Source: Nocardioides sp. cx-173
GTDB lineage: Bacteria; Actinomycetota; Actinomycetes; Propionibacteriales; Nocardioidaceae
Direction: 5' to 3'
DNA: 64,000 nucleotides
Assembly: GCF_021117365.1 (NCBI RefSeq)
Contig: NZ_CP088262.1
Coordinates: forward strand, 2,916,501 to 2,980,500
Shown here piece by piece: positions 1-64,000 of this stretch. The position numbers were made by a program, and so were the translations under genes. A model generated the notes under the pieces. It had not been told where the DNA came from. It ran no database searches and worked only from the letters and a program-made list of their open reading frames with translations. Position 1 is the stretch's first letter. Each line of letters opens with the position of its first letter.

Positions 1-416
1 GGGGTGGCCAGCCGGAAGCTGCGCCCGCGGCCCGTGACCTCGCGGACCTCGAGGCGCACGAGCACCTGCTCCCCGAAGCCTCCGGCCAGGGGCCGGGGAT
101 CCGACGTCACGGTGCCCGTGATGCTGGCCGCGGCGCGCTGCCGGGCCAGGTCGCCGACCGGGTTCTCGGCCACTGCCTCGTGACGCAGCAGCGTGCCTCC
201 CGCCACGGCCGCCGCCACGAGGGTCAGCGCCAGCACCGTGGCCGACGCGCGCCGGACGGCGAGGAGCACGAGCGCCGCGAGCGCCGCGAGCAGCAGCCAG
301 ACCCACGCCCCGAGGAGGTGGGCACCGATGCCGGCCAGCCAGCCGGCCGCCCCGAGCGCCGGCATCCGCAGGTCGTGCCGGCCGCGCGGATCCGGCCGCA
401 CCTCCCCGTCGTCCAC
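1..416 (-). CDS. comEC: ComEC/Rec2 DNA-uptake channel protein, N-terminal part (cut by window edge)
   Basis: About 138 codons run off the left edge, read from a GTG at 416 that lies one base beyond the comEA stop. The product starts with a short polar stretch, then strongly hydrophobic segments (about residues 20-75, rich in Leu, Ala, Val and Trp), then a soluble part beginning near a conserved-looking DPRPL. This is how actinobacterial ComEC proteins begin: N-terminal membrane helices, an OB-like DUF4131 region, the competence domain and a metallo-beta-lactamase domain; the last two lie outside the window. ComEC forms the inner-membrane channel for single-stranded DNA. Position directly after comEA supports the call. 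Without the rest, integrity cannot be judged. Confidence 0.8.
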   Translation of the reverse strand, partial: MDDGEVRPDPRGRHDLRMPALGAAGWLAGIGAHLLGAWVWLLLAALAALVLLAVRRASATVLALTLVAAAVAGGTLLRHEAVAENPVGDLARQRAAASITGTVTSDPRPLAGGFGEQVLVRLEVREVTGRGRSFRLAT

Positions 417-417
417 G

Positions 418-1461
418 TCAGATGGTCACGTACGGCGCGATCCGCGCCAGCGTGGCGTCCCCGATGCCGTCGACCTCGAGCAGCTCCTCCACCGAGGAGA
501 AGCCGCCGTGCTCGTCGCGCCAGGCGAGGATGGCCTGGGCGGTCACCGGACCGACCTCGGGCAGGGTCTCCAGCTCGGCCTGGCCAGCCGCGTTGAGGCT
601 GACCAGCGGTGGGGCGGCGCCCCCAGGCGCGGGCGTCGGCAGCGACGCAGAGCCGCCGCTCGCCGCCGCTGCTCCCACGAGGACCTGCTCACCGTCGACC
701 AGCGGGCGCGCCAGGTTGAGCGAGGTCAGGTCGACCCCCGGCCGCGCTCCCCCGGCGGCCTCGATCGCGTCGACCACCCGGGCCCCCGCGTCGAGCACCT
801 GGATGCCGGGGCGGCGTACCTTGCCGGCGACGTCGACGGTCAGCCTCGCGGCCGGGGCCACGGTCGCTGCGGGCGAGGCGGGGGACGGCTCGGGTACGGC
901 CACCAGGGCGCCCGTCGCCGCGGACGCCAGCGGCCGAGCCGTCGATGCGGGGTCGGCCCGCCCGCGCACGACCCACCAGGCGGTCGCCGCCAGGCCCACC
1001 GCGACCAGCACGGCCACCACCGTCACCTGGGCCGGCCCCAGCAGCACCCGGCCCCGGAGCGGGTCGGGCAGGGCGCCGGCGACCACCCGTCGGCGACGCG
1101 CCGCGTGGCGGCCCGGCACCGGGACCGCCGGTGGCGGGGCCGACTCGGCCTCCTGCCCCCTCGCGGGCGGTGGTCGGTGCGAGGGCTGGTGCGAGGGCTG
1201 GTGCGAGGGCTGGTGGTGCGGGGCCTGGTCCTGGGGCGGGAGCGGCACGACGCTCAGCGGGCGGCGGGCAGGAGGGACGCGGGTGTGCCCCTCCCACCAC
1301 TCGCCGCCCGCGGCGGGGTCGACCGCCCCGGTGACCTGCTCGGTGGTCTCCGGGGCGGCCGCCCGGTCCTCGGTGCGAGACACGGCCAGCTCCGCGCTCA
1401 GCTGGGCCAACCGGCGCGCGACCGCCTCGTCGTGCTCGTGCTGGGCTCGTCGGGTACGCAT
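418..1461 (-). CDS. comEA: ComEA-type helix-hairpin-helix DNA-binding protein
   Basis: 347-residue membrane-anchored DNA-binding protein of the competence system. Order of parts: long polar N-terminus with a His/Pro-rich repeat (HQPS three times, encoded by three 12-bp units at 1177-1212), an Arg-rich stretch, one transmembrane helix (about 143-165), a SLBB-like domain (about 206-263) and a C-terminal pair of helix-hairpin-helix motifs (about 287-347, with LPEVGPVTAQAIL and VDGIGDATLARI). ComEA hands captured DNA to ComEC, encoded immediately downstream. The ATG at 1461 is chosen because TAACGT lies exactly 7 nt upstream; an ATG at 1491 is possible but lacks any signal. The extended N-terminal region is longer than in Bacillus ComEA but usual for actinobacteria. 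Confidence 0.88.
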   Translation of the reverse strand: MRTRRAQHEHDEAVARRLAQLSAELAVSRTEDRAAAPETTEQVTGAVDPAAGGEWWEGHTRVPPARRPLSVVPLPPQDQAPHHQPSHQPSHQPSHRPPPARGQEAESAPPPAVPVPGRHAARRRRVVAGALPDPLRGRVLLGPAQVTVVAVLVAVGLAATAWWVVRGRADPASTARPLASAATGALVAVPEPSPASPAATVAPAARLTVDVAGKVRRPGIQVLDAGARVVDAIEAAGGARPGVDLTSLNLARPLVDGEQVLVGAAAASGGSASLPTPAPGGAAPPLVSLNAAGQAELETLPEVGPVTAQAILAWRDEHGGFSSVEELLEVDGIGDATLARIAPYVTI

Positions 1462-1468
1462 GAGGGCG

Positions 1469-1474
1469 ACGTTA
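1469..1474 (-). promoter_or_regulatory. -10 box for leaderless comEA
   Basis: TAACGT on the minus strand, 7 nt before the ATG at 1461. This fits the actinobacterial TANNNT leaderless arrangement, where transcription starts at the A of the start codon. Confidence 0.55.
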
Positions 1475-1615
1475 GGCAGGCCGGAGGACATCGGGCCGAG
1501 GCCGCCGAGGCGCCTGTGGACAGGCCCCGACGAGCGACGTACCTGTGGACGGCCGCCGGCTCGCGGCGACGCCAGCCCGGGCGGCACCCCACCCGATCGA
1601 AGCGGACCGACCCGA

Positions 1616-1672
1616 GCGCTTCTGGGCCGGAACCTGCGCTTCTGGGCCGTTGTTCTGCCCCGGAAGCGCAGG
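1616..1672. repeat. Direct repeat pair plus inverted copy between degV and comEA
   Basis: GCGCTTCTGGGCCG occurs at 1616-1629 and again at 1636-1649 (20-bp period). A third, inverted relative (GAAGCGCAGG, 1663-1672) pairs perfectly with CCTGCGCTTC at 1633-1642, giving a possible hairpin whose right arm overlaps the left arm of the neighbouring palindrome (1668-1699). The two structures would exclude each other. The function is unknown; a protein-binding site or a 3'-end RNA structure are both possible. Confidence 0.5.
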
Positions 1673-1699
1673 GTTATCAGCAGATGCTGATAACCCTGC
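1668..1699 (-). terminator. Perfect 15-bp inverted repeat just after degV
   Basis: Arms GCAGGGTTATCAGCA and TGCTGATAACCCTGC are perfect complements separated by two bases, starting 2 nt after the degV stop (1702-1704). There is no T-tract, so this is at most an actinobacterial-type hairpin terminator without a U-run. A DNA-binding palindrome for a dimeric protein is the alternative. Confidence 0.55.
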
Positions 1700-1701
1700 C
1701 G

Positions 1702-2556
1702 CTACCGCCGAGGCGACACGCAGACCGCGATCATCCCCGGCCCGACGTGCGCGCCGAGGACCGCACCGAGCTCGCCGCACCAGGGCTCGCGTCCCTCGAG
1801 GTTGCCGGCGAGCCGGTCGGTGAGGCGCTCGGCAAGGACGCCGGCACGGTCGGGGTTGGCGAGGTGGGCCACGCACAGGTCGATCGACGCACTGCCGGCG
1901 GCCTCGACGGCCAGCTCCTCGAGGCGGGCGAGCGCGCGGGCGCTGGTACGGACCTTCTCCAGGGAGGCGACCACCCCGTCCTCGATCTGCAGCAGCGGCT
2001 TGACGGCGAGCGCCCCGCCGAAGAGCGCCGAGGCGGTGCCGATGCGGCCGCCCCGGCGCAGGTACTCCAGCGTGTCGACGTAGAAGAGCGAGCGGGACGC
2101 GTCGGCGCGGCGACGCGCGGCCTCCGCGGCCGCCTCGACCGAGGCGCCCTGCCCGATGGCGTCGGCGGCCGCGAGGGCGGCGTACCCGGTGGCCACGCCG
2201 ACCTGCCGGCTGTCGACGCACTCGACGCGCACCGGCGCGTCGCGCGCGGCGAGCTGCGCGGACTCGAAGGTGCCGCTCATGTCGCCGGAGATGTGCACGG
2301 ACACGATCTGCTTGGCCCCGGCGAGGGCCGCCCGCTCGTAGGCGTCCAGCATCGCCGCGGGCGCGGGCCGCGAGGTGCTCACCGGCTTGAACTCGCGCAG
2401 GGCCTGCGCGACCTTGTCCGGCGTCGCCTCCTGGGAGCCCTCGTCGAAGGAGCGCGCGCCGATCACCACCTGCAGCGGGACCACGAGGATCCCGCGCTGC
2501 GCCGCCACCTCCGCAGGGAGCGTGGCGGTCGAGTCCGTGACGACGGCGACCGACAT
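1702..2556 (-). CDS. DegV family fatty-acid-binding protein
   Basis: 284 residues, the full length of the DegV family. The start MSVAVVTDSTATLP carries the N-terminal DST signature; the first half has the SRPAPAAMLDAYE and VHISGDMSGTFESA motifs, and the second half has the characteristic YLRRGGRIG followed by VKPLLQIEDG. DegV proteins bind a fatty acid and act as FakB-type partners of fatty-acid kinase where FakA exists; no fakA is in this window. The ATG at 2556 is supported by TACTGT exactly 7 nt upstream. The gene sits between leuS and comEA, on the same strand, as in many actinobacteria. Confidence 0.92.
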   Translation of the reverse strand: MSVAVVTDSTATLPAEVAAQRGILVVPLQVVIGARSFDEGSQEATPDKVAQALREFKPVSTSRPAPAAMLDAYERAALAGAKQIVSVHISGDMSGTFESAQLAARDAPVRVECVDSRQVGVATGYAALAAADAIGQGASVEAAAEAARRRADASRSLFYVDTLEYLRRGGRIGTASALFGGALAVKPLLQIEDGVVASLEKVRTSARALARLEELAVEAAGSASIDLCVAHLANPDRAGVLAERLTDRLAGNLEGREPWCGELGAVLGAHVGPGMIAVCVSPRR

Positions 2557-2563
2557 GAGCCGA

Positions 2564-2569
2564 ACAGTA
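2564..2569 (-). promoter_or_regulatory. -10 box for leaderless degV
   Basis: TACTGT on the minus strand, 7 nt before the ATG at 2556. Confidence 0.55.
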
Positions 2570-2580
2570 GCGACCCCGGC

Positions 2581-5064
<2,484 letters not shown>

Positions 5065-5113
5065 CGGTGTCTCTCTCCGCTGTCGGTGCGTGCTGGCTGC
5101 TGCCCTGGGGCAC

Positions 5114-5139
5114 AAAAAAGCCCCTCAGTCACGAGGGGC
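5114..5139 (-). terminator. Leader terminator (attenuator) upstream of leuS
   Basis: On the minus strand GCCCCTC, a 6-nt loop and GAGGGGC form a 7-bp stem directly followed by six T residues (5119-5114), a textbook intrinsic terminator, rare in such GC-rich DNA. It lies 50 nt before the leuS start codon and about 32 nt after the leader-peptide stop, so it would end transcription before leuS unless antagonised. Confidence 0.85.
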
Positions 5140-5140
5140 A

Positions 5141-5171
5141 GCCGCGTCGGTGCGTGGATGAACGACGCGGC
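5141..5171 (-). promoter_or_regulatory. Second leader hairpin abutting the leader-peptide stop codon
   Basis: GCCGCGTCG and CGACGCGGC (9 bp, 13-nt loop) form a hairpin whose first base is the G of the leader peptide TAG stop. A ribosome at the stop codon would melt its left arm, while one stalled on the Leu codons would leave it free. It ends one base before the terminator stem, so both can coexist; the true mutually exclusive antiterminator pairing is not obvious by eye. Confidence 0.65.
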
Positions 5172-5197
5172 TAGGTAAGAAGCAGGTTCCTGCACAT
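5171..5197 (-). CDS. Leucine-rich leader peptide MCRNLLLT (leuS attenuator)
   Basis: An eight-codon ORF, MCRNLLLT, with three consecutive Leu codons (CTG, CTT, CTT) two of which are rare in this GC-rich genome. It begins right after GGAGGC and is also 6 nt from the TANNNT box TAGGCT, so it could be translated either from a leaderless start or by a Shine-Dalgarno. It is followed by two hairpins and a T-run ahead of leuS. The arrangement is that of a translation-coupled attenuator sensing charged tRNA-Leu. Leader-peptide attenuators of amino-acid genes are known in actinobacteria; that this one works is inference. Confidence 0.75.
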   Translation of the reverse strand: MCRNLLLT

Positions 5198-5203
5198 GCC
5201 TCC

Positions 5204-5209
5204 AGCCTA
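5204..5209 (-). promoter_or_regulatory. -10 box of the leuS leader
   Basis: TAGGCT on the minus strand, 6 nt before the leader-peptide ATG at 5197. It faces the divergent -10 of the SDR gene only 17 bp away. Confidence 0.5.
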
Positions 5210-5226
5210 CCCGAAACGGCGTGCCC

Positions 5227-5232
5227 TAAAGT
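5227..5232 (+). promoter_or_regulatory. -10 box for leaderless SDR gene
   Basis: TAAAGT, 7 nt before the ATG at 5240. Confidence 0.5.
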
Positions 5233-5239
5233 CGCCGCC

Positions 5240-6001
5240 ATGACCGTGAGCGACATGTTCAGGCTGGACGGCAAGGTGGCCGTGGTGACGGGCGCCTCGA
5301 GCGGGCTCGGGGTGGCCTTCGCCCAGGGGTTGGCCGAGGCCGGCGCCGACGTGGCGCTGGGGGCGCGCCGCGCCGACCGGCTCGCCGAGACCGCCGCCCT
5401 GGTCGAGACCGCCGGGCGCCGCGCGCTCGCCGTCGCCACGGACGTCGCCGACCCCGACTCGTGCACCCGCCTGGTGGCCCTGGCCATGGAGGAGTTCGGC
5501 CGGGTCGACATCCTCGTCAACAACGCGGGGATCGGCACCGCCGCGCCCGCCACCCGCGAGGAGCCCGACGAGTTCCGCCGCGTGATCGACGTCAACCTCA
5601 ACGGCTGCTACTGGATGGCCCAGGCGTGCGGCCGCGTGATGCAGCCCGGGTCCAGCATCATCAACATCTCCTCGGTGCTCGGCCTGACCACCGCGGGGCT
5701 CCCCCAGGCGGCGTACGCCGCGTCGAAGGCCGGCCTGATCGGCCTCACCCGTGACCTGGCCCAGCAGTGGACCGGCCGCAAGGGCATCCGGGTCAACGCG
5801 ATCGCCCCCGGCTTCTTCGACTCCGAGATGACCGAGCAGTACCCGCCCGGCTACCTCGAGTCCCAGGCCCCGCGCCTGATCGCCGGCCGCAAGGGAGATC
5901 CCGCTGAGCTCGCCGCGACCGTCGTCTTCCTCGCCTCCGACGCCGCCGGCTACATCACCGGCCAGACGCTCCCGGTCGACGGCGGCATGACGATTACGTG
6001 A
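5240..6001 (+). CDS. Short-chain dehydrogenase/reductase (FabG-like)
   Basis: 253-residue classical SDR. NAD(P)-binding TGASSGLG (about 18-25), NNAG (about 93-96), catalytic Ser in NISSVLG, and the YAASKAG Tyr-Lys pair are all present, and the C-terminus has the ITGQTLPVDGG ending of the FabG-like group. An ARR motif after the second beta-strand suggests NADP(H) preference. Substrate is unknown: such enzymes reduce 3-oxoacyl thioesters or oxidise secondary alcohols. Divergent from leuS and followed by a 222-bp gap, so probably monocistronic. The leaderless TAAAGT box supports the ATG at 5240. Confidence 0.88.
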   Translation: MTVSDMFRLDGKVAVVTGASSGLGVAFAQGLAEAGADVALGARRADRLAETAALVETAGRRALAVATDVADPDSCTRLVALAMEEFGRVDILVNNAGIGTAAPATREEPDEFRRVIDVNLNGCYWMAQACGRVMQPGSSIINISSVLGLTTAGLPQAAYAASKAGLIGLTRDLAQQWTGRKGIRVNAIAPGFFDSEMTEQYPPGYLESQAPRLIAGRKGDPAELAATVVFLASDAAGYITGQTLPVDGGMTIT

Positions 6002-6223
6002 TCACAGCCGCGCCAGCGGATGCGATCGTCGGCGGTCGAGCAGCGACCACGACCGAGCCTGTGAGGTCGTGACGGAGCGTGTCGAGACCCCGGTGAGCCG
6101 AATGCCGACCCGGACTGTCCGCGCGCACATGTCACGTCACGGTCACCCACGCTCCACCCTGGCGCCCGAGGCCGGCCGCCCACGGAGGAGACCTTTCGCT
6201 CGACATCGACGAAAGGACACACC
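6002..6223. other. Intergenic leader region of the alkaline phosphatase gene
   Basis: No ORF with coding character. The last bases hold the ribosome binding site GAAAGGA (6211-6217), 6 nt before the GTG at 6224. The sequence CTTTCGCTCGACATCGACGAAAGG around 6193-6217 can form a hairpin (CTTTCG with CGAAAG) that would include the ribosome binding site, a candidate for translational control. No PHO-box-like direct repeats were recognised. Confidence 0.4.
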
Positions 6224-7912
6224 GTGCCGCGCACATCTACCTCCCTGATCGCGACGGGGGCCCTGACCGGCCTCCTCGCGATCGGCGCCCTCGCAACCTC
6301 CGCCGCCGGCCCCGCGCCCGAGGCCGGCTCCGAGCAGGACCGCTCGGCGCAGCTCGCGGCGAGGATCGACCCGGCCGAGCCGAAGAGCGTCATCCTGCTC
6401 ATCGGCGACGGCATGGACGACTCCATGATCACCGCCGCCCGCGACTACGCCCGGGGCGCCGACGGCCGCTTCGCCCTCGACAGCCTTCCCTTCACCGGCG
6501 CCATGACGACCCACGGCCTCAAGGTCGGTCCCGGACCGGACTACCCCATCGCCTACGTCTCGGACTCCGCCCCCACGGCCAGCGGCTGGTCGACGGGCAG
6601 GAAGACCGTCGACGGGCGGCTCTCCCAGGGCCCCAGCACCGCGGCCACCATCCCCGGCGAGGACTACCGGACCGTCCTGGAGCAGTTCCAGGAGGCCGGC
6701 AAGCTGACCGGTGACATCACCACCTCCGAGATCACCGACGCCACGCCGGCGGCGGCCGCGGCCCACATCAACGCCCGCGCCTGCAAGGGCCCGACGGACA
6801 TGGCGAGCTGCCTGCCGGCGAAGAAGTCCAACGGCGGCAAGGGCTCGATCGCCGAGCAGCTGGTCGACCACGAGGTCGACGTCCTCCTCGGCGGCGGCAT
6901 GAGCAGCTACACCCAGCCCACCGACGCCGGGGGCGGCGAGACGGTCCTGTCGTACGCGCAGCGGGAGCACGGCTACCGCGTGCTCCAGGACGAGCGCGAC
7001 CTCGCCTCCGTGACCTCCTTGGAGGACGGGCCCGTGCTGGGTCTCTTCGCGCCGGTGAACCTGACACCGATGAACGACCCGCTCGTCGCCACGCCGCCTC
7101 CGGGCGCGGGAGGCGCGACCACCGAGTGCACACCGGCCGACCGTGGCGACCAGCCTGACCTGTCGACCATGACGCAGAAGGCGATCGAGCTGCTGGACAA
7201 CCCCGAGGGGTTCTTCCTGCAGGCCGAGAGCGCGATGATCGACAAGCAGGAGCACGCCACCGACATCTGCGGCGCGATCGGCGACCTGGTCGAGCTGGAC
7301 GAGGCCGTCCAGGTCGCGCTGGACTACCAGGCCGAGCACCCGGACACGCTGATCATCGTCACCGGTGACCACGCGCACTCCACCCAGATCGTCGGTGGCA
7401 GCGGCGACGGCAAGCTGACCGCCACCCTGAGGACCGCCGACGGCGACCCGCTGACGGTGGCCTACTCGACCTCCGACACCGGCTCGGACCACACCGGCGC
7501 CCAGATCCGCGTCGCGGCCTCCGGTCCCCAGGCGGCCAACGTCACCGGCGTGATCGACCAGACCGATCTCTACGCGACGATGCTCGGCCGCACCCCCAGC
7601 ACCCTCCCGGGCCCCGGGCAGCCGCAGCCCCTGGCCCCCCAGGCGGCCGTCGCGTCGGCCCCCACAGTGTCTCGGGGCGTCCTGCGCCGAGCCGGTCTCC
7701 CGGTCTCGGTGGCCGCCGCCGGCGCGACCAAGGTGACCGTGCAGCTGCTCAACAAGGGCAGGGTCCTGGCGTCCCGCAAGGTCGGACGCGAGGGCGGCGA
7801 CGTACGCCTGCGGACGAGGCGGACCGTCACCGGCCAGCTCGTGGTCAAGGTCGTGGCCACCGGCCCGGGCGGCAGCGACGTCGCCACCCGCAGGGTCCGC
7901 ATCACCCGCTGA
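6224..7912 (+). CDS. Secreted alkaline phosphatase with C-terminal beta-sandwich extension
   Basis: 562 residues. A signal peptide (about 1-28, ending near ATSAAG) is followed by a PhoA-superfamily catalytic domain (about 45-455): IGDGMDDSM carries the first metal Asp, SDSAPTASGWSTG the nucleophilic Ser in the usual DSA context, LQAESAMIDKQEHATD and TGDHAHST the further metal ligands. After LYATMLG the protein continues about 95 residues with Thr/Val-rich beta strands (VTVQLLNKGRVLASRKV), probably an immunoglobulin-like wall-binding domain. It should release phosphate from organic phosphomonoesters outside the cell. GTG start is preceded by GAAAGGA. The gene is followed by palindromic repeat copy 1. 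Confidence 0.9.
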   Translation: MPRTSTSLIATGALTGLLAIGALATSAAGPAPEAGSEQDRSAQLAARIDPAEPKSVILLIGDGMDDSMITAARDYARGADGRFALDSLPFTGAMTTHGLKVGPGPDYPIAYVSDSAPTASGWSTGRKTVDGRLSQGPSTAATIPGEDYRTVLEQFQEAGKLTGDITTSEITDATPAAAAAHINARACKGPTDMASCLPAKKSNGGKGSIAEQLVDHEVDVLLGGGMSSYTQPTDAGGGETVLSYAQREHGYRVLQDERDLASVTSLEDGPVLGLFAPVNLTPMNDPLVATPPPGAGGATTECTPADRGDQPDLSTMTQKAIELLDNPEGFFLQAESAMIDKQEHATDICGAIGDLVELDEAVQVALDYQAEHPDTLIIVTGDHAHSTQIVGGSGDGKLTATLRTADGDPLTVAYSTSDTGSDHTGAQIRVAASGPQAANVTGVIDQTDLYATMLGRTPSTLPGPGQPQPLAPQAAVASAPTVSRGVLRRAGLPVSVAAAGATKVTVQLLNKGRVLASRKVGREGGDVRLRTRRTVTGQLVVKVVATGPGGSDVATRRVRITR

Positions 7913-7922
7913 TGCCGATCCC

Positions 7923-7959
7923 CCGCTGACCCGTCACAAACTTTCTGACGGGTCAGCGG
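7923..7959. repeat. 37-bp dispersed palindrome, copy 1
   Basis: Arms CCGCTGACCCGTCACAAA and TTTCTGACGGGTCAGCGG around one central C; one mismatch (C at 7937). It lies between the convergent alkaline phosphatase and AraC-family genes. The TGA stop of the AraC-family gene (7953-7955) is inside the right arm. Confidence 0.9.
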
Positions 7960-8879
7960 TCGAGCCAGCGCCGCCGGGCGTGGAGGTACGCCGCCGCGTC
8001 GGCGTACCCGAGCCGGGCCGCGACCTCGGCGACCGGCATCGTGGCGCGACCGGCGTGCAGGGCGTGGGCCAGCGACGAGCGGACCTCGTCGAGCAGCAGC
8101 CGGTAGCCGACCCCCTCCGCGGCCAGGCGCCGCCGGAACTGACGCTCGCTGAGAGCCAGGGCGGCCGCGACCTCCAGCATCGGCGCGCCCTCGGGCAGCC
8201 GCTGGGTGATGAGGACCCGGACGTCCTGGGCCAGCCCGGTGCGCGCGCGGCGCCCGTCGACGACGTCCTCGCACATGCGCGCGGCCAGCTCCAGCCGCTC
8301 CGGGCTGCGCTCCGGCAGCGGCCGGTCGAGCTGGTCGGCGGCGAACTCCAGCCGCGCCACCCCGTCGTCGGTGGTCAGCTCCGCCCCGACCCCGCCCGGC
8401 ACCAGTGAGTCCAGCACCGTGCGCACCGCGCTCGCGTCGCGCTCGACCAGGAAGCGCCGGACGTCGGCGGGCAGCTCGGCGCCGTCCAGCGTCACGACCA
8501 CCCGGTCCCCCTCCAGGGCGGCGCGCGGGATCGCGAACGCGTAGCTCAGGTCGATGAAGCGCAGCGCGACCACCATCGCGTCCAGGACGGTCCGGCTCGC
8601 CAGCAGCGCGAACCCGAACGCCCCGAAGGTGGCGGCCCGGTAGCGCTGGCCCACGTCGCATCCGACCTCGCCCAGGAGGCCGTGCAGCGTCCGCACCACC
8701 CGCAGCTCCTGCGCCGCGGTCACCTCGCCGCCGAGGTCCTCGGCGCGCAGTCCGGTCCCGAGCAGCACCCGGTCCGCGGCGACGCCGCGAGCCCCGGCGT
8801 ACTCCACCAGCAGCGCGACGCCCGCGGCGGAGCGCGGGAAGTCCCAGCCGGTGGCGGCCGGCGCGGGCAGGAGGGTCAT
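7953..8879 (-). CDS. AraC-family transcriptional regulator (arabinose-binding-like N-terminal domain)
   Basis: 308 residues from the ATG at 8879, supported by GATAAT 7 nt upstream. The N-terminal half (about 15-200) fits the PF12625-type domain found in OruR/VirS-like regulators (GQRYRAATFGAFGFALLASRTV). The C-terminal half carries the AraC double helix-turn-helix (MLEVAAALALSERQFRRRLAAEG and MPVAEVAARLGYADAAAYLHARRRW). The protein stops at RRWLDR, short of the usual final GxSPxxYR segment, because the reading frame runs into palindromic repeat copy 1. It is divergent from the flavin monooxygenase gene (70-bp gap) and is its likely regulator. Confidence 0.85.
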   Translation of the reverse strand: MTLLPAPAATGWDFPRSAAGVALLVEYAGARGVAADRVLLGTGLRAEDLGGEVTAAQELRVVRTLHGLLGEVGCDVGQRYRAATFGAFGFALLASRTVLDAMVVALRFIDLSYAFAIPRAALEGDRVVVTLDGAELPADVRRFLVERDASAVRTVLDSLVPGGVGAELTTDDGVARLEFAADQLDRPLPERSPERLELAARMCEDVVDGRRARTGLAQDVRVLITQRLPEGAPMLEVAAALALSERQFRRRLAAEGVGYRLLLDEVRSSLAHALHAGRATMPVAEVAARLGYADAAAYLHARRRWLDR

Positions 8880-8886
8880 GTCCGGA

Positions 8887-8892
8887 ATTATC
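8887..8892 (-). promoter_or_regulatory. -10 box for leaderless araC-type gene
   Basis: GATAAT on the minus strand (five of six bases of TATAAT), 7 nt before the ATG at 8879. Confidence 0.5.
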
Positions 8893-8936
8893 AACCGGGT
8901 CACCCTCGGCGCCTCCCCGGGCCCGGTCCGCCGCCC

Positions 8937-8942
8937 TACGTT
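8937..8942 (+). promoter_or_regulatory. -10 box for leaderless monooxygenase gene
   Basis: TACGTT, 7 nt before the ATG at 8950, back to back with the divergent AraC-family promoter. Confidence 0.5.
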
Positions 8943-8949
8943 CGGGGCC

Positions 8950-10410
8950 ATGAGCATCCGCATCGTCGTCATCGGCGCCGGCTTCGGCGGCCTCGGCGCG
9001 GTCCATGCCCTCACGCAGGCCGGTCTCACGGACGTCACCGTGCTGGAGCGCGCCGACGAGGTCGGCGGCGTGTGGCGCGACAACACCTACCCCGGCGCGG
9101 CCTGCGACGTCCCCTCGCCGCTCTACTCGTGGTCGTGGGCGGTCAACCCCGGCTGGACCCGCCGCTACGCGAGGCAGCCGGAGATCCTCGACTACCTGCG
9201 CGGCACCGCCGAGCGCGCGGGTCTGCTCGCGCACGTGCGCACCGGCGTCGAGGTCACCGCCCTCAGCTACGACGAGGCGGAGTGCGTCTGGCACGTCGAG
9301 ACCGCCGACGGCACGACGTACGACGCCGAGGTGGTCGTCTCCGCCGTCGGCCAGCTCTCCAACCCCGCCATCCCGCGGCTGCCGGGGGCGGAGACCTTCG
9401 CCGGGCCGGCCTTCCACTCCGCCCAGTGGCGTCACGACGTCGACCTGCGCGGCGCCCGGGTCGCGGTGGTGGGGACCGGTGCCAGCGCGATCCAGCTGGT
9501 GCCGGGCATCGTCGACGACGTGGCCGCGATGACGGTCTTCCAGCGGTCGGCCCCCTACGTCATCCCCAAGCCCGACCAGGGCTACCGCCCCGTGCACCAC
9601 CGCGCCTTCGAGCGGTTCCCGTGGCTGCTGGCCGCCGAGCGCCGCTCGTGGTTCTGGCTGACCGAGCTCTACAACGCCGCGCTCGGCGGCGTCTCCCCGG
9701 TGTCCCGGCCGCTCCTGGCCACGGTGCGCGCGGTGTGGCGGCTGACGCTGCGCCGGCAGGTGACCGACCCCGAGCTGCGGCGGCGGCTCGTGCCGGAGTA
9801 CCGCCTGGGGTGCAAGCGGCTGCTCTTCTCCAACGACTGGTACCCCGCACTGGCCCGCGACCACGTCGACGTCGTCACCGACGCCGTGGCCGAGGTCGAG
9901 CCGGGCGGCGTACGCACCGCCGACGGCCGGCTGCACGAGGCCGATGTGCTGATCTGGGGCACCGGGTTCGCGGCCACCGAGTTCCTCGCTCCGATGCGGG
10001 TGACCGGGGTGGGGGGCGCCGACCTGCACGACCTGTGGCGCGACGGCGCCCGCGCCCACCTCGGCATGAGCGTGCCCGGCTTCCCGCAGCTGTTCTGCAT
10101 CTACGGCCCCAACACCAACCTCGGGGGCAGCTCGATCATCGCGATGATGGAGGCCCAGGCCGGGTACGTCGCCGAGGTGGCACGACGCCTCGCGGACGGC
10201 GGACCGCGCGCGCTCGCCGTACGGCCCGAGGTCGCGCAGGCCTACGACCGCGAGATGCAGTCGCGTCTGCGGCGCAGCGCCTGGGCCGGCTGCGACAACT
10301 GGTACGCCGACGGCACCCGGATCACCACCAACTGGCCGGGACTCGTGGATGAGTACCGCGCCCGCACCGCCCACGTCGACTGGGACGAGCTGGAGGACGT
10401 CGCGCGATGA
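8950..10410 (+). CDS. Flavin-containing (Baeyer-Villiger-type) monooxygenase
   Basis: 486 residues. An N-terminal FAD-binding Rossmann motif (GAGFGGLGA, about 8-16), the class B flavoprotein fingerprint FxGxxxHxxxW as FAGPAFHSAQW, and a second NADPH-binding Rossmann motif (VVGTGASAIQ) appear in the right order; NTNLGG and a terminal WYxxGxRITTNWP segment are typical of this group. Such enzymes insert oxygen next to a ketone or oxygenate heteroatoms, using NADPH and O2. The flanking acyl-CoA synthetase with a KstR-like operator suggests a role in opening cyclic or steroid-like ketones; substrate is inference. Start ATG 8950 is leaderless. Confidence 0.88.
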   Translation: MSIRIVVIGAGFGGLGAVHALTQAGLTDVTVLERADEVGGVWRDNTYPGAACDVPSPLYSWSWAVNPGWTRRYARQPEILDYLRGTAERAGLLAHVRTGVEVTALSYDEAECVWHVETADGTTYDAEVVVSAVGQLSNPAIPRLPGAETFAGPAFHSAQWRHDVDLRGARVAVVGTGASAIQLVPGIVDDVAAMTVFQRSAPYVIPKPDQGYRPVHHRAFERFPWLLAAERRSWFWLTELYNAALGGVSPVSRPLLATVRAVWRLTLRRQVTDPELRRRLVPEYRLGCKRLLFSNDWYPALARDHVDVVTDAVAEVEPGGVRTADGRLHEADVLIWGTGFAATEFLAPMRVTGVGGADLHDLWRDGARAHLGMSVPGFPQLFCIYGPNTNLGGSSIIAMMEAQAGYVAEVARRLADGGPRALAVRPEVAQAYDREMQSRLRRSAWAGCDNWYADGTRITTNWPGLVDEYRARTAHVDWDELEDVAR

Positions 10411-10419
10411 GCAGTGGGC

Positions 10420-12060
10420 TCAGCCGACCGCCTGGGCCCGAGCCCAGCGGTAGTCGGCCTTGCCCGACGGCGAGCGCTCCATCTCCCCCACCCGCACGAT
10501 CGCCTTCGGCACCTTGTAGCGCGCGATGTGCCGCCCGGCCTCGGCCAGCAGGTCCTCGTCGGTGACGTCGGCGCCGTCCGCGAGCTGGACGATACCCACG
10601 ACCTCGCTGCCCCAGCGCTCGGACGGTCGGCCGACGACGACGACGTCGCGCACGGCCGGATGCGCCGCGAGCGCCCGCTCGACCTCCTCGACGAAGATCT
10701 TCTCGCCACCGGAGTTGACCGTCACGCCGTCGCGGCCGAGCAGCTCGATGCGCCCGTCCTCGAGGACGTTGGCGCGGTCGCCCGGCACCGACCACCGGAC
10801 CCCGTCGACGACCGGGAAGGTGCGCGCGGTCTTCTCGGCGTCGCCGAGGTAGCCGAGCGGGATCCGGCCGGTCCGCGCCAGCCAACCACCCCGCTCGCCG
10901 GGCCCGAGCAGGCGGGTCAGGTCACCGCTGAGGACCGCCGTGTCCTCCTGCGCCTCGAACACCGCGGCGTCGGCCTCGGCGCCCTTGAACGAGTAGACGT
11001 TGAGCTGGATCCCGGTCTCGGAGGAGCCCACGGTGTCGCGGATCATGATGTGCGGCAGCGCCTCCAGCAGACGGGAGCGCACGGTCGGTGACAGCGGCGC
11101 GCCGCCGTTGCTGAACGCCGCCACGCCGGACAGGTCGTAGTCGCGATGCTCGAGCTCCTCCACCAGCGGCCGGGCCACGGCGTCGCCGACGACCGGGATC
11201 GCCAGACACCGCTCCCGGGACGCCACGCTCAGCGCGTCGGCGGGATCCATCCGGTGCACGTCGTCGGGGATCACGATCTTGCCGCCGGTGGTGAACATGT
11301 GGAACGCCGACCACTGCGCCGCGCCGTGCATGAACGGCGGCAGCATCAGCATGGTCGTGCCGCCGTTCGCGTCCACGGCGGCCTGCGCGATCTCCTCGTA
11401 CGACGCGTACGGCGTGGTGGTGCCGAACGGCAGCCCGCCCATCGCGGAGATGAAGACGTCGTCATGGCGCCACACGACGCCCTTCGGCATCCCGGTGGTG
11501 CCGCCGGTGTACATGATGAACAGGTCGTCGCCGGACGGCTCCGGCATCGCGCCGGCGGGGGCCGGAGTGCCGATGACGTCGGCGTAGTCGACCGCGCCGG
11601 GCAGCAGCGCGTGGCCGCTGTCGTCGGCCACCTGGACCAGGAGCCGGAGCCCCGCCACCCGGTCGCGCAGCGCGGCCACCTGCGGCGCGAACTCCGCGGC
11701 GTACACGAGCGCGTCGGTCCCCGCGTCCTGGAGCAGGTAGCGCAGCTCCTCCTCCACGTAGCGGTAGTTGATGTTGTACGGCGCCACGCGGGCGCGCCAG
11801 GCGCCCACCAGGGTCTCCAGGTACTCGTTGCCGTTGCGCAGGTAGACCCCCAGGTGGCTCTGGCCGGACTCGTGGCCGGCCAGAGCGTCGCGCTCGGTGT
11901 GGCACCCCAGCCCCTGCGACACCAGGAAGTGCGCCACCCCGTCCATGCGGGCGTCCGCCTCGGCGTACGTGAGCCGCCGGTCGCGCCAGACCAGGACCTC
12001 CTGGTCCGGGACGGCCCGGGCCACGCTGCGGAACACCGTCGAGAGGTTGAAGCCGGGCAT
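10420..12060 (-). CDS. Acyl-CoA synthetase, AMP-forming (FadD19/FadD3-like)
   Basis: 546 residues of the ANL superfamily: activates a carboxylic acid to acyl-AMP and then acyl-CoA. P-loop YTGGTTGMPKGV, the MLPPFMHGAAQW motif, SSETG, LGYLGD and the hinge and lysine regions (GRDGVTVNSGGEKIFVEE; SPSGKADYRWA, with the catalytic Lys) are intact. The IGSSETG-like GSSETG and WRHDDV contexts resemble mycobacterial FadD19/FadD3, which act on steroid side chains and ring fragments, rather than medium-chain FadD proteins. Start ATG 12060 follows AGGAG at a good distance. It converges on the monooxygenase gene (9-bp gap). A palindrome matching the KstR consensus lies 32 bp upstream. Confidence 0.88.
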   Translation of the reverse strand: MPGFNLSTVFRSVARAVPDQEVLVWRDRRLTYAEADARMDGVAHFLVSQGLGCHTERDALAGHESGQSHLGVYLRNGNEYLETLVGAWRARVAPYNINYRYVEEELRYLLQDAGTDALVYAAEFAPQVAALRDRVAGLRLLVQVADDSGHALLPGAVDYADVIGTPAPAGAMPEPSGDDLFIMYTGGTTGMPKGVVWRHDDVFISAMGGLPFGTTTPYASYEEIAQAAVDANGGTTMLMLPPFMHGAAQWSAFHMFTTGGKIVIPDDVHRMDPADALSVASRERCLAIPVVGDAVARPLVEELEHRDYDLSGVAAFSNGGAPLSPTVRSRLLEALPHIMIRDTVGSSETGIQLNVYSFKGAEADAAVFEAQEDTAVLSGDLTRLLGPGERGGWLARTGRIPLGYLGDAEKTARTFPVVDGVRWSVPGDRANVLEDGRIELLGRDGVTVNSGGEKIFVEEVERALAAHPAVRDVVVVGRPSERWGSEVVGIVQLADGADVTDEDLLAEAGRHIARYKVPKAIVRVGEMERSPSGKADYRWARAQAVG

Positions 12061-12091
12061 GCGCGCTCCTGGGTGGCGGCCGAGAGTCAAC

Positions 12092-12110
12092 TAGAACAGG
12101 TTCCAGGAAC
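12092..12110. promoter_or_regulatory. KstR-like operator upstream of the acyl-CoA synthetase
   Basis: TAGAACAGGTTCCA (12092-12105) fits TnnAACnnGTTnnA, the published consensus of the TetR-family regulator KstR of steroid catabolism, on both strands. An overlapping perfect palindrome GTTCC-A-GGAAC spans 12100-12110. It sits 32 bp before the start codon, where repressor binding would block the promoter. No kstR gene is in the window. Confidence 0.5.
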
Positions 12111-12134
12111 TGTAGCGGCCGTCACACCGCCCCG

Positions 12135-13451
12135 TCAGGGGTCGTACGGGAGAAACTGTCCGTCGCGGTAGAGCACCTGGTTGTCCGCGCTCAGGACGAC
12201 CTCCCCGATCACCGGGGGGTCGGGCTCGAGCACCTTGGCGATCACTGGCGCGCCCTGGGGCGTGGTCTGCCACAGCTTGGCGGACCGGTCCGCGGAGGCC
12301 ACGACGAACCGGTTGTCGCGCAGCCACAGGGTGTCGCCGAAGACCTCTCCGAGCACGTAGTTGGTGCCGCCGACGGTCGAGTTGGCGCCCAGGATGCCGC
12401 CGTGGCTGATCTGGGCGATCCCGTCCTCGTGGATGAGCGTCGTGTCATGGACCTCGCCGTTGAGGTAGACGTCGACGTGGTGCTTGGCCATCGTCTGCCA
12501 GAAGCTAGAGTCGGTGCCGCCCTCGTAGGCCAGCTGCGAGGAGCCCCATGCCCGCACCGGCAGCGCCACCGGCACGTGGCCCTGCACGATCACCCAGTCG
12601 GTGCCGCGAGCCTCGGCGGCACCGAGCACGTGGTCCAGCCAGCGCAGCTGCTGAGGGTCGAGTCTCAGCCGGACGTCGCCGCGCACCGACTGGAACTGGT
12701 CGACCGAGACCAGCAGCACCTCGGGGTTCAGGTAGGTCGCGTACGCCGTGTCGGCCGCCGGCCCCGAGGGATGCATCCGGTAGCCGCCCGGGCGGATGAT
12801 CGTCTCGGCGAAGCGCGCCTTGTACGTCGGCACCATGGCCCGGTGGAAGCGGCTCCTCCGGGTGTCGCCGTGCCACGGGTTGTCGCCGATCTCGTGGTCG
12901 CCGATCGAGGGGTGCACGTCGAGGCCGCGCTGGGTGAACCGCGCGCGCCATTGGGTGTAGTAGAAGTCCGCGGCGCGCTTGAGGGCCGCCTTGCGCTGCC
13001 GATCGTTGCCCACCGGCCCGAACACCCCGGACCCGGAGGCGTCCTGACCCCAGTGGCCGTTGACCAGATCACCGGCGACGAGGACGTCGTCGGGCCGCTC
13101 GGCGGCGAAGGTGTCCATCACGGTCGCGACCGTCTGCGCATACGAGGCGTTCCACGAGTTCGGCATGCCGGGCTTCCAGCGCGGCGAGAGGCGCAGGTCC
13201 GCGATGTCGCCGTTCATGAAGTCGGGCGACGACAGGAACCGGTAGTCGGGCGAGCCCGGAGGCGACACCGGCGGCGGCGTCACGACGCCGTCGACCCCCG
13301 CCACGCCTCGACCGGGCCCGGTCCCGCCGCGCTCCGCGGGATGCGCGGTCGCGGTCAGTGCCGCGGTGATCGCCACCGCGGCGACGCCCACGGCGGCGAG
13401 CCGGCGACGGCTCCGCCGCGGAACAGGCCCGAGGGCAGGTCTGGTCGTCAC
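12135..13451 (-). CDS. Secreted metallophosphoesterase
   Basis: 438 residues from a GTG at 13451 with GGAG upstream. An Arg-rich start and hydrophobic segment (about 15-36) form a signal peptide or Tat-like leader without a clear twin-Arg consensus. The calcineurin-like fold shows the metal-binding blocks GDIADLR, VLVAGDLVNG, IGDHEIGDNPW, VIVQGHVPVAL and YLNGEVHDTT, which together supply the Asp, Asn and His ligands of the bimetal centre. It should hydrolyse an extracellular phosphoester, substrate unknown. A proline-rich linker precedes the catalytic domain. With the alkaline phosphatase nearby this gives the region two exported phosphatases. Confidence 0.82.
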   Translation of the reverse strand: MTTRPALGPVPRRSRRRLAAVGVAAVAITAALTATAHPAERGGTGPGRGVAGVDGVVTPPPVSPPGSPDYRFLSSPDFMNGDIADLRLSPRWKPGMPNSWNASYAQTVATVMDTFAAERPDDVLVAGDLVNGHWGQDASGSGVFGPVGNDRQRKAALKRAADFYYTQWRARFTQRGLDVHPSIGDHEIGDNPWHGDTRRSRFHRAMVPTYKARFAETIIRPGGYRMHPSGPAADTAYATYLNPEVLLVSVDQFQSVRGDVRLRLDPQQLRWLDHVLGAAEARGTDWVIVQGHVPVALPVRAWGSSQLAYEGGTDSSFWQTMAKHHVDVYLNGEVHDTTLIHEDGIAQISHGGILGANSTVGGTNYVLGEVFGDTLWLRDNRFVVASADRSAKLWQTTPQGAPVIAKVLEPDPPVIGEVVLSADNQVLYRDGQFLPYDP

Positions 13452-13584
13452 GCGGGCTGCTCCGGTCGTCTCGGTCGCTCACGCCGACGTCGTGTCAGAC
13501 CTCACCGGCGGCGACTGGAATGTCGCCGCCCATCGTGGCACAGGACCGGTGATGATCACGGCCCTTCGCCACCTCGATGTTCGG

Positions 13585-13657
13585 TGGAGCTGAGGGGACT
13601 CGAACCCCTGACCCTCTGCATGCCATGCAGATGCGCTACCAGCTGCGCCACAGCCCC
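13585..13657 (-). tRNA. tRNA-Ala (anticodon GGC)
   Basis: 73 nt without an encoded CCA. The acceptor stem GGGGCTG pairs with CAGCTCC and contains the G3-U70 wobble that identifies alanine tRNAs; the D-arm (GCGCAGCTGGTAGCGC), anticodon stem-loop with GGC (CTGCATGGCATGCAG) and T-arm (AGGGGTTCGAGTCCCCT) fold normally. The anticodon reads GCC, a dominant Ala codon in this genome. Confidence 0.97.
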
Positions 13658-13730
13658 GAACCGCTGCCCCAGTGCTTCAGGCAACTCGCGGAATACTAGC
13701 CAACCCCGCACGCCACGCGAAATTCGGGGG

Positions 13731-14351
13731 TCATCCGATGCGGTTGTAGGCGCCCAGCCGCAGGGCGCCGGCCTCTGGATGCTCCTCCAGGACCACCCAG
13801 CCGCAGTTGTCGACTCCGCGTAGGGAGTGGAACTGCTCCTCGGGCCAGCCGAGCATGGCACCGGTCGCCACCCGGATCGCGGCACCGTGGGAGACGGCCA
13901 CCCCGGTCTCGCCGGGGCCGAGGGCCGCGAGCAGCTCCCCGAGCACGGCCGACATCCTGCGGCGTACGTCGCCGGTGGGCTCGGCCCCCGGCGCCGCGTC
14001 GTAGCGCCCGCTGCGGAACTGCGCGAACCCGGCCGGGTCCAGCGCGGCGTACTCGTCGTGGGTCAGCCCCTGCCGCTCCCCCAGGTGGAACTCCCGCAGA
14101 CGCTCGTCGTAAGTCGCTCGCAGCCCCGTCGCCTCCGCCACGGCGTCGGCAGTCACTCGCGCGCGCACGAGGTCGGAGGACCACAGCAGGCTCGGGGTGA
14201 GCTTGGCCAGCGCCCGGGCGGCCGTGGCGGCCTGCTCGCGGCCGACGTCGTCGAGCTCCACGTCCAGCTGGCCCTGCACGCGCAGCGCGTGGTTCCAGGC
14301 CGTCCGGCCGTGGCGCAGCAGCACCAGGGTGCGGGAGGACGCCTCAGGCAC
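13731..14351 (-). CDS. Histidine phosphatase, GpgP/phosphoglycerate-mutase-like
   Basis: 206 residues with the RHG signature LLRHGRTAWN (phospho-His), the WSSDLVRARVTA block, LREFHLGERQGLT and the second catalytic VSHGAAIR. This is the branch-1 histidine phosphatase fold. Position after nadD and rsfS matches Mycobacterium tuberculosis Rv2421c-Rv2419c, where the last gene is glucosyl-3-phosphoglycerate phosphatase GpgP; that orthology is inferred from order and family, not proven. GTG start 14351 overlaps the end of rsfS by 8 bp, indicating translational coupling. tRNA-Ala follows 73 bp downstream. Confidence 0.85.
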   Translation of the reverse strand: MPEASSRTLVLLRHGRTAWNHALRVQGQLDVELDDVGREQAATAARALAKLTPSLLWSSDLVRARVTADAVAEATGLRATYDERLREFHLGERQGLTHDEYAALDPAGFAQFRSGRYDAAPGAEPTGDVRRRMSAVLGELLAALGPGETGVAVSHGAAIRVATGAMLGWPEEQFHSLRGVDNCGWVVLEEHPEAGALRLGAYNRIG

Positions 14352-14727
14352 CGGTGGGCGGGCCCGTGACGTCCGCGGGGAGCTCGATGGTGGGGCAGTC
14401 GCGCCACAGCCGCTCGAGGGCGTAGAACTGGCGCTCCTCCTCGTGCTGGACGTGCACGACGATCTCGCCGTAGTCGAGCAGGACCCAGCGACCCTCGCGG
14501 TGGCCCTCGCGCCGGATGGGCTTGGAGCCGATCTCGCGCAGCTTGTCCTCCACCTCGTCCACGATCGACTTGACCTGGCGGTCGTTGGAGCCGGACGCGA
14601 TCACGAAGGCGTCGGTGATGGCGAGCTGCTCGCTGACGTCGAAGGCGACGATCTGCGTGGCGAGCTTGTCGGAGGCCGCGCGGGCCGCGGTGACGACGAG
14701 CTCGACGGCGTGGTCGGTGGCAGTCAT
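14344..14727 (-). CDS. rsfS: Ribosome silencing factor RsfS
   Basis: 127 residues, normal length for RsfS. Conserved blocks are [32 protein letters not shown] and [19 protein letters not shown] followed by the [11 protein letters not shown] ending. RsfS binds ribosomal protein L14 and blocks joining of the subunits during starvation. It overlaps nadD by 4 bp (ATGA) upstream and the phosphatase gene by 8 bp downstream, so all three are co-translated. Confidence 0.95.
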
Positions 14728-15380
14728 AGGTCTTCCGTTGCTGTGGGTGCTGCGGTGTCTGGAGTGGGGGGATACAGGCGGTGCTTCTGGATGTACTGCA
14801 CCACACCGTCGGGCACGAGGTACCACACGGGTTGGCCGCGCCGCTGCCGCTCGCGACAGTCGGTCGAGGAGATCGCCAGCGCGGGGATCTCCACCATGGT
14901 GACCCGGGCCGAAGGGATCGACCCGAGGACGGCGGGGTCCATCTCGTAGCCCGGGCGCGTGCAGCCCACGAAGTGGGCCAGCGCGAACAGCTCGTCCGCG
15001 TCGCGCCAGCCGAAGATCTCGGTGAGCGCGTCCGCGCCGGTGATGAAGTACAGGTCGGCGTCGGGCATCTCGACGCTGAGGTCGCGCAGCGTGTCGATCG
15101 TGTACGTCGGCCCCTCGCGGTCGATGTCGACGCGCGACACCCGGAAGCGCGGGTTGGCCGCGGTCGCGATGACCGTCATCAGGTACCGGTGCTCGGGCGG
15201 GGAGACCCGGCGCTCGGACTTCTGCCACGGACGGCCGGTGGGCACGAAGACGACCTCGTCGAGGTCGAACCAGGCCTGCACCTCCGCGGCGGCCACGAGG
15301 TGGCCGTGGTGGATGGGGTCGAACGTGCCGCCCATGACGCCGACCCGGCGGCGCACGGCGTCAGTCATGCCGGGAGTCAT
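14724..15380 (-). CDS. nadD: Nicotinate-nucleotide adenylyltransferase NadD
   Basis: 218 residues. The nucleotidyltransferase motif [12 protein letters not shown] (about 17-28) binds [22 protein letters not shown] and the [10 protein letters not shown] motif (ISSTxxR) complete the NadD signature. It makes nicotinic acid adenine dinucleotide from NaMN and ATP. Two ATGs (15380 and 15368) are possible, neither with a Shine-Dalgarno; initiation probably depends on the small ORF that ends 12 bp upstream. It overlaps rsfS by 4 bp. Confidence 0.95.
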
Positions 15381-15392
15381 GCAGGCCCATGC

Positions 15393-15551
15393 TCAGCTGT
15401 GCTCGCGTCCCCCGCCGAAGGCGACCAGGGCACCGAGCATCCCCATGAGGATCGCGATCGCGATCACACCCACCCACCAGGGGTTGATGACCTGCTCGTG
15501 GTGCTCCTCGGCGGCCCGGGTCACGGACAGCGTGATCTCGCTCAGCAACAT
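15393..15551 (-). CDS. Small single-pass membrane protein (52 aa) heading the nadD operon
   Basis: 52 codons: a charged N-terminal half (MLLSEITLSVTRAAEEHHEQ), then one transmembrane helix (about 24-45: WWVGVIAIAILMGMLGALVAF) and a short GGGREHS tail. The ATG at 15551 has TAGGCT 6 nt upstream, so it would be the first, leaderless gene of the nadD-rsfS-phosphatase transcript. Family and function were not recognised. Its translation may set the initiation level of nadD, whose starts have no Shine-Dalgarno. Confidence 0.75.
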   Translation of the reverse strand: MLLSEITLSVTRAAEEHHEQVINPWWVGVIAIAILMGMLGALVAFGGGREHS

Positions 15552-15557
15552 GACCGC

Positions 15558-15563
15558 AGCCTA
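15558..15563 (-). promoter_or_regulatory. -10 box of the nadD operon
   Basis: TAGGCT on the minus strand, 6 nt before the ATG at 15551. Confidence 0.5.
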
Positions 15564-15572
15564 TCGGGCCGC

Positions 15573-16031
15573 TCAGCCGAGCAGCGACTCGACTCCGGCC
15601 AGCACCAGCCAGAACCGCAGCGTCCGGCCCACGAAGATGGTGGGCAGGAAGACGTACATGCGCATCTTGAGCGCACCGGCGACCGCCGCCATCACCAGCA
15701 GGGGCGGGACGCCGGCGAACGACGAGACCAGCATGATCGACCCGCCGAACCACGGACGCCCCTCGATGCGCTGCTGCCAGCGCAGGTAGCTCTGGCTCAC
15801 CTTCGGCCCGGACAGCCGCTTCTGGACCCACTCGGTGTCGAAGCTGCGTCGGGTCAGCTCGTACCAGACGATCTTTCCCACCGTCTGGCCCGCGCCCGCC
15901 GCCACCGCCAGGGCGAACGCGTGCCCGTCCCCCACGGTGGCGGCCATGCCCCCGAGGATGACCTCCATGTTGATCAGTGGGAACAGGGCAGACGCGATGC
16001 TGACCCCGAAGCTCCACAGATACAGGCTCAT
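15573..16031 (-). CDS. YqaA-like (SNARE-associated/DedA-related) membrane protein
   Basis: 152 residues with four to five hydrophobic segments. Features of the YqaA/DedA-related (VTT) family: a re-entrant-like GGMAATVGDGHAFALAVAAGAGQTVGKI region near the N-terminus and the SFAGVPPLLVMAAVAGALKM segment followed by FVGRTLRFW. DedA-related proteins move lipids or lipid carriers between leaflets; for this branch the substrate is unknown. Start ATG 16031 overlaps by 4 bp the end of the CDP-alcohol phosphatidyltransferase gene, which also suggests a membrane-lipid role. Confidence 0.75.
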   Translation of the reverse strand: MSLYLWSFGVSIASALFPLINMEVILGGMAATVGDGHAFALAVAAGAGQTVGKIVWYELTRRSFDTEWVQKRLSGPKVSQSYLRWQQRIEGRPWFGGSIMLVSSFAGVPPLLVMAAVAGALKMRMYVFLPTIFVGRTLRFWLVLAGVESLLG

Positions 16032-16657
16032 GCCGCGGCGCGCTCCGGCACCGGGAGGCCGAGCTCGAAGAGCCACCGCAGCGAGACGCACTTGAGCACG
16101 ACCAGCGACAGTGCGATGACCAGGCCGACCGCGACGGCGACGTCCACGTTCCACTCGCGCAGGACCAGCAGCAGCACCGCGAAGAGCGAGGAGTTGACCG
16201 CCTTGGCCGGCTTGGACCAGTTCCACAGGTAGATCCGGCGGTCCACCACGTGGAAGTAGTTGGGACTGCGGATCGGCCAGGCCAGGAACGCCATCGACAG
16301 GAACATGTCGATGACCATGAAGTTGAACAGGTAGACCGCCACGGGCAGCGCCAACTGCGGCTCGATCCACACCAGCCCGATGTAGAACCCGGCGCAGTTG
16401 ATCCGGTCGCACATGATGTCGATGACGCCGCCGATGCGGGTCTCGCAGTCACGTAGGCGCGCGTAGCCGCCGTCGGCCATGTCGCCGACCCAGTAGACGG
16501 CCAGGCCCACGACCAGCATCGTGAGGTCCTCCTCGCGCGCGGCGGCGAGGCAGAGACCCAGCGAGACGAGGGTCCGGACGAAGGTGATGACCGTGGCGCC
16601 CGTGAACAGCCTCTCGGCTGCCGGATCGGCGTACACGGACACGTCGGTCGCGGGCAT
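16028..16657 (-). CDS. CDP-alcohol phosphatidyltransferase family protein
   Basis: 209 residues, about six transmembrane helices. The catalytic signature D-x2-D-G-x2-A-R-x8-G-x3-D-x3-D is complete (GDMADGGYAR followed by GGVIDIMCDR), so it should transfer a phosphatidyl group from CDP-diacylglycerol to an alcohol, or a related reaction. The acceptor (glycerol phosphate, inositol phosphate or other) cannot be told from sequence alone. Start ATG 16657 has TAGCGT 6 nt upstream. It is translationally coupled to the YqaA-like gene. Confidence 0.88.
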   Translation of the reverse strand: MPATDVSVYADPAAERLFTGATVITFVRTLVSLGLCLAAAREEDLTMLVVGLAVYWVGDMADGGYARLRDCETRIGGVIDIMCDRINCAGFYIGLVWIEPQLALPVAVYLFNFMVIDMFLSMAFLAWPIRSPNYFHVVDRRIYLWNWSKPAKAVNSSLFAVLLLVLREWNVDVAVAVGLVIALSLVVLKCVSLRWLFELGLPVPERAAA

Positions 16658-16663
16658 GTGGGA

Positions 16664-16669
16664 ACGCTA
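16664..16669 (-). promoter_or_regulatory. -10 box for leaderless phosphatidyltransferase gene
   Basis: TAGCGT on the minus strand, 6 nt before the ATG at 16657. Confidence 0.5.
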
Positions 16670-16687
16670 TCGCGACCTTGCCCCGCG

Positions 16688-17947
16688 TCAGCGCACGTGC
16701 CCCTCTCCGGTGACGACGTACTTGGTCGAGGTCATCTCCGGCAGGCCCATCGGACCGCGCGCATGCAGCTTCTGGGTGCTGATCCCGATCTCCGCGCCGA
16801 AGCCGAACTCGCCGCCGTCGGTGAAGCGGGTCGAGGCGTTGACCAGCACCACCGCTGCGTCCACGGTCGCGACGAAGCGCCGCGCCGCGCCCTGGTCCTC
16901 GGTGACGATCGCGTCGCTGTGCTGGCTGGAGAAGCGCCGGATGTGGGCCACCGCCGCGTCGAGATCCGGTACGACGGCGGCGGAGATGTCGAGCGAGAGG
17001 TACTCCCGCTCGTGGTCCTCGTCGGTCGCGGGCACGACGCCGTCCAGCGCCTGGAAAGCGCCGTCGCCGTGGACGGTCACGCCGGCCTCCTGCAGCGCCG
17101 CGGTCACCCGGGGCAGGAACTCGTCGGCGACGTCCGCGTGGACGAGCAGCGACTCGGCCGCGTTGCAGACGCTGGTGCGGTGGGTCTTGGAGTTGAGCAC
17201 GATCGCCAGCGCCTTGTCGAGGTCGGCCGCGCGGTCGACGTAGACGTGACAGTTGCCGACGCCGGTCTCGATGACCGGCACGGTCGACTCCTCGACCACG
17301 GAGCGGATGAGACCGGCTCCCCCACGCGGGATCAGCACGTCGACGTACCCGCGCGCCCGCATGAGCGCCTTGACGCTGTCCCGGGTGTCGCCCGGGACCA
17401 GCTGCATCGCGTCGGCGTCGAGGCCGGCCGCTGCGGCCGCGTCCCGCAGCACGGCCACGATCGCGGCGTTGCTTGAGCGCGCGCTGGAGCTGCCGCGCAG
17501 GAGCACGGCGTTGCCGGACTTCAGGCAGATGCCGGCCGCATCGGCGGTGACGTTGGGGCGGGCCTCGTAGATCATCCCGACCACGCCGAACGGCACCCGC
17601 ACCTGCCGCAGCTCCAGGCCGTTGGCCAACGTGCTCCCCCGCACCACCTCCCCGACCGGGTCGGGCAGGCCGGCCACGTCGCGCAGCCCCTGGGCCATCC
17701 CCGCGAGCCGATCGGGCGTCAGCCGCAGCCGGTCGACGACGTTGGCGGGCGTGCCGTCGGCCTCGGCTCGCGCCACGTCCTCGGCGTTGGCGGCCAGCAC
17801 CTCGGCCTCGCGGTCCAGCAGCGCGTCGGCCATCGCGTGCAGCGCCCGGTCCTTGTCGCCCCGCGTCGCCAGCGCCAGCCCGTGGCTCGCCGCACGGGCA
17901 CGCCGCGCCACCTCCAGCACGTCCTGCATCGGATCCTCTCCACTCAT
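16688..17947 (-). CDS. proA: Glutamate-5-semialdehyde dehydrogenase (gamma-glutamyl phosphate reductase)
   Basis: 419 residues, the usual ProA length. It reduces gamma-glutamyl phosphate to glutamate semialdehyde with NADPH, second step of proline synthesis. Aldehyde-dehydrogenase-fold landmarks: [42 protein letters not shown], and the catalytic Cys261 in TSVCNAAES, followed by [21 protein letters not shown] at the end. ATG 17947 has TAGGCT 6 nt upstream; an internal ATG at 17929 has a Shine-Dalgarno (GGAGAGG) and could be a second start. proB is not in the window. Confidence 0.95.
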
Positions 17948-17953
17948 GCCCCG

Positions 17954-17959
17954 AGCCTA
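17954..17959 (-). promoter_or_regulatory. -10 box for leaderless proA
   Basis: TAGGCT on the minus strand, 6 nt before the ATG at 17947. Confidence 0.5.
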
Positions 17960-18037
17960 TTCCCGCTCACCACTCCTCAGCGCCCCGTCCCACACCACAC
18001 CGCTCCCCATCGACCCGTCACCAACTCACGCAAATGA

Positions 18038-18074
18038 CCGCTGACCCGTCAGAAAGTTTCTGACGGGTCAGCGG
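18038..18074. repeat. 37-bp dispersed palindrome, copy 2, with flanking half-copies
   Basis: Perfect: arms CCGCTGACCCGTCAGAAA and TTTCTGACGGGTCAGCGG around a central G. On its left a half-copy with the variant centre, GACCCGTCACCAACT, lies at 18012-18026; on its right GGGACGGGTCAG at 18091-18102 is a degenerate half-copy and contains the etfA stop codon (18099-18101). The composite covers about 18012-18102, between etfA and proA. Confidence 0.92.
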
Positions 18075-18098
18075 TCGTGGTGATCAGCTGGGGACGGG

Positions 18099-19064
18099 TC
18101 AGCCCTTGCGCTGGTTGATCTGCTCGGTGGCGGCGGGGAGGACCGCGTGCAGGTCGCCCACGACGCCGAAGTCGACCAGCTCGAAGATCGGGGCCTCGTC
18201 GTCCTTGTTGACCGCGACGATGGTCTTCGACGTCTGCATGCCGGCCCGGTGCTGGATGGCGCCGGAGATGCCGTTGGCGACGTAGAGCTGCGGCGAGACC
18301 GTCTTGCCGGTCTGGCCCACCTGGAAGGTGTGCGGCATCCAGCCGGAGTCGACGGCGGCGCGCGAGGCGCCGACCGCCGCGCCGAGGGCGTCGGCGAGGC
18401 CCTCGATCGGCTCGAAGTTGCCGCCGGTGCCACGGCCGCCCGAGACCACGATGGCGGCCTCGGTGAGCTCGGGGCGACCCGAGGCCTTGCGCGGCTGCTG
18501 CGCCACGATCTGGGCGGTCTTGGCGGCGTCGGAGATGGTCGCGGCGAACTCCTCGACGGTCCCGGCGCCGGCCTCCTCGACCGGGGAGGTCGAGTTGGGC
18601 TTGACCGTGATGATCGGGGTGCCCTTGGTGACCTTGGCCTTGACCGTGTAGTTGCCCGCGAAGACCGACTGGGTCGTGACCGGGGCTCCCCCATCGGCGG
18701 CCTCCACGTCGACGGCGTCGGTGATCAGGCCGGACCCGATCTTGATCGCCAGACGCGCGGCGACCTCCTTGCCCTCGTAGCCGGACACGAAGAGCACCGC
18801 CGCGGGCGAGCTCTTCTCGACCAGCTGCTGCAGGGCCTCGGCCTTGGGCGCCACGAGGTAGCCCTTGATCTCCGCGTCGTCGACGACGTAGATCTTCTCG
18901 GCGCCGAACGCCTTGAGCCTCTCGGCGACCTCGCCGACCTTGTCGGAGCCGCCGAAGAACACCGCGGCGGGCTCGCCGAGCCGCTTGGCCAGGGCCAGCA
19001 GCTCGAGCGTGGGCTTGCGGATTGCGCCGTCGACGTGGTCGACGACAACCAGAACCTCAGACAT
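18099..19064 (-). CDS. etfA: Electron transfer flavoprotein alpha subunit
   Basis: 321 residues. The N-terminal domain I (about 1-190) is followed by the C-terminal FAD domain with [36 protein letters not shown] and the family signature region [19 protein letters not shown]. With EtfB it carries electrons from acyl-CoA dehydrogenases to the respiratory quinone pool via ETF dehydrogenase. Downstream of etfB with a 15-bp gap, one operon. Its stop codon lies in a half-copy of the palindromic repeat. Confidence 0.96.
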
Positions 19065-19079
19065 GTTCGTTCCCCGTCC

Positions 19080-19886
19080 TCAGATGAACTTCTTGGCGGC
19101 GAGGAAGTCGGTCAGCGCGGTGGCGCCCGACCCGTCCTCGTCCTTGACGATCTCGCCGGCCGTGCGCGGCGGGCGCTCGGTGGTGTCCTCGACCTCGGTC
19201 CAGGCGACCGCGAGGCCGACCTCGCCGGAGTCGACGCCCAGGTCGCCGAGCGACCAGGTGTCCAGCGGCTTCTTCTTGGCCGCCATGATCCCCTTGAACG
19301 ACGGGTAGCGGGCCTCGCCGGTCTGGTCGGTCACCGAGAGCACGAGCGGCATGGTGCCGCCGATGACCTCGGTGGCGGTGTCGCCGTCGCGCTTGATGCG
19401 GACCTGGTCGCCCTGCGTCTCGATGACGGAGGCGAACGTGACCTGGGGCAGGTTGAGGCGCTCGGCCAGCATGGCCGGGACCACGCTGCCCGAGGCGTCC
19501 GTGGACGCCATGCCACAGACCACGAGGTCGGCCCCGCCCTTGTCCTGGCCGATCTTCTCGATCGCCTTCGCGAGGACGAGCGAGGTGGCGACGTAGTCGG
19601 AGCCGGCGATGGCCTCGTCCGTGACGTGGACGCCCTCGTCGGCGCCCATCTGCAGCGCCTTGCGCACCGCGTCGACCGCCTTCTCGGGACCGATGGTGAG
19701 GGCGATCACCTTGGTCTCCTCCGGGCTGTCGGACTTCTCCTTGATCTGGAGGGCCTGCTCGACGGCGTACTCGTCGAGCTCGGAGAGCAGGCCGTCGACG
19801 CCGACGCGGTCAACGGTGTTGTCCGACTCGAACCGGCGGTCGCCGGTCGCGTCGGGGACGTGCTTCACACAGACGACAATGTTCAT
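19080..19886 (-). CDS. etfB: Electron transfer flavoprotein beta subunit
   Basis: 268 residues, complete. Begins MNIVVCVKHVPDA, with the AMP-binding and recognition-loop regions (CGMASTDASGSVVPAMLAE; VLSVTDQTGEARYPSFKGIMAAKKKPL, the etfB signature). EtfB binds AMP and docks with dehydrogenases. First gene of the etfBA pair. No Shine-Dalgarno or TANNNT box is at the usual distance before ATG 19886; the AGGAGGGG sequence is too far upstream (about 20 nt). Confidence 0.96.
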   Translation of the reverse strand: MNIVVCVKHVPDATGDRRFESDNTVDRVGVDGLLSELDEYAVEQALQIKEKSDSPEETKVIALTIGPEKAVDAVRKALQMGADEGVHVTDEAIAGSDYVATSLVLAKAIEKIGQDKGGADLVVCGMASTDASGSVVPAMLAERLNLPQVTFASVIETQGDQVRIKRDGDTATEVIGGTMPLVLSVTDQTGEARYPSFKGIMAAKKKPLDTWSLGDLGVDSGEVGLAVAWTEVEDTTERPPRTAGEIVKDEDGSGATALTDFLAAKKFI

Positions 19887-20073
19887 GGTGGTGTGGCCTG
19901 GACGGCCCCTCCTGATGCACTCGTGAGGTCAAGGGAATGGCCAATGACTGCCATGACTGCCATGACTGCCGGCGTGGGCAGGCTACCGCCGAGGCACCGG
20001 CGACGAAACACGGGTCGGCGTTCGACTGCGTCACACCGTGTGCTGGGTCACTCGGGCGAGGGGGCGGCGACGG
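19887..20073. other. Intergenic region upstream of etfB with a 9-bp triplicate repeat
   Basis: 187 bp without a gene. ATGACTGCC is repeated three times in tandem at 19944-19970 (GGCAGTCAT on the etfB sense strand), about 60-85 bp upstream of etfB. A protein-binding array or slippage product are both possible. Confidence 0.5.
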
Positions 20074-20394
20074 TCACGGACGGACGAGCCGGTCCAGGAT
20101 CCGTCCCACGACGAGGTAGACGACCGCCCCGATGCCGTAGCTGAACAGCGCTGTGGTCTTGGCGCCGTTCTCCCCGCCGAACCGCTTGATCGGGTTGTCG
20201 AGGTCGAAGACGCCGAGGTCCACACCGTCCGCGAGGTCGAGCACGAGCTCGACCAGCGGGTTCGTGCGCTCCGCGTCGACGGCGATCAGCAGGGCCGCGA
20301 TGGCCAGCACCGACGCGCACACCGCACAGAGCAGCCAGAGCACCCGGGCGAGGGTCACCCGGACCGCCGTGCCACTCGATCTGACGTCTGCCAC
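20074..20394 (-). CDS. Small two-helix membrane protein of unknown function
   Basis: 106 residues: N-terminal helix (about 13-38, LWLLCAVCASVLAIAALLI), a central acidic/polar part (NPLVELVLDLADGVDLGVFDLDNP) and a C-terminal helix (YGIGAVVYLVVGRIL). The pattern NPLV-x-D-AD-x-DL-x-P followed by a final helix recurs in actinobacterial membrane proteins of about 100 residues without known function. GTG start at 20394, 4 bp after the enoyl-CoA hydratase stop, so translationally coupled to it. Confidence 0.65.
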   Translation of the reverse strand: MADVRSSGTAVRVTLARVLWLLCAVCASVLAIAALLIAVDAERTNPLVELVLDLADGVDLGVFDLDNPIKRFGGENGAKTTALFSYGIGAVVYLVVGRILDRLVRP

Positions 20395-20398
20395 GTCG

Positions 20399-21178
20399 CT
20401 ACCGCCCCTCGAACTCAGCCTTGCCCGGACCGTTCGTGACGAAGGATCGCATACCGGTCGTGCGGTCCTCGGTCCCGAAGAGCGCGGCGAACTGGACGCG
20501 CTCCAGCTCGAGACCGGTCACCAGGTCCACCTCCAGCCCCCGGTCGATGCTCTCCTTCGCGGCGCGTACGGCGAGCGACGCCGCGCCGCGGAACTGCCGC
20601 GCCCAGGCGACCGCCTCGTCGTAGACGGAGGCGGCCGGCACCAGCCGGTCGACCAGGCCGATGGCCAGCGCCTCGTCGGCCTTGACGAGCCGGCCGGTGA
20701 AGATGATGTCCTTCGCGGTGCTCGGGCCGACCAGCCGGCTCAGCCGCTGGGTGCCGCCGGCGCCGGGGATGATGCCGAGCAGCACCTCCGGCTGACCCAG
20801 CGTCGCGTCGTCGGCGGCGATCCGGAAGTCGGCGGCCAGCGCGAGCTCGCAGCCGCCGCCCAGCGCGTAGCCGTTGATGGCCGCGACGACCGGCTTGGGG
20901 ATGTCGGCCACGGCGTTCACCGCCGACTGGATGGAGCCGGAGATCCGGGCCATGTCGCTGGAGGTGAGGTCGACCATCTCCTTGACGTCGTTGCCGGCCG
21001 CGAACACCCGCTCGCCGCCGTAGACGACCACGGCCTTGACGTCGTCGCGCTCCGCCGCCTCCGCGGCCGCGGCCCGCAGCTCGGCCTGCACCTGGATGCT
21101 GATCGCGTTCATCTTCGGCCGGTCGAGGCGGATCGTGCCCACGCCATCGGTGACCTCGAGCCTCACGAACTCTGACAT
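20399..21178 (-). CDS. Enoyl-CoA hydratase/isomerase
   Basis: 259 residues, crotonase fold. The oxyanion-hole segment GNDVKEM (after ERVFAAG) and the helix GYALGGGCELALAADFRIA are typical; catalytic Glu residues lie in the GGGCELALAADFRIA and QPEVLLGIIPGAGGTQRL blocks. It hydrates 2-enoyl-CoA to 3-hydroxyacyl-CoA in beta-oxidation. Start ATG 21178 is preceded by GGGAG; the longer upstream frame is not used. Divergent from glgX. Upstream of etfBA on the same strand, consistent with fatty-acid oxidation. Confidence 0.9.
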   Translation of the reverse strand: MSEFVRLEVTDGVGTIRLDRPKMNAISIQVQAELRAAAAEAAERDDVKAVVVYGGERVFAAGNDVKEMVDLTSSDMARISGSIQSAVNAVADIPKPVVAAINGYALGGGCELALAADFRIAADDATLGQPEVLLGIIPGAGGTQRLSRLVGPSTAKDIIFTGRLVKADEALAIGLVDRLVPAASVYDEAVAWARQFRGAASLAVRAAKESIDRGLEVDLVTGLELERVQFAALFGTEDRTTGMRSFVTNGPGKAEFEGR

Positions 21179-21267
21179 CTGGCAACTCCCTGCTGGTCGG
21201 TGAACGTGGCTTGAGCCTGCCACTGCCGGCGGGCCCTCGGGGAGCCGGTGCCGAAGGATAGGCAACA

Positions 21268-23430
<2,163 letters not shown>

Positions 23431-23439
23431 TCCGGCCGA

Positions 23440-26034
23440 TCAGGCCATGGCGACGACGCCGAGCTCGGCGTCGGAGACCAGCAGGTCGTGCCTCGGGATG
23501 ACCCGGACGGTGTAGCCGAACGAGCCGCTGTGGTCGAGCTCGACCTCCCCGTCGAAGCGGTAGCGGCCGCCGTCGTAGGTCTCGGCCACGGTCAGCGGCT
23601 CGATGACGGTCTCGACGAGCTCGTCCTCGGCGTTGGTCTTGCCGTGGACGAGCTGGACGGCGACGTCCTCGGGGGACAGCTCGCCGAGGCCGACGAAGGC
23701 GCGGACATGCAGGTGCGCGCCGACCTCGGGCGCGTCGCCCACGCCGCTGCTCTCGACGTGCTCGACGTGGACCTCGGGCCAGTGGGCCCGCACCCGCTGC
23801 TTCCAGGCGGCCAGGCTGCGCGCCCCCTCGTAGTCGGAGTTGAGCAGGCGTGCGTTAGTCGCGGCCGGGGTGTAGAGCGACCTGGTGTAGTCGCGCACCA
23901 TGCGGGTGGCCAGCACCTTGGGGCCCAGCGACTTCAGCGTGTGGCGCAGCATCTCGACCCAGCGGCCGGGCACGCCCTCCTCGTCGAGGTCGTAGAAGCG
24001 CGGGGCGACCTCGTTCTCGATCAGGTCGTAGAGCGCGGCCGCCTCGAGGTCGTCGCGGCGGTCGGGGTCGTCCAGCCCGTCGGCCGACGGGATCGCCCAG
24101 CCGTTCTCGCCGTCGTACCACTCGTCCCACCAACCGTCGAGGATCGACAGGTTGAGCCCGCCGTTGAGGGCGGCCTTCATGCCGGAGGTCCCGCAGGCCT
24201 CGTAAGGGCGCAGCGGGTTGTTGAGCCACACGTCGCAGCCGGGGTAGAGCGGCTGGGCCATCGCGATGTCGTAGTTGGGCAGGAACACGATCCGGTGGCG
24301 GACCTCCGGGTCGTCGGCGAAGCGCACCAGCTCCTGGATGAGCCTCTTGCCACCGTCGTCGGCGGGGTGCGACTTGCCGGCGATCACCAGCTGGATCGGC
24401 CGCTCGGGGTCGAGCAGCAGGCTCTTGAGCCGGGCCGGGTCGCGCAGCATCAGGGTCAGCCGCTTGTACGACGGCACCCGGCGTGCGAACCCGATCGTCA
24501 GCACGTCCGGGTCCAGGGCGTGGTCGATCCAGGCGAGCTCGGCCGCGGCCGAGCCGCGCCGCTCCCACGAGCGGCGCAGGCGCGTACGGGCGTCCTTCAC
24601 GAGGCGCTCGCGCAGGGTGCGCTTGGTGGCCCACACCTGGGCCGAGGGCACCTTGTCGACGGCGTTCCAGAACGCCTCGGTGTCGTCGGACTCGGCATCG
24701 GCGCCCTGGGACTCCGCGAGCTCGATGATCTCGCGGGCCACCCAGGTCGGGGCGTGCACGCCGTTGGTGATCGAGCCGATCGGCACCTCGGCCTCGTCGA
24801 AGGCCGGCCACAGGCCGTTGAACATGCCGCGGCTGACCTCACCGTGCAGGAGCGAGACGCCGTTGGCGCGCTGCGCCAGGCGGAAGCCCATGACGGCCAT
24901 GTTGAAGACCGAGGGGTCGCCGCCGTCGTAGTCCTCGGTCCCGAGCGCGAGCACCTTCTCGATCGGGACGCCGGGGGTGGCCCCGGTCTCCCCGAAGTAC
25001 TGCTCGACCAAGGTGCGGGGGAAGCGGTCGATGCCCGCGGGCACCGGCGTGTGCGTCGTGAAGACGGTGGAGGCCCGGCCGACCTCGAGTGCCGTCGGGA
25101 AGTCCAAACCCGGGCCGGTCTCGTCGACGGTGAGCTCGCGGATCCGCTCGATGCCGAGGAAGCCGGCGTGGCCCTCGTTGGTGTGGAACACCTCGGGCGC
25201 GGGGTGGCCGGTGATCCGGCAGTAGGCACGCAGGGCACGGACGCCGCCCACGCCGAGGAGCATCTCCTGGCGCAGCCGGTGCTCGCTGTTGCCGCCGTAG
25301 AGGCGGTCGGTGACGTCGACGTAGTGCTCGGGGTTGCCCTCGACGTTGGTGTCCAGCATCAGCAGCGGCACCCGTCCGACGCTGGCGACCCAGATCCGCG
25401 CGACGAGGTCGGGGCCGCCCGGCATCGCGATCGAGACGGTGGCTCGCGAGCCGTCGGGCTCGCGCAGCAGGGAGATCGGCAGGCCGTCGGGGTCCAGGAC
25501 CGGGTAGGTCTCCTGCTGCCAGCCCTCGCGCGACAGCGACTGCGTGAAGTAGCCGTGACGGTAGAGCAGGCCCACACCGATGATCGGTACGCCGAGGTCG
25601 CTGGCCGCCTTGAGGTGGTCACCGGCGAGGATGCCCAGACCGCCGGAGTACTGCGGCAGCGCCGCGGTGATGCCGAACTCCGGGGAGAAGTAGCCGATGG
25701 CCGCGGGGCCGCCGGCGTCGGTGGCCGAGCGCGCCGCGGCCCGCTGGTACCAGCGCTCGCCGGTCAGGTAGGAGTCCAGGTCGGCGGCGGCGACTCGCAG
25801 CCGCTCCAGGAACCCCTCGTCCCCGGCCAGCGCCTCGAGCCGGCCACGGCCGACCGCGCCGAGGAGGGTGACCGGGTCGTACCCGGTGGACTCCCACAGC
25901 TCCGGGTCGACCTCCTGGAACACGTCCTGGGTCTCGGGGTGCCACGACCACCTCAGGTTGAGGGCGAGCACCCCCAGCGCCTCCAGGGCCGGCGGGAGGA
26001 CGGGACGGACCGTGAATCGTCGAATGGCGCGCAC
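23440..26034 (-). CDS. glgP: Alpha-glucan (glycogen/maltodextrin) phosphorylase
   Basis: 864 residues of the GT35-related DUF3417 branch found in actinobacteria and thermophiles. Start VRAIRRFTVRPVLPP matches the normal beginning of this branch; the GTG at 26034 has TAGCGT exactly 7 nt upstream, so longer frames are rejected. Landmarks: ALNLRWSWH, GYFSPEFGI, YSGGLGILAGDHLK, HTNEGHAGF, THTPVPAGIDRF, NGVHAPTW, and the pyridoxal-phosphate region GTSGMKAALNGGLNLSILDGWW with its Lys. It releases glucose-1-phosphate from alpha-1,4-glucan. Divergent from glgE. Confidence 0.95.
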   Translation of the reverse strand: MRAIRRFTVRPVLPPALEALGVLALNLRWSWHPETQDVFQEVDPELWESTGYDPVTLLGAVGRGRLEALAGDEGFLERLRVAAADLDSYLTGERWYQRAAARSATDAGGPAAIGYFSPEFGITAALPQYSGGLGILAGDHLKAASDLGVPIIGVGLLYRHGYFTQSLSREGWQQETYPVLDPDGLPISLLREPDGSRATVSIAMPGGPDLVARIWVASVGRVPLLMLDTNVEGNPEHYVDVTDRLYGGNSEHRLRQEMLLGVGGVRALRAYCRITGHPAPEVFHTNEGHAGFLGIERIRELTVDETGPGLDFPTALEVGRASTVFTTHTPVPAGIDRFPRTLVEQYFGETGATPGVPIEKVLALGTEDYDGGDPSVFNMAVMGFRLAQRANGVSLLHGEVSRGMFNGLWPAFDEAEVPIGSITNGVHAPTWVAREIIELAESQGADAESDDTEAFWNAVDKVPSAQVWATKRTLRERLVKDARTRLRRSWERRGSAAAELAWIDHALDPDVLTIGFARRVPSYKRLTLMLRDPARLKSLLLDPERPIQLVIAGKSHPADDGGKRLIQELVRFADDPEVRHRIVFLPNYDIAMAQPLYPGCDVWLNNPLRPYEACGTSGMKAALNGGLNLSILDGWWDEWYDGENGWAIPSADGLDDPDRRDDLEAAALYDLIENEVAPRFYDLDEEGVPGRWVEMLRHTLKSLGPKVLATRMVRDYTRSLYTPAATNARLLNSDYEGARSLAAWKQRVRAHWPEVHVEHVESSGVGDAPEVGAHLHVRAFVGLGELSPEDVAVQLVHGKTNAEDELVETVIEPLTVAETYDGGRYRFDGEVELDHSGSFGYTVRVIPRHDLLVSDAELGVVAMA

Positions 26035-26387
26035 CCCGAAGACGCTACCGCCCATTTGTGGAACGATCCAAAGATTCATCCAAAGCGGGCCGCCGTCCCA
26101 GGTGACGCTGCCCACACACCGCTCCTGGTGAGCACGCGTGGCCGTCGGACGTCGCGATCCGCTGCGGGCGGCGCGGTGCCGAGCATAACCGCCCTCCCCC
26201 GGCCCCGGTTTCGAGACGGCCGCTTCAGCACCGGGTGCCGGGGTAACGGAGAGCGTTCCGGTACGGGGTCACCGGTGCGCGCTCGCGAGCGCCGCTGCTG
26301 ACCCACGACGGTGGGAGGTGGCTCCCGCGGGACCATGGACCGGCCCGCGGCTTGCACGCGGGCGACGCAACCGGGAAGGGTGGGGAC
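26035..26387. other. 353-bp divergent promoter region between glgP and glgE
   Basis: No gene seen. The glgP -10 (TAGCGT on the minus strand) is at 26042-26047. A perfect 14-bp palindrome GCGCTCGCGAGCGC lies at 26279-26292 and a GGGAG-GTGG-CTCCC hairpin at 26313-26326; either could be an operator or leader structure for glgE. The glgE ribosome binding site region is AAGGGTGGGG at about 26376-26385. Confidence 0.5.
26042..26047 (-). promoter_or_regulatory. -10 box for leaderless glgP
   Basis: TAGCGT on the minus strand, 7 nt before the GTG at 26034. Confidence 0.55.
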
Positions 26388-28382
26388 ATGCCTGGACGCA
26401 TTCCGATCATGGACGTCATGCCCCTCGTGGACCTCGGCAGGCGACCTGCCAAGGCGACCGTCGGGGAGCCGTTCCCCGTCACCGCGACGGTGTTCCGCGA
26501 GGGTCACGACCAGCTCGGCGCCGAGGTGGTGCTGATCGACCCGGCGGGCGAGCGCCGCCCACCGCGCCGCATGGAGAAGTACGGCGAGGAGCCCGACGTC
26601 TACCGCGCCTGGGTCACTCCCGACTCCGAGGGCGCCTGGACCTTCGAGGTGCAGGCGTGGTCGGACCCGCTGGGCACCTGGGAGCACGACGCCGGCCTGA
26701 AGATCCCGGCCGGCGTCGACGTCGACCTGATGTTCCTGGAGGGCCGGCTGCTGCTGGAGCGGGTCAAGGCCGAGGTCCCCAAGAAGGCCAAGGCCGAGCA
26801 CGCGGTCCTGACGGCCGCGATCAAGGCCGCCAAGGACGTCAAGCGCCCGGTGGAGGCGCGCCTGGCCCAGCTCATGGCGGACGAGCTCTGGGCGGTGCTG
26901 CACGCCCACCCGCTGCGCGACCTGCTGAGCGTCGAGGGCCCCTTCCCGGCGTACGCCGACCGCACCCGCGCGCTCTACGGCAGCTGGTATGAGTTCTTCC
27001 CGCGCTCCGAGGGCGCCACCCGCGACGAGGCGACCGGCAAGATCACGAGCGGCAGCTTCCGCACGGCCGCGAAGCGGCTGGACGCCGTCGCCGGCATGGG
27101 CTTCGACGTGGTCTACCTGCCGCCGGTCCACCCCATCGGCGAGGTGAACCGCAAGGGTCCCAACAACACCCTGACGCCCGGCCCCGACGACCCCGGCTCG
27201 CCGTGGGCGATCGGCTCCAAGTACGGCGGTCACGACGCGATCCACCCCGATCTCGGAACCTTCGAGGACTTCGACGCCTTCGTCGCCCGCGCCCGCGAGC
27301 TCGGCCTGGAGGTCGCGCTCGACCTGGCGCTGCAGGCGGCGCCCGACCACCCGTGGGTCACGACCCACCCGCAGTTCTTCACCACCCGCGCCGACGGCTC
27401 GATCGCCTTCGCCGAGAACCCGCCCAAGAAGTACCAGGACATCTACCCGATCAACTTCGACAACGACCCCGAGGGGATCCGGCAGGAGGTGCTGCGGATC
27501 GTCCGGCTCTGGATGTCGCACGGCGTGCGGATCTTCCGGGTCGACAACCCCCACACCAAGCCGCTGCCGTTCTGGGAGTGGCTGCTCGGCGAGGTGCGGC
27601 GCACGGACCCGGACGTGATCTTCCTGTCCGAGGCGTTCACGCGCCCGGCGATGATGCACGGGCTGGGCTCGGTGGGCTTCCACCAGTCCTACACGTACTA
27701 CACGTGGCGCACGGCGCGCTGGGAGCTGGAGCTCTACCTCAAGGAGCTCGCGAGCGAGTCCGACCACCTGATGCGGCCGAACTTCTTCACCAACACCCCC
27801 GACATCCTCCACGCCTACCTGCAGTACGGCGGTCCGGCTGCGTTCAAGGTGCGCGCGGCGATCGCGGCGACCAGCTCCCCGAGCTGGGGCGTCTACGCCG
27901 GCTACGAGCTCTACGAGCACGTGGCCCTCAAGCCGGGCAGCGAGGAGTACCTGGACTCGGAGAAGTTCCAGATCCGCATCCGCGACTGGGACGCCGCCGC
28001 GGCCGAGGGCCGCACGCTGGCGCCGTACCTCACCCGGCTCAACGAGATCCGGCGCACGCACCCGGCGCTGCAGCTGCTGCGCAACATCACCATCCACAGC
28101 AGCGACGACGAGAACATCCTCGCCTACTCCAAGGTGGCCTACGACCCGGAGACCGGCGAGCCCGGCGACACGGTGATCGTCGTGGTCAACCTCGACCCGC
28201 ACGCCACCCGCGAGACCATGGTCCACCTCGACCTCCCGAGCCTCGGCCTGGACTGGCACGACGGCTTCACGGTGCACGACGAGATCACCGGCGAGGACTG
28301 GAACTGGGGCCAGCACAACTACGTGCGGCTCGACCCGGGTTACGAGCCCGCCCACATCCTCACCCTCAGGAGGGGTCTGTGA
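26388..28382 (+). CDS. glgE: Maltose-1-phosphate maltosyltransferase GlgE
   Basis: 664 residues, GH13 subfamily 3. It transfers maltosyl units from alpha-maltose-1-phosphate to alpha-1,4-glucan. N-terminal domain with [10 protein letters not shown], helical insert (about 120-190), GH13 barrel with [19 protein letters not shown], nucleophile Asp386 in RVDNPHTKP and acid/base Glu415 in LSEAFTRP; the phosphate-binding region SYTYYTWR follows. ATG 26388 is preceded by a purine-rich GGGTGGGGAC; an in-frame upstream ATG is less likely. It overlaps treS by 4 bp. First gene of the glgE-treS-mak-glgB operon. Confidence 0.97.
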
Positions 28383-30142
28383 CCGACCTGCTGCCCGAGC
28401 ACACCCAGCCCGAGCCCCGGCCGGCCGACCCGCAGGACCCCTTCCCCGACACCGTCGGCACGACCCCCGACTGGTTCAAGTCGGCGGTCTTCTACGAGGT
28501 GATGGTCCGCTCGTTCCGCGACTCCAACGGCGACGGCACCGGCGACTTCAAGGGCCTGACCGAGAAGCTCGACTACCTGGCCTGGCTGGGGGTCGACTGC
28601 CTGTGGGTGCCGCCGTTCTTCACCAGCCCGCTGCGCGACGGCGGCTACGACGTCGCCGACTTCACCAACATCCTCCCCGAGGCCGGCACGGTGGAGGACT
28701 TCCACCACTTCCTCGACGAGGCCCACAAGCGCGACATCCGCGTGATCATCGACTTCGTCATGAACCACACCAGCGACCAGCACCCGTGGTTCCAGGCCAG
28801 CCGGGAGGACCCCGAGGGTCCCTACGGCGACTTCTACGTGTGGTCCGACACCGATGAGCTCTACCAGGACGCGCGGGTCATCTTCGTCGACACCGAGCCC
28901 TCCAACTGGACCTGGGACCCGGTCCGCCAGCAGTACTTCTGGCACCGGTTCTTCTCCCACCAGCCGGACCTCAACTACGACAACCCGCTGGTCCACGACG
29001 CGATCCTCGAGGCCATCTCGTTCTGGTTCGACATGGGCCTGGACGGCTTCCGCCTCGACGCGGTGCCCTACCTCTACGAGCGTCCCGGCACCAACGGCGA
29101 GAACCTGCCGGAGACCCACGAGTTCCTCCGGAAGGTCCGGCGCTTCGTCGACGAGAAGTACCCCGGCCGGATCCTGCTCGCCGAGGCCAACCAGTGGCCG
29201 GCCGACGTGGTCGACTACTACGGCGACTTCGACTCCGGTGGGGACGAGTGCCACATGTGCTTCCACTTCCCGGTGATGCCGCGGATCTTCATGGCGGTGC
29301 GGCGCGAGTCCCGCTTCCCCATCTCCGAGATCCTGGAGCAGACGCCGCCGATCCCGCACGGCTGCCAGTGGGGCATCTTCCTGCGCAACCACGACGAGCT
29401 CACGCTGGAGATGGTCAGCGACGACGACCGTGACTACATGTGGGACGAGTACGCCAAGGACCCCCGCATGAAGGCCAACATCGGCATCCGCCGGCGCCTG
29501 GCGCCGCTGCTGGACAACGACACCAACCAGATCGAGCTGTTCAACGCGCTGCTCCTGTCGCTGCCGGGCTCGCCGGTGCTCTACTACGGCGACGAGATCG
29601 GAATGGGCGACAACATCTGGCTCGGCGACCGCGACGGGGTCCGCACCCCGATGCAGTGGACGCCCGACCGCAACGCCGGCTTCTCCTCGGCGACGCCGGG
29701 CAAGCTGTTCCTCCCGGCGATTCAGGATCCGGTCTACGGGTACCAGTCGGTCAATGTCGAGGCCCAGCTGGAGAACCCGTCCTCGCTGCTGCACTGGACG
29801 CGGCGGATGATCCAGGCGCGTCGCCGCCACGACGCCTTCGGGCTCGGCTCGTTCCACGACCTCGGCGGCTCGAACCCCGCCGTGCTGTCCTACGCCCGCG
29901 AGCACGTCGGCGAGGACGGCGAGTCCGACATCATCGTGTGCGTCAACAACCTCTCGCGCTTCGCGCAGCCCATCGAGCTGGACCTGCGCCGCTTCGAGGG
30001 CATGATCCCGGTCGAGCTGCTCGGGGGCGTGCCGTTCCCGCGCATCGGCGAGCTGCCCTACCTGCTGACGCTGGGCGGCTACGGCTTCTACTGGTTCCGC
30101 CTGATCGCGGCGACCGACCAGGGAGAGGGGCAGCTGCTGTGA
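28379..30142 (+). CDS. treS: Trehalose synthase (maltose alpha-D-glucosyltransferase)
   Basis: 587 residues, GH13. It interconverts trehalose and maltose by intramolecular transfer. Catalytic residues: Asp227 in [11 protein letters not shown], Glu269 in LLAEANQWP and Asp339 in [16 protein letters not shown] and [25 protein letters not shown] are the TreS-specific parts. It lacks the C-terminal maltokinase fusion seen in some bacteria; the kinase is the separate next gene. GTG 28379 overlaps the glgE stop by 4 bp and has AGGAGG upstream. It overlaps mak by 4 bp. Confidence 0.97.
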
Positions 30143-31566
30143 CGCATCTCGAGCCCCAGGTCTTCAGCGACTACCTCGTCCGCACCCGCTGGTTCGGCGG
30201 CAAGGGCCGCCCGTTCAACGTCACCGGGTTCCGCCTCGTCGGCGAGGTCCCCGGGCGCGTGGACGACAGCCCCCGGGTGGTCATCCACCTGGTGCAGGTC
30301 ACCTACGACGACGTCGACGCGGCCGCCCCGGACGCCGTCGAGCTCTACCAGGTCCCGCTGGCGTTCTACGAGCACCCGCAGGGTCGGCTCGACCACGCCT
30401 TCGTCGGCTGGTGGGAGGACCCCGAGCACGGCTGGGTCCACGCCTACGACGCCCTGCACGACCGGGAGGCCATGGCCTGCTGGCTGCGCTCGTTCGACGA
30501 TGCCGCCACGCAGGAGCACGGTCACACCGTCGACCCCGAGACCATGCTGACCTTCCACCGCCTGCCCGGGCACGACCTCGACCGGGACGCCCAGTCGATG
30601 CTGTTCACGGGCGAGCAGTCCAACTCCTCGGTCGCCTTCGGCGAGGACGCGCTCATGAAGGTCTTCCGCAAGGTCACCCCCGGGGTCAACCCGGACGTCG
30701 CCGTCCACGACGTGCTCACCCGCGCGGGCTCGGACCACATCGCAGCCCTCTACGGCTGGCTCGACGTGCTCGACGCCGACTCCGACGCGGTGATCCAGCT
30801 GGCGATGCTGCAGCAGTTCCTGCGCACGGCCACCGACGGCTGGGACCTCGCGCTGGGCAGCGTCCGCTCCCTCTTCGCCGACCCCGAGCTGCACGCCCGT
30901 GAGTCCGGCGGCGACTTCGCCGGCGAGGCGACCCGCCTGGGCGAGGCCCTGCGCGAGCTGCACGAGACGCTGCGCGAGTCGTTCGGCTCGCAGAGCATCG
31001 AGACCGCCGACCTGGCCGAGCAGATGGGCCAGCGGCTCGCCGCCGCCGAGACCGTCGTACCCGGTCTGGCCGAGCATCACGCCCCGCTCGCCGCGCTCCA
31101 CGACCGGGTCGCGCGGCTGGGGCGGATCGAGGTCCACCGCATCCACGGCGACCTCCACCTCGGCCAGACCCTGCGCACCAGCAAGGGCTGGAAGGTCGTC
31201 GACTTCGAGGGCGAGCCGGCCAAGCCGCTCGCCGAGCGGATGCTGCCCGACTCCCCCTGGCGTGACGTCGCGGGAATGCTGCGCTCCTTCGACTACGTGC
31301 CCCACGTGGTCGTGCGCGACCGCGAGGAGGAGGACGACCCGGAGGTCGACGCCCAGCGCACCCAGCGCGGCCAGGAGTGGGCGCACCGCTCCCGCAACCA
31401 CTTCCTCACCGCCTACGCCGGCGGCGAGCTCAGCGAGACCCAGCGCACCCTGCTCGACGCCTACGTCGCCGACAAGGCCGTCTACGAGACCGTCTACGAG
31501 ACCCGCAACCGTCCCACCTGGGTGGACATCCCCCTCCAGGCCGTGGCGAGGATCGGAGCCCCATGA
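30139..31566 (+). CDS. mak: Maltokinase
   Basis: 475 residues. An N-terminal cap domain (about 1-150, [10 protein letters not shown]), then a kinase-like core with the Lys-bearing [14 protein letters not shown] segment, and the catalytic loop [11 protein letters not shown] with VVDFEGEPA as the metal-binding DFEG. It phosphorylates maltose with ATP to give maltose-1-phosphate for GlgE. GTG 30139 overlaps the treS stop; the end overlaps glgB by 4 bp. Also known as Pep2. Confidence 0.95.
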
Positions 31567-33779
31567 CCGACACCATCGCACCCGTCCCCACGTCCGAGCT
31601 CGACCAGATCATCCACGGCGAGCACGGCGACCCGCACCTGGTGCTGGGGCCGCACGTGCACGACGGGGTCGTCACCGTGCGCGTCCTCAAGCCGCTCGCC
31701 TCCTCGGTCGTGGTCCGCCACAGCGGCACCGAGACCGCCCTGGAGCACGAGCACGAGGGGATCTGGGCCGGCGTGCTGACCGGCGAGACCGACGTACCCG
31801 ACTACCGCCTCGCGGTGTCCTACGACGACGGCCCGATCGAGGTCGACGACCCCTACCGCTTCCTGCCGACGCTCGGCTCGGTGGACCTGCACCTGATCAA
31901 CGAGGGCCGCCACGAGCAGCTGTGGAACGTCCTCGGCGCGCGCGTGCACCACTACCAGGCGTTCGGCACCACCGTGAGCGGCACGTCGTTCGCCGTGTGG
32001 GCTCCCGCGGCCCGGTCCGTGCGCCTCATGGGCGACTTCAACAGCTGGGACGGGCGTGCGCACCCGATGCGCCAGCTGGGCAGCTCGGGCGTCTGGGAGC
32101 TCTTCGTCCCCGGCATCGGCGCCGGCACGTCGTACAAGTTCGGCGTGCGGGGAGCCGACGGCGAGTGGCGCGAGAAGGCCGACCCGATGGCGTTCTACGC
32201 CGAGGTCGCCCCGGCCACCGCCTCCCGCGTCACCGAGTCCACGCACGTCTGGGGCGACGACGAGTGGATGGCCGCGCGCCGCGACCGGAAGCCGGTCGCC
32301 GAGCCGATGGCCACCTACGAGCTGCACCTGGGCTCCTGGAAGCGCCACCCCGGCGGCGGCTTCTGGAGCTACGACGAGCTCGCCGACGACCTGGTCCCCT
32401 ACCTCTCGGAGCTCGGCTTCACCCACGTCGAGCTGATGCCGGTGATGCAGCACCCGTTCGGCGGGTCGTGGGGCTACCACGTGACGTCGTACTTCGCGCC
32501 GGACTCCCGCTACGGCGACCCCGACGGGTTCAAGCGCCTGGTCGACCGCCTGCACCAGGCCGGCATCGGCGTCATCCTCGACTGGGTGCCCGGTCACTTC
32601 GCCACCGACGCGTGGGCGCTGGCCCGCTTCGACGGCACCCCGCTCTACGAGGACCCCAACCCCCAGCGCGGGTGGCACAAGGAGTGGGGCTCCCACATCT
32701 TCAACTTCGGGCGCCCCGAGGTGCGCAACTTCCTCTACGCCAACGCCCTCTACTGGCTCGAGGAGTTCCACGCCGACGGCCTGCGCGTCGACGGCGTGGC
32801 CTCGATGCTCTACCTCGACTACGCGCGCGAGGAGGGCGAGTGGTCGCCCAACAAGCACGGCGGCCGGGAGAACCTCGAGGCGGTGCAGTTCCTGCAGGAG
32901 ATGAACGCCACCGTCTACAAGCGGGTGCCGGGCATCGTGACCATCGCCGAGGAGTCCACCTCGTGGCCCGGCGTCACCGGCCCCACCAGCGACGGCGGCC
33001 TCGGCTTCGGCTTCAAGTGGAACATGGGCTGGATGCACGACTCGCTCGGCTACCTCAAGCGGGAGCCGGTCCACCGGCCCTACCACCACCACGAGATGAC
33101 CTTCGCGCTCGTCTACGCGTGGGCGGAGAACTACGTCCTGCCCATCTCGCACGACGAGGTCGTCCACGGCAAGGGCTCCCTGCTGCGCAAGATGCCCGGC
33201 GACCGGTGGCAGCAGCTGGCCAACCTGCGCGCCTACCTGGCCTACATGTGGGCCCACCCCGGCAAGCAGCTGCTCTTCATGGGCTGCGAGCTCGGCCAGG
33301 AGTCGGAGTGGGCCGAGGCCCGCGAGCTCGACTGGTGGCTGCTCGACCACCCCGAGCACCGCGGCGTCCACGACCTGGTGCGCGACCTGAACCACGCCTA
33401 CGTCGGCTCACCCGCGCTGTGGTCGCGTGACGACGACCCGGCCGGGTTCGAGTGGCTCGACGCCAACGACGCCGGGCGCAGCACCTACTCCTTCGTCCGT
33501 CGCGGCGACGGCCCGGACCTGGTCTGCGTCGCCAACTTCCGCGACCACCCGCACGAGGGCTTCCGGCTCGGGCTGCCGTCGGCCGGCACCTGGGAGGAGG
33601 TGCTCAACACCGACGCCGAGCTCTACGCGGGCTCGGGCGTGGGCAACCTCGGCAAGGTGGTCGCCGTCGAGGGCGAGCACGGCGGCCAGCCGGCGTACGC
33701 CGACATCGTCCTCCCGCCGCTGGCGACGGTGTGGTTCCGCCACGCACCTGAGCAGGGGCCGTCTCGCCCGGTCTCCTAG
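31563..33779 (+). CDS. glgB: 1,4-alpha-glucan branching enzyme GlgB
   Basis: 738 residues. Two N-terminal beta domains (about 1-115 and 125-215, CBM48 with FAVWAPAARSVRLMGDFN), GH13 barrel and C-terminal domain. HVELMPVMQHPFGGSWGYH, nucleophile Asp410 in RVDGVASMLYLDY, Glu463/464 in TIAEES and PISHDEVVHGKGSL are intact. It makes the alpha-1,6 branches. The N-terminal domain of the long, GlgE-pathway type is present. ATG 31563 overlaps mak by 4 bp. Its TAG stop (33777-33779) is also the first half of the downstream NUDIX gene -10 box. Confidence 0.97.
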   Translation: MTDTIAPVPTSELDQIIHGEHGDPHLVLGPHVHDGVVTVRVLKPLASSVVVRHSGTETALEHEHEGIWAGVLTGETDVPDYRLAVSYDDGPIEVDDPYRFLPTLGSVDLHLINEGRHEQLWNVLGARVHHYQAFGTTVSGTSFAVWAPAARSVRLMGDFNSWDGRAHPMRQLGSSGVWELFVPGIGAGTSYKFGVRGADGEWREKADPMAFYAEVAPATASRVTESTHVWGDDEWMAARRDRKPVAEPMATYELHLGSWKRHPGGGFWSYDELADDLVPYLSELGFTHVELMPVMQHPFGGSWGYHVTSYFAPDSRYGDPDGFKRLVDRLHQAGIGVILDWVPGHFATDAWALARFDGTPLYEDPNPQRGWHKEWGSHIFNFGRPEVRNFLYANALYWLEEFHADGLRVDGVASMLYLDYAREEGEWSPNKHGGRENLEAVQFLQEMNATVYKRVPGIVTIAEESTSWPGVTGPTSDGGLGFGFKWNMGWMHDSLGYLKREPVHRPYHHHEMTFALVYAWAENYVLPISHDEVVHGKGSLLRKMPGDRWQQLANLRAYLAYMWAHPGKQLLFMGCELGQESEWAEARELDWWLLDHPEHRGVHDLVRDLNHAYVGSPALWSRDDDPAGFEWLDANDAGRSTYSFVRRGDGPDLVCVANFRDHPHEGFRLGLPSAGTWEEVLNTDAELYAGSGVGNLGKVVAVEGEHGGQPAYADIVLPPLATVWFRHAPEQGPSRPVS

Positions 33780-33782
33780 GGT
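33777..33782 (+). promoter_or_regulatory. -10 box for leaderless NUDIX gene, overlapping the glgB stop
   Basis: TAGGGT, 7 nt before the GTG at 33790; the TAG is the glgB stop codon. Confidence 0.5.
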
Positions 33783-33789
33783 TGGGCGC

Positions 33790-34545
33790 GTGAGCGAGCA
33801 CCCCCGCACCCAGACCGTCGCCGACGGCGTCGCCCGCGTCGTCTGGACGCCGTCGGACGGGGACTGGGCCGCGACCCTGGACGCCGTACGGCGTGAGGTC
33901 GAGGCCGCGCTCGTGGCGGGCCACAGCCGGGTCGAGATGCTGGTCGCCCTGGAGGACGAGACCGGCCAGCGGGTGGCCACCTGGTCCGGACTGCGCCGTG
34001 AGGGTGTGCGCCGCGGGGTGGACGGCGACCTGGTCGTCTACGCGCGCCTCACCTCCGACGCCTCCGCCGAGGAGCCGGGCGGGTTCCGAGCGCTGCTCAA
34101 CTCCTTCCTCCCGCGCAAGCGCGCGATCAGCCAGATGCTGATCCGCGACCCCGACGCGCGGGTGCTGCTGTGCCAGCTGACCTACAAGCAGGACTGGGAC
34201 CTGCCCGGCGGCGTGGTCGAGGTCGGCGAGTCCCCGCAGCTGGCGGTGGCGCGCGAGGTCGAGGAGGAGCTCGGTCTCTCCCTCGAGGCCGGGCCGCTCG
34301 TGCTCACCGACTGGCTGCCCCCCTGGGGCGGCTGGGACGACGCGCTGTGCCTGGTCTTCGACGGCGGCGTCCACGACGCCTCGATCACCGACGCCATCGT
34401 CATGCAGGCCCGCGAGATCCGGGCGGCGGAGTTCCTGACCCTCGAGCAGGCCCGCGAGCGCTGCGCCGACTTCACCGCCCGCCGCCTCGAGTCCGCCCTC
34501 GCCAACCTCGGCGGCGGCCCCGCCTACACCGAGTCCGGCCGCTGA
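33790..34545 (+). CDS. NUDIX hydrolase
   Basis: 251 residues. A long N-terminal region (about 1-105), rich in Arg and Val, precedes a NUDIX domain with the box GGVVEVGESPQLAVAREVEEELGL (G-x5-E-x7-REVxEELG intact). Nucleoside-diphosphate substrate is unknown. The C-terminus YTESGR ends with a TGA inside a half-copy of the palindromic repeat (CTGACCCGTC). It converges with eamA, overlapping its 3' end by 22 bp. Confidence 0.85.
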   Translation: MSEHPRTQTVADGVARVVWTPSDGDWAATLDAVRREVEAALVAGHSRVEMLVALEDETGQRVATWSGLRREGVRRGVDGDLVVYARLTSDASAEEPGGFRALLNSFLPRKRAISQMLIRDPDARVLLCQLTYKQDWDLPGGVVEVGESPQLAVAREVEEELGLSLEAGPLVLTDWLPPWGGWDDALCLVFDGGVHDASITDAIVMQAREIRAAEFLTLEQARERCADFTARRLESALANLGGGPAYTESGR

Positions 34546-35516
34546 CCCGTCACCAACTGCTCGCCCCCACCGCTGACCCGGCAGAAACTTTCTGACGGGT
34601 CAGCGGTGGGGTCGGCGAGTTTCTGACGGGTCGGTGTCGGGTGGGGCTGGTGTGACGTCGGGCGGCGGGGAGGCCGCAGCGCCACCAGGACGCCGAGCAC
34701 GAGCAGCAGGCCGCCAGTCGCCTCGGCCGCGTTGGGCCGCTGGTCGAGCAGCAGCCAGGCCGAGGCCATCGCGACGACCGGAGCGAGCAGCACCCAGGGC
34801 ACCACGGACGCCGAGCGATTGCGGCTCAGCAGGGTGTTGAAGATGCCGTAGCCCACCAGCGAGGCCAGCCCGGCCGTGTACAGCGTGGCGACCAGCGCCT
34901 CCCAGCCGAACGCCGCCATCCCTTCGGCGAGCGCCTCGGGGCCGTCGAGCAGCAGGCTGAGCGCCACCAGCGGGACCGGTACGACGAGTGCCGACCAGAC
35001 CGTCAGGGACAGACCGCCGCTGACGCCCGAGGCGCGGGACAGGACGTTGCCGACCCCCCAGGAGAGCGCCGCGAGCAGGCAGAGTGCCAGCGCCAGCAGC
35101 GGGACCTCCCCGCCGCGACCCACGGCGACGACGACCAGCCCGACCGACCCGAGCGCCACGCCGGCCGCCTGCGCGGCCGTGGGCAGCTCGCGCAGCACGC
35201 CGGTGGCGATGAGCACGGTGAAGATGACCTGCGCCTGCAGCACCAGCGCCGCCAGCCCCGGCGGCATCCCCGCCGCCATCCCGACGTACAGGAAGCCGAA
35301 CTGGCCCAGGGACATGAACACGCCGATCAGCGCCACCACCCGCCAGGGCGCCCGCGGACGGCCGACCAGGAACACCGCCGGCAGCACCACCAGCACGAAC
35401 CGCGCCGCCAGGAACAGCAGCGGCGGCACCTCGCCCATCCCCCAGTCGATCACCACGAAGTTGAAGCCCCAGACGGTGGCGACCAGGGCGGCGAGAATAC
35501 AGTCGCGTCGGTTCAC
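34524..35516 (-). CDS. eamA: EamA-type exporter (O-acetylserine/cysteine export family)
   Basis: 330 residues, about ten transmembrane helices of the drug/metabolite transporter superfamily. It closely resembles Escherichia coli EamA in its opening (VWGFNFVVIDWGM, PPLLFLAARFVLV) and in the AGMPPGLAALVLQAQVIFT motif. It should export a small metabolite such as O-acetylserine or cysteine. GTG 35516. After the natural end at about residue 295 (LRPPRRPTSHQ) the frame continues through palindromic copy 3 (ADPSESF) and overlaps the NUDIX gene end, giving a tail of about 35 atypical residues. It is divergent from a LysR gene. Confidence 0.82.
   Translation of the reverse strand: MNRRDCILAALVATVWGFNFVVIDWGMGEVPPLLFLAARFVLVVLPAVFLVGRPRAPWRVVALIGVFMSLGQFGFLYVGMAAGMPPGLAALVLQAQVIFTVLIATGVLRELPTAAQAAGVALGSVGLVVVAVGRGGEVPLLALALCLLAALSWGVGNVLSRASGVSGGLSLTVWSALVVPVPLVALSLLLDGPEALAEGMAAFGWEALVATLYTAGLASLVGYGIFNTLLSRNRSASVVPWVLLAPVVAMASAWLLLDQRPNAAEATGGLLLVLGVLVALRPPRRPTSHQPHPTPTRQKLADPTADPSESFCRVSGGGEQLVTGQRPDSV
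34570..34606. repeat. 37-bp dispersed palindrome, copy 3, with half-copies on both sides
   Basis: Arms CCGCTGACCCGGCAGAAA and TTTCTGACGGGTCAGCGG around a central C; one mismatch (G in CCGGCAG). Left half-copy CCGCTGACCCGTCACCAACT at 34539-34558 and right half-copy AGTTTCTGACGGGTCGG at 34618-34634, so the composite is about 96 bp, between the convergent NUDIX and eamA genes. Confidence 0.92.
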
Positions 35517-35545
35517 GGACCCATGCTGACGGCTGCAACCCGGTA

Positions 35546-35565
35546 GCACCAGCGAATCCTGATGC
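35546..35565. promoter_or_regulatory. Candidate LysR operator in the eamA-lysR divergent region
   Basis: GCACCAG-N6-CTGATGC is a near-perfect inverted repeat (6 of 7 positions) placed 30 bp from eamA and 24 bp from the LysR start, between the two divergent promoters. Direct CGGTAGCA repeats flank it at about 35541 and 35575. Confidence 0.45.
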
Positions 35566-35576
35566 CCCTTTCTCGG

Positions 35577-35582
35577 TAGCAT
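35577..35582 (+). promoter_or_regulatory. -10 box for leaderless LysR gene
   Basis: TAGCAT, 6 nt before the ATG at 35589. Confidence 0.5.
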
Positions 35583-35588
35583 CGCTGC

Positions 35589-36494
35589 ATGATCGATCTG
35601 GCCGCCCTCACGTCCCTGCGTGCCGTCGACACCCACGGCTCCGTGGTGGCGGCCGCGGACGCGCTCGGCTTCACGCCCAGCGCGGTGTCGCAGCAGGTGA
35701 AGCGGCTGGAGCGCCAGACCGGCGTACCCCTGCTCGAGCGGGTGGGCCGCGGCGTGATGCTCACCCGCCACGGCCGGCACCTCGTGGACGCCGGGGCACG
35801 GGTGCTGGGCGACCTCGAGGAGATCGAGTCCGGGCTGCACCGCCAGGCCGAGGCGGTGGCGGGCCACCTGCGCATCGTCGCCTTCTCCACCGCCATGCGC
35901 GGCCTGGTGGCGCCCGCCGTACGCCGCCTGCTCGACGCCCATCCCGACCTGACCCTCCAGCTCTCCGAGCGCGAGCCGTGGGACACCGTCGACCTGGTCG
36001 CCTCCGGCCAGTGCGAGGTGGGCGTGGTGCACCGCTGGGGCGACGTGGCGCTGGCCATCCCCGGCCATCTGGTCGCGGCCTCGGTGGCCCAGGACGTCGC
36101 CGACGTGGTCGTCCACCGCGACCACCCGCTGGCCGGGCGCGGCCGCGTCACGCCTCGCGACCTGGTCGACGAGGGCTGGGTCGCCACCCCGGAGGGCACG
36201 ATCTGCCGCGAGTGGCTGACCCGCATGTACGACGGCACCGGGCGACTGCCGCGCATCGCCCACCAGTCGATGGAGTTCGACAGCCACCTGGCGATGGTCC
36301 GCGCCGGCCTGGGCATCGCGCTCGTGCCCCGGCTCGGTCGGCAGCCGCTCGGCGACGACGTCGTCGCGCTCCCGGCGGCCGATCCGGTCCCCACCCGCGA
36401 GGTCCTGGCCCTCCACCGCCGCAGCATGACCGCCTCCCCCGCGGTCGCCGCCGTCCTCGCCGGTCTCTGCGCCGACCCGTCAGAAAGTTTCTGA
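35589..36494 (+). CDS. LysR-family transcriptional regulator
   Basis: 301 residues. N-terminal winged helix-turn-helix (about 1-60, SVVAAADALGFTPSAVSQQVKRLE) and the LysR substrate-binding domain (about 87-290). It is divergent from eamA, 72 bp between starts, so it likely regulates the exporter in response to its substrate. ATG 35589 has TAGCAT 6 nt upstream. The last residues DPSESF come from palindromic copy 4; the reading frame stops at the TGA in the palindrome and overlaps the next gene end by 15 bp. Confidence 0.9.
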   Translation: MIDLAALTSLRAVDTHGSVVAAADALGFTPSAVSQQVKRLERQTGVPLLERVGRGVMLTRHGRHLVDAGARVLGDLEEIESGLHRQAEAVAGHLRIVAFSTAMRGLVAPAVRRLLDAHPDLTLQLSEREPWDTVDLVASGQCEVGVVHRWGDVALAIPGHLVAASVAQDVADVVVHRDHPLAGRGRVTPRDLVDEGWVATPEGTICREWLTRMYDGTGRLPRIAHQSMEFDSHLAMVRAGLGIALVPRLGRQPLGDDVVALPAADPVPTREVLALHRRSMTASPAVAAVLAGLCADPSESF

Positions 36495-36505
36495 CGGGTC
36501 AGCGG
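36469..36505. repeat. 37-bp dispersed palindrome, copy 4 (3' coding overlap)
   Basis: The core GACCCGTCAGAAA and TTTCTGACGGGTC around a central G (36474-36500) is perfect; the right outer AGCGG is kept but the left outer CCGCT is replaced by GCGCC, where the LysR gene is coding. It supplies the C-terminal DPSESF of the LysR protein and DPSETF of the EI24 protein, with each gene stopped by a TGA inside it. Confidence 0.92.
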
Positions 36506-37253
36506 TGGGAGCGGACTCTCCAGCGGCCACGAGGTCGCGGGCAGCGACCAGGTCGCGGGCCAGCATGGTGGCGCCCACGACGGCGGCCGGCATGACCACG
36601 ACCGCGCCGAGGGGCACCAGGAACAGCGCCTGGGCGGTGACGCCGAAGCCGAACACCTCGCTTCGCGCGCCCTTGGCGAGCTCGCTGCGCTGCGCCGCAT
36701 CGAGGCCGCGCGCCTCGAGCGGGCGGGCCAGGAGGTCACCGGCGAGCATCCAGCCGGACACGGCGATGCCCAGCACGCCGCCGATCACGGTGCCGAACAG
36801 CGGCACCGTCCCGGCGACCACGACGACCACGCTCGCGGCCACGCCGACGCCCATGAGCACGACGGCGTCGCGGGTGGCGCGCCAGGCGCTCAGGTCGCCG
36901 TCGGGCACGCTGCCGCCCAGCATCAGCTCGGCCTCGCGCCAGATCTTGGCGTAGAACGGCTCGCCCACAGCCAGCGTCAACCCCACGAAGGTGGAGGCGG
37001 CCAGCGCCAGCGACCCGACCACGAGCGCGATGGCCACGCTCACCTGCACGGGCACCCGCACCGAGTCAGTGGAGTCTTCGACGAACGGCGTCAGCCACCG
37101 CACCAGGTCCGTCAGCTGGAGCAGCAGGGTCACGAGGGCCGCGACCAGCACCAGCGCGACCAGCAGGGCGGGCACCATCCCGAGCAGCATCAGCCCGGGC
37201 CGCGTGCGCCACAGCACGAACCCCCGGAAGAGGTAGGGCGACCCAGGTATCAC
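36480..37253 (-). CDS. EI24-domain (CysZ-like) membrane protein
   Basis: 257 residues with about five to six hydrophobic segments. The EI24/CysZ family pattern is visible: N-terminal SPYLFRGFVLWRTRPGLMLLG, a large hydrophobic middle part and GEPFYAKIWREAE. CysZ transports sulfate; in actinobacteria the substrate is unknown. GTG 37253, 11 bp after the thioredoxin-like gene, so co-transcribed. The end carries two tandem ARDLVAA repeats and then PTADPSETF from palindromic copy 4. Confidence 0.78.
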   Translation of the reverse strand: MIPGSPYLFRGFVLWRTRPGLMLLGMVPALLVALVLVAALVTLLLQLTDLVRWLTPFVEDSTDSVRVPVQVSVAIALVVGSLALAASTFVGLTLAVGEPFYAKIWREAELMLGGSVPDGDLSAWRATRDAVVLMGVGVAASVVVVVAGTVPLFGTVIGGVLGIAVSGWMLAGDLLARPLEARGLDAAQRSELAKGARSEVFGFGVTAQALFLVPLGAVVVMPAAVVGATMLARDLVAARDLVAAGESAPTADPSETF

Positions 37254-37264
37254 GGCTCCAACGC

Positions 37265-38215
37265 TCAGAACAGCGCCGAGGCCAGGCTCTGGCGGCCCTT
37301 GAGCACCCGCGGGTCGTCGTTGCCGACCGCCGCGAACAGGCCGAGCAGGTGCTCGCGCGCCTGGTTGCGCTCGTCGCCGGCCGAGCGCCGTACCAGCTCG
37401 ACGAGGCGGCCGAAGGCCGCCTCCACGTCGCCGGCCAGCAGGTCGAGATCGGCCGCGAGGGTCTGCGCGGCCAGGTCGTCGGGCGCGGCGTCGGCGGCCG
37501 CGCGGGCGGCGCCGGCGTCGACTCCCTGGGCACGCTGCAGCACCTTGGCCATCGCCAGGCCGGCCGCGGCCTCCACGTCGGCGGGGTTGGCGTCGACCAG
37601 CTTCTGGTACTCCGCGACCGCACCGTCGATGTCGTCGTTGGCGAGCGCGTCCTGCGCCGCGGCGTAGCGCGGGTCGACGGCGTCCTCGTCCTCGGCTGCC
37701 GCCGGGGCGGCGCCGGACAGCGGCTGGTGGCGCGCGGTCATGCCCTGAGCCGCGAGCTGCTGCATGACCTGGGTCAGCGCCGTGCGCAGCTCCTCGAGCG
37801 GCACCACGTCCTGCAGCAGCGGAGCGGGGCGGCCGTCCAGCACCGCGACCAGGAGCGGCAGCGACTGCACCTGCATGGCCTGCGCGATGCCCGGCGACAC
37901 GTCGACGTCGACCAGGCCGGCCAGGAAGCGGCCCTCGAACTCCCCCGACAGGGTCGCCAGGTCGTCGGCGAGCTGCCCGCTCTCGGGCATCCGCGAGCGG
38001 GAGAAGAGCACCAGCAGGACCGGCGCCGTCATCGACCGCTCGATGACCTCCTGGAAGTTCTGCTCCGTCACGTCCAGCGCGTACGACGTGGCGCCGGCCG
38101 CACCACCGCCGGCTGGTGCCCGCGGGCCGCCGGTCGGGGCGGAGGGGCTGGGGGCGGGGCGCTTGAGCGCGGAGAGGTCGATCGCTCCGGGTCGGCTGAA
38201 CGGCTGCTGCGTCAT
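37265..38215 (-). CDS. Thioredoxin-like co-chaperone (YbbN-type)
   Basis: 316 residues: N-terminal disordered Pro/Ala-rich segment (about 1-45), a thioredoxin fold (about 48-150) in which the CxxC site is replaced by SRSRMPES, so it cannot catalyse disulphide exchange by the usual mechanism, and a C-terminal tetratricopeptide-like helical part (AQDALANDDIDGAVAEYQKLVDANP) as in YbbN/CnoX. It probably acts as a chaperone or holdase. ATG 38215 has TAGGAT 7 nt upstream. The EI24 gene follows on the same transcript. Confidence 0.85.
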   Translation of the reverse strand: MTQQPFSRPGAIDLSALKRPAPSPSAPTGGPRAPAGGGAAGATSYALDVTEQNFQEVIERSMTAPVLLVLFSRSRMPESGQLADDLATLSGEFEGRFLAGLVDVDVSPGIAQAMQVQSLPLLVAVLDGRPAPLLQDVVPLEELRTALTQVMQQLAAQGMTARHQPLSGAAPAAAEDEDAVDPRYAAAQDALANDDIDGAVAEYQKLVDANPADVEAAAGLAMAKVLQRAQGVDAGAARAAADAAPDDLAAQTLAADLDLLAGDVEAAFGRLVELVRRSAGDERNQAREHLLGLFAAVGNDDPRVLKGRQSLASALF

Positions 38216-38222
38216 GGGCCCA

Positions 38223-38228
38223 ATCCTA
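38223..38228 (-). promoter_or_regulatory. -10 box for leaderless thioredoxin-like gene
   Basis: TAGGAT on the minus strand, 7 nt before the ATG at 38215. Confidence 0.55.
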
Positions 38229-38284
38229 GGGTGATGGCGCCCGGCGCGCGGGCGGCCGTCCCGTCTGCGTGGCAGGCTGCAGGC

Positions 38285-39559
38285 ATGCGAATCTCTCGGG
38301 CTGCCGCGGCGAGCGCCGCGGCCTTCACACTGCTGACCACATCGACGGTCGCCGGGCTCTCGGCCGGCTCCGCCTCTGCCGGCCCCGCCTCCGCCGAGCG
38401 CGGCCATCCCCGCGGTCACGGCCACCACGGGCACGACCGACACGACACGGTGCGCTTCCAGACCTTCAACGCCTCGCTGAACCGCGCGCGGGCAGGCGAG
38501 CTCGTCGAGGACCTGGCCACGCCGGACGACCCCCAGGCCGCGGCGGTGGCCGAGATCATCCAGCGCACCCGGCCCGACGTGCTCTTGCTCAACGAGTTCG
38601 ACTACGTGCCCGGCGGCGCGGCGGTCGACCTGTTCCGCGAGCACTACCTGGAGGTCGCCCAGGACGGCGCCCGGCCGATCCACTACCGCTACGCCTACGT
38701 GGCGCCCTCCAACACCGGCGTCCCCAGCGGCCACGACCTGGACAACAACGGCAGCGTCGGCGGCGGCAACGACGCCTTCGGCTTCGGCGACTTCGAGGGC
38801 CAGTACGGCATGGTCGTGCTCAGCAGGCACCCGATCGTCACCAGCCGGGTCCGGACCTTCCAGCGCTTCCTCTGGAAGGACCTGCCGGGCGCGATGCTGC
38901 CCGACGACCCGGCCACCGCCGCCCCGCGCGACTGGTACTCCCCCGCCGAGCTCGAGGACGTCCGGCTCTCCAGCAAGTCCCACTGGGACGTCCCGGTGCG
39001 AGTCGGGCGGCGTACCGTCCACTTCCTGGTCTCCCATCCCACCCCGCCGACCTTCGACGGCGCGGAGGACCGCAACGGCGCCCGCAACCACGACGAGATC
39101 CGGTTCTGGGCCGACTACGTCGACGGGCGCCGCTACTTCTACGACGACCAGGGCCGCCGCGGCGGCCTGGCGCGCGGTGAGCGGTTCGTGGTCGCCGGCG
39201 ACCAGAACAGCGACCCCGCCGACGGCGACTCCGTCGCGGGGGCGATCCAACAGCTCCTGGACCACCCGCGCGTGCAGGATCCGCGGCCGTCCTCGCGCGG
39301 CGCCGTAGAAGCGGCGGCCCTTCAGGGCGGCGCCAACGCCGCGCACGAGTCCGACCCGCGCTTCGACACCGCCGACTTCAGCGACGTCCCGGCGCCGGGC
39401 AACCTGCGCGCCGACTACGTGCTTCCCTCACGCGGGCTCAAGGTGCGCGCGGCCGGCGTCTTCTGGCCGGTGCGCGCGGACCCGCTGTCGCGGCTCACGG
39501 GCGAGTACCCGTTCCCGTCCTCGGACCACCGCGCGGTCTGGATCGACCTGCGCCTCTGA
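38285..39559 (+). CDS. Secreted endonuclease/exonuclease/phosphatase-family protein
   Basis: 424 residues. Signal peptide (about 1-32, ending AGSASAG) followed by a His-rich segment (GHPRGHGHHGHDRHD) and an EEP fold: FQTFNASL, LLLNEFDYV (Asn and Glu metal site), YGMVVLSRHPI, HFLVSHPTPPTF, VVAGDQNSDP (Asp/Asn site) and SSDHRAVWIDLRL (final Asp-His). It should be an extracellular phosphodiesterase or nuclease; substrate unknown. The His-rich region may bind metal. ATG 38285, with CAGGCT 6 nt upstream as a weak leaderless -10. Confidence 0.87.
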   Translation: MRISRAAAASAAAFTLLTTSTVAGLSAGSASAGPASAERGHPRGHGHHGHDRHDTVRFQTFNASLNRARAGELVEDLATPDDPQAAAVAEIIQRTRPDVLLLNEFDYVPGGAAVDLFREHYLEVAQDGARPIHYRYAYVAPSNTGVPSGHDLDNNGSVGGGNDAFGFGDFEGQYGMVVLSRHPIVTSRVRTFQRFLWKDLPGAMLPDDPATAAPRDWYSPAELEDVRLSSKSHWDVPVRVGRRTVHFLVSHPTPPTFDGAEDRNGARNHDEIRFWADYVDGRRYFYDDQGRRGGLARGERFVVAGDQNSDPADGDSVAGAIQQLLDHPRVQDPRPSSRGAVEAAALQGGANAAHESDPRFDTADFSDVPAPGNLRADYVLPSRGLKVRAAGVFWPVRADPLSRLTGEYPFPSSDHRAVWIDLRL

Positions 39560-39562
39560 GGC

Positions 39563-40771
39563 TCAGGCGAGCCCCAGCTCCGCGGCCTCCTCCCAGAGGT
39601 CGTCGCGGACGCTGGGGTGCGCGGCGTGCTCGATGATCTGGCGGGCCTGCTCGCGCTGGTCCTGGCCGAAGATCTCGGCGAGCCCCTGCTCGGTCACGAT
39701 CGCGCTCATCTGGAACGACGTGACGGGCTCGTCGACGAGCGCCACGACCGTGGAGACGTCGGCCTTGGGGTGCCAGGAGCGCAGGGCGATGAACGCCTGG
39801 CCGCCGGTGCTGTGCAAGGCACCCACGATGAAGTCGGTCTGGCCGCCCGTACCGGAGTGAATCCGAGCGCCGATGCGTGAGGCGTTGGCCTGACCGAAGA
39901 GGTCCACCTGCAGGGCGGTGTTGACGCTGACCATGGCCGGGTTGCCCGCGATCCGAGCGGGGTCGTTGGTGACCTCGGTACGCACCATCTCGACCCGCTC
40001 GTTGCCGTCGACCCACTCGAAGAGCTCGGGCGAGCCGAACAGGAAGGACGCGGAGATCGGGACCTCCCGGTCCAGCGCCCCCGCTCGCTCGAGGGCCAGC
40101 ACGCTGTCGGAGAACATCTCGGTCCAGATCCGCAGCCCGCGCCGGCCGGCCAGCCCGTGCATCGTGGCGTCCGGCACGGCCCCGATCCCCGCCTGCAGGG
40201 TGGCGCCGTCGCCCACCCGGGCGGCGACCAGCTCGCCGATGCGCGCCGAGGCGTCGTCGATCGGCGTACCGGCCGCGTGCGCCAGGGGCGTGTCGGCCTC
40301 CACGAGCACGTCGATGTGCTCGAGCTCGACCAGCGCGTCGCCGTAGGTCCACGGCAGGTGGTCGTTGACCTGAGCGATGACCAGGCCGCCACGGCTGCGG
40401 ACCGCCTCGATGGCCGCCGGCAGCACGTTGACCTCGACCCCCATCGAGACCTGCCCGTTGCGCGGCCTGGTCGTGTGCAGGACCACCGCGTCCGGCGCCA
40501 TCACCCCGGCGAACAGCAGCGGCACCAGGGACAGGCGCGAGGGCACGTAGCTCAGCCTCGGGCTGCGCCGCTGTCCGGGCCCGACGAACGACGTCTCGAG
40601 GACCACGCCCTCGCGGTCGGGCAGCCCGTGCTGGCCGTTGAGCGCCCAGAGCCGGTACGTCGGCACCACCGCGTCGATCAGGCTCAGGGTGTGCCACGGC
40701 GTGGCGTGGTTCCCGGCGATGACGATCCGGGGGTTGGCGGGCAGGGCAGCGAGGGCACGGTCGAGGTCCAC
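39563..40771 (-). CDS. Acetyl-CoA hydrolase/transferase family (CoA-transferase)
   Basis: 402 residues from GTG 40771. Family I-type CoA-transferase features: N-terminal glycine-rich part (RIVIAGNHATPWHTL), QAGIGAVPDA, GLRIWTEMFSDSV, SVNTALQVDLFGQ and GTGGQTDFIVGAL, plus the C-terminal TFEQMSAIVTEQGLAEI-like SFQMSAIVTEQG. The catalytic Glu usually in the EMFSD region (WTEMFSD) is present. It may be a 4-hydroxybutyrate, propionate or acetate:CoA transferase, not distinguishable here. A weak TGGAAT box is 7 nt before the GTG. Longer starts are possible upstream. Confidence 0.82.
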   Translation of the reverse strand: MDLDRALAALPANPRIVIAGNHATPWHTLSLIDAVVPTYRLWALNGQHGLPDREGVVLETSFVGPGQRRSPRLSYVPSRLSLVPLLFAGVMAPDAVVLHTTRPRNGQVSMGVEVNVLPAAIEAVRSRGGLVIAQVNDHLPWTYGDALVELEHIDVLVEADTPLAHAAGTPIDDASARIGELVAARVGDGATLQAGIGAVPDATMHGLAGRRGLRIWTEMFSDSVLALERAGALDREVPISASFLFGSPELFEWVDGNERVEMVRTEVTNDPARIAGNPAMVSVNTALQVDLFGQANASRIGARIHSGTGGQTDFIVGALHSTGGQAFIALRSWHPKADVSTVVALVDEPVTSFQMSAIVTEQGLAEIFGQDQREQARQIIEHAAHPSVRDDLWEEAAELGLA

Positions 40772-40841
40772 GGGGACGATTCCATCAGAGTCGCCCCGCT
40801 GGCGCCCGGGCCCGAGGTCCCATGGACCCGGGACCTCCTTC

Positions 40842-41390
40842 TCATCGCTCCCAGACGAGGAGCCGCCCGTCGCGGACCTCGACCCGGCGGGGCGGCCTGG
40901 GCGTCGGGTGCCCACGGAGGTGCTCGAGCAGGGGGCGGCGCCCGCCCACGCTCACGTCGCCGTCGGTGAAGCGGACGTGGGGGTCCAGCAGGTCCCGCAG
41001 GCGTGGCCAGTCCTGGGAGTCGGCGGCGTCCCACGCGGCCGACGCGGGCGCCGGGAGCTCCGGCAGCTCGTGCAGCATGGCCGGCGTGCACAGGCGCCAG
41101 GCGTCGGTCACCAGCTCGCGCATCTCGTCGTGGTCCAGCCGCGCCAGGCGGGCACAGACCCATTGGTAGCGCAGGTCGCGCGCCGGCGGCATGAGGAACG
41201 GCTCGGGATCCGACTCGACCAGCCCCTCGCGCTCGGCCCTCGGGTAGCCGAAGCCCATCACCGCCTCGTCCCCGGTGAACGCGACGAACACGAGCTGGCG
41301 CACCTTCAGCTTGGCGCGACCGCCGAGGTGCGCCTCGTAGGCCCGTGGCAGCGCCAGACCCACCCGGCGTACGTCGTCGGCCGTGACCAT
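40842..41390 (-). CDS. MmcQ/YjbR-family protein with a C-terminal NTF2-like segment
   Basis: 182 residues. The first two thirds fit the MmcQ/YjbR fold (VRRVGLALPRAYEAHLGGRAKLKV, YQWVCARLARLDHDEMRELVTDAWRL). The rest (ASAAWDAADSQDWPRLRDLLDPHVRFTDGDVSVGGRRPLLEHL) looks like a short SnoaL/NTF2-type domain, about 45-60 residues, too short to be complete, so a fusion remnant or a truncated domain. ATG 41390 is 4 bp from the MarR stop, so co-translated. YjbR is often called DNA-binding, without a proven role. Confidence 0.7.
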   Translation of the reverse strand: MVTADDVRRVGLALPRAYEAHLGGRAKLKVRQLVFVAFTGDEAVMGFGYPRAEREGLVESDPEPFLMPPARDLRYQWVCARLARLDHDEMRELVTDAWRLCTPAMLHELPELPAPASAAWDAADSQDWPRLRDLLDPHVRFTDGDVSVGGRRPLLEHLRGHPTPRPPRRVEVRDGRLLVWER

Positions 41391-41394
41391 CGGC

Positions 41395-41883
41395 TCAGAA
41401 GTCGCCGGCCTGGCGGCGTACCGGCCGCAGGAGCTCGGAGAGCGCACGCAGGTCGTCCTCGCTCATCGCGCTCAGCGCGAACCGGCTCTCCACCAGGTCC
41501 TTGGTCGCGGCCTCGACCACGGCGCGTCCCTGGTCGGTGATCTCGGCGAGCACCGCCCGGCCGTCGTCGGGGTGGCGGCGACGGCTGATGTGGCCCGCCG
41601 CCTCCAGGCGCTGCACGATCGAGGTGACCGACGTGGGGTGGACCTGCAGCCGCTCTCCCATCTTGCCCAGCGGGAGCGAGCCGCGAGAGGAGAAGACCAG
41701 CAGCACCAGCGCCTCGTAGCGGGCGAAGGTCAGCCCGTGCGGCTTGAGCAGCGCGTCGAGCTGGCCGATGACCAGCTGCTGCACCCGCATCAGCGAGGTG
41801 ACCGCGTGCATGGAGACCACGCCGTCCCAGCGCTGCTGCCACTGCCGGGCGGCCTCGTCGATGGGGTCGAAGGGCAGGGACAT
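41395..41883 (-). CDS. MarR-family transcriptional regulator
   Basis: 162 residues. Winged helix in the middle: LLKPHGLTFARYEALVLL, PLGKMGERLQVHPTSVTSIVQRLEAAGHISR, then the wing RHPDDGRAVLAEITDQGRAVV. Dimerisation helices flank it. Divergent from cydA, 96 bp between starts, so it may control cydAB and/or the downstream YjbR-like gene. Operator not identified. Confidence 0.88.
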   Translation of the reverse strand: MSLPFDPIDEAARQWQQRWDGVVSMHAVTSLMRVQQLVIGQLDALLKPHGLTFARYEALVLLVFSSRGSLPLGKMGERLQVHPTSVTSIVQRLEAAGHISRRRHPDDGRAVLAEITDQGRAVVEAATKDLVESRFALSAMSEDDLRALSELLRPVRRQAGDF

Positions 41884-41967
41884 GGTGCGGCCATCTTGGC
41901 AGCCCTCGACCACCGCCGCGACCCTGTGCACAATCCCGCGGGGCTGGGCATACCCGCCGCGGCGACC

Positions 41968-41973
41968 TACCGT
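41968..41973 (+). promoter_or_regulatory. -10 box for leaderless cydA
   Basis: TACCGT, 6 nt before the ATG at 41980; the intervening GAAGG could also act as a Shine-Dalgarno. Confidence 0.45.
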
Positions 41974-41979
41974 CGAAGG

Positions 41980-43371
41980 ATGACGGTGCCCGATCTGGCC
42001 CTGCAGCTCCTGACCGCCGAGGAGCCGGCCGGGTTGCTCCCGGCCCGGGAGCAGATGGCGCTCTCGCTCGGCTGGCACATCATCCTCGCGTGCTTCGGGG
42101 TCGCCTTCCCGACGATGATCTTCGTGGTCCACCGACGCGGCATCGTGCGCGACGACCCGGTCGCCCTGGACCTGGCCAAGCGCTGGTCGAAGGTCTCGGC
42201 GGTGCTGTTCGCCATCGGCGCCGTGTCCGGCACAGTCCTCAGCTTCGAGATGGGCCTGCTCTGGCCGGGACTCATGGGACCGTTCGGGGACGTCCTGGGC
42301 CTGCCGTTCGCGTTCGAGGGCCTGTCCTTCTTCATCGAGGCGATCTTCCTCGGCATCTACCTCTACGGCTGGGGCCGGCTGCCACCGCGTCGCCACCTGC
42401 TGATGCTGGTGCCGATGGCGATCGCCGGCGTGGTGGGCACGTTCTGCGTGATCTCGGTCAACGCCTGGATGAACGCCCCTGCCGGCTTCCGGATGGTCGA
42501 CGGAGAGGTCACCGACGTCAACCCGTGGGCGGCCATGTTCAACGACCTGGTGTGGCTGCAGTTCGCACACATGTGGGTCGCGGCGTTCATGGTCGTGGGC
42601 TTCCTCGTCTCCGGCGTGTACGCCGTCGGGATGCTGCGCGGGCGACGCGACCCCCACCACCGCCTGGGCTTCCTCGTGCCGTTCGTGTTCGCAACCGTGG
42701 CCGCACTGGCCCAGCCGGTCATCGGCCACCTGCTCGGTGGCAACCTCGGCGACCGGCAGCCGGCCAAGCTGGCGGCGTTCGAGCTCGCAGAGACGACCGA
42801 GAGCCCCTCCCCCCTGCGGATCGGCGGGCTGCTCATCGACGGCGAGGTGCGATGGGCGATCGACATCCCGGTGCTCGGCTCGCTGATCGCGCAGAACTCC
42901 TTCTCCGCGCCCGTGCCGGGGCTCGACACCATCCCGGTGGACGAGCGACCGCCCGTGAATCTGACGCACTGGGCGTTCCAGGTCATGGTCGGGATCGGCA
43001 CCCTGCTGTTCCTGGCCGTCCTGCTCTTCTGGTTCGTGCGGTGGCGCGGTCGAGACCTGTTGGAGAATCGGTGGTTCCTGCGCTTCGCGGTCGCCGCGGG
43101 GCCCCTGGCGGTGCTCGCCCTCGAGGCCGGCTGGGTCGCGACCGAGGTGGGACGGCAGCCCTGGGTGGTCTACGGCGTCCTGCGCACGGCCGACGCGGCC
43201 GGCAGCAACTCCTGGCTGTGGTGGCTGCTCGCGGCGACGGTCGTCGTCTACGCGGGCATGACCGTCGGCGCGGTGGTCATTCTGCGCTCGATGGCTCGAC
43301 GCTGGCGTGAGGGCGAGACGGAGCTGCCGAGCCCCTACGGCCCGGAGTCCGCCGAGGAGGTGGCACGGTGA
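41980..43371 (+). CDS. cydA: Cytochrome bd-type ubiquinol/menaquinol oxidase subunit I
   Basis: 463 residues, about nine transmembrane helices. LGWHIILACFGVAFP carries the His of haem b595, the GTVLSFEMGLLWPGL segment the quinol-site Glu/Met region, FAFEGLSFFIEAIFLGIYLYGW the conserved Glu residues, NAWMNAPAG follows, and QFAHMWVAAFMVVG contains the His for haem b558. The Q-loop is short, as in the cyanide-insensitive/short-loop branch. It reduces O2 to water with quinol. Overlaps cydB by 4 bp. Confidence 0.93.
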   Translation: MTVPDLALQLLTAEEPAGLLPAREQMALSLGWHIILACFGVAFPTMIFVVHRRGIVRDDPVALDLAKRWSKVSAVLFAIGAVSGTVLSFEMGLLWPGLMGPFGDVLGLPFAFEGLSFFIEAIFLGIYLYGWGRLPPRRHLLMLVPMAIAGVVGTFCVISVNAWMNAPAGFRMVDGEVTDVNPWAAMFNDLVWLQFAHMWVAAFMVVGFLVSGVYAVGMLRGRRDPHHRLGFLVPFVFATVAALAQPVIGHLLGGNLGDRQPAKLAAFELAETTESPSPLRIGGLLIDGEVRWAIDIPVLGSLIAQNSFSAPVPGLDTIPVDERPPVNLTHWAFQVMVGIGTLLFLAVLLFWFVRWRGRDLLENRWFLRFAVAAGPLAVLALEAGWVATEVGRQPWVVYGVLRTADAAGSNSWLWWLLAATVVVYAGMTVGAVVILRSMARRWREGETELPSPYGPESAEEVAR

Positions 43372-44369
43372 GCCTCCCCATGCTGGTCGCGGCGGCGCTG
43401 TTCGTGGGCGTCCTGGCTTACGCGCTGTTCGGCGGCGCGGACTTCGGCTCCGGGTTCTACGATCTGACCGCCGGCAGCGCGACCCGCGGTGCCGAGCTGC
43501 GCACGCTGGTCGACCACAGCATCGGGCCGGTGTGGGAGGCCAACCACGTCTGGCTGATCTACGTCCTCGTGATGTGGTGGACGGCGTTCCCGGAGACCTT
43601 CGCCAGCACCATGTCCACGCTGATCTTCCCCATGCTCTTCGCGCTCCTGGGGATCGTGCTGCGCGGCGCGAGCTTCGCCTTCCGCAAGTACTCCGCCACC
43701 CTGGGCCAGGCGAGGCTCTTCGGTGCCGTCTTCGCCTCGTCGTCGATCGTCACGCCGTTCTTCCTGGGGGCCGTGGCGGGCGCCATCGCCTCGGGGCGGG
43801 TCCCCGCGACCGGCCGCGGCGACCTGTGGACCTCCTGGCTCACCCCCACCTCCCTCTTCGGCGGGCTCATCGCCGTCGGCACCTGCGCGTTCCTCGCCGG
43901 CACCTTCCTCACCGCCGACGCCGTCCGGTCCGGACACGAGGCGCTCTCCGAGCAGCTGCGCCGACGCAGCCTCGCCGTCGGCCTGGTCACGGGGGCGGTC
44001 GTCTTCGCCGCCCTCGTCCCCCTCACCCGCGACGCCCCCACCCTCACCGAGGGCCTGGCCGGGCGCGCGGCGCCGCTGGTCGTGCTCTCCGCGCTGGCCG
44101 GGACGGCGACCCTGGTGCTGCTGGTGCGCCGTCGGCCCGCCGAGGCCCGCGTCACGGCGGTCACCGCGGTCGCCTCGGTCATCTTGGGCTGGGGGGTCGC
44201 GCAGTACCCCTACCTGCTGGTCGACGAGATCACGATCGCCGACGCCGCCGGCGCTCCGGCCACGCTCCGGGCACTGATGGTCGCGGTGGTGCTCGCGGGC
44301 ATCATCGTGGTCCCCGCGCTGGTCTACCTCTTCCGCCTCACCCAGAGCGAGTCCTGGTCGCGCCACTGA
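43368..44369 (+). CDS. cydB: Cytochrome bd-type oxidase subunit II
   Basis: 333 residues, about eight helices. N-terminal FGGADFGSGFYDL and VDHSIGPVWEANHVWLIYVLVMWWTAFP are the CydB signature; the C-terminus has a membrane-spanning LLVDEITIADAAG loop. GTG 43368 overlaps the cydA stop. No cydC/cydD or cydX is visible nearby, so assembly ABC proteins must be elsewhere. Confidence 0.93.
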   Translation: MSLPMLVAAALFVGVLAYALFGGADFGSGFYDLTAGSATRGAELRTLVDHSIGPVWEANHVWLIYVLVMWWTAFPETFASTMSTLIFPMLFALLGIVLRGASFAFRKYSATLGQARLFGAVFASSSIVTPFFLGAVAGAIASGRVPATGRGDLWTSWLTPTSLFGGLIAVGTCAFLAGTFLTADAVRSGHEALSEQLRRRSLAVGLVTGAVVFAALVPLTRDAPTLTEGLAGRAAPLVVLSALAGTATLVLLVRRRPAEARVTAVTAVASVILGWGVAQYPYLLVDEITIADAAGAPATLRALMVAVVLAGIIVVPALVYLFRLTQSESWSRH

Positions 44370-44487
44370 TCGAGGGCGAGCCACTCGGAGCCACTCGGGC
44401 CGCGGCGCAACGGCGATGGAACCGAAGCGCGGCCCCGCGTTGTCTGGTGAGATGACGGCGCAAGACGGCCGAGACGGGAGCCTCACG

Positions 44488-44979
44488 ATGGAGCGGGACG
44501 CGGACTTCGCGGCGTACGCCGCCGGCCGCTGGACGTCGCTCGTCCGCTCCGCGGTGCTGCTCGGCTGCGCGCACGCCGACGCCGAGGACCTCGCCCAGGC
44601 CACGCTGCTCAAGGCGTGGAGCAGTTGGGCGCGGGTGCGGCGCGCCGACGACCCCGATGCCTACGTCTACCGGATCCTGGTCAACACGCTCTCGACCAGC
44701 CGTCGCAGGCGGTGGAGGGGCGAGCGTCCCACCGACCGCACCCCGGACCGTGCGGTGGCCGACGCCAGCCTCGACGTGGAGCTGCGCGACACCGTGGTCC
44801 GCGCCGTCGGCAGGCTGCCTCCCGCCCAGCGCGCGGTGCTGGTGCTGCGCTTCGTCGCCGACCTCAGCGAGCGCGCCACCGCCGAGGCGCTCGGGATCCC
44901 CGTCGGCACTGTCAAGAGTCGCGTCTCGCGCGCCCTGGCCGCCGTCGACCTCGCCGAGCTCGCCCAGGAGGAGCTGTGA
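44488..44979 (+). CDS. ECF sigma factor (SigE family of actinobacteria)
   Basis: 163 residues from ATG 44488, with GGGAG 8-12 nt upstream; upstream ATGs at 44416 and 44452 are alternatives. Region 2 (about 5-70: FAAYAAGRWTSLVRSAVLLGCAHADAEDLAQATLLKAWSSW) and region 4 (about 105-155: LPPAQRAVLVLRFVADLSERATAEALGIPVGTVKSRVSRAL) match the sigma-70 SigE-type. Region 3 is absent as in all ECF factors. Overlaps the next gene (membrane PASTA protein) by 4 bp, the usual position of an anti-sigma factor. Confidence 0.88.
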   Translation: MERDADFAAYAAGRWTSLVRSAVLLGCAHADAEDLAQATLLKAWSSWARVRRADDPDAYVYRILVNTLSTSRRRRWRGERPTDRTPDRAVADASLDVELRDTVVRAVGRLPPAQRAVLVLRFVADLSERATAEALGIPVGTVKSRVSRALAAVDLAELAQEEL

Positions 44980-46169
44980 CCGACCACCACCTCGACCGCC
45001 GGGTGGCGCTGCTTCGCCGCGTCGCCGACGGCGTGCCCGTCGGGCCGCTGCACACCGACCTCTTGCTCGCCACCGCCCACCGCCGCCGCCGGCAGCGCCG
45101 GGCGGCTGCGCTGGCCGCCGCCACCGTCCTGGTGGTGGCCGGCGGCACCGCCGCGGTCGGACTGACCGGCGACGCCCCCTCGCGTCACGGGGACGACGCA
45201 CTCGTGACGCAGCCGGCGCCCACCCCCGAGACCCGTCTGGTCGGCGTCGGCCGGCTTGCGGTGGAGGTCCCGGCGGACTGGCCCAGCGGCAAGGCCGCGT
45301 GCTCCGGCTTCTCGGTCCCGGAGCCGACGGTGTTCAACGCCGACTTCGGAGGCGGCGGGCGCGGCTGCTTGATCACCGAGCCCGCGCCGTACGTCGCGAC
45401 GGTCACCGGCCACCGGACGGACGGGGTCGAGGTCTCGGTCGGGGTCGAAGAGCTCACGTCGGTCGACGTCCCTGGCGGCGAGGTGCTGGCCTCGGCGGAG
45501 CCGACGACTGCCGGTGGACTGGTGACGATGGTCCTCAGCCACGACCCGTCCGGCCTCCTCCAGGTGGCCACCCGGAGCGAGGCGGAGACCCGCGCCATCG
45601 TCGAGAGCGCCCGCATCGTGCCCCCGGGCCACGTCGCCGTGCCGTGGACGCCCGAGGCGATCGAAGCCGCAGGCCTGGTCGTCGAGGAGGTGCCGGTCGA
45701 CACCGACGCTCGGTTCACCGACGGCTACGTCCTCGGCACGCAGCCGGGCGGAGGCAGCGTCGTGCCCGCCGGCTCCACCGTCCGCGTCCGGGTCGCCCGA
45801 AACACAGCGTGGCCGCCCGGTGAGCCGGGGCCGGCGATCAGCTGCGTCTACACCTACCCCGAGGACCTCCCCGAGCGGGCGCAGGCCGTGGCCGGGACGG
45901 TGACCGAGGTGCGGCTCGGGAGGTACGACGGCGACGCCGGCGCGACTGCGGCGACGGTGACCCTGGCGGTTGACGAGTGGTTCCGCGGCGGCTCGGGGCC
46001 GACCGTCGTGCTCCACACCGTCGACCTCATGCTCCCCGACCGGCCGCAGGACGCGGTCGGCGTCAGGATCCTCGCCGCCTTCGGCCCGACGCGGGACATG
46101 ATGGCCTGCGGCTTCACCCGCTCCTGGGACGAGAAGACGGCCCGCGCCTGGCGGGACGCGGTGGGCTAG
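44976..46169 (+). CDS. Membrane-anchored PASTA-domain protein (candidate anti-sigma/sensor)
   Basis: 397 residues. Short cytoplasmic part (about 1-40, basic), one transmembrane helix (about 41-62, AAALAAATVLVVAGGTAAV), then a large outside part. Residues about 223-275 form a PASTA domain (IEAAGLVVEEVPVDT, GYVLGTQPGGGSVVPAGSTVRVRV), otherwise known from cell-wall sensing kinases and penicillin-binding proteins. The C-terminal 120 residues are a further beta-rich domain with two Cys. GTG 44976 overlaps the sigma stop, so it is likely an anti-sigma factor or a sensor coupled to it; no canonical zinc anti-sigma motif is present. Confidence 0.72.
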   Translation: MTDHHLDRRVALLRRVADGVPVGPLHTDLLLATAHRRRRQRRAAALAAATVLVVAGGTAAVGLTGDAPSRHGDDALVTQPAPTPETRLVGVGRLAVEVPADWPSGKAACSGFSVPEPTVFNADFGGGGRGCLITEPAPYVATVTGHRTDGVEVSVGVEELTSVDVPGGEVLASAEPTTAGGLVTMVLSHDPSGLLQVATRSEAETRAIVESARIVPPGHVAVPWTPEAIEAAGLVVEEVPVDTDARFTDGYVLGTQPGGGSVVPAGSTVRVRVARNTAWPPGEPGPAISCVYTYPEDLPERAQAVAGTVTEVRLGRYDGDAGATAATVTLAVDEWFRGGSGPTVVLHTVDLMLPDRPQDAVGVRILAAFGPTRDMMACGFTRSWDEKTARAWRDAVG

Positions 46170-46223
46170 CGGCCGGCCAGACGCAGCGGCAACTTTCCTC
46201 GGGGTGCGGAGCGTCCCAGCGCC

Positions 46224-47414
46224 GTGACCCTCTCGCGCGCCCGCGGCCTCGCCGCCGTGCTCACCGCCGCCGCGATCGTCGTCCTCGGTGCCGTCCTGCT
46301 GACCCCCGGCGGCCCGGACCGGGATGGAGGGCACCCAGGCGGACGCGACCTGGCTCCGGTCACCCCCGCGCCCGAGCCGGCACCGTCTCCGAGGCCCGAT
46401 CCGGCGGCCATCGTGGACGACCCGCGGGCCTCCATCGCGGAGCTGACGGTCCGCGCCTCCGACCCGGACGTGCGCAGTGTCGTATGGCGGCTGTGCCGGA
46501 CCCCGCGCTGCCGGCGCAGCGACGAGGCCCTCGCGGTCACCGACGACGGCTTCGTCACCCGGCACCTGGTGCCGCTCCCCACCAACCTCTTTGCCACGCC
46601 CATGGACGGGGTGCTCCTCCTGGGCAACGGGCCCGCGGCCCGCATCGTCCAGCCGGACGGCTCGGTCACGCCGGTCAGGTGGGATGCCGGGGAGCCCGGG
46701 CCGCTGCGCGAGGGCGAGCACCTGGTGACCACCCGCGCGTTCGGCGCGATCCACGCGGTGGACCCGGCGACCGGCCGTGGCCACCGGGTCTCGGCGCCCC
46801 GGGGGGTCATCGACGTGGTGCGAGACGGTGACGGCATGCTCCGCGGCCGGCTGCTCGACGGCGCGCGGCGCTACGTCGCCTCCGCGGACGGCGGCGGCAC
46901 CTGGGCGACGAGCCCGGAGCCGGCCGCGGCGAGCGGGCTCCTCACCAGCCTGGTGCCCTCGGCGTCGACCGCGCGCGCCATGGTCAGCGGCGGCGACGGG
47001 GCGACCTTCCTGCCCTTCGAGCTGGTCCACCGCAGCGACGACGCCGGCGAGACCTGGACCAGCTGGGAGCAGTCGGCGCGTCCCATGGCCTACGTCAACC
47101 GCGGACTGGCGGTACTGCCCGACGGACGGCTCCTGGCCGACCTCATGGGCGGAGGCAGCCCGAGGCTGGGCCAGGTGGGCCGGCTTCCGTCCGGCCTCTG
47201 GGTCAGCGCAGGGGCGGACTGGTCGAGCCTGTCCCCCGTGAGAATGGGCCCGCCGTTCGACGCGCTGGACCTGCGCCGCGAGTTCTCACCCGTCTACGGC
47301 ATCGTGGTCGACCATGACGCCGTCACCGTCTACGCCGTCACGAGCGCCCCGAACCAGACGCTCTGGGCGTCGGTCGACGCGGGAGTCACCTGGCGCCAGG
47401 TGAGCTCACGCTAG
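46224..47414 (+). CDS. Signal-anchored secreted beta-propeller-like protein (BNR-type)
   Basis: 396 residues. Hydrophobic N-terminal signal/anchor (about 9-27), a Pro-rich linker and a repeated beta-propeller-like body with ASADGGGTWATS, SDDAGETWTSW and ASVDAGVTWRQV, the Asp-box (S-x-D-x-G-x-T-W) of BNR/sialidase-like propellers, at least three copies. No catalytic residues for sialidase recognised. It follows the sigma/PASTA pair on the same strand by 54 bp, suggesting the same regulon. It ends TAG 47412-47414, sharing CTAG with the convergent SRPBCC stop. Confidence 0.72.
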   Translation: MTLSRARGLAAVLTAAAIVVLGAVLLTPGGPDRDGGHPGGRDLAPVTPAPEPAPSPRPDPAAIVDDPRASIAELTVRASDPDVRSVVWRLCRTPRCRRSDEALAVTDDGFVTRHLVPLPTNLFATPMDGVLLLGNGPAARIVQPDGSVTPVRWDAGEPGPLREGEHLVTTRAFGAIHAVDPATGRGHRVSAPRGVIDVVRDGDGMLRGRLLDGARRYVASADGGGTWATSPEPAAASGLLTSLVPSASTARAMVSGGDGATFLPFELVHRSDDAGETWTSWEQSARPMAYVNRGLAVLPDGRLLADLMGGGSPRLGQVGRLPSGLWVSAGADWSSLSPVRMGPPFDALDLRREFSPVYGIVVDHDAVTVYAVTSAPNQTLWASVDAGVTWRQVSSR

Positions 47415-47842
47415 AGGGCGGCGAGCCGCTCCTGCATGCTGGCGGCCACCTTGTCCGCGAGCACCTTGAGCGCCACCGGCAGGAGCGGCTCGGCCAGCTT
47501 GGCCGCGCCGTGCGGGGAGAACTCCGCGTGGTAGGTCACCGAGGTGCCGGTCGCCGTGCGCGCGAACGTCATCGTGTCGAGGAGGTCGAGCGAGCCGGCG
47601 TCGCCGGCAAGCTGGAGCCGCTCGTTCACGATGTGCTCGGTGACGACGTAGCGGACCTCGGTCTCGTGGCCGAGCAGCTTCGAGACGTTCGTGTACGTCG
47701 TGCCGACGCCGCCGTCGCCGGAGGTGCGCACGGTCGAGACCGTCGGCGGATCCCACTCCTCGGTGGTCGTGAAGTCCGAGAGGTAGGTCCAGACCTTCTC
47801 GAGGGGCTGGTCCACGGTCACGGTGCGCTCGACGCTGGGCAT
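47411..47842 (-). CDS. SRPBCC-family (polyketide cyclase-like) protein
   Basis: 143 residues. Opens VERTVTVDQPLEKVWTYLSDF and continues with EWDPPTVSTVRTSGDGGVGTTYTNVSKLLGHETEVRYVV, the START/Bet v1-like fold that binds hydrophobic ligands. Ligand unknown. ATG 47842 is preceded by GGGAAGG. Converges with the BNR-like gene (4-bp overlap); meaB is 32 bp upstream on the same strand. Confidence 0.82.
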   Translation of the reverse strand: MPSVERTVTVDQPLEKVWTYLSDFTTTEEWDPPTVSTVRTSGDGGVGTTYTNVSKLLGHETEVRYVVTEHIVNERLQLAGDAGSLDLLDTMTFARTATGTSVTYHAEFSPHGAAKLAEPLLPVALKVLADKVAASMQERLAAL

Positions 47843-47874
47843 CCTTCCCGTTGCCCCACGCCGTGGATGCTCAA

Positions 47875-48840
47875 TCAGTCCGCGAGCGAGGCGAGGAGAC
47901 GGTCGGCGGCGCGGTAGGGGTCGGACCGCCCGGCAACGACGGCGGCAGCCAGGTCGTCCAGCGCGGAGTGACCGTGGACATCGCCCCAGCGCCGCCGCAG
48001 CGAGGTGAGGGCGATCGCCTCGATCTCTCCGCGCGCCCGGCGCACCCGGCGCCGCTCGAGCTCGCCGGTGGCCTCGAGCCACTCGCGGTGCCGCTCGATC
48101 TCCGCGGCCAGCTCCTCGACGCCCTCGCCGCTCTGGGCGACCGTCGTGAGGACGGGGGGGCGCCAGGCGCCCTCGGGGCGGTCTCCCAGCGAGAGCATGC
48201 CCCGCAGGTCGCGCCGCACCTGGTCGGCGCCGTCGCGGTCGGCCTTGTTGACGACGTAGAGGTCACCGATCTCGAGGATCCCGGCCTTGGCCGCCTGGAC
48301 GCCGTCCCCCATGCCGGGTGCCAGCAGCACCAGGGTGGTGTCCGCGAGCCCGGCGACCTCGACCTCGCTCTGCCCGACGCCCACGGTCTCCACCAGGACC
48401 ACGTCGCAGCCGGCGGCGTCGAGCACGCGCAACGCCTGCGGCGTGGTCCAGGCGAGGCCACCCAGGTGGCCGCGCGCGGCCATCGAGCGGATGAACACCT
48501 CGCGGTCGGCGGCGTGGTCGCGCATCCGGACCCGGTCGCCGAGCAAGGCCCCGCCCGAGAACGGCGACGACGGGTCGACCGCGAGCACGCCCACTCGCTT
48601 GCCGGAGGCGCGCAGAGCGGTGACCAGCGCGTTGGTGGACGTGGACTTGCCGACCCCGGGCGAGCCGGTGACGCCGACGACCTGCGCGTGCCCCGCGTGG
48701 GGGGCCAGGGCCGCCATGACCTCGCGCAGCAGCGGCGACTCGTCCTCGACGAGCGAGATCAGGCGGGCGACCGCCCGGGCCTCGCCGGCGCGGGCGCGCT
48801 CGACGAGGTCCGGGACGTCGGCCTCAGCCCTTCGGGACAC
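47875..48840 (-). CDS. meaB: MeaB/ArgK-type GTPase (methylmalonyl-CoA mutase chaperone)
   Basis: 321 residues. Walker [10 protein letters not shown] (59-67), [20 protein letters not shown] (switch I region), [12 protein letters not shown] (switch II, DTVGxGQ type) and NKADRDG for guanine recognition. MeaB loads and protects the B12-dependent acyl-CoA mutase; no mutase gene is in this window. GTG 48840 overlaps the thiolase end by 17 bp. Fits with ccr and mce nearby as part of the ethylmalonyl-CoA/methylmalonyl-CoA route. Confidence 0.95.
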
Positions 48841-50014
48841 GCACGATCAGCGCGTCGCCCTGGCCGCCACCGCCGCAGAGGGCGGCCGCGCCGACCCCGC
48901 CACCGCGGCGCTTGAGCTCGAGCGCGAGGGTCAGCACCACGCGGGTGCCGGACATGCCGACCGGGTGGCCGAGCGCGATCGCGCCGCCGTTGACGTTGAC
49001 CTTGGCGTTGTCGATGCCGAGCTCGCGGGCCGAGGCGATGCCGACCGCGGCGAAGGCCTCGTTGAACTCCACCAGGTCCAGGTCGGTGGGCTCGATGCCC
49101 TCCTTGCGGCAGGCCAGGGCGGTCGCGTTGGCCGGCTGCAGCTGCAGGCTGGAGTCGGGGCCGGCGACCATTCCGTGGGCACCGATCTCGGCCAGCCACT
49201 CCAGCCCGAGCTCCTCGGCCTTCGCCTTGCTCATCACCACGACGGCGGCGGCGCCGTCGGAGATCTGCGAGGACGAGCCGGCGGTGACCGTGCCCTCCTT
49301 GCTGAACGCCGGGCGCAGCTTGGCCAGGGACTCCAGGCTCGTGTCGCCGCGGACCCCCTCGTCGGTGGAGACCACGACCGGGTCGCCCTTGCGCTGCGGG
49401 ATCGAGACCGGGACGACCTCGTCGTCGAAGACGCCGTTCTTCCACGCCACGGCCGCCTTCTGGTGCGACTGGGCGGAGAACTCGTCCTGCTCCTCGCGCG
49501 TCAGGTTGGCGCCCGCGGTGTTGCGCTCCTCGGTGAGCAGGCCCATCGCCTGCGAGGTCACCTGGTCGAACAGTGCGTCATAGGCCATCGAGTCCACGAG
49601 CGGGACGTCACCGAACTTGAAGCCCTCGCGCGACTTCGGCAGCAGGTGCGGGGCGTTGGTCATGGACTCCATGCCGCCGGCGACGACGATCTCCACCTCG
49701 CCCGCACGGATCATCTGGTCCGCCATCGCGATGGAGTTCAGACCGGACAGGCAGACCTTGTTGATCGTGATCGAGGGGACGTCCATCGGGACGCCGCCGG
49801 CGACCGCCGCGGTGCGGGCGGGGTTCTGGCCGGCGCCCGCCAGGATCACCTGGCCCATGATCACGTAGTCGACCTGGTCGCCGCTGACTCCGGCCTTCTC
49901 GAGGGCGCCCTTGATGGCGTGACCACCGAGCTCCGCGGCCGAGAGGCCCTTGAAGCCGCCCAGCAGGCGGCCGATCGGGGTGCGCGCTCCGGCGACGATG
50001 ACGGATCCGGACAT
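48824..50014 (-). CDS. Acetyl-CoA C-acetyltransferase (thiolase)
   Basis: 396 residues, the biosynthetic/degradative thiolase length. Nucleophile Cys88 in [17 protein letters not shown] and [14 protein letters not shown] with the catalytic His, and the C-terminal CGGGGQGDA with the second Cys are intact. It condenses two acetyl-CoA to acetoacetyl-CoA, or cleaves 3-oxoacyl-CoA. ATG 50014 is preceded by GGAGGC. Divergent from mce (151 bp), coupled to meaB; this suits supply of acetoacetyl-CoA for the ethylmalonyl-CoA pathway. Confidence 0.93.
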
Positions 50015-50165
50015 GGGTGCCTCCGTGAAGTGGATCGGCCGGGACGGCCGGGGTGGGTCCCTCGTGACGATACCCACGGGCCGCGGCCAGGGGCGAGGCC
50101 CTCGTCGGCCGCCGTCGTGATGGATAGGTCACAACCGGTCGCGGCGCGGACGCCGGCATACGACC

Positions 50166-50672
50166 ATGTGGCCCATGACCGCACCGACCGACTCGCCCGC
50201 CGATCTGCCCGCCGATCTGCCCGCCGATCTGCCCGCCGATCTGCCCCGCCACCTGTTCACCGCCATCGACCACGTCGGCATCGCCGTCCCCGACCTCGAT
50301 GTCGCGATCGCGTTCTACCGCGACACCTTCGGCATGGAGCTGGCCCACGAGGAGGTCAACGAGGAGCAGGGCGTCCGCGAGGCGATGATCGCGGTCGGCG
50401 ACTCCGGGTCCTGCATCCAGCTCCTGGCGCCGCTGAACGAGGACTCCACGATCGCGAAGTTCCTCGACCGCTCCGGGCCGGGCGTGCAGCAGATGGCCTA
50501 CCGGGTCACCGACGTCGAGGCCGTCAGCGCGATCCTGCGCGAGCGCGGTGTCCGCCTGCTCTACGACGCCCCGAGGCGCGGGACGGCCGACTCGCGGATC
50601 AACTTCATCCACCCCAAGGACGCCGGCGGCGTGCTCGTCGAGCTCGTCCAGCCCGCGGCCTCCTCGCACTGA
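50166..50672 (+). CDS. mce: Methylmalonyl-CoA epimerase with repeated N-terminal extension
   Basis: 168 residues. A 29-residue N-terminal extension with PADL repeated four times (12-bp repeat at 50195-50242) precedes a normal epimerase domain (about 31-162): FTAIDHVGIAVPDLD with the metal His, ELAHEEVNEEQGVREAMI, QLLAPLNEDSTIAKFL, GVQQMAYRV with the second His region, and GVLVELVQ with the metal Glu. It interconverts (R)- and (S)-methylmalonyl-CoA, also ethylmalonyl-CoA in the Ccr pathway. Two starts are possible (50166 and 50175). The ccr gene follows 58 bp downstream. Confidence 0.92.
   Translation: MWPMTAPTDSPADLPADLPADLPADLPRHLFTAIDHVGIAVPDLDVAIAFYRDTFGMELAHEEVNEEQGVREAMIAVGDSGSCIQLLAPLNEDSTIAKFLDRSGPGVQQMAYRVTDVEAVSAILRERGVRLLYDAPRRGTADSRINFIHPKDAGGVLVELVQPAASSH
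50195..50242 (+). repeat. Four 12-bp tandem repeats inside mce
   Basis: GCCCGCCGATCT is repeated four times exactly, encoding PADL units between the start and the enzyme domain. In-frame copy-number change is possible without loss of function. Confidence 0.9.
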
Positions 50673-50676
50673 GGCG

Positions 50677-50690
50677 TTACCCGCCGGTAA
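50677..50690. promoter_or_regulatory. Candidate ccr operator TTACC-N4-GGTAA
   Basis: Perfect palindrome TTACCCGCCGGTAA, overlapping a TAATAT -10-like box (50688-50693) 40 bp before the ccr start. A related sequence stands upstream of the double 3-hydroxyacyl-CoA dehydrogenase gene (61550-61565). The form fits a TetR-type fatty-acid or acyl-CoA regulator; the protein is unknown. Confidence 0.45.
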
Positions 50691-50730
50691 TATCCGCAGC
50701 ACTTACGACCCGGACCATCAGGAGCCTGAC

Positions 50731-52083
50731 GTGCAGCACATCCTCGACGCCATCCTCGCCGCCTCCGAGAGTCCCGGGAGCGTCGCCCCGGAGGACTTCG
50801 CGAGCCTCTCCCTGCCCGAGTCCTACCGCGCGGTGACCGTCCGCAAGGACGAGGTGGACATGTTCGAGGGGCTGGAGACCCGCGACAAGGACCCGCGCAA
50901 GTCGCTGCACCTCGACGACGTGCCGCTGCCCGAGCTCGGCCCGGGCGAGGCGTACGTCGCCGTGATGGCCTCCGCGATCAACTACAACACCGTGTGGACC
51001 TCGATCTTCGAGCCGGTCTCCACGTTCGGCTTCCTGGAGCGCTACGGGCGTCAGTCGGAGCTCACCAAGCGCCACGACCTGCCCTACCACGTGGTGGGCT
51101 CCGACCTGGCCGGCGTCGTCCTCGCGACCGGCCCCGGCGTCACGAAGTGGAAGCCCGGCACCGAGGTCGTCGCGCACTGCCTCTCGGTGGAGCTCGAGGA
51201 CCCCGACGGCCACGACGACACGATGCTCGACCCGCAGCAGCGGATCTGGGGCTTCGAGACCAACTTCGGCGGTCTCGCCGAGATCGCGCTGGTCAAGTCC
51301 AACCAGCTGATGCCCAAGCCGGCCCACCTGACCTGGGAGGAGGCCGCCTCCCCCGGGCTGGTCAACTCCACGGCGTACCGCCAGCTGGTCTCCAAGAACG
51401 GCGGCAACATGAAGCAGGGCGACAACGTCCTGGTGTGGGGTGCCTCGGGCGGCCTCGGCGGCTTCGCCACGCAGTACGCCCTCAACGGCGGCGCGACCCC
51501 GGTCTGCGTGGTCTCCAACGAGGAGAAGGCCGCGATCGCCCGGAGCATGGGCGCGGAGCTGATCATCAACCGCGCCGAGGAGGGCTACCGGTTCTGGAAG
51601 GACGAGCACACCCAGGACCCGAAGGAGTGGAAGCGCTTCGGCGCCAAGATCCGCGAGCTCACCGGTGGCGAGGACATCGACATCGTCTTCGAGCACCCCG
51701 GCCGCGAGACCTTCGGTGCCAGCGTCTACGTGACCCGCAAGGGCGGCATCATCACCACGTGCGCCTCGACCTCGGGCTACATGCACGAGTACGACAACCG
51801 CTACCTGTGGATGAACCTCAAGCGGATCATCTCCTCCCACTTCGCCAACTACCGCGAGTCGTGGGAGGCCAACCGCCTCATCGCCAAGGGCATGATCCAC
51901 CCCACCCTCTCGCGTACCTATGGCCTGGAGGACGTCGGCCAGGCCGCGCTCGACGTCCACAAGAACGCCCACCAGGGCAAGGTCGGCGTCCTGTGCCTCA
52001 GCCCCGAGGAGGGTCTCGGCGTCCGCGACCACGAGCTCCGCGAGCAGCACCTCACCGCGATCAACCGCTTCCGCGGCGTCTGA
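50731..52083 (+). CDS. ccr: Crotonyl-CoA carboxylase/reductase
   Basis: 450 residues, medium-chain dehydrogenase fold. It carboxylates crotonyl-CoA reductively to (2S)-ethylmalonyl-CoA with NADPH and CO2. The CO2-binding residues known in the Kitasatospora enzyme are kept: Asn in SAINYNTVW, Phe-Glu in WGFETNFGG, His in VFEHPGRETFG; the cofactor loop is WGASGGLGG. Long insertion ELEDPDGHDDTMLDPQQ is typical of Ccr. GTG 50731 is preceded by AGGAG. Downstream is palindromic copy 5. Together with mce, thiolase and meaB this is an ethylmalonyl-CoA pathway block. Confidence 0.96.
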   Translation: MQHILDAILAASESPGSVAPEDFASLSLPESYRAVTVRKDEVDMFEGLETRDKDPRKSLHLDDVPLPELGPGEAYVAVMASAINYNTVWTSIFEPVSTFGFLERYGRQSELTKRHDLPYHVVGSDLAGVVLATGPGVTKWKPGTEVVAHCLSVELEDPDGHDDTMLDPQQRIWGFETNFGGLAEIALVKSNQLMPKPAHLTWEEAASPGLVNSTAYRQLVSKNGGNMKQGDNVLVWGASGGLGGFATQYALNGGATPVCVVSNEEKAAIARSMGAELIINRAEEGYRFWKDEHTQDPKEWKRFGAKIRELTGGEDIDIVFEHPGRETFGASVYVTRKGGIITTCASTSGYMHEYDNRYLWMNLKRIISSHFANYRESWEANRLIAKGMIHPTLSRTYGLEDVGQAALDVHKNAHQGKVGVLCLSPEEGLGVRDHELREQHLTAINRFRGV

Positions 52084-52096
52084 GCCGCCCGTCCTC

Positions 52097-52133
52097 CCGC
52101 TGACCCGTCAGAAACTTTCTGACGGGTCAGCGG
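52097..52133. repeat. 37-bp dispersed palindrome, copy 5, with right half-copy
   Basis: Perfect arms CCGCTGACCCGTCAGAAA and TTTCTGACGGGTCAGCGG around a central C, starting 14 bp after the ccr stop. A variant half-copy AGTTGGTGACGGGTCA follows at 52145-52160. Confidence 0.92.
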
Positions 52134-52259
52134 CGGTTGTTGCAAGTTGGTGACGGGTCACCGGACACGAGCGCATCAGGCTGGGTTCTTTCCGGCGGAT
52201 CAGGGAGGATGGGGCTGCACGTCCCGTCTGCACTCCGACCACAGCGAGGTAACTCCCCC

Positions 52260-53468
52260 ATGAGCGACCAGGGTCTGTCCATCTTCGACCACGAGCCCGA
52301 GGGCGCCGACACGGACGCGGAGACGACCCAGGTCATCCCCGTGACGCAGGAGCGGCCCACCGGGCAGAGCGGCGAGGGTGAGCGGAGCAAGCAGCAGCGG
52401 CCGGTTATCCCGCCCCCGCCGCCCGAGCGCACCCAGGCCGTCCCGTCCGTGCCTGCGCCTGCGCCCGCGCCGACCACCGGCGACCTGCCCGTCGTACGCC
52501 GCGGCGGGTACGACAAGGCCGCGGTCGACGCCCGCGTGACGCAGCTGGCCCGCGACAAGGCCGGGCTGAGCGCGAGCCTGACCCAGTCCGAGCAGCGGGT
52601 CGTCGAGCTCGAGTCGGAGCTGCAGGACCTGCGCAGCCAGGCCGCCGAGCTCAAGAACCCCTCCTACGCCGGCCTCGGCGGCCGCGCCAGCGCCATGCTG
52701 CGCCTCGCCGAGGAGGAGGCCAGCGAGATCCGGGCGACCGCAGAGGCCGACGCCACCGAGATCCGCGAGCAGGCCGCCCGCGACGCCAAGGCCATCCGGG
52801 CCGAGGCCACCCGCGAGGCGCAGGACATGCGCACCGTCCAGCTGCGCGAGCTCGAGCAGACCCGGATCCGGGTCCTCGCCGACGCCGAGCAGGAGCGCAC
52901 CCTGGCCAAGGCCGAGGCCGAGGATCTCCGTGCCTCGGCCACGCGCGAGGCCGACCAGCTCCGGCTCGCCGCCCGGCAGGAGACGACCGAGATGCGCACC
53001 TCCGCGACGCGCGAGGTCGAGCAGGCCCGGGCTGCGGCCGACCGCGAGGTGCAGGAGGCGCGGCGCACGCTGGCGGTGGAGAAGGAGCGGCTCGCCCGCG
53101 AGGCCACCGACCACCACAACAGTGCCACCGCGGAGACCAAGCGTCTCGTCGAGGAGGCCGAGCAGCGTGCCGCCGCCGCCGAGCAGCGGGCGAGCGAGGC
53201 GAGCAAGCAGGCCGCCGCGAACCGCGCCGCCGCCCAGACCGAGGCGGAGGCCCTGCTGGCCCGCGCCCGGCGCGAGGCCGAGCAGATCGTCGCGTCGGCC
53301 CGCAGCCAGGCCGAGTCGGTGGAGACCACCGGCCACGCCGAGATCGAGCGCGAGATCGCCGCGCGACGCGCGGAGCTCGACCGGCTCATGAAGCGTCGGG
53401 ACGCCATCACCGCCCAGCTCGCCTCGCTGCGAGACGTCGTCGCCGGGTTCGGCGAGGACGAGAGTTGA
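52260..53468 (+). CDS. Long coiled-coil protein (DivIVA/Scy-like)
   Basis: 402 residues. Acidic and Pro-rich N-terminal third (PVIPPPPPERT, VPAPAPAPTTG), a conserved-looking RRGGYDKAAVDARVTQLARDK that resembles the DivIVA-like Gly-Tyr pair, and a very long Ala/Glu/Arg/Gln coiled coil (about 100-375, heptad content, e.g. EIREQAARDAKAIRAEATREA) up to a basic RRAELDRLMKRRDAI end. Such proteins organise cell poles or the cytoskeleton in actinobacteria. ATG 52260 follows GAGGT at 10 nt. It overlaps the AI-2E permease gene by 4 bp, so both act together. Confidence 0.75.
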   Translation: MSDQGLSIFDHEPEGADTDAETTQVIPVTQERPTGQSGEGERSKQQRPVIPPPPPERTQAVPSVPAPAPAPTTGDLPVVRRGGYDKAAVDARVTQLARDKAGLSASLTQSEQRVVELESELQDLRSQAAELKNPSYAGLGGRASAMLRLAEEEASEIRATAEADATEIREQAARDAKAIRAEATREAQDMRTVQLRELEQTRIRVLADAEQERTLAKAEAEDLRASATREADQLRLAARQETTEMRTSATREVEQARAAADREVQEARRTLAVEKERLAREATDHHNSATAETKRLVEEAEQRAAAAEQRASEASKQAAANRAAAQTEAEALLARARREAEQIVASARSQAESVETTGHAEIEREIAARRAELDRLMKRRDAITAQLASLRDVVAGFGEDES

Positions 53469-54631
53469 GCGAGGGACCGCAGGACGCCAAGGCGGCCGCC
53501 CCGCAGGCGAGGACGGCGACCGGCCACGCCGAGACTGCTGGCGAGCACGTGGACGAGCGGCAGCTCGGCCCCCAGGAGGAGTACGGCACCCAGGGCGCGC
53601 CCTTCGAGCGCCGTTCCCCCTTCTACCTCGGCTTCTTCGGCGCCCTCGGCGCCCTGCTCGCCTACTTCCTCTGGTCGGCCATCATGGGCATCGGGTCGAC
53701 CCTGATCCTGATCGTCGTGTCGCTGTTCCTCGCCGCCGGCCTCAACCCGTCGGTCGAGGCGCTGGAGCGGCGCGGGCTGCGGCGCAGCTGGGCGGTCACC
53801 GCGGTCATCACCGCGTTCCTGGCGGCCGTCGCGCTGTTCGTGGTCGCGATCGTCCCGGTCATCACCGACCAGGTCACCGCCATCACCAAGAGCGCCCCCG
53901 AGTGGCTCGAGCAGCTGCAGAAGAACCGGCAGATCCAGAAGCTGGACGACGAGTACGACATCATCTCCAAGATCCAGGACTACGTCGCCAACGGCGACTT
54001 CGTCAGCGGCATCTTCGGCGGGGTGCTCGGGGTCGGGCTGAAGATCCTGGGCGCGCTCTTCAACGCGTTCATCATCCTGGTCCTCACGCTGTACTTCCTC
54101 AGCTCGCTGGAGAAGACCAAGCAGGCGTTCTACCGTCTGGCCCCCGCCTCGCGTCGTAGCCGGGTCGCGCTGCTCGGTGACCAGATCATCCGCAACGTCG
54201 GCGGCTACGTCTCCGGGGCGTTCATCGTGGCCCTGTGCGCCGGGATCTCCACGCTGGTGTTCCTGTTCATCGTGGGCCTGGGTCAGTACGCCGTCGCGCT
54301 GGCGTTCGTCGTGGCGCTCCTGGATGTCATCCCGATGATCGGCGCGACCCTCGGCGCGGTGGTCGTCACCGCGATCGCGACCGCCACCGACATCAAGACC
54401 GGCATCTTCTGCGCGATCTTCTTCCTGATCTACCAGCAGGTCGAGAACTACCTCATCTACCCGCGGGTGATGTCGAAGTCCGTCGACCTCCCGGGGGCGG
54501 TCATCGTCATCGCGGCCCTCATCGGGGCCGGGCTGCTCGGCGTGGTCGGTGCCCTGCTCGCCATCCCGACCGCGGCGGCGATCATGCTGATCCTGCGCGA
54601 GGTCGTCGTACGCAGACAGGACGCGCGGTAG
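53465..54631 (+). CDS. AI-2E-family transporter-like permease
   Basis: 388 residues. Polar N-terminal 50 residues, then about seven transmembrane segments of the AI-2E/YdiK/PerM family: LYFLSSLEKTKQAFYRLAP, the IVGLGQYAVALAFVVALLDVIPMIGATLG signature and YQQVENYLIYPRVM. Substrate unknown; the family exports signals or acts as Na+/H+ antiporter in some species. The start is TTG 53465, overlapping the coiled-coil gene stop (TTGA), a rare start codon. Ends TAG 54631 next to the broken sigma gene. Confidence 0.86.
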   Translation: MSEGPQDAKAAAPQARTATGHAETAGEHVDERQLGPQEEYGTQGAPFERRSPFYLGFFGALGALLAYFLWSAIMGIGSTLILIVVSLFLAAGLNPSVEALERRGLRRSWAVTAVITAFLAAVALFVVAIVPVITDQVTAITKSAPEWLEQLQKNRQIQKLDDEYDIISKIQDYVANGDFVSGIFGGVLGVGLKILGALFNAFIILVLTLYFLSSLEKTKQAFYRLAPASRRSRVALLGDQIIRNVGGYVSGAFIVALCAGISTLVFLFIVGLGQYAVALAFVVALLDVIPMIGATLGAVVVTAIATATDIKTGIFCAIFFLIYQQVENYLIYPRVMSKSVDLPGAVIVIAALIGAGLLGVVGALLAIPTAAAIMLILREVVVRRQDAR

Positions 54632-54634
54632 CGC

Positions 54635-55091
54635 CTACCCCTGAGGGCCGATGAAGTAGCCGGAGAAGTCGGGCCACCGGCCCATCGACGGCCCGCGCAC
54701 GACCGCCTTGATGCCCTGGACGGCCCAGGGATCGACCATCTCGGGCGTCAGACGCACGGTCTCGAGGCCGGCGAGCCGGTCGGCCCCCACGGCGATCCCG
54801 GGACCGGTCCTCGGTGGGCACCAGGGCTCCCGGACCGAAGCAGAACGACGGCGGGTCACCGGCCAGCGTCGCGAACGGCGCGGTCCCCCAGACGCGCAGC
54901 GCGGCGAGCGCACGGTGGAGGTAGGAGCGGACCGCACCCTCGGTGACCCCGAGCAGCGCGGCGATCTCGGCGTACTCGAGGTCCTCGTAGAACCGCAGCA
55001 GCGCCGCGGCTCGTGCCTCGACCCAGTCGTCGAACGACAGGCCGCGCGTGTCGCGCTGCGCCGCCGGGACCGTGCTCACCCCTCCATCCAT
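54635..55091 (-). pseudogene. Broken ECF sigma factor gene (internal deletion plus frameshift)
   Basis: The first part reads GLSFDDWVEARAAALLRF joined directly to YEDLEYAEIAALLGVTEGAVRSYLHRALAALRV: the start of sigma region 2 fused to region 4, lacking the whole of the middle of a SigE-family factor (about 80-100 residues). The junction (about 54990-55001) is at ALLRF, similar to VLRFYEDL in intact genes, so a deletion between short repeats is likely. Further on, the frame breaks near 54800; the other frame has sensible protein (AGLETVRLTPEMVDPWAV, MGRWPDFSGYFIGPQG) to a stop at 54635. The remnant is not expected to work as a sigma factor. Confidence 0.72.
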
Positions 55092-55143
55092 GCACGACTG
55101 ACGTGCGCGCGGGGGGATTCGTTGCGCCGGCCGGGCGACTTTC

Positions 55144-56115
55144 TCACTCGTGGACGAGCAGCCCGTCGGCCACGTCGCGCTCGCCCAGCTTGACGCCCAC
55201 GACGCCGGCGAGGATCAGCAGCCCGCCGAGCAGCTGCAGGCCGTTGGGCAGCTCCTCGAGCAGCAGCCACGCCCACAGCACCCCCGCCACGACCTCGATC
55301 AGGGCCACGAAGGACGCGACGCGCGACCCCAGCCGCCGGATCGCGAAGATCCCCGTGACGTAGGCGATGGCGGCGGTGACGACGCCGAGCAGCGCGAGCG
55401 GCACCCACCAGGCGTACGACGAGCCGGCCATCGTGACGTCTTGGGTCGAGGAGGACATCGGCAGCACGCCGACCAGCCCGAGCAGGCCAAGCGACGCCCC
55501 GCCCACGATCAGGCCGCCCGCGGCCAGCGCGAGCGCGGGCAGGCCGCTGTCCTCGTGGGCCGAGATCAGGAAGTACGCCGCGGCGCCGACCATCGCGCCC
55601 AGCGCCCACAGCACGCCGGGCACGCTGAGGCCGGCACCGGAGAGCAGGTCGAGCACGAGCACCAGCCCGAGCGCCGCCAGGCCGGCGCCAGCCAGCGTGA
55701 GGGGCCCCGGGCGCTCGCCCTTGCGCACCCACAGCCAGACCACGACCGCGGCCGGAGCCGTGTACTCGATCAGCAGCGCCGGGCCCACCTGCATGTGACC
55801 GACGGCCGAGAAGTAGCAGAACTGTGCGCCCGCGACGGCCAGCAGCCCGTAGGTCAGCACCAGTGCCAGGTTGGGCCGCACGGCGTCCCATCGCCCGCGC
55901 ATCGCGTAGGCGCCGAACGGCGCCACGAGGACCGCGGCCACCGAGATCCGGACCAGGACCACCGAGCCGGGGGTCCAGCCGGTGTCCAGCAGCCCCCGCG
56001 CCAGTGCGCCCGAGAGCCCGAAGGTCAGGGCCGAGACCAGCGCGAGAGCGAGTCCGCCGACCGTGCGCGAGGCGCCCGTCGACGCGCCCGCGTCGTCACG
56101 AGTCATAGTGCTCAT
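55144..56115 (-). CDS. EamA/DMT-family transporter
   Basis: 323 residues, ten transmembrane helices in two EamA repeats (about 20-155 and 165-310); LALVSALTFGLSGALARGLLD, CYFSAVGHMQVGPALLIEYTAPAAVV and the second-repeat FAIRRLGSRVASFVALIEVVAGVLWAWLLL with GGLLILAGVVGVKL. Likely an amino-acid or metabolite exporter; substrate unknown. ATG 56115 has TAGTGT 8 nt upstream, and a second ATG at 56106 is possible. Divergent from the CGNR regulator. Confidence 0.88.
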   Translation of the reverse strand: MSTMTRDDAGASTGASRTVGGLALALVSALTFGLSGALARGLLDTGWTPGSVVLVRISVAAVLVAPFGAYAMRGRWDAVRPNLALVLTYGLLAVAGAQFCYFSAVGHMQVGPALLIEYTAPAAVVVWLWVRKGERPGPLTLAGAGLAALGLVLVLDLLSGAGLSVPGVLWALGAMVGAAAYFLISAHEDSGLPALALAAGGLIVGGASLGLLGLVGVLPMSSSTQDVTMAGSSYAWWVPLALLGVVTAAIAYVTGIFAIRRLGSRVASFVALIEVVAGVLWAWLLLEELPNGLQLLGGLLILAGVVGVKLGERDVADGLLVHE

Positions 56116-56123
56116 AGGTCATG

Positions 56124-56129
56124 ACACTA
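56124..56129 (-). promoter_or_regulatory. -10-like box upstream of the DMT transporter
   Basis: TAGTGT on the minus strand, 8 nt before the ATG at 56115; spacing is one longer than elsewhere. Confidence 0.35.
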
Positions 56130-56141
56130 GGCGCAGTGCAG

Positions 56142-56147
56142 TAACCT
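56142..56147 (+). promoter_or_regulatory. -10 box for leaderless CGNR gene
   Basis: TAACCT, 6 nt before the GTG at 56154. Confidence 0.5.
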
Positions 56148-56153
56148 GTCAAC

Positions 56154-56696
56154 GTGGTCTTCGCTCATGACACCGAGACGGCACTCCAGGCGGCGGCGAC
56201 GCTGGTCAACTCCGAGGACGACGACGGCGACACCCTGTCCTCCGTGGCCGACCTGGACGAGTTCTTCGAGCGGTTCGAGTTCACCGGTCGCCACGACCGC
56301 GACCGGGCCGAGCTCGACGCCGTACGCGCGCTCCGGCCGGCGCTCCGGACGCTGCTGACCTCCGAGCGCGACCAGGCCGTCGAGATCGTCAACGAGATGC
56401 TGGCCGCCGCCCGGGCGGTCCCTCGGCTGGTGCGCCACGACCGCTTCGACTGGCACCTGCACGCGGTCGACGCCCAGGCGCCCCTGGCCACGCGGATCGT
56501 CGTCGAGACCGCGATGGCGATGATCGACGTCATCCGCGCCGACGAGCTCTCGCGCCTCGCGCTGTGCTCCGACGACGACTGCAACGGCGTCGTCGTCGAC
56601 CTCTCGCGCAACCGCTCGCGCCGCTTCTGCTCCACCTCCTGCGGCAACCGCAACGCGGTCGCTGCCTACCGCGCCCGCCAGGCGAGCAGCGGCTGA
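56154..56696 (+). CDS. CGNR zinc-finger (ABATE-type) regulator
   Basis: 180 residues. The N-terminal helical ABATE-like domain (about 1-125, ALQAAATLVNSEDDDGDTL) precedes a zinc finger CSDDDCNGVVVD-N7-RRFCSTSCGNRNAVAAYRAR, the CGNR motif with four Cys. These proteins are transcription regulators in actinobacteria. GTG 56154 with TAACCT 6 nt upstream. Divergent from the DMT transporter, so probably its regulator. Confidence 0.9.
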   Translation: MVFAHDTETALQAAATLVNSEDDDGDTLSSVADLDEFFERFEFTGRHDRDRAELDAVRALRPALRTLLTSERDQAVEIVNEMLAAARAVPRLVRHDRFDWHLHAVDAQAPLATRIVVETAMAMIDVIRADELSRLALCSDDDCNGVVVDLSRNRSRRFCSTSCGNRNAVAAYRARQASSG

Positions 56697-56715
56697 GCCG
56701 CACCCTTGCCCGCGG

Positions 56716-57489
56716 TCAGCCCGCGAGGAAGCGACGCAGCACCTCGACGAAGACCTCGGGCTGCTCGGAGTGCACCCAGTGGCCGGCGTTCTTGACCGTC
56801 ACCCTGCGGTTCTGCGGGAACCAGCGGTCCATCGCGTCGCCGTACTCGTCCTTGACGTACGGCGAGGTCTGCCCGGCCACCCACAGCACCGGGCCGCGGT
56901 ACGGCGCGTCGGGGTCGAGCCGGTCGTCCGGCCAGCCGCCGAGCACGGCGAGGTCGCGGCCCAGCACCTCGAGGTTGGGCTGCCACGCCCAGGAGTCGCC
57001 GTCACGGCGCAGGTTCTGGAGCAGGAAGCTGCGCACGGTGCGGTTCGGCACCGCGTCGGCGAGCGCCTCGTCGGCGTCGCTGCGGCGGGTCAGCGCGTCC
57101 AGGTCCAGCTGCTGCATCGCCTCGATGAAGCCCTCGAACTCCGTGCGCCCGTGGTAGTCGACCGGCGAGATGTCGACGACGCAGAGCCGCTCGACCAGCT
57201 CGGGGTGGCGCAACGCGAGCACCATCGCGGTCTTGCCGCCCATCGAGTGGCCGACCAGCGAGACGGGGTCGTCAGCGGAGAACAGCCCGGCCACCTCGTC
57301 GGCCATGTCGAGGTAGTCGACCCGGTCGTGCCAGTCCGACCGGCCGTGGTTGGGCATGTCGACCAGCAGCACCCGGTGGTCGGCGGCGAGAGCCTTGGCG
57401 ATCGTGGTCCAGTTCTTCCCCTGGCCGAACAGGCCGTGACAGAAGGCCACCAGCGGACCGGACTCCCCCAGCGTCGCGGTGTTCAGCAC
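56716..57489 (-). CDS. Alpha/beta hydrolase
   Basis: 257 residues from GTG 57489. HGLFGQGKNW oxyanion segment, VDMPNHGRSDWHD, nucleophile Ser in VGHSMGGKTA, Asp region DISPVDYHGR and His in NAGHWVHSEQPE make a complete triad; it resembles YbfF-type esterases. Substrate unknown. It overlaps the end of the GH114 gene by 7 bp. Ends next to the CGNR gene (convergent, 19-bp gap). Confidence 0.86.
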   Translation of the reverse strand: MLNTATLGESGPLVAFCHGLFGQGKNWTTIAKALAADHRVLLVDMPNHGRSDWHDRVDYLDMADEVAGLFSADDPVSLVGHSMGGKTAMVLALRHPELVERLCVVDISPVDYHGRTEFEGFIEAMQQLDLDALTRRSDADEALADAVPNRTVRSFLLQNLRRDGDSWAWQPNLEVLGRDLAVLGGWPDDRLDPDAPYRGPVLWVAGQTSPYVKDEYGDAMDRWFPQNRRVTVKNAGHWVHSEQPEVFVEVLRRFLAG

Positions 57490-58253
57490 CAGGCCCGCCG
57501 TCCGTCGGGGCGCAGCGCGCGATCGCGCAGTACGACGGCGAGCCGGTCGCCGAACTGCGCACAGGTCTTGTCGAAGTCCTGCCGGCGGTACTCGACCACC
57601 AGCACCCGGGCGCCGTAGGCCGAGGTGTAGTCGCCGCACTCGTCGTAGCGCCCGCACTCCTCGGCCACGGCGAAGTCGAAGCCGACCCGGGTGCCGTCGT
57701 AGCCCGCGAGGTTCTTCTGCCCCGCGGCCAGGCCGGCGCGGTGCGCGCCCCTGACCAGCAGCCGGGCCATCGCGGCCGCGTGCTTGCGCCGCAGCATCCC
57801 CTGGCTGCGGGTGAACGAGTCGAGGTTGTCGTACTCCACCGCGGCGAAGCCGTCCGCGGCGCAGCCGCGGGTCCAGCGGCTCATGATCCGCGCGATCGCC
57901 TGGCGCTGGCGCGCCGTGCGCAGGTCGAGCAGCCACTCCCCCCACGCCTCGTCGACCACCGCCCGGCCGTCCTTCTTGAGCACCAGCCACCACCGCGCGC
58001 GCCAGAAGCGCCGCTCGTCCGGCTGGGTCTGGAAGCCGTTGACGTAGCAGACGTTGTAGCGGCCGGCGGCGGGCTCGGCGTCGCGGTCGCGCACGACGAT
58101 CCCGACGTGCGCCGGCAGCGCCCGGGCTCCACCGAGCTGGTAGTCGACGTCGGTGCCGGCCGGCAGCTGCTCGACGTCGGCGTACGACGGCGCGGCGGCG
58201 AGCCCGCCGAGGAGGACGCCGAGCAGCAGGACGAGGAGCAGGGCGCGACGCAT
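57483..58253 (-). CDS. Secreted GH114-like (endo-alpha-1,4-polygalactosaminidase) protein
   Basis: 256 residues. Signal peptide (about 1-27, ending PSYADV), then a TIM-barrel-like domain typical of glycoside hydrolase 114/TM1410: VCYVNGFQTQPDE, WGEWLLDLRTARQRQAIARIMSRW, FAAVEYDNLDSF with the catalytic-like Asp/Glu, AGLAAGQKNLAG and DFAVAEECGRYDEC. It would act on galactosaminoglycan matrix; activity not shown. ATG 58253 has TAGGTT exactly 7 nt upstream. Short for the family. Confidence 0.8.
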   Translation of the reverse strand: MRRALLLVLLLGVLLGGLAAAPSYADVEQLPAGTDVDYQLGGARALPAHVGIVVRDRDAEPAAGRYNVCYVNGFQTQPDERRFWRARWWLVLKKDGRAVVDEAWGEWLLDLRTARQRQAIARIMSRWTRGCAADGFAAVEYDNLDSFTRSQGMLRRKHAAAMARLLVRGAHRAGLAAGQKNLAGYDGTRVGFDFAVAEECGRYDECGDYTSAYGARVLVVEYRRQDFDKTCAQFGDRLAVVLRDRALRPDGRRAWC

Positions 58254-58260
58254 GCGCACG

Positions 58261-58266
58261 AACCTA
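58261..58266 (-). promoter_or_regulatory. -10 box for leaderless GH114-like gene
   Basis: TAGGTT on the minus strand, 7 nt before the ATG at 58253. Confidence 0.55.
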
Positions 58267-58291
58267 TCCCTTGCGGTGACAAGATCGCGGG

Positions 58292-58774
58292 GTGACCGAC
58301 ACCCGCATCGAGGCCGAGCGGCTCATCGCCGCGCCCGCCGCTGACATCTTTGCGCTGCTCTGCGACCCGCAGGGCCACGTCGCGATCGACTCCTCCGGGA
58401 TGCTCCAGGGCGCGGAGGGCGAGCCCGTGCGCGCTCCGGGCGACTCCTTCGTGGTCCACATGGACCGCGAGGCCCTCAACGACTTCCCCGAGATGGGCCG
58501 CTACGACGTCACGGTCAAGATCCGCGACCTCGAGCCGGACCGGCTGATCTCCTGGACGGTGCTGGGCCGCATCCGTCCCCAGATCGGCCACGTCTACGGC
58601 TACCGCCTCGAGCCCGCCGACGGCGCAACGCGCGTCACGTCGTTCTACGACTGGTCCGACATCGCCCCCGAGTGGCGCGACGCCGGCATCTTCCCGGTGC
58701 TCTCCGAGAACGCGCTGCGCGGCACCCTCGGCATCCTCGACCGCACCGTACGTCGCGGCTACCCCCGGGGCTGA
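58292..58774 (+). CDS. SRPBCC-family protein
   Basis: 160 residues. IEAERLIAAPAADIFALLCDPQGHVAIDSSGML and YDVTVKIRDLEPDRLISWTVLG, then GYRLEPADGATRVTSFYDWS, the START/AHSA1-like fold that binds hydrophobic ligands. GTG 58292, with CAAGAT 6 nt upstream as weak -10. Followed by the next gene after 1 bp, one operon. Confidence 0.85.
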   Translation: MTDTRIEAERLIAAPAADIFALLCDPQGHVAIDSSGMLQGAEGEPVRAPGDSFVVHMDREALNDFPEMGRYDVTVKIRDLEPDRLISWTVLGRIRPQIGHVYGYRLEPADGATRVTSFYDWSDIAPEWRDAGIFPVLSENALRGTLGILDRTVRRGYPRG

Positions 58775-58775
58775 C

Positions 58776-59693
58776 GTGCGCATCGAGCTGCAGTCCGTCG
58801 AGGCGCTGCGGTTCCAGGACGGCTCCCCCGTGCGCGCGGCGTCGGCGATCGCGGCGTTCGGCGACGGCTTCCTGGTCAGCCAGGACGACGCGACCTCGGC
58901 CTGCTGGTGGCGCGCCGGGGTCGGTATGCCGGTCAGGGTGCTGCCGCCGGTCGACGGCCACGACTCGTTCTCCGAGACCGAGGGCACCAAGGCGCTCAAG
59001 CCCGACCTCGAGGCGGCGCTCGAGGTGGTCCTCGACGGCTCCCCCGCCGTGCTGATGCTCGGCTCGGGCTCCACCGCCGCGCGGATGCGCGCGGTGCTCG
59101 TCGGTCTGCGCGACGGCGTTCCCTGGGCGGTGTCGCGCGACCTGTCGCCGCTCTACGCGCGGGTGGCCGCCCTGCTCGGCATCGACCCCGAGCAGGTCAA
59201 CCTCGAGGGCGCGTGCGTCGTCGAGGGGGTCCTGCGGTGGTTCCACCGCGGCCGCCCGGCCGCCGGACTCCCCAGCAGCAGCGTCGAGCTCGACCTGGGG
59301 GCGCTGGTCGCCACGGTCGCCGGGCGCGCCGAGCCCGCCGACCTGCACCCGACCGGCGTACGGGCCTTCGACCTGGGCGAGGTCGGCGGCGTCGGCCTCG
59401 CGGTCACCGACGCGGTGACGCTGCCGGACGGCCGGGTGCTGGTCAGCGCCGCCGCCGAGGACAGCCCCAACGCCTACGACGACGGGCCCGTGCGCGGCTC
59501 GGCGCTCGCGGTGCTCGACGGCACCCGCGTCCACGCCACCGCGCCGCTGCCGAGCATCGGGGGGCGGGTCGCCAAGGTCGAGGGCCTGGCCGTCCTGGGG
59601 TGGGACGGGCACGGTGGCCGGGTCCTCGCCGTCGTGGACGAGGACGACCCGGCCACCGCCTCGGCCCTGCTCACCCTGCGGGTGAGCCTGTGA
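58776..59693 (+). CDS. Uncharacterised beta-propeller-like protein
   Basis: 305 residues without signal peptide. Repeated beta blocks such as AIAAFGDGFLVSQDD, KPDLEAALEVVLDGSPAVLMLGSGST and AVTLPDGRVLVSAAAEDSPNAYDDGPVRGSALAVLDG, with KVEGLAVLGWDGHGGRVLAVVDEDDP near the end. The pattern resembles DUF6929-type or phytase-like propellers of actinobacteria and proteobacteria, not named with certainty. GTG 58776. Same operon as the SRPBCC gene; convergent with the dehydrogenase gene (12-bp gap). Confidence 0.65.
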   Translation: MRIELQSVEALRFQDGSPVRAASAIAAFGDGFLVSQDDATSACWWRAGVGMPVRVLPPVDGHDSFSETEGTKALKPDLEAALEVVLDGSPAVLMLGSGSTAARMRAVLVGLRDGVPWAVSRDLSPLYARVAALLGIDPEQVNLEGACVVEGVLRWFHRGRPAAGLPSSSVELDLGALVATVAGRAEPADLHPTGVRAFDLGEVGGVGLAVTDAVTLPDGRVLVSAAAEDSPNAYDDGPVRGSALAVLDGTRVHATAPLPSIGGRVAKVEGLAVLGWDGHGGRVLAVVDEDDPATASALLTLRVSL

Positions 59694-59705
59694 GCCGGTC
59701 GGGGC

Positions 59706-61520
59706 TCAGCGCTGGCTGTAGTCGCGGAACCCGCGCTTGGTCTTGCGGCCGAGGTAGCCGGCGGTGACCAGGTGCTCAAGCAGTGGCGCCGGCGCGAAGC
59801 CGGGCTCGCGGAACTCCAGGTAGAGCTCGCGCTGGATCGCCAGCGACACGTCGTTGCCGACCACGTCGAGGAGCTCGAACGGGCCCATCGGCAGCGCGCA
59901 GCCCTGCTTCATGGCCAGGTCGATGTCGTCGGCCGTCGCGTAGTGGGCCTCGAGCATCTTGACCGCGTCGTTGAGGTAGGGGAACAGCAGCGCGTTGACG
60001 ATGAAGCCGGCGCGGTCGCCGCACGAGACGGCCACCTTGCCCACCTTCGCGCACAGGGCGCGGGTGGTCTCCGTGACGTCCTCGGAGGTCGACACGGTCG
60101 AGACCACCTCGACCAGCTTCATGATCGTGGCCGGGTTGAAGAAGTGCATCCCGACGACGTCCTGCGGGCGGCTGGTCACCTTGGCCATCGCGATGATCGG
60201 CAGGCTGGAGGTGGTCGTGGCGAGGATGGCGCCGGGCTTGCAGATCTCGTCGAGGTTCTCGAAGAGCGTGGTCTTGATCGCCAGGTCCTCCGCGATCGCC
60301 TCGACCACGAGGTCGACGCCGCTGAGGTCGTCCAGGCTGGTGGAGCCGCTGACCCGCGCGAGGACCTCCGCCTTCGCCTCCTCGGTCGCCTTGCCGCGCT
60401 GGATCTGCTTGTCGAAGCTCTTGGCGATCGTCGCGGTCACGCCGGCGACCTTGTCGGCGCTGCGACCGACGTACAGGACGTCGTAGCCGGCCTTGGCGAA
60501 GACCTCCACGATGCCGCTGGCCATGGTCCCGGTGCCGACGACGCCGACCTGGGAGATGTCGTGCCGGAGCTGGGGCCTCTCGTCGGCCGAGGGGGTCTTG
60601 TCGTCGTCGACCACCACCGGGCTGTCCGGGCCCTCGTAGGTGTAGAAGCCCCGGCCGGTCTTGCGGCCGAGCAGTCCGGCGGTGACCATCTGCTTGAGGA
60701 TCGGGGTCGGCGCGTGCAGGCGGTCGCGCCCCTGGCGGTACATCGTCTCGAGGATCTCGTACGCCGTGTCGAGGCCGATCAGGTCGAGCAGGGCCAGCGG
60801 TCCCATCGGGTAGCCGCAGCCGTAGCGCATGGCGGCGTCGATGTCCTCGCGCGAGGCGTACCTGCCCTCGAACATGGACGCGGCGTGGTTGAGGTAGCCG
60901 AACAGCAGCGTGTTGGCGATGAAGCCGGCCTTGTCGCCGCAGACCACCGGGCTCTTGCCGAGGCGGACGACGAGGTCCTTCACGTCGTCGAGCACGGCGG
61001 GCTCGGTGACGACCGTGCGGACGATCTCGACGAGGTTCTGGACCGGCGCGGGGTTGAAGAAGTGCAGGCCCAGGACCCGGCCCGGCGAGGAGGTGGCGGT
61101 CGAGATCTCGGTGACCGACAGCGACGAGGTGTTGGTCGCGAGGATCGCCTCGGAGGAGACGACGGCGTCGAGCTCGCGGAAGATCGCCTTCTTCGTCTCC
61201 AGCGACTCCACGACGGCCTCCACCACCAGGTCCGCGCCGGCGAGGTCACCGAGGGCGGTGGAGAAGGTGATCCGCCCGAGCAGCTCGGCCTGCTCCGCGA
61301 CGGTGAGCTTCTCGCGCTTCACGGCACGATCGGTCGAGTTCGCCAGGTGCTGGCGGCCGCGCTCGAGGCCCTCGTCGTTTTGCTCGACCCCGACGACGTC
61401 GAAGCCGTGGCGGGCGAAGACCTCGGCGATGCCGGCGCCCATGGTGCCGAGTCCGACGACGCCGATCGTGGTGAACGTGCGGGCAGATGTCTCTGGCGTG
61501 CTCGTCATGGCGGGCATCAT
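59706..61520 (-). CDS. 3-hydroxyacyl-CoA dehydrogenase, tandem double-domain protein
   Basis: 604 residues: two complete 3HCDH units in tandem. First unit (about 17-310) with GLGTMGAGIAEVF, TNTSSLSVTEI, LGLHFFNPAP, GDKAGFIANTLLFGYLN, MGPLALLDLIG; second (about 325-603) with GTGTMASGIVEVF, TTTSSLPIIAM, GMHFFNPATI, GDRAGFIVNALLFPYLN, MGPFELLDVVG. Both retain catalytic His, Ser, Asn and Glu-like residues, so both may be active or one may have another substrate. It oxidises 3-hydroxyacyl-CoA in beta-oxidation. ATG 61520 or 61508. A palindrome-like operator lies upstream at 61550-61565. Confidence 0.93.
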   Translation of the reverse strand: MMPAMTSTPETSARTFTTIGVVGLGTMGAGIAEVFARHGFDVVGVEQNDEGLERGRQHLANSTDRAVKREKLTVAEQAELLGRITFSTALGDLAGADLVVEAVVESLETKKAIFRELDAVVSSEAILATNTSSLSVTEISTATSSPGRVLGLHFFNPAPVQNLVEIVRTVVTEPAVLDDVKDLVVRLGKSPVVCGDKAGFIANTLLFGYLNHAASMFEGRYASREDIDAAMRYGCGYPMGPLALLDLIGLDTAYEILETMYRQGRDRLHAPTPILKQMVTAGLLGRKTGRGFYTYEGPDSPVVVDDDKTPSADERPQLRHDISQVGVVGTGTMASGIVEVFAKAGYDVLYVGRSADKVAGVTATIAKSFDKQIQRGKATEEAKAEVLARVSGSTSLDDLSGVDLVVEAIAEDLAIKTTLFENLDEICKPGAILATTTSSLPIIAMAKVTSRPQDVVGMHFFNPATIMKLVEVVSTVSTSEDVTETTRALCAKVGKVAVSCGDRAGFIVNALLFPYLNDAVKMLEAHYATADDIDLAMKQGCALPMGPFELLDVVGNDVSLAIQRELYLEFREPGFAPAPLLEHLVTAGYLGRKTKRGFRDYSQR

Positions 61521-61549
61521 CGCACGCCCCAGGGGGCCGCGACTGTGGG

Positions 61550-61568
61550 GTAACTCACCAGTAACTTA
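61550..61568. promoter_or_regulatory. Candidate operator GTTACTGGTGAGTTAC upstream of the dehydrogenase
   Basis: On the minus strand TAAGTTACTGGTGAGTTAC covers a TAAGTT -10-like box and an imperfect inverted repeat TTACT-N4-AGTTA similar to the ccr operator TTACC-N4-GGTAA. It overlaps the TAA stop of the GNAT gene. Confidence 0.4.
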
Positions 61569-62108
61569 GGGGTGCAGCGCCCGTCGCAGCGAGGCCGCCA
61601 TGACCACCCGCGGCCCGTGCCGGTCCAGCCCGAGAGCCCGCTCGAGCCCCCGCTGCCGCACCTCGAACGGCTCGGGGCGGCTCACCTCGACGAAGCCGAG
61701 GCGCGAGTAGAACGGCCCGTTCCACGGCAGGTCGCGGTACGTCGTCAACGAGAGCCGGTCGAAGCCCGCGTCCCAGGCCTCGCGCATCGCCTCGTGCACC
61801 AGCGCGGAGCCGAGGCCCTGCCGCCCGTGGTCCGGGTGCACCGACAGCTGTGCGAGGTGGGCGAACCCCTCGACGTACGTCACGTGGGCGAAGCCGGTCG
61901 GCGAGCCGACCTCCCCCGTCACCAGCAGGAAGCCCGGGACGACGACGCGGTCCCGCCCGTCGCGGCCCGGCGAGGCGAGGGGGTCGCCGCTGAGGTCGCC
62001 GAGGACCGCCTCGTACAGCGAGACGCCGGCGTCCTCGATCGCCTGGAGGTGTCGCAGGTCGGCGGCGCGGGCGTGCCGGACGGCGTGATGGCGGTGCACG
62101 ACGCTCAC
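61566..62108 (-). CDS. GNAT-family N-acetyltransferase
   Basis: 180 residues with an acetyl-CoA-binding motif [25 protein letters not shown], followed by [27 protein letters not shown] (motif B). Unknown acceptor. GTG 62108. Divergent from nucS with a 16-bp gap between starts; promoters must overlap. Confidence 0.86.
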
Positions 62109-62110
62109 TG

Positions 62111-62116
62111 TAGATT
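62111..62116 (+). promoter_or_regulatory. -10-like box for nucS
   Basis: TAGATT, 8 nt before the GTG at 62125; one base longer spacing than the common 6-7. Confidence 0.35.
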
Positions 62117-62124
62117 CATCGCCC

Positions 62125-62811
62125 GTGAGGATCGTCGTTGCGCGCTGCCAGGTCGACTACGCCGGACGACTGACGGCGCACCTGCCGATGGCGACCCGGG
62201 TGCTGATGATCAAGGCCGACGGGTCGGTGCTCGTCCACTCCGACGGCGGCTCCTACAAGCCCCTCAACTGGATGTCGCCCCCGTGCACGTTGCGCGAGGG
62301 CACCACCGAGGACGGCCAGGTGGAGTGGACGGTCACCAGCCCGAAGACCGACGACACGCTGCGGATCCTGCTCGAGGAGGTCGTCTCCGACTCCTCCCAC
62401 GAGCTCGGCATCGACCCCGGGCTGCAGAAGGACGGGGTGGAGAAGCACCTCCAGGCCCTCCTCGCCGACCACCCCGCTACGCTCGCCGAGGGCCTCACCC
62501 TGGTCCGCCGTGAGTACCCGACCGCGATCGGCCCCGTCGACCTCATGTGCCGCGACGCCCTCGGGGTCAGCGTGGCCGTGGAGATCAAGCGCCGCGGCGA
62601 CATCGACGGCGTCGAGCAGCTCACCCGCTACCTCGAGCTGCTCAACCGCGACCCGCTCCTCACCGGCAACGGCGCCGTCCGCGGCATCTTCGCCGCCCAG
62701 GAGATCAAGCCGCAGGCCCGCGTCCTCGCCACCGACCGCGGCATCGCCTGCGCCGTCGTCGACTACGACGCGCTGCGCGGCCTCGACGACCCGAGCCACC
62801 GGCTCTTCTAG
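62125..62811 (+). CDS. nucS: Endonuclease NucS/EndoMS (noncanonical mismatch repair)
   Basis: 228 residues, the standard length. N-terminal DNA-binding domain ([29 protein letters not shown]) and C-terminal PD-(D/E)XK nuclease with [19 protein letters not shown] and [24 protein letters not shown]. NucS cuts both strands at mismatches and replaces MutSL in actinobacteria. GTG 62125. The C-terminal [13 protein letters not shown] end (LDDPSHRLF) fits the known beta-clamp-interacting tail region in that position. Confidence 0.95.
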
Positions 62812-62877
62812 GCTCGCCCGCTCGCCCGTCGTCCACAGGCGCCCGGGCGTCGGTGGCCGGCCCCGGGGCGAGCGCCA

Positions 62878-62883
62878 TACGGT
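62878..62883 (+). promoter_or_regulatory. -10 box for leaderless heptad-repeat gene
   Basis: TACGGT, 6 nt before the ATG at 62890. The upstream inverted repeat CGCTCGCCC (62819) with GGGCGAGCG (about 62866) could be a nucS terminator. Confidence 0.45.
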
Positions 62884-62889
62884 GACGAC

Positions 62890-63231
62890 ATGAGCACCGA
62901 TCCCGGCATGAGTCGCCGCGTGTCTCGACTCGAGAACGACACGGAGTCGATCTACGACCTCCTCACCGGAGTCCGCACGACCCTGGACGACCACACCCGC
63001 CGCTTCGACGGGCTCGAAGGCCGGTTCGACGGGCTCGAGGGCCGGTTCGACGGGCTCGAGGGCCGGTTCGACGGGCTCGAGGGCCACATCGACGGGCTCG
63101 AAGGCCGGTTCGACGGGCTCGAGGGCCGGTTCGACGGGCTCGAGGGCCACATCGACGGGCTCGAAGGCCGATTCGACGGCGTCGAGGAGACCCTGCGCGA
63201 GATCGTGCGACGGCTTCCCGAGCCGTCATGA
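62890..63231 (+). CDS. Heptad-repeat coiled-coil protein (RFDGLEG repeats)
   Basis: 113 residues. After a 37-residue N-terminal part the protein is nine tandem heptads (residues 38-100): RFDGLEG four times, HIDGLEG, RFDGLEG twice, HIDGLEG and RFDGVEE, then a short helix TLREIVRRLPEPS. Encoded by 21-bp repeats at 63001-63189. The a/d spacing F/I and L should make a regular coiled coil or a left-handed beta-like fibre. No known function. ATG 62890 with TACGGT 6 nt upstream. Follows nucS on the same strand. Confidence 0.8.
   Translation: MSTDPGMSRRVSRLENDTESIYDLLTGVRTTLDDHTRRFDGLEGRFDGLEGRFDGLEGRFDGLEGHIDGLEGRFDGLEGRFDGLEGHIDGLEGRFDGVEETLREIVRRLPEPS
63001..63189 (+). repeat. 21-bp tandem repeat, nine units
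   Basis: The unit encodes one RFDGLEG heptad, with TTCGACGGGCTCGA as the constant part and few base changes (GGTTC, ACATC), all inside the coding region above. Confidence 0.92.
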
Positions 63232-63290
63232 GATCGCGCCGACCGCACCGGCCGGCTCGTCGATCCCGCCACCGGCTGGTCTGATCCGGC

Positions 63291-63821
63291 ATGCGCATCT
63301 TCCACATCGCCACCGCCGCTGAGTGGGACGCCGCGCGCGTCGCAGGCGCCTACGCCACCTCCACCCTCGGGCGCACGCTCGCCGAGGAGGGCTACATCCA
63401 CGCCAGCCGCGGCGACCAGTGGCAGGGCGTGCGCCAGCGCTACTACTCCGGCGTCACCGAGCCGCTGGTGCTCCTCGTCATCGACACCGACCGGCTCACC
63501 TCCCCCGTCGTCGAGGAGCGCGTCGGGGAGGGGTCCGAGACCTTCCCCCACGTCTACGGCCCGATCAACCCCGACGCTGTCGTCCAGACCCTCCCCCTCG
63601 ACGACCGCACGGCAGCCGCTGCCGGCGCCTCGTTCTCCCAGCTCTTCCTCGGGGAGGTGATGCACCGGGTGGTGCTCGCCATCATCGCCATGACCACCGC
63701 CCTCGTCGGCGCGCTGGTCGGCGCCCTTGTGGTCCCCGACCCCGGCGCCGCCGTCGGCCTGCTCATCGGCTTCGCCGTCGGCATCGCGGTGGCCGTCCTG
63801 GTCCACCGCCGTCGCCGCTGA
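63291..63821 (+). CDS. DUF952 domain protein with two C-terminal membrane helices
   Basis: 176 residues. The N-terminal DUF952 domain (about 1-105) has IFHIATAAEWDAA, EGYIHASRGDQWQGV and HVYGPINPDAVVQTLPL. Then a short linker and two hydrophobic helices (about 122-142 and 150-172) ending HRRRR. DUF952 resembles ADP-ribosyltransferase-like folds, function unknown. The membrane tail is an addition not seen in typical single-domain members. ATG 63291. Confidence 0.78.
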   Translation: MRIFHIATAAEWDAARVAGAYATSTLGRTLAEEGYIHASRGDQWQGVRQRYYSGVTEPLVLLVIDTDRLTSPVVEERVGEGSETFPHVYGPINPDAVVQTLPLDDRTAAAAGASFSQLFLGEVMHRVVLAIIAMTTALVGALVGALVVPDPGAAVGLLIGFAVGIAVAVLVHRRRR

Positions 63822-63872
63822 GGAGTTTTCCGGACGTGCCGGCAGGCCCGCCGGCGGCGGGGTGTGGGGCGA

Positions 63873-64000
63873 TCAGGCTCGTCGGCGGCTGGGTGGCGGG
63901 AGTGGTTCGGTGCCGGTGTGGTCGCGGCGGTAGGCATGGCCATGGGGTGAGTGCCAGACGTAGGTGCCGCGGTCCAGGACGTCGTAGGACCAACCGCCGT
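63873..64000 (-). CDS. DUF222/HNH endonuclease-like protein, C-terminal fragment (cut by edge)
   Basis: 42 codons enter from the right edge and stop at the TGA 63873. The reading GGWSYDVLDRGTYVWHSPHGH and YRRDHTGTEPLPPPS is the characteristic end of actinobacterial HNH proteins with an N-terminal DUF222 domain (WTSPHGxxxxRDHxGT). These occur in many paralogous copies in Nocardioides. Rest and start lie outside. Confidence 0.75.
   Translation of the reverse strand, partial: GGWSYDVLDRGTYVWHSPHGHAYRRDHTGTEPLPPPSRRRA

What the first reader, a model, noticed from the sequence alone, without database searches (positions are those of the whole stretch)
7923..52133. A dispersed 37-bp palindrome family occurring five times in 45 kb, always at gene 3' ends
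Copies at 7923-7959, 18038-18074, 34570-34606, 36469-36505 and 52097-52133 share arms CCGCTGACCCGTCAGAAA and TTTCTGACGGGTCAGCGG around one variable centre base (C or G). Two are perfect and two have one mismatch; the fourth is perfect in its 27-bp core but has a changed left outer end. Every copy is within about 45 bp of a stop codon; three lie between convergent genes and two between tandem genes. The stem of 16-18 GC-rich pairs has no T-run. This could be a bidirectional terminator, a REP/BIME-like extragenic palindrome spread by a RAYT-type transposase, or a MITE-like element. I do not know a published name for it.
Basis: partly seen in the sequence, partly recalled or inferred. Interest (0 to 1): 0.8.

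Follow-up and report, generated by a model that had tools for sequence, protein, structure and literature searches.

The report
Repeat palindromes paired with homing-type nuclease
A Nocardioides-type bacterium carries about 70 near-identical hairpin sequences at the ends of its genes that look like transcription stop signals, and they share their sequence with repeats that frame a nuclease-like gene, which suggests a new kind of self-spreading DNA family.

Summary
The five palindromes are real. The genome (Nocardioides) has 73-74 copies; the reversed-pattern control has none. Of 71 read, 33 lie between convergent genes, 34 tandem, 2 divergent. Each is built from the half-site TGACCCGTC: two facing half-sites make the palindrome, and further ones follow at 31 bp in 53 of 71. 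A T-run follows the hairpin mainly where a gene reads in that direction, so many copies probably act as intrinsic, often two-way, terminators. In N. szechwanensis 32 of the 71 sites are occupied at the same place, by another palindrome sequence each time: place is inherited, sequence is replaced. REP transposase (RAYT) is absent from 118 of 118 genus genomes. Instead, an AbiEi-like protein with a homing-endonuclease/Vsr-type domain is encoded between palindromes of this family in 7 genomes. Its relatives are framed by helically phased direct repeats upstream and the same repeats inverted downstream (31 of 51 genes; 1 of 581 control genes, that one being this gene). I read the palindromes as REP/MITE-like derivatives of these repeats, settled as terminators. 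That the nuclease copies or homogenises them is inferred, not shown.

The parts
7923..7959 (+). palindrome copy 1, two facing half-sites only (><); convergent junction alkaline phosphatase gene (+, 6224-7912) / AraC-type gene (-, 7953-8879); the minus gene's stop codon is the palindrome's own TGA
18038..18074 (-). palindrome copy 2 (centre-C strand is minus), at the 3' end of etfA (-, 18099-19064)
18012..18019 (+). outer half-site GACCCGTC, 31 bp from the matching arm of copy 2
18093..18100 (-). outer half-site (GACGGGTC on +), 31 bp from the matching arm of copy 2
34570..34606 (+). palindrome copy 3; the one mismatch removes one of the palindrome's TGA codons on the minus strand, and the minus EamA-type frame (34524-35516) runs through it; NUDIX gene (+) ends at 34545
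34544..34551 (+). outer half-site GACCCGTC, left of copy 3, 31 bp
34625..34632 (-). outer half-site (GACGGGTC on +), right of copy 3, 31 bp
36469..36505 (-). palindrome copy 4 (2 mismatches); LysR-type gene (+, ends 36494) and EI24-type gene (-, ends 36480) both stop at TGA codons inside it
52097..52133 (+). palindrome copy 5, 13 bp after the stop of an alcohol-dehydrogenase-type gene (+, 50731-52083)
52152..52159 (-). outer half-site (GACGGGTC on +) of copy 5, 31 bp

Best explanation
The palindromes are a REP/MITE-like repeat family made of a 9-10 bp half-site (TGACCCGTC...). SHOWN: two facing half-sites form the hairpin; extra half-sites follow at 31 bp; copies sit at gene 3' ends, some use their own TGA as the stop codon, and about half of those that a gene reads into carry a T-run; positions are partly conserved between species while the sequence differs from species to species; half-sites of this family frame, in inverted orientation, a conserved gene for an AbiEi-like protein with a homing-endonuclease/Vsr-type domain, and many relatives of that gene are framed by phased repeat arrays. 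INFERRED: the protein binds the half-sites; its nuclease activity drives copying or in-place conversion, which keeps the copies of a genome alike and swaps them together; the hairpins were kept at 3' ends because they terminate transcription, from both sides between convergent genes.
Against: No experiment shows binding, cutting, copying or termination. Three of ten genomes with 9 or more pattern matches lack a palindrome-framed gene among what I read: G078 (24; best match of the protein E 1.7e-5), G008 (10), G065 (9). 20 of 51 family genes show no array by my rule. No target-site duplication or clean empty site was found; compared junctions differ by replaced, not inserted, sequence. About half of the copies that a gene reads into have no T-run; on the other side T-runs are rare (9 of 92 against 0 of 35, p 0.06); in G097+G068 the T-run test is not significant (5 of 33 against 0 of 7). 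Only 12 of 54 convergent junctions in stretches of this genome not picked for its own dispersed copies hold any hairpin with arms of 12 or more, so a hairpin is not needed at every such junction. One copy lies between rpoA and rplQ, genes normally co-transcribed (recalled), where a full terminator would be odd. One G009 copy lies inside a reading frame. Protein columns that vary with repeat class do not concentrate in the N-terminal winged helix. Sites are conserved across the genus, so part of the framing of the gene could be inherited rather than functional.
Confidence: 0.6

Rival explanations
1. The half-sites are operators. The AbiEi-like protein is a DNA-binding regulator or chromosome organiser; arrays around its gene serve autoregulation, and the dispersed palindromes are its binding sites (also terminators). 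Sequence change in all copies follows change of the protein's binding preference, not copying.
For: AbiEi and Rv2827c bind several inverted repeats upstream of their own genes (PMC7319586, passages seen). Repeat spacings of 21-22, 31-34 and 42-44 bp fit proteins binding one DNA face. Arms are conserved while spacers vary, as in binding sites.
Against: Arrays lie downstream of the gene too, inverted. Most copies of one genome are nearly identical, and they differ at several positions in both arms from those of a species whose flanks are mostly 80-93% identical, at all 32 shared sites, hard to reach by independent point mutation. The protein has a nuclease-type domain.
Confidence: 0.2
2. Ordinary intrinsic terminators made alike by homologous recombination or selection alone; the neighbouring nuclease gene is incidental.
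For: 3'-end position, direction-dependent T-run, and the etfA slot that holds unrelated hairpins in most relatives.
Against: Framing of the gene by palindromes of the family in 7 genomes, and phased arrays around the gene in genomes that have few palindromes. Ten of 54 convergent junctions read in this genome hold other hairpins, so termination alone does not demand this sequence.
Confidence: 0.13
3. Classical REP/BIME elements mobilised by a RAYT transposase.
For: Extragenic palindromes at 3' ends, tandem clusters in G068 and G097, a gene between two copies.
Against: PF01797 in 0 of 118 genomes. GTAG within 12 nt of the palindrome in 1 of 71 and 4 of 59 copies; CGTC in 16 of 71 and 10 of 59, so neither tag is a constant part.
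Confidence: 0.02
4. Uptake-signal 'dialects': the half-site is a DNA uptake sequence whose inverted pairs serve as terminators, as in Neisseria.
For: Species-specific variants; DUS pairs act as terminators in Neisseria (PMC2397512, passages seen).
Against: Solitary half-sites are almost absent: 170 of 179 lie in the elements.
Confidence: 0.02

Closest known systems
REP / BIME / REPIN repeats with RAYT (TnpA-REP) genes
   Same: Short palindromes, extragenic, at 3' ends, species-specific sequence types, clusters, one gene framed by two repeats (PMC2817692 and PMC3733652, passages and sections seen).
   Different: No Y1/HUH transposase, no constant GTAG or CGTC tag; the linked protein is AbiEi-like plus a homing-endonuclease/Vsr-type domain; extra half-sites at helical spacing; the word Actinobacteria does not occur in the main text of PMC3733652, PMC2817692 or PMC6006769 (word searches).
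CGTC-tagged REPs (including neisserial dRS3)
   Same: Palindromes without a dedicated transposase (PMC3733652).
   Different: Stems of 8-9 bp with terminal CGTC there; here about 17 bp with CGTC inside the stem.
Intrinsic (Rho-independent) terminators, bidirectional type
   Same: Hairpin just after the stop; T-run, where present, on the side where transcription leaves.
   Different: One sequence repeated about 70 times, weak T-run, half-sites outside the hairpin.
Homing endonuclease I-Bth0305I and Vsr endonuclease
   Same: Predicted fold of residues 206-314.
   Different: Joined to an AbiEi-like part; activity and target untested.
AbiEi / Rv2827c antitoxins of type IV toxin-antitoxin systems
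   Same: Residues 8-203 in fold and PADLOC profiles.
   Different: In this genome the neighbours are an L,D-transpeptidase and a cytochrome b gene, no toxin; extra nuclease domain.
Tn7-like transposon ends
   Different: The two neighbours of the gene in this genome are not transposases; a DDE transposase was not searched for genome-wide.

Membership tests
REP/RAYT | Y1 (HUH) transposase gene in the genome | tested here: not met
   PF01797 in 0 of 118 genus genomes including this one; control rings in 5 of 14
REP/RAYT | GTAG or CGTC tetranucleotide at one foot of the palindrome | tested here: not met
   within 12 nt of either end: GTAG in 1 of 71 and 4 of 59 copies, CGTC in 16 of 71 and 10 of 59
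REP/RAYT | Extragenic, mostly 3' of genes | tested here: met
   2 of 71 copies lie wholly inside a called gene; several others overlap the last bases of one
REP/RAYT | Partner gene between two copies of the repeat | tested here: met
   met by an unrelated protein in 7 genomes
Intrinsic terminator | stable RNA hairpin shortly after a stop codon | tested here: met
   seven window stretches fold at z -5.2 to -9.6; distances
Intrinsic terminator | U-tract directly downstream of the hairpin | tested here: inconclusive
   TTT in 47 of 98 copies that a gene reads into, 2 of 29 otherwise; not significant in G097+G068
Intrinsic terminator | RNA 3' ends at the site | not testable with these tools
   needs Term-seq
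MITE | autonomous relative with the same termini | tested here: inconclusive
   gene framed by the same half-sites, inverted; its mobility was not seen
MITE | target-site duplication | tested here: inconclusive
   24 sites without an assigned partner could be placed on both flanks in the other species (14 of 39 and 10 of 28); none is a clean empty site
DNA uptake sequence | hundreds of solitary copies | tested here: not met
   9 of 179 half-sites outside the 71 elements
Homing endonuclease (I-Bth0305I/Vsr fold) | catalytic fold and conserved acidic/His residues | tested here: met
Homing endonuclease (I-Bth0305I/Vsr fold) | cuts its own empty target site | not testable with these tools
   needs biochemistry
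Type IV toxin-antitoxin (AbiE) | adjacent AbiEii-type toxin gene | tested here: not met
   neighbours in this genome are YkuD-type and cytochrome b genes

The most novel reading that the evidence does not exclude
A new class of bacterial selfish DNA: an AbiEi-like, homing-endonuclease-type protein recognises helically phased iterons framing its own gene, and drives gene-less palindromic derivatives through the genome by cutting and converting resident copies. This explains why the copies of a genome change together while staying at inherited sites. The host has taken the hairpins over as terminators. Paralogous genes with other iterons (CCGAGTCGG, GACCGGGC) would run parallel families.
Probability: 0.4. 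Interest if true: 0.92.

Novelty: new variant of a known kind. Interest (0 to 1): 0.84.

Why it matters
REP repeats have so far been tied to one enzyme type (Y1 RAYTs), and palindrome families without an enzyme are unexplained. Here is a REP-like family in Actinobacteria with a testable partner of a different enzyme class, 1-10 homologs in 115 of 118 sampled genus genomes, and clear iterons to assay. It also shows terminator-like hairpins of a genome being replaced together, which bears on how repeated regulatory hairpins evolve, and it gives a possible role to a large, unexplained protein family now named 'AbiEi antitoxin' or 'very-short-patch-repair endonuclease'.

Tried and rejected
RAYT and reverse transcriptase as mobiliser: PF00078 not found in G000 and G009 though present in 32 of 118 genomes, among them G068, G078 and G097. 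Uptake-sequence reading. Exact 29-mer in other GTDB genomes: none, own genome left out by the tool. Orthologous spacers more alike than other pairs: no (0.58 against 0.57, 12 pairs). Comparison of occupied with empty sites gave replaced stretches, no duplication. Chromosomal periodicity: gaps look random (CV 0.97). Search of protein columns that follow the repeat class: top columns scattered, none with z above 4 in the winged helix, shared ancestry not removed. Rfam gave only a tRNA in the window. The simple consensus scan found no terminator at the three palindromes that lie within 17500-37000, and hits at chance level elsewhere. Sequence search of the PDB found no credible relative (best E 0.11, unrelated names; none); Foldseek 'pdb' was not run. 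Literature: nothing linking such repeats to Nocardioides or to AbiEi/DUF559/Vsr-type genes in the listings of ten searches of the open-licence PMC library; subscription papers are mostly not in it. The I-Bth0305I paper is not held, so what I say of that enzyme beyond its PDB title is recalled.
Full report
WHAT WAS CLAIMED AND WHAT IS THERE. The five 37-bp palindromes are in the window as described (mismatches 1, 0, 1, 2, 0; none in 100 shuffles). The window is positions 2916501-2980500 of a 4.446-Mb single-contig genome. The whole genome has 73 copies with up to 3 mismatches, 35 perfect by my count of the listing, and none for the reversed pattern; the 31-bp core gives 74. I fetched and read 71 of them: 70 and one variant; two or three remain unread.

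ANATOMY. The centre base gives an orientation. With centre C on the reading strand, a third half-site AGTTNNTGACGGGTC usually follows 11 nt after the palindrome, so that GACGGGTC repeats at 31 bp. Writing half-sites as arrows, the 71 copies are ><< (36), >< (18), >><< (13), >>< (4). In 48 right-tailed copies without indel most arm positions are 98-100% conserved (lowest 81%), the 11-nt spacer 35-83% and the AGTT after it 96-100%; the outer GACGGGTC was used to pick these tails, so its own 100% is no test. Tails occur in 50 of 71 right flanks against 17 of 1065 background windows by that rule. Of 179 half-sites TGACCCGTCANNAA in the genome 170 lie in the 71 elements.

PLACE. 33 copies are convergent, 18 and 16 tandem, 2 divergent and 2 lie inside a called gene (genes from my own codon-usage caller). 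Against 312 junctions of the fetched loci (62 convergent, 51 divergent), with the element junctions subtracted, the excess of convergent and the lack of divergent places give p 9e-10 and 2e-4. Stops sit at preferred distances: 24 right-hand genes end exactly 24 bp after the palindrome, which puts their TGA at the start of the outer half-site, and 6 left-hand genes do the same on the left. TGACCC at the stop codon occurs in 45 of 99 gene ends next to a copy and 26 of 513 others. Some genes use the palindrome's own TGA. In 20 loci of G097 and G068 13 junctions are convergent, 7 tandem, none divergent.

TERMINATOR EVIDENCE. The hairpins fold strongly (seven window stretches, z -5.2 to -9.6). TTT within 12 nt after the hairpin occurs in 22 of 51 copies of this genome and 25 of 47 of G009 into which a gene reads from that side, but in 2 of 18 and 0 of 11 otherwise (pooled p 3e-5; two copies of G000 and one of G009 were left out because the junction was unclear). 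On the other side the numbers are 9 of 92 against 0 of 35 (p 0.06). In G097 and G068 the trend is the same but not significant (5 of 33 against 0 of 7). At the 3' end of etfA, next to window copy 18038, I compared 78 readable of 80 named relatives: 69 hold an inverted repeat under a loose rule; 58 have arms of 12 or more, 57 of these starting 4-54 nt after the stop, with 57 different sequences. The pattern of our family was flagged in 3 of the 78 (Nocardioides sp. 503, N. szechwanensis, one MAG), with a one-base variant in N. lijunqiniae. So the family occupies an ordinary terminator slot there. Against this, only 12 of 54 convergent junctions in stretches of this genome not picked for its own dispersed copies (the window included) hold a hairpin with arms of 12 or more.

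EVOLUTION. In 118 genus genomes the loose pattern TGACCCG-N8..20-CGGGTCA is at or a little above its control in most, and expanded in G029 (99), G000 (71), G009 (67), G068 (57), G097 (45), G078 (24), then G008 and G043 (10), G057 and G065 (9). Among 245 genomes of the order, this genus included, no genome outside the genus exceeds 7. The expanded genomes whose copies I saw (G000, G009, G029, G068, G078, G097) each have their own inner sequence or sequences, nearly always palindromic. G009 has 59 copies of the related centre type. 32 of the 71 G000 sites have an orthologous partner among them (flanks mostly 80-93% identical, 31 distinct partners; site 1619523 was given its neighbour's partner, its own being found); the two copy lists share no 27-mer. 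Of the 39 and 28 sites left without partner, 14 and 10 could be placed on both flanks; they show other hairpins, decayed or older copies of the family, or unrelated sequence, not clean empty sites. Genes ending at palindromes in four more distant genomes share their site with G000 in 8 of 44 cases (6 sites, one of them at the gene described next) against 1 of 76 other genes of the same loci (p 0.001). Thus places are partly inherited while sequence types are replaced throughout a genome. In Nocardioides sp. 503 most of the 16 pattern matches are hairpins of the family that differ from one another (two are alike, a few look like chance), as if homogenisation had stopped.

THE PARTNER GENE. PF01797 (RAYT type) is absent from 118 of 118 genomes. 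Between copies 1618450 and 1619523 lies a gene for a 300-residue protein (P0001). Its best homologs in G009, G029, G043, G057, G068 and G097 also lie between palindromes of this family. In G000, G009, G068, G097 and, with more variation, G029 these are of the type dispersed in that genome; for G043 and G057 I did not see the dispersed copies. These seven genes fall in one clade of nine of the 31 first-batch rows (support 86/86). In six of the seven (not G043) the gene lies beside both an L,D-transpeptidase and a cytochrome b gene, as it does in G089, G041 and G024, which have few palindromes. In such genomes the gene is still framed, but by arrays: for example in G041 four TGACCCGTCGCTT-type units at 31 bp upstream and the same units inverted downstream, in G089 a 21-bp unit. 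Over 51 family genes (the first 30 matches listed, then 21 more with gaps), 31 have a 9-mer at least twice upstream and at least twice inverted downstream; of 581 control genes one has, and that one is P0001 itself; of 220 further controls none. Shared inverted words of 14 or more: 38 of 51 against 10 of 581. Unit spacings are mostly 21-22, 31-34 and 42-44 bp, two to four helical turns (spacings within an array are not independent). Taking one or more hits on each side, GACCCG is shared in 21 genes, CGAGTCGG in 16, GACCGGG in 4, and 10 have none of the three on both sides (a 6-mer can occur by chance). The second motif is itself a dispersed hairpin in G009 and stands in the etfA slot of N. lianchengensis.

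COULD THE FRAMING BE CHANCE? Among the control genes of G000 and G009 long words shared by both flanks (34-35 bp) occur for three genes only: rplQ, P0001 and one in L128. Sites are partly inherited, so the seven genomes are not independent. But inheritance of single sites between distant species is far from complete (8 of 44), whereas here both flanks are occupied in all seven; and the arrays in genomes with few palindromes cannot come from abundance of palindromes. This estimate is an argument, not a test.

MECHANISM, AS FAR AS IT GOES. Shown: sequence, place, framing, predicted fold. Inferred: the AbiEi-like part binds the half-sites; the nuclease cuts DNA at them; repair or copying from other copies makes all alike. 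A gene-less fusion of upstream and downstream arrays would give the >, < grammar seen (>><<, ><<, ><). Whether the gene entered a palindrome or the palindrome derives from the framed gene is open.

VERDICT. Confirmed observation; REP/MITE-like family of probable terminators with a non-RAYT partner. I found no report of this in ten searches of the open-licence PMC library.

Noticed in passing
window 1668-1699; L159 7962 and 8873: A second perfect palindrome, GCAGGGTTATCAGCAGATGCTGATAACCCTGC, at a gene 3' end, with two related copies in the 663 kb of this genome that I read.
   Followed up: no
L164 1726, L170 2294 and 2360, L173 12844: Another hairpin family in the same genome, GAGTTTCACCGGGTGCCCGGTGAAACTC, 4 copies in 663 kb.
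   Followed up: no
L274, L281, L283-L285, L288, L290, L295, L311 flanks; L184 etfA end: CCGAGTCGG repeats frame paralogs of the nuclease gene and also occur as dispersed hairpins.
   Followed up: partly
L045 (genome 970114 and 970804); L114: Copies between rpoA and rplQ and after rplQ, conserved in place in G009.
   Followed up: partly
L108 (G009 C10:351292): An older-type palindrome lies in frame inside a reading frame that is otherwise conserved in G000.
   Followed up: no
L179 and L206: Nocardioides sp. 1609 has two etfA genes, one 94% and one 84% identical to the window's.
   Followed up: no
window 62957-63229: A 21-bp tandem repeat inside an ORF region.
   Followed up: no
L140-L158 (G009): G009 has other repeated hairpins, AGTACTCGCTGCGCTCGTACT and GAGTGACTTCGTCACTC, some at places where G000 has the TGACCC palindrome.
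   Followed up: partly
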